Assembly (NCBI GenBank): GCA_016199675.1
Contig: JACQGE010000011.1
Location: forward strand, 1 to 45,326
Origin: Acidobacteriota bacterium
GTDB taxonomy: Bacteria > Acidobacteriota > Terriglobia > 2-12-FULL-54-10
DNA length: 45,326 bases
Direction: 5' to 3'
Shown one piece after another: positions 1 through 45,326 of the stretch. Below the pieces are notes generated by a model. The model saw nothing but the letters and a program-made list of their open reading frames with translations. It was not told the origin of the DNA and made no database searches. How positions within the stretch are numbered: position 1 is the first letter of the stretch; each line of letters starts with the position of its first letter. The translations under genes were made by a program, and so were the position numbers.

Positions 1-69
<69 letters not shown>

Positions 70-1108
70 TTTCTCCGTTTTGGCCGCTTGGAAGATTAGA
101 TCAAAGGGCTTTCTGTAATTGGGATAAAGACTTGTGCTGTTTATGGCGCAGTTCGAAAGCACAATTTTGAGCAATTTGCCCTGTTCGACGGGATTCTGTC
201 TAAGATAAAGAAAATGGGCCTTGTTCGCGAGTTCTAAAATCCTGTTGGCTGTCAGGATTCGATCCGGTCTCGCATCCTGCAAACCGTTCAAAGCCAATAA
301 GACCTGCTGCTCTTCCTGTTGCCACTCATTGGCTTTCCTCTGCCAGAAATCCTCCTGGATTTTGCCGTCCAGTTTGTCCAGGTAGGCTCGGTCCATATGA
401 GAACGAATCCCAGCCAATCGCCTTTGCAGCCGGTCCCGTTCTTGCCGTCTCCAAGATTCCGAGCGGTTCTGATCTTCCCGGATAGCTCTTTGCAGCGATT
501 CGAGAACAGATCCGGGATATAAATGTCCTTCAAGAGCTGGGCCAACCGAAGCCCCATATCGGCTTCCCGAAAACGAGGGAGCGCACATTTTCCACGATAC
601 CCACCGTATCGGTAATACACGTATTTTCCCTTCTTCCGCTCTGCCGTTACCGTGCAGTTGTCATAGGCGCATTGCAGCAAGCCAGCGAACGCAAATTCAT
701 GCTTTCGATACCTGGAGCGGTTGTGCCCTTGGAACACCTCCTGCACGGATGTAAACAGATCGCTCGTGATTAGTGGCTTGTGCGTGCCCTGGTAGGTTTT
801 TTCCCGCCCAGACAAACAGGCCGCAATAAAAAGGGTTTTCAGCAATTTCTCCAAATAGCTCTTGGGGATTTTACGGCCCGTCTCCCGATAGAGAGCCTCG
901 CAGACTTGCCAGCGAATATTTCTCTGTGGCATACAATTCAAATAAGCGCTGGGGGATTAGCGAACAATAGATGAAAACCGTGGACTAACTTTTCTTGAGA
1001 TTTCGATTCCTTGCTCAGAATCAATCCATCTTTTACTAAATGAATTTCCACTCCCAAATCTTCCAATATTAAAGAGTCCCGGAAATTTCGATACAGCCGG
1101 TCCGAGAG
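70..1108 (-). pseudogene. Decayed large serine recombinase
   Basis: This is a remnant of a resolvase/invertase-type serine recombinase in at least three pieces. Near 1108-950 the minus strand reads LSDRLYRNFRD, then EIHLVKDG and LSKES, the conserved segment after the catalytic domain. A stop follows at about 938-940, and the middle of the gene appears deleted. The piece at 941-530 carries the recombinase and zinc-ribbon region: GTHKPLI, FAFAGLLQC and KGKYVYYRY, with YRGKC near the end. A frameshift at about 505-530 moves the C-terminal coiled-coil segment to another frame (RLQRRLAGIRSHMDRAYLDK, then LDGKI), which continues past base 75 into the tRNA antisense. The N-terminal catalytic serine domain is missing, so the protein cannot be active. 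Recognition of the family is secure; exact indel positions are approximate. Confidence 0.85.
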
Positions 1109-1241
1109 GTAGGGTTATTTCTTTTGTAGATCAACTCAAGTCGCTTGTCAATGATTTGAAAGATCAATTTGTCGAATTCGCAGGTGAGCGTTGGCCATGA
1201 GAAACGATTCTGCTTGTCTGGGTGCAGCCAAGCGGGCTCTC

Positions 1242-2714
1242 TCAGCGACCTAAGTTTCCTGGCAACGTTATCACTTGTACCCCTGAAGCCTCCAGTGGCG
1301 TCGCGCCCAATTTGAGGAGCAGATTTGCCGTACTCTCGTTGAGCTTGCGAGGCTTCATGTCATAGTTAGCCCCCAAGGCGACCGTAACGGCGAACTGGGC
1401 GATACTCAACGGCGTTTGTCCGAACTTGTCCATCGCCTCAATGTTGGCGCCCTTCTCCACCAGGAACTCAATGATTTCGTCCATGGCAATGTATGCTGCG
1501 GAGTGCAGGGCGGTCTGGCCATAGTCGTTGGACGCATTGACGTCGCCGCCCAGTTCCAGAGCTAGTTTGACAGCTTCCAGAGCGTCCCTTTCCTCCTCCT
1601 CTGAGAAGTACTCATAGTTACCCTTATACCGCCCTCCTCCCGCGGCCGCCATCAGCGGCGTGGTGTTCTTCACCATTTGGAGTCTCAGCCCGTTCGCTCC
1701 ACTCAAAAACACCGTCTCCGTCGCCCCCAGCAGCGGATCAGCGCCGCTGGCCACAAGGGCACGCATGACGCTGACCTTGTGTGCTGTGGCTGCCATAAAG
1801 AACGGCGTCGTGCCAATCTGGCTGCCCTCGGCAGTACTCTTCACGACGCGAGAGTTCGGATTGGCTCCATGCGCCAGCAGCGCGTTTACCAAGTCGATCC
1901 GGCCTCGGCCTGCCGCGTAGTGCAGAGCAGTAAACCCTTCTTTGCCGTTCACCACATTCAGATCCGCGCCCTTCTCCAGCAGGAACATTGCAAGCTTCTC
2001 TTGGCCTCTGGAGCTCGCCACCGTCAAGGCGTTGCCGTCCTCCGGCGTGGCTTCGTTCACGTCCGCTCCCGCTGCCAGCAAGCTCTGAGCAGAGTCCAGA
2101 TCGCCCTCCCGTGCAGCAATCAGCAACGGCGTGAAACCACTCTTCGAACGGGCATGGACGTCGGCTCTGCCCTCGATCAGCATTCGCACGACCTCCGGGT
2201 GTTTTTCCTGCACCGCCCACATCAGGGCCGTTTGGCCCTCTCGGGGCTCCTTCGCATTTACGTCTACTCCGTGGGCCACAAGCAACTTCAACACGTCCAT
2301 GCTTCCAATACTCGCGGTCGTCATAAGCCCCGTCTCTCCTGACAGTAGGGCGGAGTTCGGATTCGCCCCGGCCTTCAACAGCTTCTCGACCATGGCAGCA
2401 CTCCCGTTGCTACAGGCCAGCCAAAGCGGTGTGGCACCATAGTTGTTCGCTGCATTCACATCGGCGCCGGCGCGAATCAGAAGGTCCGCCGTTTCCAGAT
2501 CATCCTGGTGGGCCGCCCAGGCTAATGCCGTCGCTCCATCGGCCTGGCGCGCATTCACATCGGCCTGTTGTTTTAGGAGGGAACGTACGGTTTCCTGATC
2601 TTTGTTCTTGACTGCATCAATTAGCGGAGGATTGCCAACGGGGGCCGCAAGACTGATGACGGACAGGATAGGTATCGTCCACAATCCACCTAAACGCTTA
2701 ACTTTGAACCCCAT
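1242..2714 (-). CDS. Secreted ankyrin-repeat protein (module 1)
   Basis: A protein of 490 residues. The ATG at 2714 is preferred over the one at 2735 because AAGGAG lies 5 nt before it. A cationic and hydrophobic N-terminus (MGFKVKRLGGLW, then IPILSVISLAAP) is a likely Sec signal peptide, so the ankyrin solenoid should act in the periplasm or outside. The rest is almost entirely ankyrin repeats of the form DGATALAWAAHQDDLETADL followed by LIRAGADVNA, about a dozen including divergent ones. A longer insertion lies between the central and C-terminal repeats. Ankyrin repeats bind proteins; no catalytic motif is visible. It is the last gene of the minus-strand group that starts with the cytochrome at 8683, and it has close paralogues at 23738 and 41201. 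The partner is unknown. Confidence 0.9.
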   Translation of the reverse strand: MGFKVKRLGGLWTIPILSVISLAAPVGNPPLIDAVKNKDQETVRSLLKQQADVNARQADGATALAWAAHQDDLETADLLIRAGADVNAANNYGATPLWLACSNGSAAMVEKLLKAGANPNSALLSGETGLMTTASIGSMDVLKLLVAHGVDVNAKEPREGQTALMWAVQEKHPEVVRMLIEGRADVHARSKSGFTPLLIAAREGDLDSAQSLLAAGADVNEATPEDGNALTVASSRGQEKLAMFLLEKGADLNVVNGKEGFTALHYAAGRGRIDLVNALLAHGANPNSRVVKSTAEGSQIGTTPFFMAATAHKVSVMRALVASGADPLLGATETVFLSGANGLRLQMVKNTTPLMAAAGGGRYKGNYEYFSEEEERDALEAVKLALELGGDVNASNDYGQTALHSAAYIAMDEIIEFLVEKGANIEAMDKFGQTPLSIAQFAVTVALGANYDMKPRKLNESTANLLLKLGATPLEASGVQVITLPGNLGR

Positions 2715-2801
2715 GGTCTCTCCTTCCCTCAGCACCCAATTTAGGAATCATATCACCGCCCCACGCGGTCAAAGCACGATCTAGATTAGGGCTATCTACG
2801 A

Positions 2802-2832
2802 ACCCTCGCGGGAGTTATCCCCCCGCGAGGGT
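2802..2832 (-). terminator. Strong hairpin after the receptor pseudogene
   Basis: Perfect 11-bp arms ACCCTCGCGGG / CCCGCGAGGGT enclose a 9-nt loop, 30 bases downstream of the receptor stop and before the ankyrin gene. Only a short T stretch follows on the minus strand, so termination may be partial. It may instead act as an mRNA-stabilising hairpin between the two genes. Confidence 0.5.
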
Positions 2833-2861
2833 CAATTGAGCCTCTCTTGCCTTCCTGCGGC

Positions 2862-4804
2862 TCAGAACTCGAACTTGAGTGCCAACTGGATCTGCCGCGA
2901 GGGACTAACTGTTCTCGTGATACGTCCTGGATTGGCGGTAAGCAGTCCGGTGGTGTCGAAAACGCTTGTGCCAGGCCCGCCGAAGATCGGGTGATTCGCC
3001 AAATTGAAAACCTCTGCCCGGAATTGCAGATTCTTCCCTTCGCCAACCGGAGCCGTCTTGAACACCGAAAAGTCGAACTTGGCGAGCCCCGGTCCACTCA
3101 AGGTGTTCTTCCCCACATTCCCGAAATAGCCTGCTGGCACCACCGTAAACTGGCTTTCATCAAACCAATGATCCAGCTCTCCGATCACTGGGTTGATATT
3201 TCCTCCTGGTTTCAGATTGGGCCGCAAAGCGCAACGGCAGTATTGGGTGGTCGAGTAACCGGGTCCACTGATATCTGACGGAAAGCCGGATCGCTTGGTG
3301 AACGATCCGTTGACTTGCCAACCACCCAAAAACGCATTCGGAACCCGGCCCATGTTCGTCCCGAACATATGGCCCTGTCCCACGGGGAGTTCGTAGGTGA
3401 AGTTCATATTGAAGTTTTGGGAGACGTCCTGGTCCGCCCGCCTCTATCGAAATGGTTGTCGTCCCAAAGGTTACTCACCTGAAAAGCATTGCCGCCCTCC
3501 CCGCCAGTGACGCCCAGTCCCGCTGCTTGGCTGATGTTTTTCGACCAGGTATGGGAAGCGCTAAACTCAAGCCCCTTAGAGAACCGCTTTTGAATCCGCA
3601 ATTGCAGAGCGTTATACCAACTATTCCCTATATTAGCGAAGGTTCGAGTATCATTCAAGGCTGGGTTGATGGAGGGCGCGCCTCTTTGCGTAAACGGTAC
3701 TCCGTTGGCATCGATGCTCAAGGCAGGTTGAACGTGATTGACTACTGAACCCAGATTAACGCCTCGGGTCCCGATATAGCTTGCCCTGGCAACCCAGTTT
3801 TCCCCAAACTGCCGCTCGATTCCAAAGTTCCACTGCATTGCATAGGGGTACTTGTAATCATAGTTGATGATTGTGGGTGAATAGATACCCTTGCTAGGAT
3901 CTGTCCCAGCTAAGGGGTTCGGCCAAGTCTTGAGGTCCCTGAGTTGCACCCGGTTCGCCCAAGGCGGATGGAAGACAGCCACCGAGAACTGGTAAAACAA
4001 GGGATCCTCTTTGAATAACCCAAAACCACCCCTGACGGAGGTCCTCGTGTCCGGGCTGTAAGCAAAGCCAAACCGTGGCATAAAGCCTCCTAAAATATCT
4101 CGGATCTGGAACAGCGGCTCCTTCCCCAGTTGCTCGTAGTTGCTGTCCCGCAGAATATCCATCAGGTTAGCCGTCTTCCCGTTGACCTCTACTGGAGGAG
4201 TGATTTTTCCCCAGCGCACGCCAAGGTTCAGGGTCAGATTCGGAAGCAACTCAATATTGTCCTGGACATACCAAGCTGTTAAAGTCTGCCGATATCCTCT
4301 GTAGGGATCCGCCAGCGCATATCCATTAGCAGCCGTAAGGGCGTGAGTAGCGATCAGGCTGCTGATCCCACGACAGTTAGCGGCCCCGGTGCAGTAACCC
4401 GGCTGGCCTGCCGTCAGAAAATTCTTTAAGGGGGAGAACCAGTCGGCCTGCCCGTGTGTCCAGGTCGTACGCAACATATTCTCCTGATATCGCCCGATGT
4501 CCACGCCCAAATCCAGGGAGTGGCGGCCTTTCGTAATGCTAACAGAATCGAGATAACTAAATGTGTTAGTAACGAATTTTAGGGGCTCGGGCCATCTCAG
4601 CCCCCACGCCACTAATTCCAGGAATTCCAAAACCGCCGCCCCAAGGCACTCCAGGAATGATTGTAAACTGCGGCGCCAGCCCCGGAAACTGATCTGCATT
4701 GGTGCGCTTGGTCGCTTCTCCGTCAATGCACTGACACTCATTGGAGTTGTTACGGGTAAAGGCCCTGTCAAGCTTTTTGGAAATGTGTAATAGCTTACTC
4801 ACAT
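2862..4804 (-). pseudogene. Decapitated, frameshifted Oar-like TonB-dependent receptor
   Basis: This is the C-terminal half of a receptor closely resembling receptor F at 42879. The minus strand shows NECQCIDGE, then a barrel segment (PLKFVTNTFSYLDSVSITKG), and it ends RQIQLALKFEF with the C-terminal Phe typical of outer-membrane barrels. Three lesions are visible. First, the regulatory domain, plug and early barrel are gone: sequence matching an internal barrel position (about 4755) is joined almost directly to a leader and ATG at 4804, which is followed at once by a stop. Second, there is a frameshift with a small deletion at about 4590-4620. Third, one base is lost at about 3436-3442, breaking FDRG-RADQDV. 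It occupies the receptor slot of module 1, between the DUF1552 gene and the ankyrin gene, so that module probably relies on another receptor. Confidence 0.85.
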
Positions 4805-4886
4805 AGTATCCCCCCGTGAGGCTGAAGGGCATGAGTGATCGGAGGAGAGAAGAAATGACCGGCTTGCTGGGGGGAGAGCAAGCTGG
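4802..4886 (-). ncRNA. Candidate cis-regulatory leader RNA, copy 1
   Basis: On the minus strand a hairpin (arms 4877-4886 and 4859-4868, loop CUCCCCCC) lies about 43 nt before a Shine-Dalgarno run GGGGGG at 4810-4815, which is followed by ATAC and the ATG at 4804. The six C residues in the loop are complementary to the Shine-Dalgarno run, so a loop-to-SD pseudoknot could hide the ribosome site. A second copy lies at 8787-8872. The outer stem differs between copies by one compensatory change (C-G here, G-C there), while this copy has one A-C mismatch. The reading frame it once served is destroyed here. Riboswitch-like function is inference. Confidence 0.45.
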
Positions 4887-4918
4887 CAAGAAGGTTTTGG
4901 CAACTCCACAGACAACAT

Positions 4919-6277
4919 CTACACGGACAGAAGGTTGATCTTTCCGGTGCTGTCGCCCAGCTTCTCCAACGGAATCCCTAACTTGTCTGCCAGGGTCAAG
5001 TAGAGATTCATCAGCGGCGTACCCTTTGGATACGTGAGGTGACGGCTCCCTTTGAGCTGACCCGACCCCCCACCCATCAACAGGATGGGCAGATCCGTGG
5101 GCAAATGCAGATTGCCATCGCTCAGACCGCCGCCGTAAACGATCATTGAATGGTCCAGCAGGGAGCCATCACCGTCAGAGGTAGATCGCAGCTTCTCCAG
5201 GAGATAAGCAAACATCCTGGAATGGAAGATATTGATCTTGAGCGCCTTTGCGATCGACTCGGGATTACCCTGGTGATGGGTTAATGGATGATGCGGATCT
5301 GCAATACCAAGCTCGAGGTAGGCTATAGTGCTGGATTCGTGGCCTACCATGAAGCTGATGACGCGGGTCAGGTCGCACTGGAAAGCCAGCACCTGCAAAT
5401 CAAACAACAGCTTGAGATGCTCTTCAATTGTGGCCGGGATACCAGCGGGCCGCTGCACAGTCGGGAGCTCCCGGGAGGATTGTTCCTCCGCCATCTGAAT
5501 GCGCCGTTCCACGTCTCGAACGGCTTCGAGATACTGGCTCACTTTGTCGCGGTCGCCCGGACCGATCCCCCTCAGGAGTCGAGCCACATCCTGGGTCATA
5601 ACGTCGAGGATGCTGCGCCTCATTTGGGTTTCGGCGAGCCGCTCTGCCCGATCCGTGGTATCACTGTCTCCAAATAGACGTTCGAATACCGCGCGCGGGT
5701 GGTTCTCCATCGGTAGCGGCGTCGTAGCATCGCGCCAGGAGATCGTGCTGCCGTACGAGCAGCCACCATCGCATGCTCCCAGAACCCCCGAGGATTCCAT
5801 GCCGAGCTCGAGCGAGGCCAGTTGAGTGTGCTTGCCGAACTCCCGCGCTACGATCTGGTCCGCCGACACTCCTGCACGTGTTTTTTCGCCGGCTATTCCC
5901 GACCTTATGTGAATACCCGTCAGGAACGCGGTGCTGGCGCGCGGATGTGGTGCCGAGGATTCGCCCTGCAGCGACCAAACTGCATTATTGTCGAGTCCGC
6001 TCAGCACAAGCATCTGATCCTTGAATGCAGCCAGCGGCTCCAGGATCGGTGGCAACTCGAAAGCGGCGCCTTCTGCCTTCGGCAACCAGTTTTCCATAAG
6101 CGCCACACCATTCGGGAAATAGACAAATGACAGGCGAGTCGCAGGTTTAGTCACCGTGTCCGGCGCGGATGCGAACGCCGGAATCATTCCTTCCAGCAAC
6201 GGCAATGCTAACGTCGCACCGGCGCCGCGCAAAAATGCCCGGCGAGGAATGGCTTTCTTGAAAATCATCATGCTCAT
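4919..6277 (-). CDS. Tat-exported DUF1552 (HXXSHH family) protein, module 1
   Basis: A protein of 452 residues. The ATG at 6277 (MSMMIFKK) is chosen because AGGAGG lies about 12 nt upstream and because the paralogues start at MMIFKK; an upstream TTG at 6331 is less likely. The N-terminus has a twin-arginine signal, PRRAFLRGAGATLALPLLEG, so the folded protein is probably exported by Tat. The family-naming motif reads HPLTHH here, with Thr in place of Ser, and is followed by QGNPESIAK. The C-terminal region has IVYGGGLSDGN and GDSTGKINLLSV. The gene lies 54 bp after the cytochrome at 6332 and is probably co-transcribed with it. DUF1552 is widespread in Planctomycetes and Acidobacteria beside such cytochromes; its reaction is not established. 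Confidence 0.9.
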   Translation of the reverse strand: MSMMIFKKAIPRRAFLRGAGATLALPLLEGMIPAFASAPDTVTKPATRLSFVYFPNGVALMENWLPKAEGAAFELPPILEPLAAFKDQMLVLSGLDNNAVWSLQGESSAPHPRASTAFLTGIHIRSGIAGEKTRAGVSADQIVAREFGKHTQLASLELGMESSGVLGACDGGCSYGSTISWRDATTPLPMENHPRAVFERLFGDSDTTDRAERLAETQMRRSILDVMTQDVARLLRGIGPGDRDKVSQYLEAVRDVERRIQMAEEQSSRELPTVQRPAGIPATIEEHLKLLFDLQVLAFQCDLTRVISFMVGHESSTIAYLELGIADPHHPLTHHQGNPESIAKALKINIFHSRMFAYLLEKLRSTSDGDGSLLDHSMIVYGGGLSDGNLHLPTDLPILLMGGGSGQLKGSRHLTYPKGTPLMNLYLTLADKLGIPLEKLGDSTGKINLLSV

Positions 6278-6331
6278 GGTTTCTCGCGACCTCCTCATCT
6301 GAAACTGGCCTGTTTCGATCTCTGCCTGCAA

Positions 6332-8683
6332 TTAGCGAAGACCAGCGGCACTCGCTGGTTCCTGTGCTTTTCTCATCTGAAACGGCGCACTTTTGACAAT
6401 CCCCATAATTAGTGCCGACCAGCGGTGGTCAGGAGCGGCCTCTAGTGTGATCTTGCGGATGGCCGGCATATCGTAATACTCGATTTCTCGGCCCACGGCA
6501 TACGTGAGGAGTTTTTCGATAACGGTAGCGACAAATTGCTCGCTTTTGCCGAGCAATACATTCCGAAGCCCAGCCGGCCCCGCGAACTTAGTTCCGTCGG
6601 GGAGTTCTCCTGATGCATCAATCAGGGTCTTGCCATCGGTGGTTCGGTACCTGCCGATGGCGTCAAAGTTTTCGAGCGCGAAACCCAGCGGGTCCATCAC
6701 CTTGTGACAACTCGCGCAGGCGGGGTTTGCACGGTGCTGTTCCATCCGCTGGCGCATGGTGAGAGCCTTGGCATCCTTGTCATCCTTCAGGGAAGGGACG
6801 TTCGGGGGAGGCGGAGGGGGTGGTGCGCCCAGGATGTTTTCCAGCAGCCACTTGCCTCGCAACGTCGGGGCCGTCCTGGTATTATACGACGTCACCGCTA
6901 GGATACTGCCCTGGCCCAGCAATCCCTTCCGGTTTTCATCGGTCAACGTCACGCGCCGAAACCGGCTACCGTAAATATTCGGAATCCCATAGTGTCGGGC
7001 CAGACGTTCGTTGAGGAATGTATAGTCCGCATTCAATAAGTCTAGAACGCTGCGATCCTCGCGCATATTGCTTTCAAAGAAAAGCTCCGTCTCCTGTTGG
7101 AGCGCCTGCCGCAGGTTCTCATCGAAATCGCGGAACACAGCCGCATCCGGCACCTTCATGCGCATGTTGCGCAGGTATAGCCACTGCCCCCCAAAATTGC
7201 TCACCAGCGCCTTCGAGCGCGAATCGCGGAGCATACGCCGTACTTGCTGTTCCAGTACCGCGGGATATTTGAGCTTGCCGCGTTCGGCCAACTCTAGCAG
7301 CTCGTCGTCGGGTATGCTGCTCCAGAGAAAAAACGACAAACGCGAGGCCAATTCAAGGTCGCTGATGCGATAAGCGGTATCTGGCGCCACGTTGGGTGGA
7401 TCGTGTTCAACGCGGAACAGAAACCCCGGGCTAACCAGCATTTCTCGAAGCGCCAGCATGATTCCTGCTTCAAAGCCTCCCTTGCTTCGACCAACTTTGT
7501 AGAGGCCGAGCAGAGGCTGCACGTCCGCATCAGTGACAGGCCGGCGATAAGCGCGACGCGCCAGCGTGGAGAGAATCTTCTTGGCGCAGGGATCCTCGTC
7601 CCAGCTGCCGGTTGGGAGACACACAAAAATCCTCGCGCGGCTGGGTAATTCCCCTGGCGCTGTCGCGCCGTACGGCCCACCGATGGTAACACTCGCCACG
7701 CCCTGACGGAAAAAACCGGCTCCATCAGGCTTCAAGGTATCTTTCAGAAAAGTGACCCCAACCACGTGCGCACCTGCCCTCGCTGGGATCCGGATCTCTA
7801 AGACCGCATCCGCCGTGCGCTCGTATTCCTCCGCCGACTTGCCATTACGCTCGCCGCCAACCGTGAACAACTCGATTCTCGCGCCATCCAGGAGGACATC
7901 CACTTGGTGCAGCTTGTCGACGCCGAGGATAGCCTCCTCGCTGTCTCTTTGCAGGAGGATTTTGAGAACGTAGTCGCCGTCGAGGGGGAAGTAATGGTGA
8001 ATCACGATTCCGCCACGCGACCCGAACGGGAGATCTTCGCTCACGCGGTCTTCTTGCACGAAGTCCTCGGGGACATAATATGTCTCGACGGCTGGAGGGA
8101 TAGCAATATCTCCAATAGCAAGGCGACTAATCTTTTTTGCCGCTGACATGTATCTTTCCAGCAGCACCGGCGATACAGCGAGGGCATCCGCATTGTTGTC
8201 GAAACCGTAGGCCGTCTCGTCGGCGGGAAGCAGCGATCCCGCATCGATATCAATCGCGAGCAAGTCGCGGATCGCATTGCCGTATTCGGTGCGGTTGAGG
8301 CGATGGATGACGGGCCTGCCGGGATTGGGCTTGGCCGTGGCAGCCCTGTCGAGCGCGGTCTCCATGTACGTAACGAAAGAATCGTAGGTGGCGTTATCGG
8401 GCCGCGGCATGCCGGCAGGGGGCATGGCACGCCCCTGGAGTTTACGCACCACCTTTTCCCACACCGCCGCGCCTTCACTGACATCCTCGACATCCATCTT
8501 GTCAAGCATCAGGTTTGCCGTTTTCAGTTTCTCGTTGTGGCAGGTGACGCAGTAGCGATTCAGAAGAACGCGTTGCGGTGAGGCGGGCTGCGTAGCGGGG
8601 CTCGATGCCTCCTGGCTACCTGCCTGAAGATAGCTGGCTCCGGCCAAGGCTATTCCCATGCAGCCCAGGATCGTTCTTAACAT
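6332..8683 (-). CDS. Secreted multi-domain cytochrome-like protein (PSCyt1/DUF1587/1595/1592/1588/1585), module 1
   Basis: A protein of 783 residues. The start ATG at 8683 has GGGAG 8 nt upstream. An N-terminal signal peptide (about residues 1-22) precedes a c-type heme motif, CVTCH at 45-49 (PSCyt1). DUF1587 follows (HRLNRTEYGNAIRDLL), then a beta-rich segment (LPFGSRGG, HYFPLDGDYVLKI), DUF1595 (ARRAYRRPVTDAD), DUF1592 (ELASRLSFFLWSSIPDDELL), a poly-Pro linker (GAPPPPPPPNVPSL), and DUF1588 with a second heme motif, CASCH at 656-660. DUF1585 ends the protein (APFQMRK). This is the canonical order for the family. It probably binds two hemes in the periplasm and may transfer electrons. The substrate is unknown. 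It is the first gene of the minus-strand group. Confidence 0.92.
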   Translation of the reverse strand: MLRTILGCMGIALAGASYLQAGSQEASSPATQPASPQRVLLNRYCVTCHNEKLKTANLMLDKMDVEDVSEGAAVWEKVVRKLQGRAMPPAGMPRPDNATYDSFVTYMETALDRAATAKPNPGRPVIHRLNRTEYGNAIRDLLAIDIDAGSLLPADETAYGFDNNADALAVSPVLLERYMSAAKKISRLAIGDIAIPPAVETYYVPEDFVQEDRVSEDLPFGSRGGIVIHHYFPLDGDYVLKILLQRDSEEAILGVDKLHQVDVLLDGARIELFTVGGERNGKSAEEYERTADAVLEIRIPARAGAHVVGVTFLKDTLKPDGAGFFRQGVASVTIGGPYGATAPGELPSRARIFVCLPTGSWDEDPCAKKILSTLARRAYRRPVTDADVQPLLGLYKVGRSKGGFEAGIMLALREMLVSPGFLFRVEHDPPNVAPDTAYRISDLELASRLSFFLWSSIPDDELLELAERGKLKYPAVLEQQVRRMLRDSRSKALVSNFGGQWLYLRNMRMKVPDAAVFRDFDENLRQALQQETELFFESNMREDRSVLDLLNADYTFLNERLARHYGIPNIYGSRFRRVTLTDENRKGLLGQGSILAVTSYNTRTAPTLRGKWLLENILGAPPPPPPPNVPSLKDDKDAKALTMRQRMEQHRANPACASCHKVMDPLGFALENFDAIGRYRTTDGKTLIDASGELPDGTKFAGPAGLRNVLLGKSEQFVATVIEKLLTYAVGREIEYYDMPAIRKITLEAAPDHRWSALIMGIVKSAPFQMRKAQEPASAAGLR

Positions 8684-8713
8684 TAGAAGTCTCCCGCCTA
8701 ACTTCGCGGGCTT

Positions 8714-8742
8714 ATGCTAGCAGGTCAAGGATACCATGTCAA
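8714..8742 (-). promoter_or_regulatory. Sigma70-type promoter of the module 1 cytochrome gene
   Basis: On the minus strand TTGACA (8737-8742) is separated by 17 bp from TAGCAT (8714-8719), about 30 bases before the start codon. A second TTGAC lies 14 bases after the first, which could be an operator half or an alternative -35 box. The -35 is perfect and the -10 matches four of six bases. Confidence 0.55.
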
Positions 8743-8786
8743 GATGAAATTGGAGAAAACTGGGAGAGGATGGAATAGGAACGGTT

Positions 8787-8872
8787 CATGGTATCCCCCC
8801 TGTGAGGCTGAAGTGTTTGAGCGATTATCGGAGAGAAGAAATAGCGGGCTTGCTGGGGGGAGAGCAAGCCCG
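8787..8872 (-). ncRNA. Candidate cis-regulatory leader RNA, copy 2
   Basis: This is the same architecture as 4802-4886. A perfect 10-bp hairpin (8863-8872 with 8845-8854, loop CUCCCCCC) is followed by about 44 nt, a GGGGGG Shine-Dalgarno run (8795-8800), 5 nt, and an ATG at 8789. Conserved single-stranded segments include AUUUCUUCUCUCC and CUUCAGCCUCAC. The ATG opens only 15 codons, so the gene it served is lost or the leader now encodes a short peptide ahead of the cytochrome gene. Pairing of the loop with the SD run is an inference. Confidence 0.45.
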
Positions 8873-9057
8873 TCGCAACCGGTCGCTCACAGTTTGAATC
8901 AAAACCAGGATCGGTCACTGGTCTTAAAGTCAACCCAAGCTTGGCCCCAAAATCCTGGGTCTATCACGGGCATAAAAAACCATCGCAACCCTAAAGCGCT
9001 ATTCTGAGTATCGCGGTAATGGTTCTTTGACTCCACTTCCAATAGTCGCTAAGAGTA

Positions 9058-9086
9058 TTGACAATCTCTGAAGGATAGTGTATTCT
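9058..9086 (+). promoter_or_regulatory. Sigma70-type promoter of the DinB-like/receptor A group
   Basis: TTGACA at 9058-9063, a 17-bp spacer and TATTCT at 9081-9086 form a near-consensus promoter about 110 bases upstream of the DinB-like start at 9197. This leaves a 5' leader of roughly 100 nt containing a G-rich segment. Confidence 0.6.
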
Positions 9087-9196
9087 CAATCACAATTACC
9101 ACATTACCACCGGCGGGGGGTAACTATGAGCGGCGGCGGGGGTACCGAAGCATCAAGCCTATTCTCTTTACCTAACCCAAGGAAGGAAAATCCAAA

Positions 9197-9745
9197 ATGA
9201 GACAGCTAATAAGAATTTGCCTTGCCCTATTCATAGCGGGGCTGGTCGGAGGGCAGAAAAGCATTGCCGCAGAATGCGATGTTGTGGGTCCCTTGCAACA
9301 GCGATGGGAGGGCACTCGCAATTTGGTTATCCCGCTTGCCGAGGCGTTTCCGGAAGAGAAATACGACTATAAGCCGACTCCAGAGGTGCGGAGTTTCCGA
9401 GAACAATTGATCCATCTCATCAGCGAGAACCAAAGGTACATGGCAATGGTGGCAGGTGAGGCGCCAAAAGATCAAAGTCAATTGGAAAGGCTAACCAAAC
9501 GGGAAGAAATCCTAAAGACACTTGTGGAAAGTTATGACTACGGCACAAGAGTCTTGTCGAATCTCGATGAACAGAAGGCGATGGAAATGATTCCAGTTCC
9601 ATCCTTTCTCGGCCAACAAATGGCTCGCTGGAGCGTCGTGATGTGGAACATCGTGGACAACATGGATCATTATGGAAATTTGGTGGTCTATTTGCGCCTG
9701 AATAAAATCGTGCCTCCGCGGTCGGCTGGACAGCAACGGCGGTAA
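9197..9745 (+). CDS. Secreted DinB-like protein, copy 1
   Basis: A protein of 182 residues. The ATG follows AAGGAAGGAAAATCCAAA, with the AAGGA elements suitably placed. Residues 1-25 form a Sec signal peptide (RICLALFIAGLVGG). The mature part resembles the DinB four-helix-bundle superfamily: EKYDYKPTPEVRSFREQLIH, then LISEN, and near the end MDHYGNLVVYLRLNKIVPP. DinB proteins bind a metal with three histidines. Here H73 and H158 are visible, but the position four residues before the last one, usually His in the family, reads Asn (about 154-155). Most DinB-like enzymes are cytoplasmic thiol-dependent transferases, so a secreted form is notable. It precedes receptor A by 168 bp, and a paralogue follows receptor C at 16381. 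Function unknown. Confidence 0.85.
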   Translation: MRQLIRICLALFIAGLVGGQKSIAAECDVVGPLQQRWEGTRNLVIPLAEAFPEEKYDYKPTPEVRSFREQLIHLISENQRYMAMVAGEAPKDQSQLERLTKREEILKTLVESYDYGTRVLSNLDEQKAMEMIPVPSFLGQQMARWSVVMWNIVDNMDHYGNLVVYLRLNKIVPPRSAGQQRR

Positions 9746-9913
9746 GGATTACTTAGCCAGACTGCTGAAATGAAGTTTGGAAAAGATAACAATACGACGG
9801 CTTAGAGAGGGAGCACGTAACCTCAAAGAATATTTCACAGGTAAGGAGACGGGGAGCGAAGGGTAAGGTAAATTTCCCTGTGACGACTAACATTCCCCAA
9901 GAAGGGAGCTTTT

Positions 9914-12900
9914 ATGAAAGGGCGACGGATTTTGGTGCAAAGTCTGGTGTGTGTAATGTTTTTGGGAATTATCACTCTGGCGCAAGTGACGACGGGAACG
10001 ATTTCTGGCACCGTGCGTGATTCGACTGGAGCCGTAATTCCTGGTGCAACTGTCACACTTAGAAACTTGGACACCGGCTTGAGCCGGACTTCAATTACGG
10101 ATGCGACGGGGCGCTATCGAGCACCGGAGCTTCCTCTGGGGAACTACGAAGTAAGGGCAGAAGCGACGGGGTTCCAGACGGTTGTCCGGAGCGGGATCGA
10201 AATGACTGTGGGCCGGCAGGCGGTGGTAGATTTCGCGTTGCAGGTGGGCGCAGTAACCGAGATGATTACGGTAACAGGCGAGGCCCCTTTAATCGAAACG
10301 ACGAATGCAACGGTAGCATCACTGGTCAGCGAAAAAACGATACGGGACATCCCGCTTAACGGACGCAACTTCGCAGATCTCGCTGCCCTTCAGCCAGGCG
10401 TGGTTTCCGACCTTAACGTTGCCGTTGGCCCGTACACGGGGGGAGCACGAATGGTTGTGAATGGCGCCCGGCCTCAGCAAAGTCTCTATTTGCTGGATGG
10501 GATTGAGGTGGCCTATTTGTACTCCAACACGCCCCCGGCCAGTGTGATTGGGACAACCTTGGGAGTCGACACTATTCAGGAATTCAGTCTTCTGCAGTCT
10601 AACTACGGAGCACAGTACGGACGAGCAATCGGCGGCATTGTCAACGCAGTAACCCGATCCGGTACCAATATCCTGCACGGTAGTGCATTTGAGTTCCTAC
10701 GGAATAGCGCGTTGGACGCAAAGAATTTTTTCGACCTGCCAGGTAGACCGATTCCCCCCTTTAAGCAAAACCAGTTTGGCGCTACTGCTGGTGGGCCGAT
10801 TGTTAGGGACAAATTGTTTTTCTTCGGTTCCTATGAGGGGTTTCGGCAAAGGTTGGGGACGAGCGACGTCGGTACAATGCTAAGTCCCGAAACGCGAGTT
10901 GGGCAAATCACGGGTTGCCCGCCGGGAATGAGGACTTGCTCGCCATCCCAAAGGATCATAACCCGGACAGTAACAGTGAACCCCGACATTGCGGTTCTGT
11001 TACGGCTCCTTCCGCCAGCCGATGGAGGTGAATTTCATCAGGCTGGCGATTACCGCGCGCAAGGGAGTACAGGAGTTCATTGGCACGCGGACGCGAGTGG
11101 CAGGAGAGAATTACTATATGGGACGGGTGGATCTCAATCTTTCCAGTAACGACAATATTTTTGGACGTGTTGTCGTTGACGGCAGCGATAGCGCCCTTCC
11201 TGACACCCAATTTTTCCCGGACGGGAGCGGAAGACATGTGACCACGGCAGCCAAGGGAAGCTATACCTTTGCCCTGCTAGCTTGGACACGGATACTTTCG
11301 CCCTCGCTGCTGAATACGGCCCGGATTGGCTATACTCGCAACAACAACTATCAATGTGCGTGCCTTCCAGGCACTACCGGGGGATTTGGTATCGAGAACC
11401 TTGACATCTGGCTAAATCGGGATAAGCTACCGCCTATCCCATCTCAGTTCTCGATTATTCCTGGAGTGCCGTTCGGCGGCACGCTTGGCATTCCAGGGGT
11501 TTCACTTCCGGGCGGACACAATGGGCCTGGCGCTTCTGTAACCGGGGGATCGCTAAATGATCCGCTTCGATTGATTGACAATACGTTTACTTACGATGAT
11601 TCCATCCAACTTAGCAAAGGTAGCCATTCGGTAGTGATTGGCGGGGATATCCGGCGGTATCAGGAAAATGCGATTCAGGGCATCTGGGCCAGCGGGAGCA
11701 TCTCCTGGAATACAATCCAGAACTTCTTGACAGCTGGCACCTGCGGTTCTGGTTGTTCGGGGTTTCCTGGCATTAACGTAATCACCACAACGGGCGTATC
11801 GAGTCCTCCAGATATCTATCGTGGGTACAGGCAAACCTATGGATCCTGGTATGTGCAGGATGATTTTCGAATGAAATCGAACTTAACATTGAACTTCGGG
11901 ATTCGCTGGGAGAAACTGACCGGACCCATGGAAGTCAATGGTAAAGCTGCAACTTTTAAGGATGTTGTCAAGGACGAAGATTGGACACAGTTGGGAGATA
12001 AACCGCTCTTCGATTCGCCTTCGGGTCTTTTGAAAGGGTTTACTCCCCGGTTTGGATTCGCTTACAGCTTAGATGAGAAGACTTCGATCCGGGGAGGCGT
12101 CGGGTTCTTCCAGGAGATGCCTCTTCAGTATGCCTGGAGCTTGACACCATTCTATCCTCCTTATTCAGATCGGGTGAATGTTCGCAATGCAACGAAATGG
12201 CCGAACCCGCTCGTCGGATTAGATCCGAGATCACCTGCTATTTTGAGCACGCGCCAGCCCATCCCGGTGGATCCGAATCTGAAGTACCCTTATGCCATCC
12301 AGTACAACCTGGGTGTGGAGCGGCAGATTGCGGAAAATTGGGTGACCAAAGTTTCGTTCTTGGGTACCCGAGGCGTCAGCCTGCTAATGATCGATAATCC
12401 CATCCAACCCATGCCGATACTCGATGCAAATGGGGTGCGGTTTGTACCCAGAAATGCTCCGTCAATCAACCCAAAGCTGGACTCCACACGGTTCTACACG
12501 AATATCGGAGATAGCCGTTATGGTGCGCTGCAACTGCGGTTGGAACGGCGGTTCAGCAACGGTTTGCAGTTTTCTGGGTCGTATACGTGGGGCATCAATG
12601 TGGGAGTCGGCGCACTTGGTTTGGATGGTGGACAAACGCCCCGCGGAAGCGGGGGCTTCCAAGTGGGTGATGCGTGGAGTTACAAGACGTATGACAAGGG
12701 ACGCGTCCAGCAAGACGTGCGACAGAATTTCAATTTCAATTACAACTACGAATTGCCGGTGGGGATTGGAAAGAAGTTTGGAAGCAATATGAGTGGGGTT
12801 GCAGACGCCATTCTGGGGGGATGGCAGATCAATGGAGTAATTTCCGCGAGAACAGGTCTGCCGGTAGATATTACCGGTGGCGGTTACAGCCCCACCAGTT

Positions 12901-13283
12901 TTTGCAGAACTTGCGCAATCCGTCCCAACCTGAAGCCGGGAGCGAGCAACAGCCCTGTTCTGGGTGATCCAAGCCTGTATTTTGACCCCAGCGGGTTTGA
13001 GGTTGTGCCGGCAGGCTACTTTGGAAACCTTGGGCGCAATACGTTAGAGGGTCCTAAACAGGTGAACATGGATTTCTCGTTCTTTAAAAGCTTTTCGTTT
13101 GGCGAGAGCAAACGTTTGCAATTTCGTTCCGAGATTTTCAACGTTCTAAATCATCCGAATTTTACTGCTCCAGCCTCTACAGTTTTCAACACGGACGGTA
13201 CCCAGAGTCCCACAGTAGGTCGGATAACTTCAACAACCAACAAGTCTCGACAGATTCAGTTTGGGTTGAAGTTCGAGTTTTAG
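9914..13283 (+). pseudogene. Receptor A: Oar-like TonB-dependent receptor with a frameshift
   Basis: The gene has a good ribosome site (AAGAAGGGAG before the ATG). It encodes a signal peptide, a carboxypeptidase-regulatory-like domain (GTISGTVRDSTGAVIPGATV), a plug with IPLNGRNF and YLLDGIEV, and a barrel ending RQIQFGLKFEF. The first frame ends at 11149 and the second begins before 11060. They join smoothly (QAGDYRAQG / VQEFIGTRTRVAG) if one base is removed at about 11061-11070. Without the indel the product would be about 1,120 residues, the usual size. It carries the paired cysteines CPPGMRTC, QCACLPG and CRTC shared with receptors E and F. The single defect could be a real recent mutation, a programmed shift or an assembly error. 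An outer-membrane role is inferred from the family. Confidence 0.85.
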
Positions 13284-13341
13284 TTTTCGCGTTATCGCAA
13301 TCGTGCCCGATGTGAGTGCGGCTAATGGAGGGCTCCGCTTT

Positions 13342-16300
13342 ATGCTTGTGTCCCATAGATCCGACCGGAAGCCACAGAAGGAATCTCTGAATTTCGTTGT
13401 GGCTTTCTTCATATTTTTGTTTTTCGGGTCAAGGATTCAATCGGCGGCACAAGAAACGACAGGTTCTGATTCTAGCCGGCAAAGACAGAATGCAGTTCCA
13501 ACAGATGGGGTGCAGTCTTCTCGCCGGACTGCCTCCCGAATTGATGAGAGTCAACTGGTCGGCCTGCCGCTGAATGGTCGCAGTTACAATCAACTCGCGA
13601 CCCTAGAAGCCGGAGTCAGCGATACTTCCTCGGCCTCGGCGTCGCGAGGCCTTGGCAGTGGGGGGTTGAATGTGTCGGGTGGGCGGGGCACCTCCAATGT
13701 GTTTTTGTTGGATGGGACTAACGTTATGGGGTGGGGAAACCAAGGTCCGCGGAGTGCGGCCGGAACACAGTTAAGTTCCGATTCCGTGCTCCAGGTTCTC
13801 GTGTTTGGGTCCAACTACTCCGCGGAATATGGCCGGGGGAGCGGCGGTATCCTGAACTCGATCACCCGCTCTGGGACACCAGAGATTCACGGGACCCTTT
13901 TCGAATACCTGCGCAACAGTAAGCTGGATGCGCGCAACTTTTTTGATGGTTTGGAACCTCCTCCTTTTAAACGAAATCAATTTGGTTTCACCATTACCGG
14001 TCCCCTCCGTAAAGAAAGAACTTTTTTCATGTTCGGGTTCGAAGCTCTCCGGGATCGCCTGAGCGAAACAGATATCACTACGTTTCCTGACAGAGATGCG
14101 CGAGTGGGTAGAATCACGGACGAGAAAGGAAATGTAATCCGCACCGTAGAAGTGAACGAAAAGGTAAAACCATATTTAAAACTTTTCCCGGAACCCAATT
14201 TTGAACGCCTGGGAAACGGGGTAGGAGAACACCGGGAAACCCGCTTTCAACCAAGCGACGATACCTTTTTTGCTCTCCGTGTGGACCACCAGTTCTCGTT
14301 GCGAGACAGCATGTTTGTTCGCTACAACTTTGATGATGCTAAATCCCTCAGCGGAGGCACCACGTATTTATTCCCAGGCAAGCAAGACAGTAGACAACAA
14401 TATCTCACCGTGGTGGAAACGCACATTTTCAGCCCCCGTGCCATCCATTCCTTCCGCTTCGGGTACATTCGTCCGACGGAGGAGAATCACAATGTTCCAC
14501 TCATCCAGATCCCCCGGGAGCGCTTTTTTAATTACGATTCCCCAGACTTTGGTCAGATCAATATCCCGCGCGTTAGCGCATTCGGTAATATGGGAGGGCC
14601 AAGTGCTGCCGTCTTGAATAGCTACCAATTTTCCGATGACGTGGTGCTCCAGAGGGGAGTGCATACCATCAAGTTTGGGACTGAAATCCACCGTTACCAT
14701 ACGGATACCTTTACAAACTTCGTTCGAGGGGGGGTGTGGTCATTTAACAGCCTGGAAAGCTTTCTACAAGCTCCGGACGACGGGACCGAAGATAAAACAA
14801 CTGCTTTGAGTGGGGCTCTGCCAGGCTCTGATTATTCTGTGTTTTGGCGGCAGACCTTGCTGGGTTTTTATATTAACGATTCGTATAAGATTCTTCCAAA
14901 CTTACAGCTGGACCTCGGACTTCGTTATGAATTCAGCACGCTTATCCATGACCGCAATGGGAAAAGCGCTTATGTGGCCGATCCCTTGCGAGATATGGAA
15001 CCTAAGGAAGGGCCTTATCTGGACCATAACCCTTCTCTTCGCAATCTTTCCCCGCGCCTTGGCATCAGTTGGTCTCCGGGAACTAGAGGCAAGACAGCCA
15101 TCCGAGCTGGGTTCGGAATCTATTACGATCAATTATTACCCTATACGATCAGCACATTTAGGGGTGGAGCGCCTTTTTACAAGAAGACTGTGCGGAATAA
15201 CTTTGATCACAGACCCTATTTCCCGGACGCAATCGCTGCCCTGACAGGGACTCCAATGCAAGCACATGTCTTAAATTATCATGATTTTATGACCCCCATG
15301 GTGCTCCGTTACGATTTCGATTTCGAACAAGAATTCCCAGGGGGATGGAATACTCGTTTTTCTTATGTCGGTTCGCGAGGTAACTATCTCTCTCGCAGGT
15401 TTGAATATAACTTTTTCCCATTTCCTGAAGTTCGTTCGGATGGAACGCTATTTTTCCCGCCACAGTGCGACCAACTGGAAAAGCCGGAACCTCAAGAATT
15501 ACAATTTTGTCGCGCCTATGCCGGACCGATGAATCCTGCGCTTGCCGGCGGCTTGGATTACACGACCAGTGATGGACAGTCTTTTTACAATTCTTTTAGG
15601 ATTGCGGCAACAAAAAGACTAGCTAGTGGAACCTCTTTCCAGGCCAGCTATGTTCTCAGCAAATCTGTGGATGATGCAAATGGGTTAGGGGTAGCGCAAT
15701 ATCCCCATTTCCGAAGTGTAGATCGGGGACTTTCTGATTTTGACACTCGTCATCAGGTGAGCTTAAATTACTTCTATTCCCTTCCCTTCGGACGCAATCG
15801 GCGCTGGTTGAACTCCGGGATTCTCTCGAACCTTTTCGGGGGATGGCGAATCGGAGGCATTGCCCGGTATCGAACAGGAACGCCTTTTTCGCCGGGGATG
15901 AATGTTCGCAAGAATGGCTACCTGTTTGAGACGAGACGACCCAACTTGCAGGTCGGACAAGGGAATCAACCTTCAACCGAAGGGGTCACCTCCGACTGTG
16001 GCGCCATACAGGCTGGGGAAAAACTGGGCACGCCGCGAAGATACTTTGATCCCTGTATCTACGCTTTCCCAGAATTTGGCACGATTGGAAACGCAGGACG
16101 TAATACGATCACCGCGCCGAGCGTATTCGGCACAGACGTTTCGCTGCAGCGGGATTTTGGGTTAGGAGCGGATAGACGTCTGCAATTCCGAATGGAGATA
16201 TTCAATCCATTGAACCACACCGCTTTCAGCGAACCTAGAGGAACCGCGATTTTCACAGGAGCTCCTGGCCGCATCAACCCGTCCGTTGGGAGAATTTCCA

Positions 16301-16353
16301 GTACCTCCACTACCTCCAGGCAGGTCCAGTTTGCCTTGCGCCTTTCCTTCTGA
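13342..16353 (+). CDS. Receptor B: Oar-like outer-membrane receptor without the regulatory domain
   Basis: A protein of 1,003 residues from the ATG at 13342, which has GGAGGG nine bases upstream; a GTG at 13303 is an alternative. A hydrophobic stretch (FVVAFFIFLFFG) serves as signal or anchor. The carboxypeptidase-regulatory-like domain found in the other receptors is absent. After a short Ser/Gln-rich linker the protein goes straight to the plug (LVGLPLNGRSYNQLATLEAG, then VFLLDGTNVMGWG) and the barrel, ending RQVQFALRLSF. It is only 58 bp after receptor A and probably shares its transcript. Cysteines differ from those of receptors A, E and F. It could be a receptor with a different energising or regulatory contact. 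The substrate is unknown. Confidence 0.88.
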   Translation: MLVSHRSDRKPQKESLNFVVAFFIFLFFGSRIQSAAQETTGSDSSRQRQNAVPTDGVQSSRRTASRIDESQLVGLPLNGRSYNQLATLEAGVSDTSSASASRGLGSGGLNVSGGRGTSNVFLLDGTNVMGWGNQGPRSAAGTQLSSDSVLQVLVFGSNYSAEYGRGSGGILNSITRSGTPEIHGTLFEYLRNSKLDARNFFDGLEPPPFKRNQFGFTITGPLRKERTFFMFGFEALRDRLSETDITTFPDRDARVGRITDEKGNVIRTVEVNEKVKPYLKLFPEPNFERLGNGVGEHRETRFQPSDDTFFALRVDHQFSLRDSMFVRYNFDDAKSLSGGTTYLFPGKQDSRQQYLTVVETHIFSPRAIHSFRFGYIRPTEENHNVPLIQIPRERFFNYDSPDFGQINIPRVSAFGNMGGPSAAVLNSYQFSDDVVLQRGVHTIKFGTEIHRYHTDTFTNFVRGGVWSFNSLESFLQAPDDGTEDKTTALSGALPGSDYSVFWRQTLLGFYINDSYKILPNLQLDLGLRYEFSTLIHDRNGKSAYVADPLRDMEPKEGPYLDHNPSLRNLSPRLGISWSPGTRGKTAIRAGFGIYYDQLLPYTISTFRGGAPFYKKTVRNNFDHRPYFPDAIAALTGTPMQAHVLNYHDFMTPMVLRYDFDFEQEFPGGWNTRFSYVGSRGNYLSRRFEYNFFPFPEVRSDGTLFFPPQCDQLEKPEPQELQFCRAYAGPMNPALAGGLDYTTSDGQSFYNSFRIAATKRLASGTSFQASYVLSKSVDDANGLGVAQYPHFRSVDRGLSDFDTRHQVSLNYFYSLPFGRNRRWLNSGILSNLFGGWRIGGIARYRTGTPFSPGMNVRKNGYLFETRRPNLQVGQGNQPSTEGVTSDCGAIQAGEKLGTPRRYFDPCIYAFPEFGTIGNAGRNTITAPSVFGTDVSLQRDFGLGADRRLQFRMEIFNPLNHTAFSEPRGTAIFTGAPGRINPSVGRISSTSTTSRQVQFALRLSF

Positions 16354-16380
16354 CTTCAAAAAGATTATGCGCATCAGGCA

Positions 16381-16926
16381 CTAACCGGATGCGAACCGTC
16401 CAGCGCCACGAACCGACGGTGGTACGAGGCCATTCAGCCGAACATAAACCACCAAGTTACCGTAGTGGTCCATATTATCGACGATGTTGGATAAGGCTGG
16501 AGTCCATCGCGCCGTTTGATTATTGCGAAACGTGATGGTTTCCATTGCCTTCTGTTCGGTGAGGCCGGACCAAACCTTCGCGCCGTATTCATAACTTTCT
16601 TTAAGTGCCTGCAAGATTTCGGCCCGCGTCTTTAGATTTGAAAAACGGCTGGAATTCTGCGGCGGGTCTCCTGCCACCGCTCCCATGAACATGTAGTTTT
16701 CAGAAATCAGGTGCTGGAGTTGCTCGCGAACGCTGCGGACTTCCGGGGTCGGCTTGAAGTCATATTTGTCTTCCGGAATGATTTCGGCAATTCCCAGGAC
16801 CAAATTGCGCGTGGCCTCCCATTGAGTTTTGAGGGGCTCCAAAAAGGTCTGGGCGGCGCAGCGCTGCACGCTGGTCAGCCATGCCCCCCCAAGCAAGGCC
16901 ACCACCAATATCGAGCGTCGAATCAT
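16381..16926 (-). CDS. Secreted DinB-like protein, copy 2
   Basis: A protein of 181 residues. The start is supported by AAAGGAGGG six bases before the ATG. A signal peptide (RRSILVVALLGGAWLTSV) precedes a DinB-like helical domain matching the protein at 9197 throughout: EDKYDFKPTPEVRSVREQLQ, HLISEN and VDNMDHYGNLVVYVRLNGLV. The same His residues are kept and the same His-to-Asn change is seen in the C-terminal motif, so the change is ancestral rather than an error. It lies 32 bp after receptor C and should be co-transcribed with it. In the other locus the DinB gene precedes its receptor. This repeated pairing suggests the two proteins work together at the cell envelope. Confidence 0.85.
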   Translation of the reverse strand: MIRRSILVVALLGGAWLTSVQRCAAQTFLEPLKTQWEATRNLVLGIAEIIPEDKYDFKPTPEVRSVREQLQHLISENYMFMGAVAGDPPQNSSRFSNLKTRAEILQALKESYEYGAKVWSGLTEQKAMETITFRNNQTARWTPALSNIVDNMDHYGNLVVYVRLNGLVPPSVRGAGRFASG

Positions 16927-16958
16927 TCGTTCCCTCCTTTAAGATCAAGAGCGGCACT

Positions 16959-19900
16959 TCAGAATTCTAATTTCAGTGCGAACTGGATTTGCCGCGCCGG
17001 GTTAACGGTGTCTTCGATTCGTCCCCCTTGCGGGTCCGGGAAAACCGCCGTCCGGCTTCTGTGGATCACGCCGCTCGGACGCAAGAAGTTGGGATGGTTC
17101 AGAATGTTAAAGAATTCCGCACGGAATTCCACGCGCTGCCGCTCGCCAATAAGAAAATTCTTCACCAGCCCAAAATCCAGATTCGTATATCCCGGCCCAA
17201 TGATCGTGCCTACTCCCGCGTTCCCAAAAAATCCACGGGGCTGAAGCTCGAATGCAGTGGGGTCAAAATATTGGTCTGGGCCCCCCAAAACCGGGTTGTT
17301 ATTTGCGCCGGGCTTCAAGTTCGGGCGAGAAGAACCGCTGTCCGTGAGCCCTGTTGCCGCCCGATTGTAACCCAGTTTCGGAGTAAAGGGCTTCCCAGAA
17401 GTGGTCCGCAGGATTCCATTCACCTGCCAGCCCTTTAACAATCCATTGGCAATCCTGTTTCCGAAATCACCCATAGGGACTTCATAAAGAAAATTGATCA
17501 CCATGTTGTTCCGCACATCCAGCATACTCAAGCCCCGTCTCTCCTTGGAGTCATCCGGATCTTGCTCCCCAGCATCCGACGCACCAGGAGCGCCTGTGCT
17601 GTCCCATCGCTCCGGACCATCATCAATCAACTTGGAATAGGTATAAGACAATCCCACTTGCAGACCCCTCTGGAAGCGGCGATTGAGATTCACTTGCAAG
17701 GAGTTGTAGAAGGACTGTCCGTCAAAGAACGTCCGGGTATCACCCACAATATTGGGGTTGCGCAAGGTGAGGCTGCCGTTGGGGCAGGAAGGATTGCCGC
17801 CTGTGAAATTGAAGCACTTCCGACCGTCTGGCAAGATCGTTGGTTCCTTGATATTGGCGTCCCGAATCGCAGTTAAATGATTTCCCCGAGAGCCGACGTA
17901 AGCAACCAACAATGAAGTGTCCGCCATGATCTCATGCTGAATGGAGAGGTTGTACTGCATCAGATACGGCGGGTCGAAGTCGTAATTCATGGACTGCAAA
18001 CTCGATTTCAGCCCCGCTGGATCCACCGTCCGGTAAACTCCCAAGAAAGGCGGGTTCTGGGCACTTACAAGGTCAAAGAGAGGGGGCTGGCGCAGAGGGA
18101 TGGTGCCCCACTGGGCGGAGCGAAGATACTGCTGGTACAGCCCAAACCCGGCTCGCACCGCCGTTCTTCCGTCTCCTCGCACATCCCAGCCAAAGCCAAT
18201 CCGCGGCTGGAAATTCCACCTCTGCGGGATGCTATTGTAGGGGGGACCCTGAGTAGGGGCGGGGTCAAATGTCGTACGGAAAACCCATATCCGATCATGT
18301 TTCTCCGTCATAACTTTCGCCATCTCATACCGCAGACCCAGGTTTAAAGTCAGGCGCGGTCGAACTTGGTAGGTATCGTCAATATATGCGCCAATCATCC
18401 ACTGGGTATAGCTCCGATGTACATCCGCGCCCACCGGATTCATGCCCCGGAAGGTTTGTGGCTGCGCCTGCAAAAAGTTTTCAATTGAACGAAATGAGTA
18501 ACCTCCAAAGCGATTGGTGGGGAGAAACCAGTTGTTCCCATACTTTACGACCCGACCACCGAACTTGAGCTGGTGCGAGCCCTGCGTGGTCAGAACATCT
18601 TCCGTCACCTGGTAGAAGTTCGTGTAGTAGTCACGGGTAGCGCTCCCTCCGATCGAAGAAAGTCCACTGACTGAGAGCGTAGATTCCACTCCAAACCGAT
18701 TACCGGGAGTAAAGTCAAATTGGGGCGGAAGAGGCTCAAAAGTAGTTGGTTCATGTTCAAACGCATGAGTCCGGTTGTAGCCCAGACGCAACGTGTTGAT
18801 CCAAGTCGGCGAAAAAATGTGGCTGTGTTCCAATGTGACATACTGCCAATAAACCTCTGACGCGTTCAGGGCAGTGAGCGTGGGATTCGGAGCCGAACGC
18901 TCAGAACCGTCGAACGTATAACGAAGATATATGTTGTCGGCCTCCGAGAAGCGATGGTCCACACGGGCCATCCAAAAGTATTGGTCGGTCGGCTGGCTGA
19001 ACACATTGAAAAACTCCCCTGTCCCCAGGGTTGGAAACCTTTCCCCGTTGATCGGTGGGTACAACGGCAGGAAAGGTTCGATATCCGGGTGGACACCCAC
19101 ATCGTTGAATCCGGTGACTTTCCCTTGTGCATCCACAATCGGGAGAAGTCCTTGCCGTGCGTTCTCGTCCGGCACATTGGCTGTGGTGGAGGTTCCCAAT
19201 CGCTCTCTGACCGCCTCCAGTGATCCAAAATAAAATGTTTTGTCCTTCACGATGGGCCCGCCCACGGAAAAGCCAAACTGATTGCGCCGGAAGGGAGGCC
19301 TTTCAGCATTATTGCGATTGGCAGTCCACTCGCTGGCGTCCAGAACGTCGTTACGGAAAAATTCGAAGACCGAGCCGTGAATCTCATTGGTTCCCGACCG
19401 CGTAATGGAATTGACAACTGCCCCGCCTTGGCTTGGGTAAGCTGCGCTATAGCTGCTATTTAACACCGCAAACTCCTGGATCGCTTCCACTCCCAGAGCC
19501 TGTCCTGAGACCCCGCCCGGAGCCTGATTCATGTGGTCCGATATCTCGATACCATCCACTAAATACAAGTTGGAGGTCGCCCTAGACCCATTGACCGAAA
19601 TCCTCTTGCCGGTCCCCCGGCCTATGTTCCCACCTCCTTTCCGGTCTGCCTCGATCGACCCCATCTGCAGGGTTAGCAATTGCGTGAAGTCTCGCCCATT
19701 CAAGGGCAGAGCGCGAATCTGGCGGTCGTCTACAAGGGCCGAAACAGAAGATGCCGTAGTTTCCACCATGGGGGCCTCGCCAGTGATCGTAATCACTTCG
19801 GCGACTGCCCCAACATTAAGGGAAAAATTTAGCGTTGCTTCCTGGCCCACCGTTAATGTGACGCCAGCACGAACCGCCGATTGAAAGCCAGACATTTCCA

Positions 19901-20141
19901 CTCTTACGGTATATGAACCTACCGGTAGTTGCCGCAGGTGATATACACCTCTAGCATCGGACCCCGCCGCGCGGCTGAATCCCGTCGCCACGTTTGTGCC
20001 CGTTACCGCCGCTCCCGGGATAACCGCCCCGGTATTATCGGTGACCGTTCCAGAAATCGTGGCCGTCGTGACCTGCGCGAGGGAGATCCCCCCACTCAGA
20101 ACCCAAATCAATGCCGTTCCCAAGATTCTCTGCCTCTTCAT
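16959..20141 (-). CDS. Receptor C: Oar-like TonB-dependent receptor
   Basis: A protein of 1,060 residues with the start ATG at 20141 and AGGAG upstream. The signal peptide is residues 1-23. A carboxypeptidase-regulatory-like domain follows at about 24-115 (TISGTVTDNTGAVIPGA), then a plug with LPLNGRDF at 145-152 and YLVDGIEI near 200, then GGAVVNSITRSGTNEIHGSV. A beta-barrel fills the rest and ends RQIQFALKLEF. It should sit in the outer membrane and import or bind a large ligand; the family in general does not allow the ligand to be predicted. It is a tandem paralogue of receptor D, lying just downstream of it, and is followed by the DinB-like gene. It lacks the paired-cysteine signature of receptors A, E and F. 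Confidence 0.92.
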   Translation of the reverse strand: MKRQRILGTALIWVLSGGISLAQVTTATISGTVTDNTGAVIPGAAVTGTNVATGFSRAAGSDARGVYHLRQLPVGSYTVRVEMSGFQSAVRAGVTLTVGQEATLNFSLNVGAVAEVITITGEAPMVETTASSVSALVDDRQIRALPLNGRDFTQLLTLQMGSIEADRKGGGNIGRGTGKRISVNGSRATSNLYLVDGIEISDHMNQAPGGVSGQALGVEAIQEFAVLNSSYSAAYPSQGGAVVNSITRSGTNEIHGSVFEFFRNDVLDASEWTANRNNAERPPFRRNQFGFSVGGPIVKDKTFYFGSLEAVRERLGTSTTANVPDENARQGLLPIVDAQGKVTGFNDVGVHPDIEPFLPLYPPINGERFPTLGTGEFFNVFSQPTDQYFWMARVDHRFSEADNIYLRYTFDGSERSAPNPTLTALNASEVYWQYVTLEHSHIFSPTWINTLRLGYNRTHAFEHEPTTFEPLPPQFDFTPGNRFGVESTLSVSGLSSIGGSATRDYYTNFYQVTEDVLTTQGSHQLKFGGRVVKYGNNWFLPTNRFGGYSFRSIENFLQAQPQTFRGMNPVGADVHRSYTQWMIGAYIDDTYQVRPRLTLNLGLRYEMAKVMTEKHDRIWVFRTTFDPAPTQGPPYNSIPQRWNFQPRIGFGWDVRGDGRTAVRAGFGLYQQYLRSAQWGTIPLRQPPLFDLVSAQNPPFLGVYRTVDPAGLKSSLQSMNYDFDPPYLMQYNLSIQHEIMADTSLLVAYVGSRGNHLTAIRDANIKEPTILPDGRKCFNFTGGNPSCPNGSLTLRNPNIVGDTRTFFDGQSFYNSLQVNLNRRFQRGLQVGLSYTYSKLIDDGPERWDSTGAPGASDAGEQDPDDSKERRGLSMLDVRNNMVINFLYEVPMGDFGNRIANGLLKGWQVNGILRTTSGKPFTPKLGYNRAATGLTDSGSSRPNLKPGANNNPVLGGPDQYFDPTAFELQPRGFFGNAGVGTIIGPGYTNLDFGLVKNFLIGERQRVEFRAEFFNILNHPNFLRPSGVIHRSRTAVFPDPQGGRIEDTVNPARQIQFALKLEF

Positions 20142-20150
20142 AATTCATCT

Positions 20151-20205
20151 CCTGTTAGGTTGGAAAAAACTTTCTGCCAATGTCGTTGTTTCTCGCCAGC
20201 GCTCG
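20151..20205 (-). repeat. Duplicated 5' leader of receptor C
   Basis: The roughly 55 bases upstream of receptor C match those upstream of receptor D at 23584-23639 nearly base for base, including TTGGCAGAAA, a T-run and TCCAAC, then AACAGG just before the start. TTGG and CCAA can pair around the T-rich loop. Its survival beside two diverged coding regions suggests that the tandem duplication included the leader and that the leader is constrained. Confidence 0.65.
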
Positions 20206-20399
20206 GTAGAGCGTGCTTCGCGATCATCCTTCTGTGTTCGCTTCGGAGCCACAATTCCTTCCCTTGCTTGCCGAATTTATGAATCTCCTGCTTTTCCAGC
20301 AAAGCACCTGAACTGCGTTCCAGGCGCTGTCACCTCATTATTTTTTCCTTTTCGCCCGCCGAGCTATGGCAAAATCTCGTCTATTTCAAGAGCGGCAGT

Positions 20400-23300
20400 T
20401 CAGAATTCCAATTTCAGTGCGAACTGGATTTGCCGCGCAGTGTTAATGGTGTCCGTGATCCGCCCCGCTAGAGGGTTTGGAAAGATAGCTGTCGCGCCTG
20501 TCTGGATCGTTGAGTTCGGACGAGCAAAGTAGGGATGGTTGAGGAGGTTAAAGAATTCCGCCCGGAATTCCATGCGCTGCCGCTCGCCCAAAGGAAAATC
20601 CTTGACCACCGCAAAATCCAGGTTCGTAGCTGCCGGCCCAATGATCGTCTGCACTCCCGCGTTTCCGAAAAATCCACGCGGCTGAAGCTCGAATACACTG
20701 GGGTCAAAGTATTTGTCTGGCCCTCCCAAAACCGGGTTGTTACTCGCCCCGGGTTTCAAGTTCGGGCGGTTATTAGCGGATCCTGTGGACCCCGTTTCAG
20801 CCCGGTTGTAACCCAGGGTTGCAGTAAAAGGCTTCCCAGCAGCCCTCCGCATGATTCCATTCACCTGCCAACCGTTTAACAATCCTCTGGCAATCCTTCC
20901 CCCAAAATCACCCGTAGGTAGGTCATAAAGGAAATTGATCACCAGGTTGTTTCGCACATCCAGAACACTCAAGCCCCGATTCTCCTTGTGGTTAAACCGA
21001 TCTTGCGAACCGGCATTGCTTGCTTGGCTGTCCCATCGGTCCGAGCCCTCATCAATTAATTTAGAGTAGGCATAAGAGAGTCCCACTTGCAGACCCCCCT
21101 GGAAGCGCCGATTGAGATTCACCTGCAAGGAGTTGTAGAAGGATTGCCCATCAAAATACGTCCGGGCATCGTCCGTGAGGTTAGGGTTGCGCAGAGTGAG
21201 GCTGCCATTGGGACAAGAGGGATTACCACCTGTGAAATTGAAACACTTAGTGCCGTCCGCCAAGATCGTCGGCTCCTTGAAATTGGCCAACCGAACGTTA
21301 CCTAAATGATTTCCTCGTGATCCGACATAAGCGACCATCACTGAAGTATTCGCTATTAGTTCATGCTGAACGGTGAAGTTGTACTGCATCAGATAGGGCG
21401 GGTCTAGCTCGTAATCCATAGATTGTAAACTCGGCTTCGTAGTCGCTGGATCCACAGTCCGGTATACTCCCAAGAAGGGCGGATTGGAGGCAGTCACACG
21501 GAAAAAGAGAGGAGGCTGGCGTAGGGGGATGGTGCCCCAATGAGCGGAACGAAGATACAGTTGATACAGCCCAACCCCGGCTCGCACTGCCGTCTTTCCG
21601 TCTCCCCGCGCATCCCAGGCGAAGCCAATTCGCGGCTGGAAATTCCACCACTGTGGGATGCTATTGTAAGGTGGACCTTGGGTAGGGGCGGGGTCCAATT
21701 CCGCGCGAAAAACCCATATCCGATCATGTTTTTCTGTCGGAACCCTTGCCATCTCGTACCGCAGACCCAGGTTCAAAGTCAGGCGCGGTCGAACCTGGTA
21801 AGTATCGTCAATGTACGCACCAATCATCCACTGAGTATAGCTCCGATGGACATTCGCGCCCTCCGGATTCATGCCCACGAAGAGTCGTGGAGTCGCCCTC
21901 AAGAATGCTTCAAGTGTAGCAAAGCTGTAGCCTCCGTAGGTATCGGTGGGGAGATACCAATTGTTCCCATATTTCATGACGCGACCACCGAACTTAAGCT
22001 GATGCGGGCCCTGCGTGGTCAAAACATCATCCATCACCTGGTAGAAGTTCGTGGTGTAGTCACGGGTGGTGCTCCCTCCGATCGAAGAAAGTCTGCCGCC
22101 GTCCAGTGAGAGCGTTGATTGGTCTCCAAACCGGAAACCGGGAGTAAAGTCAAATTGGGGCGGAAGAGGCGCAAAAGTAAATTCCGCCGCTTCCCGCGGA
22201 TGAGTCCGAGTGTATCCCAGCCGCAACGTGTTGATCCAAATCGGCGAAAAAAGGTGACTATGTTCCAATGTGACATAGTCCCATCGAGTCGCCGACGTCA
22301 GCAGGTAGGTCAGCGTGTTATTCGGAGCCGAGTTCTTAGAATCGTCGAACGTATAGCGAAGAAAAATGCTATCAGAATCCGAGAAACGATGATCCACACG
22401 GGTCATCCAATAATATTCATCGGTCGGCTGGCTGAACACATTGAAAAACTCCCCTGTCCCCAGGGTAGGAAATCTTTGCCCGTTTACCGGTGGGTACAAC
22501 GCCAGGAAAGGTGCGATGTTTGGATGGACACCCACATCGCTGTAACCGACGACATTCCCCGACTGCACGATCGGGAGGAACCCTTTCCGTGTGTTCTCAT
22601 CCGGCACCGTGGCGGTGGTGGTCCTTCCTAATCGCTCCTCCAACACCTCCAGCGTTCCAAAATAAAACGTTTTGTCCTTCAGGATAGGCCCGCCCAGAGA
22701 AAAGCCGAACTGATTGCGCTTGAAGGGGGGTTTGGGCTTATTGTTGCGATTGGCAGCCCATTCGTTGGCGTCCAGAATATCGTTTCGGAGAAATTCGAAG
22801 ACCGAGCCATGAATCTCATTGGTTCCCGATCGTGTAACCGCATTAATCACAGCTCCGCCTTGGCTCGGGTAAGCCGCGCTATAGCTGCTACTCAACACCA
22901 CAAACTCCCGGAGCGCTTCCACTCCCAGGGCCTGTCCCGTGACCCCTGCCGGAGCCTGATTCATGTGGTCCGATATCTCGGTGCCATCCACCAAATACGT
23001 ATTGGCAGTCGTTCTGGCACCGTTAACCGAAATCCTCTTCCCAGGCGCAGTACCAATGTTTCCGCCTCCTTTGCGGTCTGCCTCGATCGCCCCAACTTGC
23101 AGGGTTAACAGCTGCGTGAAATCCCGTCCGTTCAGGGGCAGAGCGCGAATCTGGCGGTCATCTACAAGGGCTGAGAGAGATGAAGTTGTAGTTTCCACAA
23201 TGGGAGCCTCGCCGGTGATTGTAATTACTTCTGCGACCGCTCCGATATTAAGGGAAAAATTTAATCCCGCTTCCTGGCCCACCGTCAACTTGATGCCATC

Positions 23301-23573
23301 CCGAACTGCCGCCTGGAATCCAGCCATTTCCACTTTCACCGTATACGTGCCTACCGGTAGTTGCCGAAGGTGATACACGCCTCTCGGATCCGACTCCACG
23401 GTGCGGGTAAATCCTGTCTCCACGTTTGTGCCGGTTACAACCGCGCCTGGGATGACCGCCCCGGTATTATCGGTGACCGTCCCAGAAATCGTGGCCGTCG
23501 TGACCTGCGCTAGGGAAATCCCCCAACTTAGAACCCAAACCGATACAACTCCTAAGATTCTCTGTCCCCTCAT
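20400..23573 (-). CDS. Receptor D: Oar-like TonB-dependent receptor
   Basis: A protein of 1,057 residues, colinear with receptor C over its whole length and identical at most positions by eye, so the two arose by tandem duplication. The start at 23573 has AGGGG upstream. Signal peptide MRGQRILGVVSVWVLSWGIS, regulatory-like domain, plug (LPLNGRDFTQLLTLQ, YLVDGTEI) and barrel ending RQIQFALKLEF are all present. Differences cluster in the predicted outer loops; for example, the segment after TKLIDEGSDRWD is shorter than in receptor C. It follows the ankyrin gene by 164 bp in the same direction and is separated from receptor C by 258 bp. An outer-membrane uptake or binding role is inferred from the family. 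Confidence 0.92.
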   Translation of the reverse strand: MRGQRILGVVSVWVLSWGISLAQVTTATISGTVTDNTGAVIPGAVVTGTNVETGFTRTVESDPRGVYHLRQLPVGTYTVKVEMAGFQAAVRDGIKLTVGQEAGLNFSLNIGAVAEVITITGEAPIVETTTSSLSALVDDRQIRALPLNGRDFTQLLTLQVGAIEADRKGGGNIGTAPGKRISVNGARTTANTYLVDGTEISDHMNQAPAGVTGQALGVEALREFVVLSSSYSAAYPSQGGAVINAVTRSGTNEIHGSVFEFLRNDILDANEWAANRNNKPKPPFKRNQFGFSLGGPILKDKTFYFGTLEVLEERLGRTTTATVPDENTRKGFLPIVQSGNVVGYSDVGVHPNIAPFLALYPPVNGQRFPTLGTGEFFNVFSQPTDEYYWMTRVDHRFSDSDSIFLRYTFDDSKNSAPNNTLTYLLTSATRWDYVTLEHSHLFSPIWINTLRLGYTRTHPREAAEFTFAPLPPQFDFTPGFRFGDQSTLSLDGGRLSSIGGSTTRDYTTNFYQVMDDVLTTQGPHQLKFGGRVMKYGNNWYLPTDTYGGYSFATLEAFLRATPRLFVGMNPEGANVHRSYTQWMIGAYIDDTYQVRPRLTLNLGLRYEMARVPTEKHDRIWVFRAELDPAPTQGPPYNSIPQWWNFQPRIGFAWDARGDGKTAVRAGVGLYQLYLRSAHWGTIPLRQPPLFFRVTASNPPFLGVYRTVDPATTKPSLQSMDYELDPPYLMQYNFTVQHELIANTSVMVAYVGSRGNHLGNVRLANFKEPTILADGTKCFNFTGGNPSCPNGSLTLRNPNLTDDARTYFDGQSFYNSLQVNLNRRFQGGLQVGLSYAYSKLIDEGSDRWDSQASNAGSQDRFNHKENRGLSVLDVRNNLVINFLYDLPTGDFGGRIARGLLNGWQVNGIMRRAAGKPFTATLGYNRAETGSTGSANNRPNLKPGASNNPVLGGPDKYFDPSVFELQPRGFFGNAGVQTIIGPAATNLDFAVVKDFPLGERQRMEFRAEFFNLLNHPYFARPNSTIQTGATAIFPNPLAGRITDTINTARQIQFALKLEF

Positions 23574-23583
23574 ACATTTATCC

Positions 23584-23639
23584 CCTGTTACGTTGGAAAA
23601 AATTTTCTGCCAATGTCGTTATTTCTCCCCAGCACTTGG
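23584..23639 (-). repeat. Duplicated 5' leader of receptor D
   Basis: This is the counterpart of 20151-20205. It has the same GACATTGGCAGAAA, T-run and TCCAAC block before the ribosome site AACAGGGG. Just upstream, TCGCTAAATAGCGA forms a small hairpin that is only partly kept before receptor C. Confidence 0.65.
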
Positions 23640-23737
23640 CAGTCGCTATTTAGCGATCATTACTTACGGCTAATGAAAAGCATTGACTCAGACTACTCTG
23701 CGATTTTTAATGAATAGGTGCTTCTTCTGTTCTGATT

Positions 23738-25285
23738 CTATTGAGCTTGAACAGTAACTGGATTCACTGGCTTGGACACGTCTTTGGTTTTATCCTCATT
23801 GACCCGATACTGAGGATCCTTCGGAGGAGTCTGAAGGTCCTTGACGGTTAACGGCACAGCGCCTAATTTGAGAAGCAGGTCTGCCGTACTTTCGTGAAGC
23901 CGCAGACGCCCTTGACTATTTACAACCGCAACCATCGCCATTGCTATCGTCCAGGGCGTCTGTCCGGTTTTGTCCTTCGCGTTCACCTTAGCACCCTTAT
24001 CCACTAAGAACTGAACAATCGAATTTGCCCCCACCGATGCGGCAGCATGGAGTGCGGTCTGGCCGTCAGCATCGGGCGCATTGATGTCATCACCTAGTTG
24101 CACCGCTAGTTGAATGGCCTCCAGAAAATTGCTCTCCTCTCCTGGCAGAAAATCTTGGGCACGTCCTGTTCCCGCCGCAACCATTATCGGTGTCTTGTCC
24201 TTTGTCCCCAGCCGGGGATTAGCGCCGCCCTCTGCCAACACGCGCATAAGATTGGCATCTCCCGATGCGGCTGCAAGGAAAAATGCCGTGGCGCCGACTA
24301 GACTCATGGGTGTTGACTGCCGGAAAGGCGCCCGCATGTTGCGCTCGTAATCTTTTGCGATGCGAGTATTTGGGTCTGCCCCATGCCTCAGAAGGGCTTT
24401 TACCAATCCAGTCATGTTCGGCGGTGGCAAAAGGTAAGGTTTGTATTCGATGTAGCTAAGATCCGAAAGTCCCTTCTGGACCGCATAATGCAATGCAGTC
24501 ATCCCATAGCCGTCCGCAGCATTTGAATCCGCACCTTTGTCCAGGAGAAATGTTGTAAACGCTTCGTGGCCGCTGGCGCTTGCCACCACCAATGCGCTGC
24601 CATCTTGTTTCGTGCCTTCATCCACATCGGATCCCGCGTCCAGCAAGATCCGAGCCAAATCCACATCCCCCACCCGGGCAGCAAATAATAATGGAGTAAA
24701 ACCCCTATTTGAGCGGGCATGTACGTCAGCCCCGTGCTCAATCAACACTCGCGCAGCTTTTACCTGTCCCTCCGCCACTGCCCACATTAAGGCGGTCTGC
24801 CCACGCCATGTTTCTTTTGCGTTCACTTCCGCCCCGTGGACCAGCAATGATTTCACAGCTTCTGCGTTGCCCGTCCGCGAACATGTCATGAGGGGCATCT
24901 CTTGGGTTCTGAGCAGTGGAGCATTTGGATTCGCGCCTGCTTTCAATAGCTTCTCCACCATAGCAGCATTCCCATTGCTGCATGCAAGCCAGAGCGGAGT
25001 GATGCCATAATCATTCGCGGCATTGGCATTAGCACCAGCGGCGATCAGGAGGTATGCTATTTCCAAGTCGCCACGATGAGCGGCCCAGGCCAAAGCCGTT
25101 GCGCCGTCCGCTTGGGCCGCGTTCACATCGGCTCCCTCCTTCAGGAGCAGATGCACAGCTTCTGTATTTGCGTTCCGAACCGCATCTATCAAGCTAAGAT
25201 CGCCGCTTGTGGGAGCAGCAAGGCTGGCGACTGACAATAGAGGCACAATCCACAAACCAATCAGACGTTCAATCTTTGCGTTCAT
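23738..25285 (-). CDS. Secreted ankyrin-repeat protein (module 2)
   Basis: A protein of 515 residues; the ATG at 25285 is preceded by GAAGGAGGCGCGACT. The signal peptide MNAKIERLIGLWIVPLLSVA is very like that of the module 1 paralogue. About a dozen ankyrin repeats follow (DGATALAWAAHRGDLEIAYL, then LIAAGANANA). Two longer insertions lie in the second half: a segment with YIEYKPYLLPPPNM and another with RNMRAPFRQSTPMS. These are the main differences from the other copies and might set partner specificity. The tail after the last repeat is charged and unstructured (PQYRVNEDKTKDVSKPVNPV). It lies between the DUF1552 gene upstream and receptor D downstream, all in one direction. The binding partner is unknown; no enzyme motif is seen. 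Confidence 0.9.
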   Translation of the reverse strand: MNAKIERLIGLWIVPLLSVASLAAPTSGDLSLIDAVRNANTEAVHLLLKEGADVNAAQADGATALAWAAHRGDLEIAYLLIAAGANANAANDYGITPLWLACSNGNAAMVEKLLKAGANPNAPLLRTQEMPLMTCSRTGNAEAVKSLLVHGAEVNAKETWRGQTALMWAVAEGQVKAARVLIEHGADVHARSNRGFTPLLFAARVGDVDLARILLDAGSDVDEGTKQDGSALVVASASGHEAFTTFLLDKGADSNAADGYGMTALHYAVQKGLSDLSYIEYKPYLLPPPNMTGLVKALLRHGADPNTRIAKDYERNMRAPFRQSTPMSLVGATAFFLAAASGDANLMRVLAEGGANPRLGTKDKTPIMVAAGTGRAQDFLPGEESNFLEAIQLAVQLGDDINAPDADGQTALHAAASVGANSIVQFLVDKGAKVNAKDKTGQTPWTIAMAMVAVVNSQGRLRLHESTADLLLKLGAVPLTVKDLQTPPKDPQYRVNEDKTKDVSKPVNPVTVQAQ

Positions 25286-25300
25286 AGTCGCGCCTCCTTC

Positions 25301-25339
25301 TTAAGCAGCAAAACGGCTTTCAATTAACCGCGTTTTCAT
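25301..25339 (-). CDS. Possible 12-residue leader peptide before the ankyrin gene
   Basis: The minus strand reads MKTRLIESRFAA and stops with TAA, immediately followed by the ankyrin gene's ribosome site GAAGGAGG. Termination of this mini-frame right at the site could allow translational coupling. Its own ribosome site is weak (AAGAGAT), so it may be chance. A hairpin GTGTCT/AGACAC lies a little further upstream. Confidence 0.25.
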   Translation of the reverse strand: MKTRLIESRFAA

Positions 25340-25576
25340 AATGTTATCTCTTGCACACGTAGAAATTGAATGTGTCTCGAAAGACACTTTTTCACACTCC
25401 GATACGGTGCCTTGCAGGCATGAACTTTCTGAGCTGTTTACTGTTAAATACGCCGACTTATCGTTGACCCGCCCTTTTTTGCAACAACATTTCATTCACC
25501 TAGGAGAAAAGTCGGCCCGCTACTTCCGACTATAGCCTAGAAAGCCATCTTTCTCCCCGGCATACTCCCAGTATTG

Positions 25577-26923
25577 CTATGCGACTGAAAGGAGTTCAAG
25601 TTTCCCAGTACTATCTCCAAAGTTCTCTACAGGAATATCCAGCTTGTCCAGCATAGTCAAGAAGAGGTTCGACATCGGCGTATCGTTCGAATAGCGAAGA
25701 TGCCGTCCTCCTTTGAGCCGGCCTGAAGCCCCTCCAGCCAAAAGTGCAGGCAGATTCTGGTGTAAATGCTGGTTGCCGTCACTGATCCCGCTACCGTACA
25801 GAATCATTGAATGGTCAAATAAGGATCCATCACCGTCCGGTGTAGACTTCAGCTTTTCCAGATAATAGGCAAATATTTTGGCGTGGAAGAGGTTGATCTG
25901 AGTCACTTTCGCAATCTTGTCAGGATCATTCTGGTGGTGCGATAGCGGGTGGTGTGCATCGGGAATGCCTATCTCGCGATATGTTCGATCGCTTTGTTCC
26001 CGACCCATCATAAAGGTAATAACGCGAGTCATATCACACTGGAAGGCTAATACCTGCAAATCGAACATCAGCTTGGCGTAATCATCAAACCGAGCAGGGG
26101 CCCCAGGAGGCCGATCGACTATGGGGAGTTCCCTGGAGGCTTGTTCCTCGGCTGCCTGGATGCGCCTCTCGATGTCTCGAATGGCATCAAGATATTCAGT
26201 AACCTTGGAACGATCCCGCGGCCCTAGCTCTGTCATCAGGTAAGTGGCAGCCTGGGTAATCGAGTCGAGTATGCTGGCATCCCTTCGGATGCGTGCGCGC
26301 CGCTCAACGGGATCGGTGCTACTACTGTCTCCAAACAAGCGCTCGAATATCGCACGCGGCTGATTTTCGATAGGCAGTGGCGTTGTGGGGGTGCGCCAGG
26401 AAAGTGTGTGCCGGAAGGCGCAGTTCCAGTTTCGCTCGCACTGACCTATGACATCATTCGCATCCAGGCCGAGCTCAAGCGAAGCGAGCTGTGTATGTTT
26501 GCCGAACTCTTGGGCGGCGATCTGGTCCACAGAGGTGCCTGCCTGACCTTCTCGCTTTGCATGAACGCCGGTAAGATAAGATGCACTCGCACGGTCATGC
26601 GGTGCCACCTCACCTTCGCCTGGTAGAGGATCCGCTGTATCGTGGTTCAGTCCAGTCAGCACAAGAAAATGATCTCGAAATGCAGCCAGCGGCTCGAGAG
26701 TCAGAGGCAACTCAAAAGCGGACCCCTCCGCTGTTGGCGTCCATTTGTCCATAATGATTCCGTTGGGAACGTAAACAAAGGACAGCCGAGTTGGTGACTT
26801 CGCCGCCAGTGCACGCGTGGCGGAGAATGCCGGCACCATCCCCTCCAAGAGGGGCAATGCCAACGCTGTCCCGAAGCCTCGCAAAAACGTGCGTCGGGGA
26901 ATAGCCTTCTTAAAAATCATCAT
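25577..26923 (-). CDS. Tat-exported DUF1552 (HXXSHH family) protein, module 2
   Basis: A protein of 448 residues. The ATG at 26923 overlaps the stop of the upstream cytochrome by four bases (ATGA), indicating translational coupling. The N-terminus carries a twin-arginine signal, PRRTFLRGFGTALALPLLEG. The family motif is HPLSHH at residues 325-330, the only copy in this window that keeps the canonical Ser. A CERNWNC pair at about 162-168 may form a disulphide. The C-terminal part contains ILYGSGISDGNQHLHQNLP and GDSTGKLELL. The protein is probably folded before export and works beside the secreted cytochrome. Catalytic activity is not known for the family. Confidence 0.92.
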   Translation of the reverse strand: MMIFKKAIPRRTFLRGFGTALALPLLEGMVPAFSATRALAAKSPTRLSFVYVPNGIIMDKWTPTAEGSAFELPLTLEPLAAFRDHFLVLTGLNHDTADPLPGEGEVAPHDRASASYLTGVHAKREGQAGTSVDQIAAQEFGKHTQLASLELGLDANDVIGQCERNWNCAFRHTLSWRTPTTPLPIENQPRAIFERLFGDSSSTDPVERRARIRRDASILDSITQAATYLMTELGPRDRSKVTEYLDAIRDIERRIQAAEEQASRELPIVDRPPGAPARFDDYAKLMFDLQVLAFQCDMTRVITFMMGREQSDRTYREIGIPDAHHPLSHHQNDPDKIAKVTQINLFHAKIFAYYLEKLKSTPDGDGSLFDHSMILYGSGISDGNQHLHQNLPALLAGGASGRLKGGRHLRYSNDTPMSNLFLTMLDKLDIPVENFGDSTGKLELLSVA

Positions 26924-29367
26924 GGTTCTGACCTCCTCATCTGAAAGGGCGTGCTGTTGACGACGCCCATGACTAATAATGAAAAGCGATAGTCGCTAGA
27001 AACTGCTTCCCGCAAGATCTTGCGTATCGCCGGTTGATCGTAGTATTCAATTCCTCGGCCCAGAGAATAGGTCAAGAGCTTTTCAGTGACGGTAGTGACA
27101 AAGCCCTCGGGCTTGCCCATCAGTGCCTTTCGAAGCCCGTCCGGGCCCTCGAACTTCGTACCATCCGGAAGCACTCCGGAGGCATCGATCTTGGTCTCCC
27201 CTATGGTCGTTCGCCACTTGCCAGTACCATCGAAGTTTTCCAATGCGAATCCCAGTGGATCCATCAGCTTATGGCAAACTGCACAAGCAGGATTCTTGCG
27301 GTGCTCCTCCATCCGCTCCCGCATGGAGAGCACCTTCCCATTCTCACTATCTTCTTTTAGAGAGGGAACATTCGGGGGCGGGGGCGGGGGCGGCGTGCCC
27401 AGGATATTCTCAAGCACCCATTTGCCGCGAGAAACCGGGGAAGTCCGATTTGGATACGACGTGACGGTCAAAATGCTCCCTTGGCCCAACAATCCCCTTC
27501 GTTCCTGATCGCTTAGCTTCACTCGCCGAAACTCGCTGCCATAAACATTGGGAATGCCGTAGTACCGAGCCAACCGTTCGTTAACAAACGTATAATCGGC
27601 AGCTAACAAGTCCAGAACGCTTCGATCTTCGCGCACAATGCTTTCAAAGAACAACTCTGTCTCTAATTGGAATGCCTGACGCAGATTCTCGTCGAAATCA
27701 TAAAATATGCTCTGATCCGGCTTCATAGAACGTAGATTCCGGACATAGAGCCACTGCCCAGCAAAATTGCTAGCCAAAGATTTTGTGCGCGAATCCACCA
27801 GCATTCGCCGCACTTGCTGTCGTAGCACTTCACCATCTCGGAGTTTGTTCGCTTCCGCTAAATCTAAAAGCTCGTCGTCTGGTATGCTGCTCCACAGAAA
27901 AAATGACAAGCGGGAAGCGAGTTCGAGATCACTAATGCGATAAGCGGCGCCTGGCGCAACATTCGCTGGAGTGCGTTCGACGCGGAACAGAAACTCGGGA
28001 CCCGCCAGTATTCTTTCCAGGGCCATTCCTACTCCAGCTTCAAACCCCCCATTGTTCCGACCGGCCTTATAAAGGCTCAACAGAGTCTGCATGTCCGCAT
28101 CCGCCACAGGCCTGCGATAAGCCCGCCGCGCAAGTCCGGATACGATCTTCTTAGCGCAGGTCTCCTCCTCGGCCTCGTTGATCGGACGGCACACGAAAAT
28201 CTTCCGGCGGCTGGGCGTGTCTCCCAAGCCTTTGGGGCTATAGGGGCCGCCAATGGAGACACTGTCTACGGCCGGGTCGCCACCCTTATAGGAGGCGAGA
28301 TCCGTCAGCGTGAAAGTCGGGTGATGGACTGGGAGTGAATCAGGCTTGCCATTGACATACTGAAGCGCTCCCTCTGGCACCCAATTCTCCTGGATGAAAG
28401 AGACTCCAACCAGTCGCATGCCCGTTTTCGCCTGAAAACGGACTTCCAGCACCTCATCCGCTGTCAATTCATACAGCTCTTGTTCGGGATCGCCCCCACC
28501 GGCAGTTGAAAAAATCGGCGCCGACTTGCCTTTGTGCTCACCTCCAATAGTAAACAATTTGACTCGTGCGCCATCCAAGCGCACATCCAACTGATGCGGC
28601 TCTACAAGCCCCTTAACCCGATCTCTGTCATCTCTCTGCAATACGATTTTGATAACGTACTCGCCGTCGAGAGGAAAGTAATGGCGGACTGCAATCCCGC
28701 CACGCGATCCAAACGGAAGGTCTTCGCTCATGCGATCCTCTTGGAGGAGGAACTTGTGCAGATTATAGGTCTCTACGATCGGTGATACCTTCGGTTCCCC
28801 AATTGCGAGGCGGGTAATCTTTCGTGCTGCGGAAAGATATCTTTCCAGCCGTAAGGGGGATATGGATAAGACTTCCCCAATATTGTCGAAACCGTAGTTC
28901 GATTCGTCAGCAGGAAGAAGCAAGCCGGCATCGATATCCACCGCGAGCAGGTCATGGATCGCATTCTGGTACTCCACTCCGTTCAGGCGATGAACGGCGG
29001 CTGGGCTGCCAGGATTAGGCTTGGCCTCCGCCACACGGTCGAGTTCCGTTTCTAGGTACATGGCCAAGGAATCGTAAGTGGCTTTGTCCGGGCGGGGCAT
29101 TCCAGCAGGCGGCATCGCGCCAGCACGAAGTTTCCGAATAACCTTTTCCCAAATCTCCCCACTCGCCGGAACATTTTCTATATCCGCCTTGTCAAGCATC
29201 AGTCCGGCTGTCTTCAGCTTTTCGTTGTGGCAGGTAACGCAATATCGATCAAGAACCGTACGGTTTGGAGCGGCGGGCTGCGAAGCAGGGTTCCCTGAGT
29301 CTTGGGCTTGGATGTAGGCAGAACTGCCAACCAGAATGCCTGTTATTATCAAAGCCTGTTTAAACAT
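26920..29367 (-). CDS. Secreted multi-domain cytochrome-like protein, module 2
   Basis: A protein of 815 residues. The start ATG at 29367 has GGAGGCGGGGG upstream; the open frame extends to 29754, but that part overlaps the next gene and lacks protein-like sequence. Signal peptide MFKQALIITGILVGSSAYIQ, then heme motif CVTCH (43-47). The DUF1587, DUF1595 and DUF1592 regions follow. A poly-Pro linker (GTPPPPPPPNVPSL) precedes DUF1588 with a second heme motif CAVCH (695-699), and DUF1585 ends the protein. It is some 30 residues longer than the other two copies. The extra sequence is in the beta-rich middle, around KSAPIFSTAGGGDPEQELYE and the segment after GALQYVNGK. It is coupled by a 4-base overlap to the DUF1552 gene. 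Confidence 0.92.
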   Translation of the reverse strand: MFKQALIITGILVGSSAYIQAQDSGNPASQPAAPNRTVLDRYCVTCHNEKLKTAGLMLDKADIENVPASGEIWEKVIRKLRAGAMPPAGMPRPDKATYDSLAMYLETELDRVAEAKPNPGSPAAVHRLNGVEYQNAIHDLLAVDIDAGLLLPADESNYGFDNIGEVLSISPLRLERYLSAARKITRLAIGEPKVSPIVETYNLHKFLLQEDRMSEDLPFGSRGGIAVRHYFPLDGEYVIKIVLQRDDRDRVKGLVEPHQLDVRLDGARVKLFTIGGEHKGKSAPIFSTAGGGDPEQELYELTADEVLEVRFQAKTGMRLVGVSFIQENWVPEGALQYVNGKPDSLPVHHPTFTLTDLASYKGGDPAVDSVSIGGPYSPKGLGDTPSRRKIFVCRPINEAEEETCAKKIVSGLARRAYRRPVADADMQTLLSLYKAGRNNGGFEAGVGMALERILAGPEFLFRVERTPANVAPGAAYRISDLELASRLSFFLWSSIPDDELLDLAEANKLRDGEVLRQQVRRMLVDSRTKSLASNFAGQWLYVRNLRSMKPDQSIFYDFDENLRQAFQLETELFFESIVREDRSVLDLLAADYTFVNERLARYYGIPNVYGSEFRRVKLSDQERRGLLGQGSILTVTSYPNRTSPVSRGKWVLENILGTPPPPPPPNVPSLKEDSENGKVLSMRERMEEHRKNPACAVCHKLMDPLGFALENFDGTGKWRTTIGETKIDASGVLPDGTKFEGPDGLRKALMGKPEGFVTTVTEKLLTYSLGRGIEYYDQPAIRKILREAVSSDYRFSLLVMGVVNSTPFQMRRSEP

Positions 29368-29394
29368 TAATCCCCCGCCTCCGAGCTTGACTAG

Positions 29395-29423
29395 AAAATA
29401 CTGCTTCCTGACTTCTATGTCAA
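29395..29423 (-). promoter_or_regulatory. Sigma70-type promoter of the module 2 cytochrome gene
   Basis: On the minus strand TTGACA (29418-29423), a 17-bp spacer and TATTTT (29395-29400) lie about 28 bases before the start codon. The sequence upstream of the -35 is very A+T-rich (about 29424-29480), which could act as an UP-element-like region. Confidence 0.6.
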
Positions 29424-29575
29424 TATTATCTTTTTTATATTCATATTTATATAAGGGCTTTTTATAAGAAAAAGTTATTTGAGTATTCAAACCTGATCGA
29501 GTACCTGGAGTAGCAAATTGCTGCGAGTTTGATCGCACCCATCCGTAGGTCCGAAGCCGCGCGATTTGAGAGCAA

Positions 29576-30154
29576 CTAACCCTTGCGCAGTTCGTTAAGT
29601 ACGAGACGAGAGATTTCCTTAAGGGTCTCGAAAATACCCATGCCCTTATAGGCGACTGCTTCGACAATCGGCTCGTCCTTGCGACGAAGTTCTTTGGCCA
29701 GCACATCCACTGGCAGAACGTTCGGGAGGTCGCGCTTATTGAGCTGGAGGACATAGGGGAGCTTCTGCAGGTCGTAGCCGTGCTCCTTTAAGTTTTCCTC
29801 CAAATTATCAATGCTTTCCAAGTTAGCGTCCATCCGTTCTTCTTGCGAGTCTGCCACAAAAACCACGCCGTCCACCCCGCGCAGAATCAGCTTGCGGCTG
29901 GCATCGTAAAAGACCTGCCCGGGGACTGTATAAAGGTGGAAGCGCGTTTTAAAGCCGCGCACGGTTCCCAGATCGATTGGAAGAAAATCGAAGAACAGTG
30001 TGCGGTCCGTCTCTGTAGCTAACGAGATCATCTTACCCTTGTTTGGAGCCATCTCGAAAACTTTTTCCAGGTTGGTAGTTTTTCCGCCGAGGCCCGCTCC
30101 GTAATATACCAGCTTGCAATTAATCTCTTTGGCGGCAAAGTTGATGAAACTCAA
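29576..30154 (-). CDS. mglA: MglA-type small Ras-like GTPase
   Basis: A protein of 192 residues if started at the TTG at 30154, which gives [20 protein letters not shown], the same N-terminus as known MglA proteins, with GGGGG five bases before. A GTG at 30187 would add 11 residues. The nucleotide-binding P-loop is [10 protein letters not shown] (residues 19-28). The switch region [16 protein letters not shown] and the NKRD guanine motif are present. MglA sets cell polarity and directs motility or pilus placement in Myxococcus, and related proteins occur widely in Acidobacteria. No mglB-like gene is adjacent. The family assignment is firm; a motility role here is inference. Confidence 0.93.
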
Positions 30155-30208
30155 TGAAACCCCCGAAGTGGGAAAAATGCTCGCCACCCCAGAGGAGCAG
30201 CGCTTCCG

Positions 30209-30238
30209 TTTATATCATGGAGCCAGGATTAGGAGCAA
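30209..30238 (-). promoter_or_regulatory. Weak promoter candidate for the MglA-type gene
   Basis: On the minus strand TTGCTC (30233-30238), an 18-bp spacer and TATAAA (30209-30214) precede the gene by 55-60 bases. The -10 is good and the -35 matches only the TTG. Confidence 0.3.
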
Positions 30239-30294
30239 GAGCATGCTCGAAAAGATCGATGGAAGACTTCGTGTCGAAAGTTGAACGAAAGCCA

Positions 30295-30327
30295 CATGGA
30301 ATCAGCAGCACGCAGAGGGATTCCATG
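30295..30327. promoter_or_regulatory. Inverted repeat in the MglA/cytochrome c divergent region
   Basis: Perfect 9-bp arms CATGGAATC and GATTCCATG are separated by 15 bases. They lie between the divergent genes, 20 bases upstream of the cytochrome c -35 box, so they could be an operator for either promoter. Confidence 0.4.
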
Positions 30328-30347
30328 CCGATGCCGTTGCGGTTGAC

Positions 30348-30377
30348 TTGACTATCCTCCACAGAAATTGCTATTTT
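30348..30377 (+). promoter_or_regulatory. Promoter candidate for the small cytochrome c gene
   Basis: TTGACT (30348-30353), an 18-bp spacer and TATTTT (30372-30377) lie about 65 bases before the start codon. A second TTGACT begins five bases earlier. Confidence 0.5.
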
Positions 30378-30441
30378 ATTTTGTAGCGGCAAAAGAAGTA
30401 TCTTTTCGGTAAATAGGAAGTAACGACTAAGGAGGAAGCGA

Positions 30442-30837
30442 ATGAAGATATGGAGGCGGGGTTGCATTCTTGTAATAGTTTTTATGTTTTCATTCCCCCT
30501 CGGCGCAGCGCCTCAGGGGGATAAAGCCAGTAATGGAAAGAATGAGGCCAAAGGAGACGCTGTCAAGGGGAAGACAGTTTTCCTAGACCGATGCGAAATT
30601 TGTCATAACGCAGACTCAGAAGAGGCGAAGGTTGGACCCGGATTAAAAGGAATTTCCCACAAACCTCCTCACAAGATGGCTGATGGAAGAGAGCACAAAG
30701 ATCATACTCCGGCAGTGCTCCGCGAGCAGATTGTGGATGGTAGTAGCATTATGCCCCCGGAGGGAATGCCGCCGATGGGGCCTATGCTTTCCGGCGAGGA
30801 AATCGATGACGTGGTAGCCTATCTTCAGACCTTATAA
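30442..30837 (+). CDS. Small secreted c-type cytochrome
   Basis: A protein of 131 residues with a strong ribosome site (AAGGAGG, then AAGCGA, then ATG). A signal peptide (about residues 1-23) is followed by a charged linker and one heme motif, CEICH at 51-55. The methionine-rich segment IMPPEGMPPMGPM (from about 103) would supply the distal ligand, as in class I cytochromes c. A final helix, GEEIDDVVAYLQTL, completes the fold. It should be a soluble periplasmic electron carrier. No partner oxidase or dehydrogenase gene adjoins it, but it could donate to or accept from the di-heme-motif cytochromes in the modules. That link is inference. Confidence 0.9.
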   Translation: MKIWRRGCILVIVFMFSFPLGAAPQGDKASNGKNEAKGDAVKGKTVFLDRCEICHNADSEEAKVGPGLKGISHKPPHKMADGREHKDHTPAVLREQIVDGSSIMPPEGMPPMGPMLSGEEIDDVVAYLQTL

Positions 30838-30870
30838 GATCGGGCTATACGTATTCTGCAATATGCAACT

Positions 30871-30907
30871 CATTGAGGTGGGCCGCTCCTAGTTGCCCCA
30901 CCCAGTG
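30871..30907 (+). terminator. Hairpin downstream of the cytochrome c gene
   Basis: CATTG-a-GGTGGG pairs with CCCACC-CAGTG (one bulge, one wobble) about 35 bases after the stop. There is no clear T-run, so this is a tentative terminator or 3' stabilising hairpin. Confidence 0.35.
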
Positions 30908-30962
30908 AAAAGTTTCAGTAGATTATCTTGAGGCCCAAAGCTTCGATTCTTGCCGTCGAACT

Positions 30963-31013
30963 AACCTGAACTGACCGGCACCCCAGTTTGCCCGGGAGCA
31001 GGTCAGTTAGGTT
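30963..31013 (-). terminator. Long hairpin downstream of the bicupin gene
   Basis: AACCT(g)AACTGACC pairs with GGTCAGTTAGGTT, 13 bp with a single bulged base, 20 bases after the bicupin stop on the minus strand. The T-tract is poor. It may serve as a terminator between the convergent cytochrome c and bicupin genes. Confidence 0.45.
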
Positions 31014-31033
31014 CTTCGACTATATCGCCTGAA

Positions 31034-32122
31034 TTACTTCGCTTCTTCATATCTAGGAACTACGGCAAGGTTGCGAAGGGGCTCTGTTTTTGAGGCGTTG
31101 TAATGGTAATGATGGTAACTTCCTACCGGGATTCCGACGATGTCCCCTTCTGAATATTCATATCGCTTGGGGGATTCGTCCTTTTTGTAATAATCATCAT
31201 AGCCCTTACCCTTCAAGATGTAGTACATGCCGGAGCCTCCATGGCGATGCACCTGCTTGCGTGAGGCACGAAAAGCGGCTGCTTCCATGGGTGTTAGGGG
31301 ATCTTCTGTTGCAGGTTCGTCCTCGGCGTTGAGATAGATGAGCGGGTGAGTTCTGTGTCCGACTCGCGTAACATCAAGGACGATCCGGTTTTCAAGAGGA
31401 GGGCGAGGATCTTTGATATTCGGGAAATACCCCCCTGGCCACTTCAGGTTATCAAAACTAAGTGGTGATCCGGGACCGGTTTGCGTTAGCCACTCCATGG
31501 GAGCATTCCCTCCCTCGCCGCCGCCTCCGCCGCTCCCCCTGTCCATCTCGATATCCGCTGTCGAAAAGGAATTAACCCCGTATCCAACGTACTCCACCAG
31601 CCGGGCCGAATTCATTCCCGGAGCTAGACTATGTTCGATCCAACTCCCCGGCGGCACGGCAAAAAAATCGTTCGTTTTCCATTGGATTTCCCTTTCCCTG
31701 CCTTCCTTAGTCGTGTATTTAGTCTTTCCTTGGCCCTGAGAGACCATGTAAAGCGGCTCCCCGTTGTCGCCATAGCGATGCTTGCGAGACATCGCTTGGG
31801 AAGTGATCTCGGTGATCATAATCAGTTGAGCTTTACCACCAAGTTCCAACTCAACCCGACCGTCTCCTACGGGACTCTTAACGACAGGGTGTGTGCGGGT
31901 ATGGAAAACCACTCCTTTCGCCCTGTTGCTATCCAAAAACTTGTTGAATTCCCCGGTTAGGTCTTTTGTTTGTCCGTTCTCCGTCACCTGGAGCGCAAAG
32001 GAATATGGAGCATCTTGACGGATTCGTTGCAAGCCATCGTTTTGAGCGCGCAAGACCGAGGGAACAAGAAAACTAAAACCGAAAGCTACAAATAATACAA
32101 AAAACTGTCTTACCCTAGGCAT
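31034..32122 (-). CDS. Secreted bicupin protein
   Basis: A protein of 362 residues. The ATG at 32122 (MPRVRQFF) follows GGGAGGGG, a better site than the frame's earlier ATG at 32149. The signal peptide is about residues 1-27 (FFVLFVAFGFSFLVPSVLRA). Two cupin-like halves are visible. The first has FFAVPPGSWIEH. The second has the metal-binding pattern VHRHGGSGMYYILKGKG and GDIVGIPVGSYHHYHYN. In the second motif the usual Glu after HxH is not in place, but both His and the later His cluster remain, so metal binding is plausible. Cupins include dioxygenases, isomerases and binding proteins, and no finer call is justified. It lies 103 bp downstream of the gene at 32226 in the same direction. Confidence 0.8.
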   Translation of the reverse strand: MPRVRQFFVLFVAFGFSFLVPSVLRAQNDGLQRIRQDAPYSFALQVTENGQTKDLTGEFNKFLDSNRAKGVVFHTRTHPVVKSPVGDGRVELELGGKAQLIMITEITSQAMSRKHRYGDNGEPLYMVSQGQGKTKYTTKEGREREIQWKTNDFFAVPPGSWIEHSLAPGMNSARLVEYVGYGVNSFSTADIEMDRGSGGGGGEGGNAPMEWLTQTGPGSPLSFDNLKWPGGYFPNIKDPRPPLENRIVLDVTRVGHRTHPLIYLNAEDEPATEDPLTPMEAAAFRASRKQVHRHGGSGMYYILKGKGYDDYYKKDESPKRYEYSEGDIVGIPVGSYHHYHYNASKTEPLRNLAVVPRYEEAK

Positions 32123-32225
32123 TTTGAGTGACCCCTCCCTTCTCCTCAATTACAATGCAGGATTCAGGCTTCCACCATGCGCGGAAGCATACGTAAACTG
32201 CCCCATGCTGTCAAGCCGCTACCGT

Positions 32226-33542
32226 TCAAGAAACTGGCAGAAGCGGTTCCCGGTCATAGGGCAGATGCGCATCCACCGTGTGCAATTTGATGGCGGTGGT
32301 CGCATAACTACCCATCAGATTGCATAGATCAACAAGGTCCCTCGCTCCCAACTGTTTATAGATGCGGGAGAAAGTCTCTGAGCTTACTCGGTGTTGGCCG
32401 AAGATTTCGCGGCCGAGTTGGATGATGGATGCTTCTTTTTCTGGCACTCCCGTCAGAGGCTTGCGATGCCGGACGACATCTATGATCGCTGGTTCGAGGC
32501 CTTCTTTCAGCGCGACGGGTTCATGGACCGTCCACTCAAATGCCTGATCCCATTCGCGGGCTACCACAAGTCTGGCCAGTTCCTGAAGACGACGAGATAC
32601 GCGGGTGGCTTCCCGAAGGTTTTCACCGCGGCTCCCGTGGAGCCCTATCCCTCCCGGTCCTGCGATACCAGCGAGCGAGGTGTCGTTGGGAGACATGTGG
32701 GAGTCGTAGCTCTTTTTCCCCTCCTCATCCAAGTCTTCTCGTTTGGGCAGGGGAAGACGGCCTCTCGAATCCGGATGAACGTCCCTGGGAAGCGAGGCAG
32801 CGTACGCCTCCGGCGTCATGGGACTCCAGTTGGAAGGCAGTTGCGTTCCCAACGGGGGCAGCAGTGACTGTCGGTCACGGGGCAGATGCGCATTCACCGT
32901 GTGCAGTTTGATAGCAGTGTTCGTATAACTGCCCATAAAATCGCATAGGTCCACAAGACTCCTAGCTCCCAGTTGTTTATAGGCACGCGCGAAGGTTTCC
33001 GAGCTCACTTTGTGTTTCTCGAAGAGCTCGCGACCCAGTTGAATGATGGACGCTTCTTTTTCGGGTACCCCCGTCAGGGGCTTGCGATACCGCACAATAT
33101 CAATGATCGCTGGTTCCAGACGTTGCCGCAGCGCCTCTGGTTCATGGACCGTCCACTCAAACGCCTGATCCATTTCGCGGGATACCACGAGCCTCGCTAA
33201 TTCTTGCAGGCGGCGATCCACGCCACTCTCCGACCTATTTCGACTTGCGTGTAGCCCTATCCCTCCAGGCCCTGCGAATCCGGCGAGCGAGGTGTCATTA
33301 GGAGAGGCCAGGCGGTCGTAGGCCTTCTTGCCTTCCTCGTCTAAGTCTTCCCGTCTGACCAGCGGAAGACGGCCTCTTGAGTCCGGATAAACGTCCTTGG
33401 GAAGTGAGGCGGCGTACTGTTCCGGCGTCATGGGACGCCAACCGGAAGATTCCTCTGCCGCTTGGGGACCTGGAGAGCATCCAAGCCATACACCAGCCAT
33501 CACTGCGCATAGCAAGACACTTACGAAACCGACGTGTTTCAT
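32226..33542 (-). CDS. Lipoprotein with two carboxymuconolactone-decarboxylase-like domains
   Basis: A protein of 438 residues. The signal peptide ends in a lipobox (VWLGC), so the Cys at about 22 should be lipidated. The rest is a tandem duplication: each half of about 200 residues begins WRPMTPEQYAASLPKDVYPD or WSPMTPEAYAASLPRDVHPD. Each continues with GPGGIGLH, then FEWTVHEP and the EPAIIDIVRYRKPLTGVPEK type segment, and ends near LLP. The second half is more like the family consensus at GLEPAII. The family is the carboxymuconolactone decarboxylase/AhpD group, usually a single cytoplasmic domain. The redox CxxC of AhpD is absent, but the Glu-Trp...His region is kept. The substrate is unknown. 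It lies between receptor E upstream and the bicupin gene downstream. Confidence 0.85.
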   Translation of the reverse strand: MKHVGFVSVLLCAVMAGVWLGCSPGPQAAEESSGWRPMTPEQYAASLPKDVYPDSRGRLPLVRREDLDEEGKKAYDRLASPNDTSLAGFAGPGGIGLHASRNRSESGVDRRLQELARLVVSREMDQAFEWTVHEPEALRQRLEPAIIDIVRYRKPLTGVPEKEASIIQLGRELFEKHKVSSETFARAYKQLGARSLVDLCDFMGSYTNTAIKLHTVNAHLPRDRQSLLPPLGTQLPSNWSPMTPEAYAASLPRDVHPDSRGRLPLPKREDLDEEGKKSYDSHMSPNDTSLAGIAGPGGIGLHGSRGENLREATRVSRRLQELARLVVAREWDQAFEWTVHEPVALKEGLEPAIIDVVRHRKPLTGVPEKEASIIQLGREIFGQHRVSSETFSRIYKQLGARDLVDLCNLMGSYATTAIKLHTVDAHLPYDREPLLPVS

Positions 33543-33704
33543 CTTAGACCTCCTGCGAAAAAAACCTGAGGATGTGGAAACCGAGTTTCTCTTAGGGTGA
33601 TTCCCGCGCCAAATACTCTAAACTAAAACTGGCAAATTTTCTTCTTTTTTATGCTTTTGTTCCTGCTTGCTGTCTATCTGCAGACAAACTGATAATGCGG
33701 GAAA

Positions 33705-33734
33705 GCTCCTGAGACGGGTTAGCGTCCCAGGAGC
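33705..33734 (-). terminator. Hairpin downstream of receptor E
   Basis: GCTCCTGAGAC pairs with GTCCCAGGAGC (10 of 11 pairs) 20 bases after the receptor E stop, followed on the minus strand by a short TTT. It separates receptor E from the lipoprotein gene. A second small hairpin (TGTCT/AGACA) lies just beyond at 33671-33686. Confidence 0.5.
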
Positions 33735-33753
33735 GCCTGGTCTCTCAGTTACG

Positions 33754-36700
33754 TTAGAACTCGAACTTCAGCGCCAACTGAACCAACCGTGGAGATCCCA
33801 AAGTCTGGTCAATAATCCCCACAGTTGGACTCACGGTACCGGCGTTCGTGAATACGGTGGAGCCGGGTCCAGCGAAGTTCGGGTGATTTGGCAGATTGAA
33901 GAACTCCGCCCGGAACTGCAGGTTCTTGCCCTCTCTCACTGGAAATACCTTGAATATCGAGAAGTCCACTTTTGTTTGGCCGGGCCCGGACATTGTATTT
34001 CTGCCCAGGTTGCCAAAATACCCCTGCGGGACTTGCTCGAACTGCGTCTCATCAAACCAATGATTAATATCGCCCGTCACCGGGTTGTTGTTGCCTCCGG
34101 GTTTCAGGTTGGGCCTTAAGGAGCAAGAGCGGCAGAAATTGTTAATGTTGTAGCCCGCCCCGCCAATTGTAACTGGCAATCCTGAGCGAGCGGAGACGAT
34201 CCCGTTAATTTGCCAGCCACCGAAAATCAGATTCGCAGTGTTTCCCATATTGCCCCCGAAAAACCGGCCTTGGCCTATAGGGAGTTCATAACTATAGTTA
34301 AAAACAAAGTTGTTCCGGACATCCTGATCCAGCAGGCTTCTATCATATTCCTTGTAGTTCCATAGATTGCCCGAGGTGAATCCGCTTCCAAAAGTGGAGG
34401 AGGAACCAGCCCCGTTCAGTCCAAGCACTCCGGTGCCGACGTTTTTTGACCAGGTGTGGGACACACTAAACTCTAACCCATGACTGAACCGCTTCTGCAA
34501 CCGCAACTGGAGCGCGTTGTAAAGACTGTCTCCCAGATTCGCATAGGTGCGCGTGGAATCCAGGGCCGGATTGATGGATGGCTGGAGGCGAGGGGTGAAC
34601 ATCCTTCCCTGCGCATCGAGTTGGACCGCAGGCTGGATCTGGTCAATAACGCCTACCAAGCTTACACCGCGGGTTCCGATATAGGTTGAGCTTACCACCC
34701 AGCTTGCTCCCAATTGTCTCTGGATTCCGAAGTTCCACTGCATACCGTACGGGTACTTGAGATCCGTATTGATATTCTGAGGCTGCGGAGTGCCGGTGGA
34801 AGTGTTTACTTTGGGTATTGGGTCGGGCCAAATCTTGAGGTTGCGCAGTAAGATCCGGTCCGCCCAGGGTGGATAATAAATCGCCCCTTGATACAGGTAT
34901 TCCAGCGGAATTTCTTTGAAGAGTCCGTACCCGCCTCGGACCGTAGTTGCTGCATCCGGACTATAGGCTAAGCCGAAGCGAGGTCCCAAACCTCCCAAAA
35001 TATCCCGGCTTGAGAACAATGGATCCTTCCCCACCAGCGTCCATCCGGTATCCCGCAGTGTGTCTTTCACCACAGCCGCTTTCCCATTGACTTCTACTGG
35101 CCCTGTAACTCTCTCCCAGCGAACGCCAAGGTTAAGGCTTAGGTTCGGCAGCAACTGGAAGTCGTCCTGAATGTACCAAGCGCCGTAGGTCTGCCGCCAT
35201 CCCCGGTAAACATCTGCTGGGCCTGTTACCGCGACCGTCGTGAGGGTATAGCCATTGCATCCGGTGCAGGCGCCAACGGTTAAAAAGTTCGCCATTGGAG
35301 CAGCAAAAGAAGTCTGCCCGTGAGACCGGACCGAGCGGATTGTGTTTTGTTGATAGCGGCGGACATCCACGCCAATATCAAACGAATGCAACCCTTTCGT
35401 GAGGCGCACGGAATCAGCATAACTGAACGTATTGTCCACCCACATCAGCGGGTCGTCCAGGTCGGCGCCCAAGACCGTGCCGCCGGGACGGCCGTTGTGG
35501 CCGCCGGGAACGCTGACTCCAGGAACTCCCCAAGGCCCGCCCCAGTACACCCGGGGTATGACCGCCAACTGTGGCGGAAGTCCCGGATAGTCATCGGCAT
35601 TGACGCGGCTGTTTTCCTCCCCATCAATACACATGCACTGGTTGTTGTTGTTGCGGGTAAATCCAGCCCGCGCTATATTGAGGACGCTCGGAGAGATTAT
35701 TCTCGTCCACTCCAGCGCCAGGTAGCTATAAGAGCCCCAGTCGTTCGTCCAGGTGTGAAGATTCTTGGATACATCCAAAAACTGGGCGTCGGGAACCTCC
35801 TTGCTGCTGCGGTCCATCACGAACCGCCCGAAAATGTTGTCATTGTCGCTGAGCCGTTGGTCAACCCGGAACATGTAATAGTTCTCCCGCCCGCGCTCCC
35901 TCACGCTTTCCTTGAATTCCTGAAGACCATCGTTCAAATACAGCCCATTTCCCCTCGGAATGAGGTCGATGATCGGACGAATGTCTGGTCTTACGTCCAC
36001 CGTTCGTGTAATAACACTTTGCTCCTTGGTGCAGGTTTGCATTCCAGTCGGGCACCCCGTGATCTGCCCATTCCGCGCCTCGTCGCTCATGACGCGGCCG
36101 TTATCGGTAGTTCCTCGAATCTGCCGCAAGCCTTCATAGGAGGCAAAGAAGAAGGTGTTGTCTTTCTTAATCGGCCCGCCTAGCGTGCCGCCGAACTGGT
36201 TCCGCTTATATGGCGGTATTGGTTCATCCGGTATGTCGAAGAAGTTCTTCGCGTCCAGATTCTCGTTTCTCAAAAACTCAAACGCGCTCCCGTGAAGTTC
36301 ATTGGTTCCAGAACGGGTTACGGCATTCATGATGCCGCCAATGGCGCGGCCATACTGGGAGCCATAGTTATTCGAAAGGACCGTGAATTCCCGGATGGTA
36401 TCCACGCCCAGGGTTTGGTTCATCACGCTTACTGGGGCCACGTTATTGGACGGGCTGACCATCTCTACCCCGTCCAGCAGGTAAAGGCTTTGCGTCGCGC
36501 GTGCTCCGTTCAACACGACTCTGCCGCCGCCCTGAAAGACTCCCGACGGAATCCCCAGGTCTGTAACGGCTCCAGGCTGAATCGCCGTTAAATCCGTAAA
36601 ACTACGCCCGTTCAGCGGCAGTTCTCTCATTTCCCTTTCACTGACTAGATTAGACACGGTAGCATTCGTCGTCTCCAATAACGGTGCTTCCCCCATCACC

Positions 36701-37056
36701 GTAATCCTTTCCGCTACCGCTCCCACTTGCAGCGCGAAATCCACCACGGCTTGTCGTCCCACCGTCAACTCAATTCCGCTGCGCACCACGCTTTGGAACC
36801 CAGCCGCTTCTACCATAACTTCATGCATGCCTAAACCCAATTGCTGCGCTGTGTAGCGCCCCTGAGCATTCGTATTCACGGTGCGGGTGATCCCTGTCTC
36901 TACGTTCCGCACGGTAATGGTTGCCCCCGGGATTACTGCCCCGGAACTGTCAGACACAGCGCCAGAGATTTGCCCGCCTGTGACCTGGGCCAGGGCAATT
37001 GTGCTCACAAACATCGCACACACTGCTGCTTGCATCAAAATCCACTTTCCTCTCAT
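33754..37056 (-). CDS. Receptor E: Oar-like TonB-dependent receptor
   Basis: A protein of 1,100 residues. The ATG at 37056 is preceded by AAGGAGGG and six bases; the open frame extends to 37284, but that part is leader. Signal peptide MRGKWILMQAAVCAMFVSTI, regulatory-like domain (GQISGAVSDSSGAVIPGATI), plug (LPLNGRSFTDLTAIQPGAV, YLLDGVEM), and barrel ending RLVQLALKFEF. It shares the paired-cysteine signature of receptors A and F: CPTGMQTC, NQCMCIDGE, GACTGC and CRSC. It is divergent from the module 3 cytochrome gene across a 301-bp region with a palindrome. It should sit in the outer membrane; the ligand is unknown. Confidence 0.92.
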   Translation of the reverse strand: MRGKWILMQAAVCAMFVSTIALAQVTGGQISGAVSDSSGAVIPGATITVRNVETGITRTVNTNAQGRYTAQQLGLGMHEVMVEAAGFQSVVRSGIELTVGRQAVVDFALQVGAVAERITVMGEAPLLETTNATVSNLVSEREMRELPLNGRSFTDLTAIQPGAVTDLGIPSGVFQGGGRVVLNGARATQSLYLLDGVEMVSPSNNVAPVSVMNQTLGVDTIREFTVLSNNYGSQYGRAIGGIMNAVTRSGTNELHGSAFEFLRNENLDAKNFFDIPDEPIPPYKRNQFGGTLGGPIKKDNTFFFASYEGLRQIRGTTDNGRVMSDEARNGQITGCPTGMQTCTKEQSVITRTVDVRPDIRPIIDLIPRGNGLYLNDGLQEFKESVRERGRENYYMFRVDQRLSDNDNIFGRFVMDRSSKEVPDAQFLDVSKNLHTWTNDWGSYSYLALEWTRIISPSVLNIARAGFTRNNNNQCMCIDGEENSRVNADDYPGLPPQLAVIPRVYWGGPWGVPGVSVPGGHNGRPGGTVLGADLDDPLMWVDNTFSYADSVRLTKGLHSFDIGVDVRRYQQNTIRSVRSHGQTSFAAPMANFLTVGACTGCNGYTLTTVAVTGPADVYRGWRQTYGAWYIQDDFQLLPNLSLNLGVRWERVTGPVEVNGKAAVVKDTLRDTGWTLVGKDPLFSSRDILGGLGPRFGLAYSPDAATTVRGGYGLFKEIPLEYLYQGAIYYPPWADRILLRNLKIWPDPIPKVNTSTGTPQPQNINTDLKYPYGMQWNFGIQRQLGASWVVSSTYIGTRGVSLVGVIDQIQPAVQLDAQGRMFTPRLQPSINPALDSTRTYANLGDSLYNALQLRLQKRFSHGLEFSVSHTWSKNVGTGVLGLNGAGSSSTFGSGFTSGNLWNYKEYDRSLLDQDVRNNFVFNYSYELPIGQGRFFGGNMGNTANLIFGGWQINGIVSARSGLPVTIGGAGYNINNFCRSCSLRPNLKPGGNNNPVTGDINHWFDETQFEQVPQGYFGNLGRNTMSGPGQTKVDFSIFKVFPVREGKNLQFRAEFFNLPNHPNFAGPGSTVFTNAGTVSPTVGIIDQTLGSPRLVQLALKFEF

Positions 37057-37101
37057 GGGAAACCCTCCTTTACAGGTTGCAATACCGCTGACCAATGGCA
37101 A

Positions 37102-37125
37102 GTCTTTAGCGAGATAGCTAAAGAC
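37102..37125 (-). promoter_or_regulatory. Leader hairpin upstream of receptor E
   Basis: GTCTTTAGC and GCTAAAGAC form a perfect 9-bp stem with a 6-nt loop, about 45 bases before the receptor start. Its distance from the ribosome site resembles that of the leader RNAs at 4802 and 8787, but the loop lacks the C-run. The leader has no other clear feature apart from the ribosome site. Confidence 0.4.
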
Positions 37126-37275
37126 CTCCCCGTCCGGCAACAAACCCTCGATCCATCCGTGAGACAATCGTGATCTGCGGACGCAGACGCGAAACGGCTG
37201 AAGTTCGACTTCGCAATGTTTACCCAGCGTCCGTCTCCACACCCCGTTGGAAGGGAGCCTACGCTCGCCAGTACT

Positions 37276-37305
37276 GGATGTCAAGGAAAAATTTCCTTGA
37301 CATCC
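37276..37305. promoter_or_regulatory. Perfect 30-bp palindrome overlapping the module 3 promoter
   Basis: GGATGTCAAGGAAA, two central bases AA, then TTTCCTTGACATCC form an exact palindrome. Its right arm contains the -35 box TTGACA of the cytochrome promoter, and by symmetry its left arm presents a TTGACA toward receptor E. This fits a dimeric regulator site controlling both divergent transcripts. Confidence 0.6.
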
Positions 37306-37324
37306 TCCACCTGATAGCTATACT
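37297..37324 (+). promoter_or_regulatory. Sigma70-type promoter of the module 3 cytochrome gene
   Basis: TTGACA (37297-37302), a 16-bp spacer and TATACT (37319-37324), about 33 bases before the start codon. The -35 is inside the palindrome, so a bound protein would block RNA polymerase. Confidence 0.65.
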
Positions 37325-37357
37325 ATTTTTAAACTCATCGGAGGCGGATTTTTCATA

Positions 37358-39721
37358 ATGTCAAAACTAATAATGGCGTGGATTGGAATCGGGTTGGCCA
37401 GCACAGCACATCTTCTTCAGGCAGCTAGCCAGGAAGTCCCTAACCCTGCACCCGGCCCTGCCGCGCAATATAGTACGGTTCTCAGCCGCTACTGCTTTAC
37501 CTGCCATAACGAAAGACTCAAAACAGCCGGCTTGATGCTGGACAAGATGGATATCGAGAATATTCCTGCAAGCGCGGAGGTATGGGAAAAGGTCATCCGC
37601 AAACTTCGCGTCCGGGGAATGCCTCCCGCCGGTATGCCGCGGCCGGACCTAGCCACCTATGATTCCTTTGCCACGTATTTGGAGACAGAACTTGACAACG
37701 CGGCCGCAGCAAAACCCAATCCCGGAAGAACGGCTGCCATACATCGGCTCAATCGCGCCGAATACACCAACGCGATCCGCGATTTGCTGGCATTGGAAAT
37801 ATACAACGAATCGCTTCTGCCTCCCGATGATTCGAACTATGGTTTTGACAACATCGGAGAGATTCTAACCGTATCCTCCGCGCTGCTGGAAAGGTTTATG
37901 TCAGCGGCAGAGATAATCGGTCGTCTGGCGATTGGGGATCCTACAATCCGTCCAGCACTCGCGACATACGAGATTCCCAGCAATTTCCAGCAACAGGACC
38001 GTGCCAGCGAAGATCTACCTTTCGGGTCGCGTGGCGGGCTTGCCGTTCGCCATTATTTTCCATTGGATGGCTCTTATCTCATTAAAATTGGTCTCAAGAA
38101 AGTCGATGATGGGTTATATGCGGGGCAAGTTGTCGGTTTCGAAGATCCCAAACAACTCGATCTACGTTTGGATGGCGAAAGAGTGCAAGTGTTCACTGTT
38201 GGTGGCAAGTCCGAAACAACCGATGCGGATTTGCAAATCCGCATTCCGTTAAAAGCGGGTTCCCATTTGGTTGGAGTCACTTTCCTGAAAGATTCCAAGA
38301 GGCTGGAAGGCCCAGCTCGTGAGGCAAGAGACCAGTCTGGTGTAAGTGAACTCACAATCGGCGGTCCCTATGACGGGAGGAGACCAATAAATACACCGAG
38401 CCGCAGCAAGATTTTTTTATGCAATCCAAAGAACAGCCAGGAGGAAGAACCCTGCGCCAAAAAGATACTTTCGACGTTGGCACGTCGCGCGTACCGCCGT
38501 CCGGTCAGCGATGCGGACATCCAACCTCTGCTCGATCTTTATAGGACTGGCTTGGCCAAGGGCGGTTTTGAATCGGGAATCAAATTGGCTTTGGAAGGAA
38601 TACTGGACAGTCCCTCCTTCCTCTTCCGAGTAGAACGCGATCCACAGAACGTGGCGCCTGATACCCCCTATCCCATCAGTGATCTCGAACTGGCTTCCCG
38701 ACTATCGTTTTTCCTTTGGAGCAGCATACCTGACGATGAACTGTTGACCCTAGCCGAACGCGGCGAACTCAAAAATCCTGCGGTGCTGGAGCAACAAGTG
38801 AAGCGCATGCTTGCCGACTCACGTTCGAAGGCTCTTGTTGACAATTTTGCGGGGCAGTGGCTAACCCTTCGCAGCCTGAGCTCGAAGTCTCCAGATCGGT
38901 CAGTGTTTCCCAATTTCGACGATAACCTTCGTGAAGCGCTCCTACAGGAGACAAAACTATTCTTCGATAGCATCGTGCGCGAGAATCGCAGCGTGGTGGA
39001 TTTGCTGAATGCAGATTATACGTTCCTCAACGAACGTCTGGCCCGCCATTATGGCATTCCGAATGTTTATGGCAGCCAGTTTCGGCGGGTAAAGGTGATC
39101 GATGAGAATCGGAGGGGGCTGCTCGGCAATGCCAGTGTTCTAATGGCGACCTCCTATAATACCAGGACCTCACCTGTTCTTCGCGGCAAATGGGTGTTGG
39201 AAAATATCCTGGGTACCCCGCCCCCGCCACCACCACCAGACGTTCCATCTCTAAAAGACGACAAGGACGCCAAGGCACTGACAATGCGTCAGCGGATGGA
39301 GCAGCATCGCGCAAATCCAGCGTGTGCAGCTTGCCACAAATTAATGGATCCCCTGGGCTTTGCGTTAGAAAACTTCGATGCCGTCGGCCAGTTCCGAACC
39401 ACAACCGGTGCGGATAGAACGCCGATAGATGTCTCAGGCGCGCTTCCCGATGGCACTCCTTTGCAGGGTGCGGCCGGGCTTCGGGAGAATCTGCTGAAAA
39501 ATCCTGAACAATTTGTGGATACCTTTGCAAAGAAACTACTGACTTATGCCCTAGGCCGAGGAGCCGCCTATTACGACGGTCCGGCTATCCGCAGAATTCT
39601 GCAGGAGTCTGCGCCTGACTACCGTTTTTCTTCCATAGTTTTGGGCATTATCAAGAGCGTGCCATTTCAGATGAGGGAATCACAATCACAAGTGCCAGCA
39701 GCCGTTGCGGGCGTTCGCTAA
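37358..39721 (+). CDS. Secreted multi-domain cytochrome-like protein, module 3
   Basis: A protein of 787 residues, with GGAGGCGG about ten bases before the ATG. Signal peptide, then heme motif CFTCH (46-50). The family domains follow in the usual order: DUF1587 (HRLNRAEYTNAIRDLL), a beta-rich segment (LPFGSRGGLAVRHYFPLDGS), DUF1595 (ARRAYRRPVSDAD) and DUF1592 (ELASRLSFFLWSSIPDDELL). A poly-Pro linker (GTPPPPPPPDVPSL) precedes DUF1588 with heme motif CAACH (656-660), and DUF1585 ends the protein. Only this copy is on the plus strand. It is followed by its DUF1552 partner after 51 bp. The runs of Pro probably need EF-P for translation. The electron-transfer role is inferred from the heme motifs. 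Confidence 0.92.
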   Translation: MSKLIMAWIGIGLASTAHLLQAASQEVPNPAPGPAAQYSTVLSRYCFTCHNERLKTAGLMLDKMDIENIPASAEVWEKVIRKLRVRGMPPAGMPRPDLATYDSFATYLETELDNAAAAKPNPGRTAAIHRLNRAEYTNAIRDLLALEIYNESLLPPDDSNYGFDNIGEILTVSSALLERFMSAAEIIGRLAIGDPTIRPALATYEIPSNFQQQDRASEDLPFGSRGGLAVRHYFPLDGSYLIKIGLKKVDDGLYAGQVVGFEDPKQLDLRLDGERVQVFTVGGKSETTDADLQIRIPLKAGSHLVGVTFLKDSKRLEGPAREARDQSGVSELTIGGPYDGRRPINTPSRSKIFLCNPKNSQEEEPCAKKILSTLARRAYRRPVSDADIQPLLDLYRTGLAKGGFESGIKLALEGILDSPSFLFRVERDPQNVAPDTPYPISDLELASRLSFFLWSSIPDDELLTLAERGELKNPAVLEQQVKRMLADSRSKALVDNFAGQWLTLRSLSSKSPDRSVFPNFDDNLREALLQETKLFFDSIVRENRSVVDLLNADYTFLNERLARHYGIPNVYGSQFRRVKVIDENRRGLLGNASVLMATSYNTRTSPVLRGKWVLENILGTPPPPPPPDVPSLKDDKDAKALTMRQRMEQHRANPACAACHKLMDPLGFALENFDAVGQFRTTTGADRTPIDVSGALPDGTPLQGAAGLRENLLKNPEQFVDTFAKKLLTYALGRGAAYYDGPAIRRILQESAPDYRFSSIVLGIIKSVPFQMRESQSQVPAAVAGVR

Positions 39722-39772
39722 TTGGTGACATGCAATAATTAGAAAGTATATAAGCGTAGGAGGCGTAACACC

Positions 39773-41116
39773 ATGATGATCTTCAAGAAGACTCTTCCCC
39801 GGCGCACGTTCTTGAAAGGCGTTGGCGCAACGCTGGCTTTGCCGCTGCTGGACGGAATGATCCCGGCATTCGCAAGTACGCCCACCGGCTCGAAAGCCGC
39901 AACGCGGCTAGCGTTTGTTTATATTCCGAATGGGGCCATCCAAGATAAATGGACGCCGGCGACCGTGGGAGCCGGCTTCAAGATGACTCCAATTTTAGAA
40001 CCGCTGGCTGCATTCCAGGATCAGCTCCTTGTACTGAGCGGACTCTCGTCGGTTCAGGCCATCGGCTTGGCGGGTGAGAGCGAGGGGCCGCATCCGCGTG
40101 CCTGCGTCACATACATGACGGGTGTTCATGCGGGGACAAGGAATATAAGAACTGGAGAGGCTCAGGTTAGCGCAGGAATTTCTGTGGACCAGGTAGCGGC
40201 CAAAGAACTTGGGAAGTACACTGAACTTGGATCACTCGAGATTGGAATAGAGTCCATTGGGATTGGCGCATGCGATGGAAGTTGTGCCTATACGGACACT
40301 ATTTGCTGGCGCGATGCAACCACACCTCTCCCGATGCAGAACCAGCCGCGCGCAATATTCGAGCGCCTGTTCGGCCCTAGCGACAGCACGGATCCGGTAG
40401 AGCGGCTTGCTCGAGTCCGGAAAAACCGCAGCATTTTGGACTTTGTGTCTGAGGAAGCCCGCCGGCTCATGATGGGCCTAGGTTCGGGCGACCGCCTCAA
40501 GGTGAACCAGTATCTCGAATCCGTTCGAGACGCTGAGCGACGTATTCAGAAGGCTGAGGAGCAGTCCTCTCGAGAATTGCCGACTGTGCAGCGGCCCGCC
40601 GGTATCCCGGATAAATTTACCGAACATATCAAACTGATGTTTGACCTGATGACCCTTGCCTTTCAAACAGACTTGACCCGCATCTCCAGCCTTCAGATCG
40701 GCCATGAAATGAGCAATGCGACCTATCCCGAGATTGGAATTACCGATCCACATCACCCGTTCACGCATCACCAGGGCGACCCCTACAAGATTGACAAAGC
40801 CATCCAGGTTAACATTCTACATACTACGATGTTTGCTTATTTCCTCGAGAAGATGCGATCGACACAGGATGGCGATGGAACCCTTTTAGACCATTCGTTG
40901 ATAGTTTACGGCGGCGGTCTCGGAGATGGCAATCTGCATATTCCCAAAAACCTGCCGATTTTGCTCGTAGGTGGAGGATCCGGTCAGGTTAAGGGGGGAC
41001 GCCACATCCAATATTCAAAAGACACGCCATTGGCCAATCTTCAGTTAGCCCTGCTGCATAAGGTAGGAGTCCAGGCTGATAGGTTCGGCGATAGCACTGG
41101 CGATCTGGAGCTGTAG
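39773..41116 (+). CDS. Tat-exported DUF1552 (HXXSHH family) protein, module 3
   Basis: A protein of 447 residues; GGAGG lies nine bases before the ATG. The twin-arginine signal is LPRRTFLKGVGATLALPLLD. The family motif reads HPFTHH, with Thr for Ser as in module 1, followed by QGDPYKIDK. CDGSC (near 163) is shared with the module 1 copy (CDGGC) and differs from the CERNWNC of module 2. The C-terminus has VYGGGLGDGNLHIPKNLPIL and FGDSTGDLEL. It is the last gene of the plus-strand operon and is followed by a strong bidirectional terminator. Function unknown. Confidence 0.92.
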   Translation: MMIFKKTLPRRTFLKGVGATLALPLLDGMIPAFASTPTGSKAATRLAFVYIPNGAIQDKWTPATVGAGFKMTPILEPLAAFQDQLLVLSGLSSVQAIGLAGESEGPHPRACVTYMTGVHAGTRNIRTGEAQVSAGISVDQVAAKELGKYTELGSLEIGIESIGIGACDGSCAYTDTICWRDATTPLPMQNQPRAIFERLFGPSDSTDPVERLARVRKNRSILDFVSEEARRLMMGLGSGDRLKVNQYLESVRDAERRIQKAEEQSSRELPTVQRPAGIPDKFTEHIKLMFDLMTLAFQTDLTRISSLQIGHEMSNATYPEIGITDPHHPFTHHQGDPYKIDKAIQVNILHTTMFAYFLEKMRSTQDGDGTLLDHSLIVYGGGLGDGNLHIPKNLPILLVGGGSGQVKGGRHIQYSKDTPLANLQLALLHKVGVQADRFGDSTGDLEL

Positions 41117-41144
41117 CCGGGTTTTCTGTTGCGCGAAGGATCAT

Positions 41145-41177
41145 AAAAAACCCTCCCCGGATAAGGGAGGGTTTTTT
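41145..41177. terminator. Bidirectional intrinsic terminator
   Basis: AAAAAACCCTCCC and GGGAGGGTTTTTT form a perfect 13-bp stem with a 7-nt loop, giving a GC stem and a T-run in both directions. It serves the convergent DUF1552 (plus) and ankyrin (minus) genes. Confidence 0.92.
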
Positions 41178-41200
41178 ATTTGAACGTGAAATCAGTTCTT

Positions 41201-42757
41201 TTATTTACCCGCTACTTGGTCATGGAGCTCTAAAACATCGAGCACCTTCACACCCGATTTCTCCAATGGAGTGGCGCCTAATTTGAGAAGCAACTCCGCT
41301 GTGTCATCACGATATTTACGGGGTCTCGCGTCGAGACTATCACCCAAGCCGGTCGTAATAACGTGGAAGGCGATACTCAAAGGCGTCTGCCCGAAATTGT
41401 CAAAGACCTCTGTTTTAGCGCCTTTGGATATCAAATACTCTACCATCTTGTTTCCGCCCACGTATGCTGCGCCGTGCAGGGGTGTAAAGCCATACTCGTT
41501 TGCCTCATTGACATCGCCGCCTAATTCTTCCACTGCCACCTTTAGTGCTTCGAGATGTCTGCTTTCCTCTTCCGGCGGGTACTCTGCCCAGTTACCCTGA
41601 ACCTTGCCCACACCCGCTGCTTCCATCAGAGGGGTGGTACCCCCCATATAATCGAGTCGGCGGCCGCTTCCCCCTTCCAGAAATACGTTCTCAGTGGTCG
41701 TGAGCTTTGGATCAGCTCCGCCAGCGGCCAGCAAGCGCATTGCGGGGGCATTACCCTGCTCCGCTGCCAGCCAAAGCGGCGTGGCGCCAATCGCTACTGT
41801 GCCACCCTTGGTGCCATCCCTTATAACTCGTGAAGGTGATTTCAAAAACGAGACTCCGATAATCGGGATTCTTTGATCCTTAGCAGCAGCTTTCTCAATC
41901 CGTGCGTTAGGATTCGCTCCGTGCGCTAAGAGCGCTTTCACGGATTCAGTCATGTTCCGGCGCTCCGCCGCATAGTGCAGAGCAGTATAGCCGTTAAAGT
42001 CTACGGCGTTCGGGTCCGCGCCATTTTCTAGGAAAAGAATAACGAGTTGCTGGTAACCGCTAGAAGCCGCCAGCAGTAAGGGACTGGCGTCCGGCGAGCC
42101 CTCGTTGATTTTCGCTCCCGCTGCCAGCAGGATCTTGGCAGAATCTGGATCGTTCTGCTGGACAGAAAACATTAACGGCGTGAAACCACCATTGGAACGA
42201 CCGTTGACTTCCGCTCCATGCTCGATCAGAACCTGAACTACATCAGGACGTTTTTCCGCCGCCGCACGCATTAGAGCTGTCTGCCCTGCTGGTTCTTTCG
42301 CATTTATGTCCGCTCCGTGGGCTAGCAAGGACTTGACCGCTTCCGCGCTTTTTCCAGCAGCAGCCATGAGCGCCGTTTCTCCGGAAAGCAGGGCTGTATT
42401 AGGATTCGCCCCTGCCTGCAATAACTTCTCAACCATAGCATCGTTGCCGTTAGAACTGGCCAGCCATAAAGCGGTAGCGCCATACTCGTTGGCCGCGTTC
42501 ACATTTGCGCCGGCATGAATCAAAAGTTCCGCCGTGTCCAGATCATTCCAATGAGCCGCCCAGTGCAGCGCTGTCGCACCATCCGTTTGGCGAGCATTCA
42601 CATCAGTCCCCTGGCGCTCCAACAAAGAACGCACCTGCGCCGTATCTCCTCGCCGTGCAGCATCCACCAGCGAAGCATCGTCGCTAGAGGCGGCAAGCCC
42701 CGCCACTGGCAATAGAAGTAACATGCACGTATTCAAGAGCTTTCGCTTCCTAGCCAT
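41201..42757 (-). CDS. Secreted ankyrin-repeat protein (module 3)
   Basis: A protein of 518 residues, with GAAGGAGGGATAGAA before the ATG at 42757. The signal peptide is MARKRKLLNTCMLLLLPVAG. About a dozen ankyrin repeats follow (DGATALHWAAHWNDLDTAEL, LIHAGANVNA). An insertion after the seventh or eighth repeat (KAAAKDQRIPIIGVSFLKSP) lies where the other copies also vary. The C-terminal repeat pattern DNFGQTPLSIAFHVITTGLG and the tail LLLKLGATPLEKSGVKVLD match the module 1 copy closely. It follows receptor F across a terminator, and is convergent with the cytochrome-DUF1552 operon. The partner is unknown. Confidence 0.9.
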   Translation of the reverse strand: MARKRKLLNTCMLLLLPVAGLAASSDDASLVDAARRGDTAQVRSLLERQGTDVNARQTDGATALHWAAHWNDLDTAELLIHAGANVNAANEYGATALWLASSNGNDAMVEKLLQAGANPNTALLSGETALMAAAGKSAEAVKSLLAHGADINAKEPAGQTALMRAAAEKRPDVVQVLIEHGAEVNGRSNGGFTPLMFSVQQNDPDSAKILLAAGAKINEGSPDASPLLLAASSGYQQLVILFLENGADPNAVDFNGYTALHYAAERRNMTESVKALLAHGANPNARIEKAAAKDQRIPIIGVSFLKSPSRVIRDGTKGGTVAIGATPLWLAAEQGNAPAMRLLAAGGADPKLTTTENVFLEGGSGRRLDYMGGTTPLMEAAGVGKVQGNWAEYPPEEESRHLEALKVAVEELGGDVNEANEYGFTPLHGAAYVGGNKMVEYLISKGAKTEVFDNFGQTPLSIAFHVITTGLGDSLDARPRKYRDDTAELLLKLGATPLEKSGVKVLDVLELHDQVAGK

Positions 42758-42820
42758 TTCTATCCCTCCTTCGCCCGTGTGCCCAAATATATCATTGTTG
42801 TCGGCAATTTACTAGATACA

Positions 42821-42854
42821 AAAAACCCTCCTCATACATTGCAGGAGGGTTTTT
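42821..42854 (-). terminator. Intrinsic terminator of receptor F
   Basis: AAAAACCCTCCT and AGGAGGGTTTTT form a 12-bp stem around a 10-nt loop. On the minus strand it follows the receptor F stop by 24 bases and ends in a T-run. The stem sequence is close to that of the terminator at 41145. Confidence 0.88.
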
Positions 42855-42878
42855 GTAGCAAATCGAAATTCTCCGCCG

Positions 42879-45326
42879 TCAGAACTCGAATTTCAGGGCC
42901 AACTGGACTTGCCGAGAAGTGCCCACTGTTCTGGTGATCCGTCCCGGATTATCAACAGGCCCTCCGTTGTTTTCGAATACGCTTGTTCCCGGGCCAGCGA
43001 AGACTGGATGATTTGCAAAATTGAAAAACTCTGCCCGAAATTGCAGGTTCTTCCGCTCGCCGATTGCAAACCCCTTGAATACGGACAGGTCGAACTTAGT
43101 TAATCCCGGCCCATCCAAAGTGTTCTTCGCCAAATTCCCAAAATATCCCGGGGCTACCGGCAGAAACTGGGTTTCATCGAACCAATGATCCAGCTCTCCG
43201 ATCACCGGGTTGGTGTTTCCTCCCGGCTTCAAGATGGGCCGAACATCGCACCGGCAGAATGTATTGGTCGAGTAGCCAGGCCCGCCGATCGTCTGCGGCA
43301 AGCCAGACCGCTTGGTAAAGGTTCCATTGATTTGCCAACCCCCCAGAATCGCATTGGCAACACTGCCCATATTCGACCCGAAGGCGAGACCCTGTCCTAC
43401 AGGAATCTCATAGGTGAAGTTGAAATTGAAGTTGTGGGGGACATCCTGATCGGCCCGGCCTTTATCGAAGTTTTTATAGTCCCAGGAGTTCGATGTCTGG
43501 AACGAATTGCCGCCCTCTCCGCCCGTGACGCCGAGTCCCGTCGCTTTGCTCAGGTTTTTTGACCAGGTATAGGAGGAGCTGAACTCAATTCCCTGGGCAA
43601 ACCGTTTCTGAATTCGCATTTGCAGGGCGTTGTACCAACTGTCTCCTATATTGGCAAAGGTACGGGTATTATCCCAAGCAGGGTTAGCGGGAGGTTGGTT
43701 GCGCGGCGTAAACAACACTCCGTTGGCATCTTTGCTTAACGCAGGCTGAACATCATTGTTCACTGAACCCAGGTTGATGCCTCGGGTGCCAATATAACTC
43801 ATCCTCCCGACCCAACTCTGCCCGATCTGGCGCTCGATTCCAAAGTTCCACTGCAACGCATAAGGATATTTGTAATCATAGGCGATGATGGTGGGCGCGC
43901 GAGTGCCTGTACGGGGATCCACTCCCGCCAATGGGTTCGGCCACCGCGTGAGGTTACGGAGTTGGATTCGATTGGCAGAAGGCGGGTGGAAGACAGCCAG
44001 CGAGAACTGGTAAAACAAGGGCATCTCCTTGAACATTCCGAAACCGCCCCGGATCGAAGTCTTCTGGTCCGGGCTGTAGGCAAAGCCAAACCGCGGCATG
44101 AACCCTCCCAGGATGTCCCGGAGCTCGAACAAAGGTTTGTCGCCCAACTGCGTGTACACCGTGTCCCGGAGCACATCAACAATATTGGCCGTCTTCTGGT
44201 TAACCTCGACGGGAGGAGTGGCATGTTCCCAGCGCACACCAAAGTTCAGGGTCAGGTTGGAAAGCACCGCAATATCATCCTGAACGTACCAGGAGGCCAA
44301 AATTTGCCGATAGCCTCGGTAAGGGTCCGCTAGCGCATATCCATTGTCCGCTGTGAGAGTGTGGGCAACAGTCATGCTGTTAATCCCACGACAATCGTTC
44401 GAACCTCCGGTGCAGTAACCCGTGGTTCGTTGCCCTGCCGTCAGGAAGTTCTTGACGGGAGTAAACCAACTGGCGTTTCCGCGTGTCCAAGTCGTCCGCA
44501 GCGCGTTCTCCTGGAACCGCCGGATGTCCACTCCCATGTCCAGCGAATGGCGGCTCTTGCTGATGCGCACGGAATCGTAATAAGTAAACGTATTGCTCAC
44601 AAACTTTAAGGGAGCAGCCAGGTAGGCCCCATTGACCGCGGTCCCGATACCATTATGCCCTCCCGGAAGGCTTACTCCGGGAATGGACCAGGGACCGCTC
44701 CAAGGCACTCCGGGAACAACTTCAAGCTGCGGAGCCAGCCCCGGGAAATTGACCACATCGTTGCGCGGGTCTCCCTCAATGCACTGGCATTGTTGGGTTC
44801 GATTGCGGGAAAAGCCGAAGCGCGCTGTGTTCAGCACCGAGGGAGAGACAATTCGAGTCCAGTCCAACGTCACAAAATTATAAGCTCCCCATTCGGCGTT
44901 GACGGGGTGGGTCTTCCCGTCGCTTAGAAATTGTGAGTCCGGCAACTCCTTGCTGCTGTAATCAACCACCATGCGGCCAAAAATATTGTCGCTGTCGCTC
45001 AGCCGCTGGTCAATCCGGCCCATCACATAATTTTCCCGGCCCACCTGCGTTCGGCTGACCCGAAATTCCTGGCTGCCATCATTCTGATACAGGTGGGTAC
45101 CCCGAGGGATCAGCGCCAGAAAGGGCATGATGTCCGGGTGGATTCCTTTCGGAAGGGTCTCCGTCACGATGGCTTGATCCTTCGGACAAGCCACAAATCG
45201 TGTCCCGGTAGCTGGATTGATTGGGCAATTTGTGATGATTCCCACCCGTGCTTCGTCCGTCAAGGTGCTTCGAAAGTCCGTGGTCCCCAAGCTCTGCCGC
45301 AAGCCTTCGTAGGAGCCGAAGAAGAA
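42879..45326 (-). CDS. Receptor F: Oar-like TonB-dependent receptor, N-terminus outside the window
   Basis: The last 815 codons of a receptor of probably about 1,100 residues. The frame is open to the window edge (FFFGSYEGLRQSLGTT) and ends RQVQLALKFEF. The signal peptide, regulatory domain and plug lie beyond base 45326. Visible barrel landmarks are IFGRMVVDYSSKELPDSQFL, QQCQCIEGD, GYCTGGSNDCRG and CRCDVRP, the cysteine signature shared with receptors A and E. It is the closest paralogue in the window of the receptor pseudogene at 2862, and both sit directly upstream of an ankyrin gene, which supports a conserved receptor-ankyrin pairing. Confidence 0.9.
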   Translation of the reverse strand, partial: FFFGSYEGLRQSLGTTDFRSTLTDEARVGIITNCPINPATGTRFVACPKDQAIVTETLPKGIHPDIMPFLALIPRGTHLYQNDGSQEFRVSRTQVGRENYVMGRIDQRLSDSDNIFGRMVVDYSSKELPDSQFLSDGKTHPVNAEWGAYNFVTLDWTRIVSPSVLNTARFGFSRNRTQQCQCIEGDPRNDVVNFPGLAPQLEVVPGVPWSGPWSIPGVSLPGGHNGIGTAVNGAYLAAPLKFVSNTFTYYDSVRISKSRHSLDMGVDIRRFQENALRTTWTRGNASWFTPVKNFLTAGQRTTGYCTGGSNDCRGINSMTVAHTLTADNGYALADPYRGYRQILASWYVQDDIAVLSNLTLNFGVRWEHATPPVEVNQKTANIVDVLRDTVYTQLGDKPLFELRDILGGFMPRFGFAYSPDQKTSIRGGFGMFKEMPLFYQFSLAVFHPPSANRIQLRNLTRWPNPLAGVDPRTGTRAPTIIAYDYKYPYALQWNFGIERQIGQSWVGRMSYIGTRGINLGSVNNDVQPALSKDANGVLFTPRNQPPANPAWDNTRTFANIGDSWYNALQMRIQKRFAQGIEFSSSYTWSKNLSKATGLGVTGGEGGNSFQTSNSWDYKNFDKGRADQDVPHNFNFNFTYEIPVGQGLAFGSNMGSVANAILGGWQINGTFTKRSGLPQTIGGPGYSTNTFCRCDVRPILKPGGNTNPVIGELDHWFDETQFLPVAPGYFGNLAKNTLDGPGLTKFDLSVFKGFAIGERKNLQFRAEFFNFANHPVFAGPGTSVFENNGGPVDNPGRITRTVGTSRQVQLALKFEF

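Follow-up and report, generated by a model that had tools for sequence, protein, structure and literature searches.

A recurrent three-gene cassette for an exported di-heme-motif cytochrome, a DUF1552 protein and a secreted ankyrin-repeat protein in Acidobacteriota and marine Gammaproteobacteria

Here, we report a three-gene cassette for a DUF1592/PSCyt3 di-heme-motif cytochrome, a Tat-exported DUF1552 protein and a secreted ankyrin-repeat protein. The cassette is present three times in the stretch of DNA analyzed (45,326 nt; referred to as the window) and six times in its source genome, a 2.5 Mb MAG. The same trio is also present in other members of the Acidobacteriota and in Gammaproteobacteria from the sea, and a single genome of a soil or marine bacterium can hold as many as about 40 copies. 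At roughly an even chance, we suggest that it is an exported redox cassette for the periplasmic oxidation of carbohydrate-like substrates in which the ankyrin protein is a dedicated partner. In the literature, we found neither a previous account of this trio nor biochemical work on any of the three families.

Table 1. Cassette genes and Oar-like receptor genes in the window
Feature	Position	Strand	Evidence and remarks
Module 1 ankyrin-repeat protein, secreted	1242-2714	-	PF00023 243 bits, PF12796 226 bits; Sec-like N-terminus in alignment
Module 1 Oar-like receptor pseudogene	2862-4771	-	two out-of-frame PF25183 pieces (profile 277-660 and 659-838); split, N-terminal plug missing
Module 1 DUF1552 (HXXSHH) protein	4919-6277	-	PF07586 301 bits; Tat motif RRAFLRG
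Module 1 DUF1592/PSCyt3 di-heme-motif cytochrome	6332-8683	-	PSD4, PSCyt3, PSD3, PSD2, PSD5; two CxxCH
Oar-like receptor, frameshifted, optional neighbor	9914-13283	+	PF13620 and Plug in ORF 9914-11149; barrel in ORF 10989-13283
Oar-like receptor without carboxypeptidase-regulatory domain, optional neighbor	13303-16353	+	PF25183 544 bits
Oar-like receptor, tandem partner of 20400-23573, optional neighbor	16959-20141	-	PF25183 600 bits
Oar-like receptor beside module 2, optional neighbor	20400-23573	-	PF25183 596 bits at 20424-22838
Module 2 ankyrin-repeat protein, secreted	23738-25285	-	PF12796 217 bits; Sec-like N-terminus
Module 2 DUF1552 protein	25577-26923	-	PF07586 326 bits at 25868-26788; Tat motif RRTFLRG
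Module 2 DUF1592/PSCyt3 di-heme-motif cytochrome	26920-29367	-	PSD4 160 bits, PSCyt3 133 bits; two CxxCH; start placed at signal peptide
Oar-like receptor divergent from module 3 cytochrome, optional neighbor	33754-37284	-	PF25183 599 bits
Module 3 DUF1592/PSCyt3 di-heme-motif cytochrome	37358-39721	+	Pfam profiles; two CxxCH; modeled
Module 3 DUF1552 protein	39773-41116	+	PF07586 304 bits; modeled
Module 3 ankyrin-repeat protein, secreted	41201-42757	-	PF12796 221 bits; Sec-like N-terminus; convergent with DUF1552
Oar-like receptor beside module 3 ankyrin, cut by window end	42879-45326	-	PF25183 498 bits

A first-pass annotation of the window had described three paralogous sets of genes. These sets are real, all genes named are present, and the gene orders of the modules are as described (Table 1). 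All three cytochromes have the Pfam domain order PSD3-PSD5-PSD4-PSCyt3-PSD2 with two CxxCH motifs each, and the three DUF1552 proteins share the Tat pattern RRxFL[KR]G. In module 2, the coordinates place the start codon of the DUF1552 gene in overlap with the stop codon of the cytochrome gene. The source genome as a whole contains exactly six DUF1552 genes, exactly six PSD4 genes and six full-length ankyrin proteins together with one contig-edge fragment, and all its DUF1552, DUF1592/PSCyt3 cytochrome and full-length ankyrin genes sit in the six sets. Thus, the grouping does not result from chance.

Co-location in other genomes, which the first-pass annotation had proposed as a check, holds for these three components. 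In nine genomes, a DUF1552 gene lies no more than 6 kb away from 122 of the 137 ankyrin genes; for a complete 6.1 Mb chromosome, the count is 31 of 37, compared with a random mean of 3.3 and a random maximum of 10. A single genome has up to 39 DUF1552, 39 PSCyt3 and 37 ankyrin matches. Among 119 sampled Acidobacteriota genomes, a PSCyt3 match lies within 6 kb of 68 of the 69 DUF1552 genes, and 35 of the 40 ankyrin matches that reach 200 bits are no more than 4 kb from DUF1552; of the five others, three are adjacent on reading of the loci (L100, L119 and L122) and two begin at contig ends. The genes are tightly packed, with a median cytochrome-DUF1552 overlap of 4 bp and a median DUF1552-ankyrin gap of 28 bases, and the ankyrin gene is commonly 3' of the enzyme genes. 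At two gammaproteobacterial loci in two genomes, the DUF1552 gene is missing and the ankyrin and cytochrome genes are kept, which suggests that the partner of the ankyrin scaffold is the cytochrome. PQQ dehydrogenases, with 17 genes of this cluster spread over 14 loci, were initially suggestive of a functional partnership and were rejected: on the complete chromosome, one lies within 8 kb of DUF1552 in 8 of 39 cases compared with 6.3 expected (p 0.29). Because these neighbors are no commoner than chance, the neighborhood names no substrate.

In the cytochrome tree, the cytochromes linked to an ankyrin gene group together in a single supported clade. With 2.5 kb flanks, 52 of the 54 cytochromes with a score of at least 760 are ankyrin-linked by rule, together with one that the rule missed, while this is the case for none of the nine with a score below 760. 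The ankyrin is absent from the sister clades sampled, a sample that lies outside Planctomycetota and Verrucomicrobiota; inside the cassette clade, there are some orphan ankyrins and one ankyrin-less lineage. Thus, in one cytochrome clade, the PSCyt3/DUF1552 pair, known as the PVC-type planctomycete cytochrome system and described with no further constant partner, is joined almost always by an ankyrin protein. The distances of cytochrome, DUF1552 and ankyrin proteins agree with r 0.88-0.90 (p=0.0005 in within-genome label shuffles), and in the source genome the agreement between cytochrome and ankyrin distances has an exact p=0.0014.

Exactly two CxxCH motifs are present in 99 of 100 cytochrome homologs, and in the model of the module 3 cytochrome (pLDDT 90.4) a fold search identified a predicted CBM35-like beta-sandwich at about residues 200-341. 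Distant DUF1592 cytochrome homologs are fused to modules that bind cellulose or starch, either CBM2 (x3) or CBM26 (x4), the latter together with a glucose/sorbosone dehydrogenase, and a gene for an FCSD-like flavoprotein lies beside the cytochrome-CBM fusion in two loci (L136 and L137). The CBM2 fusions in these two loci and the CBM26 and glucose/sorbosone dehydrogenase fusion in L140 share with the cassette a homologous core of the cytochrome, with DUF1552 as the next gene; they differ in having no ankyrin gene and, in the two CBM2 proteins, four CxxCH motifs. The CBM35-like domain and these fusions make plausible the oxidation of extracellular or periplasmic substrates that the first-pass annotation had proposed. 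Neither PADLOC, searched for defense families, nor NCBIfam, searched for named families, gave a match for the cytochrome or DUF1552, and both gave generic ankyrin matches only; by sequence, there were no useful solved homologs of the cassette proteins. Cbp2D-type LPMO electron donors were considered as relatives; the domain descriptions consulted do not mention DUF1592, and we claim no relationship.

The module 3 DUF1552 model (pLDDT 86.6) has an alkaline phosphatase/sulfatase-like fold (Foldseek E 6e-6, prob 1.0, TM about 0.4), and all 14 PDB matches at E<=0.001 belong to this superfamily. The predicted structure is therefore consistent with an alkaline phosphatase/sulfatase superfamily fold, the match being moderate, whereas at the sequence level DUF1552 differs from this superfamily in matching no solved chain and in its His-rich HXXSHH segment. 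His, Asp and Ser residues are conserved in the DUF1552 alignment. A strict Tat regular expression matches 62 of 82 DUF1552 N-termini, which is an under-count: 19 of the 20 misses have twin arginines in the N-terminus and one is an over-extended ORF. Similarly, a Sec-signal regular expression matches 70 of 85 ankyrins, also an under-count. A metal or heme site common to the ankyrins was considered and rejected, as the conserved residues are only those of the ankyrin scaffold.

From the co-location, gene overlap, co-divergence, export motifs, di-heme motifs and predicted folds, we infer a redox function, a class of substrates and a partnership between ankyrin and cytochrome. In this model, the cytochrome, with its CBM35-like domain and PSD/PSCyt3 helical core, would act either in the periplasm or on the surface of the cell; there, it would bind and oxidize a substrate that is carbohydrate-like or a related organic compound, or else relay electrons from such an oxidation. 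The Tat-exported, His-rich DUF1552 protein, translationally coupled to the cytochrome, would provide the metal-site half of the chemistry or condition the substrate. The Sec-exported ankyrin solenoid would be the dedicated partner of its own cytochrome and keep it assembled, active or placed, a role modeled on that of AnkB with the periplasmic catalase KatB. The whole cassette would have been copied as one unit, up to about 40 times, with each scaffold diverging together with its own cytochrome. In a stronger version, which we put forward only tentatively, the cassettes would represent a massively paralogous and hitherto unrecognized class of bacterial envelope oxidases. The ankyrin protein would be an obligate subunit in them and would determine how its own cytochrome is assembled or which specificity it has, giving some 40 orthogonal pairs per genome for different substrates. 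If so, many of the ankyrin proteins classed as "eukaryotic-like" in marine and soil bacteria would be subunits of redox systems and not host effectors.

In Verrucomicrobia MAGs, PSCyt3/DUF1592 cytochrome genes were described beside an unknown gene family, multiplied within a genome, with CBMs in some; this paper, the only one we found on the role of these proteins, says that nothing is known of their function (He et al. 2017, PMC5615132). The cassette shares with that pair the PSD2-5 and PSCyt3 cytochrome beside a conserved unknown gene; however, no ankyrin is mentioned there, while here it is a near-constant third member in Acidobacteriota and Gammaproteobacteria. Uncultivated bacteria of soils and the sea are rich in DUF1592/PSCyt3 and DUF1552 proteins, and a constant third member with a recognizable task, protein binding, provides a first way into their function. 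As cited in PMC7567364, AnkB is needed for full KatB activity in Pseudomonas aeruginosa, and in the ank-katE pair of Leptospira an exported ankyrin gene lies beside the gene for a periplasmic heme enzyme. The cassette is similar in design, as the gene for an exported ankyrin adjoins that for a periplasmic heme protein (here, Sec-like signals and a c-heme neighbor). The cassette differs from them in that the partner is a DUF1592 c-type cytochrome and not a catalase, in its multiple copies and in the presence of DUF1552.

Because catalase partners are the nearest functional precedents for periplasmic ankyrins, and the cytochrome has two heme motifs, the cassette could instead be a di-heme system handling peroxides or radicals, similar to cytochrome-c peroxidase and with the ankyrin as an AnkB-like activator. 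We consider this rather unlikely: Pfam shows no peroxidase or catalase family in the cytochrome, the CBM fusions, like the CBM35-like domain, indicate carbohydrates, and a general defense enzyme is hard to reconcile with tens of paralogs per genome.

Alternatively, the ankyrin could be a self-protection inhibitor that keeps the exported enzyme pair inactive until its target is reached. In Bdellovibrio, the periplasmic ankyrin protein Bd3460 blocks the peptidoglycan endopeptidase Bd3459 encoded beside it (PMC4686830), and one-to-one co-divergence would also suit enzyme-inhibitor pairs. Bd3460 resembles the cassette ankyrins in being paired with an enzyme encoded next to it and differs from them in its six repeats, its endopeptidase target and the lack of a cytochrome or Tat protein. 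The cassette has no toxin or cell-wall-hydrolase domain and nothing in its anatomy hints at harm to the producer, making this explanation improbable. Gene order does not discriminate here, as the ankyrin commonly follows the enzymes in both cases.

The first-pass annotation had proposed a four-component uptake and oxidation system in which an Oar-like receptor is obligate. In the source genome, a PF25183 receptor is indeed within 4 kb of six of six cassettes, even though such genes number only about 35 in the whole genome, and a classical TonB receptor adjoins the cassette in some Gammaproteobacteria. However, among cassettes with full flanks, only 1 of the 21 from other Acidobacteriota has a receptor this close; for Gammaproteobacteria, the count is 4 of 15, and the receptors there are of the different, classical type. 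Moreover, the two tandem receptors of module 2, which are 78% identical to each other, belong to another subfamily, with 32-40% identity to the remaining receptors, and receptor 42879-45326 is 88% identical to that of the C121 cassette, yet this cassette is not the closest relative of module 3. For the receptor, the distance agreement has r 0.44-0.59 (p 0.007-0.14), varying with the receptor assigned. On the neighborhood counts, we reject the receptor as a core member, and an obligate role for it is quite unlikely. Thus, the constant membership, the parallel trees and the undescribed, expanded envelope system that had been proposed stand as a recurrent and co-evolving unit for cytochrome, DUF1552 and ankyrin, and constant membership is not supported for the receptor.

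Finally, the ankyrin proteins of bacteria associated with sponges are usually grouped with the eukaryotic-like proteins. For the cassette subfamily, the reading as host-interaction effectors that merely sit by cytochromes is effectively refuted: in lineages from both soil and seawater, these ankyrins are near-universally adjacent to the cytochrome and diverge together with it. Because secreted ankyrins are part of a periplasmic redox cassette in these genomes, caution is warranted in using them as markers of symbiosis.

We suggest that the DUF1592/PSCyt3 di-heme-motif cytochrome, the Tat DUF1552 protein and the secreted ankyrin protein form a cassette. The ORF listing and Pfam scans confirmed that the window holds three paralogous sets, as the first-pass annotation had described, in the gene orders that it gave. 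The whole source genome (2.5 Mb, 198 contigs, 87% complete) encodes exactly six PF07586 (DUF1552) genes, six PSD4/DUF1592 genes and six full-length ankyrin proteins, besides one contig-edge fragment, and all six DUF1552, DUF1592 and full-length ankyrin genes fall into six sets: modules 1 to 3 in the window and one each on contigs C41, C78 and C121.

When the six DUF1552 proteins were used as queries against species genomes, 70 loci were recovered, from Acidobacteriota and from marine Gammaproteobacteria. By profiles made from the six source-genome members of each family, at nearly all loci with a long enough contig the ankyrin gene either immediately follows DUF1552 in the same orientation or sits in front of the cytochrome gene and diverges from it. 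Because a similarity search is biased, DUF1552, PSCyt3 and the ankyrin subfamily were searched independently in 119 Acidobacteriota genomes drawn evenly across the phylum, with counts that take in the six source-genome sets. DUF1552 was present in 18 of the 119 genomes (69 loci), with PSCyt3 within 6 kb at 68 of these loci. The ankyrin search gave 40 matches scoring 200 bits or more. A DUF1552 or PSCyt3 match is no more than 4 kb away from 35 of them; of the other five, L100, L119 and L122 adjoin DUF1552/PSCyt3 on reading of the DNA, and L120 and L121 start at contig ends. Weaker ankyrin matches (150-200 bits) are mainly in genomes without DUF1552. The loci also led to nine additional genomes, where 122 of 137 ankyrin matches have DUF1552 within 6 kb. 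One of these, the 6.1 Mb Vicinamibacterales chromosome OY282382.1, has 39 DUF1552, 39 PSCyt3 and 37 ankyrin matches, with DUF1552 at most 6 kb from 31 of these 37, versus a random mean of 3.3 and maximum of 10 (2000 trials). Most genomes compared are MAGs. The titles of five records (L031, L055, L058, L081, L086; Klebsiella pneumoniae) and of L040 (Acidimicrobiia) look wrong; by their cassettes, these records fall with marine Gammaproteobacteria or Acidobacteriota.

In a maximum-likelihood tree, 91 of 104 cytochromes form one supported clade, with 83 having an ankyrin neighbor, eight cut by contig ends and none classed as lacking ankyrin. On later reading, L148 and L151 with L103 form a small lineage inside the clade in which the ankyrin gene was lost or moved, and L147 is another pair without ankyrin, on the same chromosome as the orphan ankyrins L144-L146. 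In the Acidobacteriota and Gammaproteobacteria sampled, cytochrome-DUF1552 pairs outside the clade are without ankyrin; three outer rows marked ankyrin-positive by rule share the ankyrin of an adjoining inner cassette. Over 68 complete triples, the three families diverge in step (pairwise-distance r 0.89 for cytochrome-DUF1552, 0.90 for cytochrome-ankyrin and 0.88 for DUF1552-ankyrin), and label shuffles restricted to same-genome paralogues never reached the observed r in 2000 (p 0.0005); for cytochrome versus ankyrin in the six source-genome sets, r is 0.94 (exact test, p 0.0014). This agreement between sequences indicates that cassettes multiplied and moved largely as whole units.

The first-pass annotation also made an Oar-like receptor a constant fourth member. 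This did not hold: a PF25183 receptor lies within 4 kb of 6/6 sets in the source genome (on C78 the receptor, cytochrome, DUF1552 and ankyrin genes are co-directional), versus an outer-membrane receptor within 4 kb of 1/21 other acidobacterial and 4/15 gammaproteobacterial cassettes with full flanks, as judged by two profiles that remote types could escape. The four gammaproteobacterial neighbors are classical TonB receptors, and receptor distances track the cassettes just loosely. As a neighbor of the cassette, the receptor is optional and lineage-specific.

Exactly two CxxCH motifs occur in 99/100 cytochromes. A four-base overlap between the cytochrome and DUF1552 genes is typical, and a same-strand ankyrin gene starts a median of 28 bases after DUF1552, ORF starts being approximate. 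DUF1552 N-termini carry twin arginines (e.g. RRxFL or RR[AT]VLRG); those of the ankyrins are Sec-like in both phyla by pattern count and reading of the sequence. A fold search with the DUF1552 model (pLDDT 86.6) hit sulfatases and further members of the alkaline-phosphatase superfamily (E 6e-6, probability 1.0, TM about 0.4), and several histidines, including those of an HXXSHH segment, are invariant or near-invariant in 71 Tat-pattern-selected sequences, mostly of the ankyrin clade. A beta-sandwich in the cytochrome model (pLDDT 90.4) has CBM35/CBM6 modules as its best small-domain matches; outside it, there was no confident match among solved structures. In two gammaproteobacterial genomes (L141, L142), the ankyrin gene, in one or three copies, adjoins a cytochrome gene without DUF1552, which suggests the cytochrome as the partner of the ankyrin. 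By analogy with Bd3460, a periplasmic ankyrin that inhibits its enzyme (PMC4686830), inhibition could be an alternative role.

In Verrucomicrobia, PSCyt genes, some with carbohydrate-binding modules, adjoin unknown families, and He et al. described the functions of these genes and their neighbors as wholly unknown (PMC5615132). A Cellvibrio DUF1592 protein with CBM2 is listed among proteins of a lignocellulose-degrading community (PMC6004670). Taken together with the fusions in L136, L137 and L140, these analogies favor oxidation of carbohydrate-like substrates by the cassette. The cytochrome-DUF1552 pair is already known, and the ankyrin-partnered, expanded form is new; no description of the trio was found in the full-text literature, which leaves most subscription journals outside coverage, and absence is not proof. 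As separate observations, OY282382.1 (genome G125), bearing 39 cassettes, also has at least 71 PQQ-dehydrogenase matches, and a secreted protein that carries a DGQPDISGIW motif and matches no Pfam family recurs near cassettes at L052 and 14 other loci.

Coordinates of features in the window and at loci in other genomes
Location	Coordinates	Feature
Window	1-941	Serine-recombinase fragments (Zn_ribbon_recom), at the edge
Window	9197-9745; 16381-16926	DinB-fold secreted proteins (PF05163/PF12867), each adjoining an Oar-like receptor
Window	29576-30187	MglA/Arf-like small GTPase gene, immediately upstream of module 2 cytochrome
Window	31034-33542	Exported cupin protein adjoining a lipoprotein-like protein, the latter with an internally duplicated carboxymuconolactone-decarboxylase-like domain
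Window	42879-45326	Receptor adjoining module 3 ankyrin, truncated by window end
L052	18382-19419	DGQPDISGIW-motif protein
L136	7241-13595	Ankyrin-less gammaproteobacterial homologue: DUF1592 cytochrome fused to three CBM2, four CxxCH; then DUF1552 and FCSD-like flavoprotein gene
L137	6962-13617	As L136
L140	9462-16157	Ankyrin-less gammaproteobacterial homologue: 2232-aa single chain of four CBM26 (starch-binding), glucose/sorbosone dehydrogenase and DUF1592 cytochrome; DUF1552 next
L141	6112-13939	One cytochrome with three tandem ankyrin genes, without DUF1552

Follow-up and report, generated by a model that had tools for sequence, protein, structure and literature searches.

A near-perfect palindrome as candidate back-to-back -35 regions of divergent receptor and cytochrome genes in an Acidobacteriota genome

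The window, which is the whole stretch of 45,326 nucleotides analysed here, belongs to a 2.5-Mb draft genome of 198 contigs (86.6% complete), and the nearest relatives of this genome in the collections searched are Acidobacteria MAGs. On the minus strand, positions 33754-37056 encode a TonB-dependent-receptor-like outer membrane protein (CarboxypepD_reg and OMP_b-brl_4). The likely start is the ATG at 37056, and a Shine-Dalgarno-like AAAGGAGGG is found upstream of it at 37071-37063. On the plus strand, the gene at 37358-39721, preceded by GGAGG at 37340-37344, encodes a cytochrome-type protein with the structure PSCyt1/PSD3/PSD5/PSD4/PSCyt3/PSD2 (DUF1587/1595/1592/1588/1585), here called the PSD gene. 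The co-oriented gene at 39773-41116 encodes a DUF1552 (HXXSHH) protein and is presumably part of the same operon. The gene calls on both sides agree with the first-pass annotation, which had placed the site between divergent receptor and cytochrome genes. The set of receptor, PSD, DUF1552 and ankyrin genes recurs in relatives as well as within the genome. The cassette copies on contigs C78, C121 and C41 have their receptor and PSD genes in the same direction, and one copy from another genome (G001:C187) has a divergent receptor farther away, at 1.6 kb. The close head-to-head arrangement is peculiar to the window copy among the copies examined.

The region between the two genes contains the inverted repeat GGATGTCAAGGAAA-AA-TTTCCTTGACATCC at 37276-37305, with two perfect 14-nt arms (37276-37289 and 37292-37305) around a central AA (37290-37291). 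Its earlier description as an exact 30-bp palindrome needs a correction: the inverted repeat exists, but the central AA is not self-complementary and 28 of the 30 positions are paired. Counting inverted repeats with arms of at least 12 nt and a spacer of at most 12 nt gave only three in the window, of which one other has 15-nt arms and resembles a two-way terminator. Forty dinucleotide shuffles of the window produced no repeat with arms of at least 14 nt and one with arms of 13, and the repeat at 37276-37305 is thus unexpected by chance within the window. A count over 404 kb of the genome gave just seven repeats of this type (arms of at least 12 nt, short spacer), and some of these resemble terminators. 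As RNA the repeat would fold well on both strands, and it was rejected as an intrinsic terminator on account of a stem without a run of T. It would also stay untranscribed from the promoters that it carries. Comparison of the window region with Rfam gave no match to a known structured RNA.

The right arm contains the sequence TTGACA (37297-37302, plus strand) at a 16-nt spacing from TATACT (37319-37324), as the first-pass annotation had stated. The two hexamers match the consensus at 11 of 12 positions and the predicted start is at about 37331. The score of 14.0 is the highest in the region; the matrix of hexamer frequencies is an approximate one of E. coli type. The same element recurs within the genome: TTGAC is found 56 to 62 nt upstream of the ATG in five of six PSD paralogues, the window gene (-61) included. 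The other four genes with TTGAC have no palindrome, which among the six paralogues is confined to the window gene. The right -35 is thus a commonplace, recurring promoter element, and it is the left arm that sets the site apart.

The left arm provides a TTGACA on the minus strand (37284-37279) with TAGGCT (37261-37256) at a 17-nt spacing, and the earlier proposal of a -35 for the opposite strand holds in that this is the best-scoring minus-strand site upstream of the receptor gene. It is positioned at -228 from the receptor ATG, with a predicted start at about 37249. With the same approximate matrix the site scored 10.3 and the second-best one upstream of the receptor gene 5.9; the 95% levels were 9.5 in shuffled sequence and 8.7 in random stretches of the window. 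The -10 is weak, with only three of six consensus matches, and given the TTGACA an equally good -10 is expected by chance with P = 0.057. The putative promoters of receptor paralogues in the same genome were found at -202 (AAATTCCTTGACA...TAGGAT), -226 (TTGACG...TAGCAT) and -251 (TTGACA...TAAAAT). These positions indicate that a predicted -35 some 200-250 nt upstream of the receptor gene, followed by a long leader, is a recurring layout in this genome. Two other receptor paralogues have their best promoters nearer the gene, at -101 and -116, and no recognisable promoter was found for the remaining receptor paralogues examined in the genome.

The presumed receptor leaders are long (about 200 nt) at loci L203 and L212 and in the window (37057-37250, minus strand). 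Between L203 and L212 the leaders are homologous, with 75-80% identity across two stretches. The window leader is not homologous to these two and has a stem-loop at 37097-37130 (minus strand) with no T run.

Together, the promoter scoring and the promoter positions of the paralogues of both genes back the earlier claim that the symmetric arms supply each strand with a -35 box. On its own strand each of the two promoter-like sites ranks first, and both are positioned as in paralogues of the same genome. The reading that we favour, with a probability of about two in three, is that the palindrome forms the back-to-back -35 regions of two mutually exclusive divergent promoters of sigma-70 type, with starts predicted from the sequence. 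The strong promoter TTGACA-N16-TATACT would drive the cytochrome (PSD)-DUF1552 operon on the right; the weaker TTGACA-N17-TAGGCT would drive the receptor gene on the left, with a leader of about 190 nt in between. A gap of 12 bp lies between the outward-facing -35 hexamers, and relative to each predicted start the palindrome centre is at about -41. Two polymerases are unlikely to sit there together, because the footprint of each would cover the -35 of the other promoter, and the two promoters would probably compete. The additional symmetry may also let one dimeric repressor close both promoters. A more far-reaching version is tentative and, in our judgement, doubtful: the site would be a two-way switch built on a symmetric -35 and not on a symmetric -10, where RNA polymerase lands on the palindrome in either orientation, and the choice of orientation, or one repressor bound there, balances the outer membrane receptor against the cytochrome-type operon.

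The symmetry of the site exceeds what two -35 boxes explain, so that a symmetric repressor operator is also conceivable. Beyond the -35 boxes the arms agree at eight non-core positions, a match with p of about 3e-5 for two promoters of the genome that are independent of each other, and this identity outside the -35 cores supports a putative added symmetric function. A symmetric protein would be expected to repress and not to activate, because the site overlies good -35s. The symmetric activator offered as an option in the first-pass annotation is accordingly less likely: perfect -35s need none, and a protein at about -41 over the -35 would obstruct sigma region 4. The repressor operator for both sides that had been proposed alongside it is favoured by the symmetry beyond the -35 boxes, but the motif is present in a single copy and absent in relatives, and the window ORFs include no evident regulator gene. 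As the palindrome is unique and unconserved, an operator function under selection is no more than possible. A search of the genome for further regulon sites gave no second copy of the site with up to three mismatches. The palindrome was likewise absent from six genomes of the family, and the intergenic region has no homology to other cassette loci. In the class, 13 of 399 genomes had a match at spacing 8 (the own genome, which is the sole exact match, included), about the same as with the reversed-pattern control, and a spacing control with a spacer of 6 likewise gave 13 of 399. Conservation in relatives, on which the first-pass annotation had let its proposal depend, is thus absent, though this weighs little since the collections searched contain nothing closely orthologous to this locus. 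Within the family the PSD gene has its best homologue at only 66% identity, which allows no more than a loose comparison of the palindrome.

Three other explanations of the palindrome were considered. It is possible, but unlikely, that the palindrome is a dedicated operator at which a dimeric repressor blocks the cytochrome promoter only, the left TTGACA being a by-product of symmetry and the receptor being driven from elsewhere. The eight positions of symmetry past the -35, the weak left -10 and a centre near -41 that overlies a good -35, which is the classical repressor geometry, agree with this, but the minus strand upstream of the receptor has no other good promoter, the receptor paralogues have a similar promoter distance, and the single genome copy and the lack of an evident regulator among the nearby window ORFs also argue against it. 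Still less probable is a neutral accident in which template switching mirrored the -35 region into the upstream flank of an ordinary promoter, leaving a symmetry without function. This would fit the paralogues that retain the -35 without the left arm, as well as the missing palindrome in the six family genomes and the lack of enrichment in the class; the left arm, however, sits at the promoter position of the receptor paralogues with a usable -10 behind it.

A footprint or terminal repeat of a transposon of the IS1595 family is very improbable. The genome has four IS1595 transposases, and TGTCAA...TTGACA pairs were found on contigs C1, C67 and C78, but these pairs consist of the terminal repeat of the element itself (for example CGTGATTATCCTATTGACACCCGT), whose inner end carries TTGACA, next to a host -35 box, and the elements have 8-bp target duplications (TAGAATTT, AAAGATGG and GACTTTTT). 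No such terminal repeat is present in the window and no duplication surrounds 37276-37305, and an IS1595 terminal repeat or excision scar was rejected for the site, which has no GATTATCC..TTGACA-like end.

Shared operators between divergent, overlapping promoters are known from E. coli bioO, which lies between bioA and bioBFCD and is bound by BirA, and from the tetR/tetA operators. As in these systems, one sequence of two-fold symmetry extends over promoter elements belonging to two divergent genes. The window site differs in that the arms hold the -35s of outward-facing, back-to-back promoters, and in that it has no known cognate regulator and lies outside any visible regulon. In the bidirectional promoters described by Warman, Grainger and colleagues a symmetric -10 is shared and the starts are usually 18 bp apart (7-25 bp) (PMC12825309, PMC10268837). 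The likeness to these promoters is that the symmetry of the DNA permits binding of RNA polymerase either way, with mutual exclusion expected (PMC12825309, PMC10268837); here, in contrast, the -35s are symmetric, each promoter has its own -10 and about 82 bp lie between the predicted starts. With this distance and no shared -10 the site is not a bidirectional promoter in the sense of Warman et al. (PMC10268837), and by their definition it would be a pair of separate divergent promoters. It is an ordinary divergent promoter or operator-like region, new only as an instance. As such it offers a concrete, testable example of divergent promoters whose -35 regions make one palindrome. The adjoining genes belong to the expanded, functionally obscure receptor/PSCyt-PSD/DUF1552/ankyrin cassettes of Acidobacteria, and should the palindrome prove to be an operator, this would give a first handle on the regulation of the receptor/PSD cassettes.

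The IS1595-type elements are located in the same genome (G000) on C1 (9047-10135), C67 (15511-17490) and C78 (9886-11806), at loci L191, L188 and L157, respectively. The element on C1 has no transposase domain match. The terminal repeats have an inward-facing TTGACA of their own, and the target duplications end at most a few bases upstream of a host (C/G)CTTGACA -35-like box; insertion at these three sites is possibly promoter-directed. Another short palindrome, TTGACAAACCCA-TT-TGGGTTTGTCAA, was found at L157:9840-9865, between a receptor gene and, across the IS1595 insertion, a dehydrogenase-like gene.

The window holds several receptor/PSCyt-PSD/DUF1552/ankyrin cassettes, and a search of the 2.5-Mb genome gave 41 OMP_b-brl_4 matches, fragments included. 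Two further receptor genes in the window, at 9914-13283 and 2862-4771, are each broken into overlapping ORFs in different frames, which suggests frameshifts, caused by decay or by assembly errors. The ORF at 288-941 (minus strand) was judged by eye to be like a C-terminal fragment of a serine recombinase.
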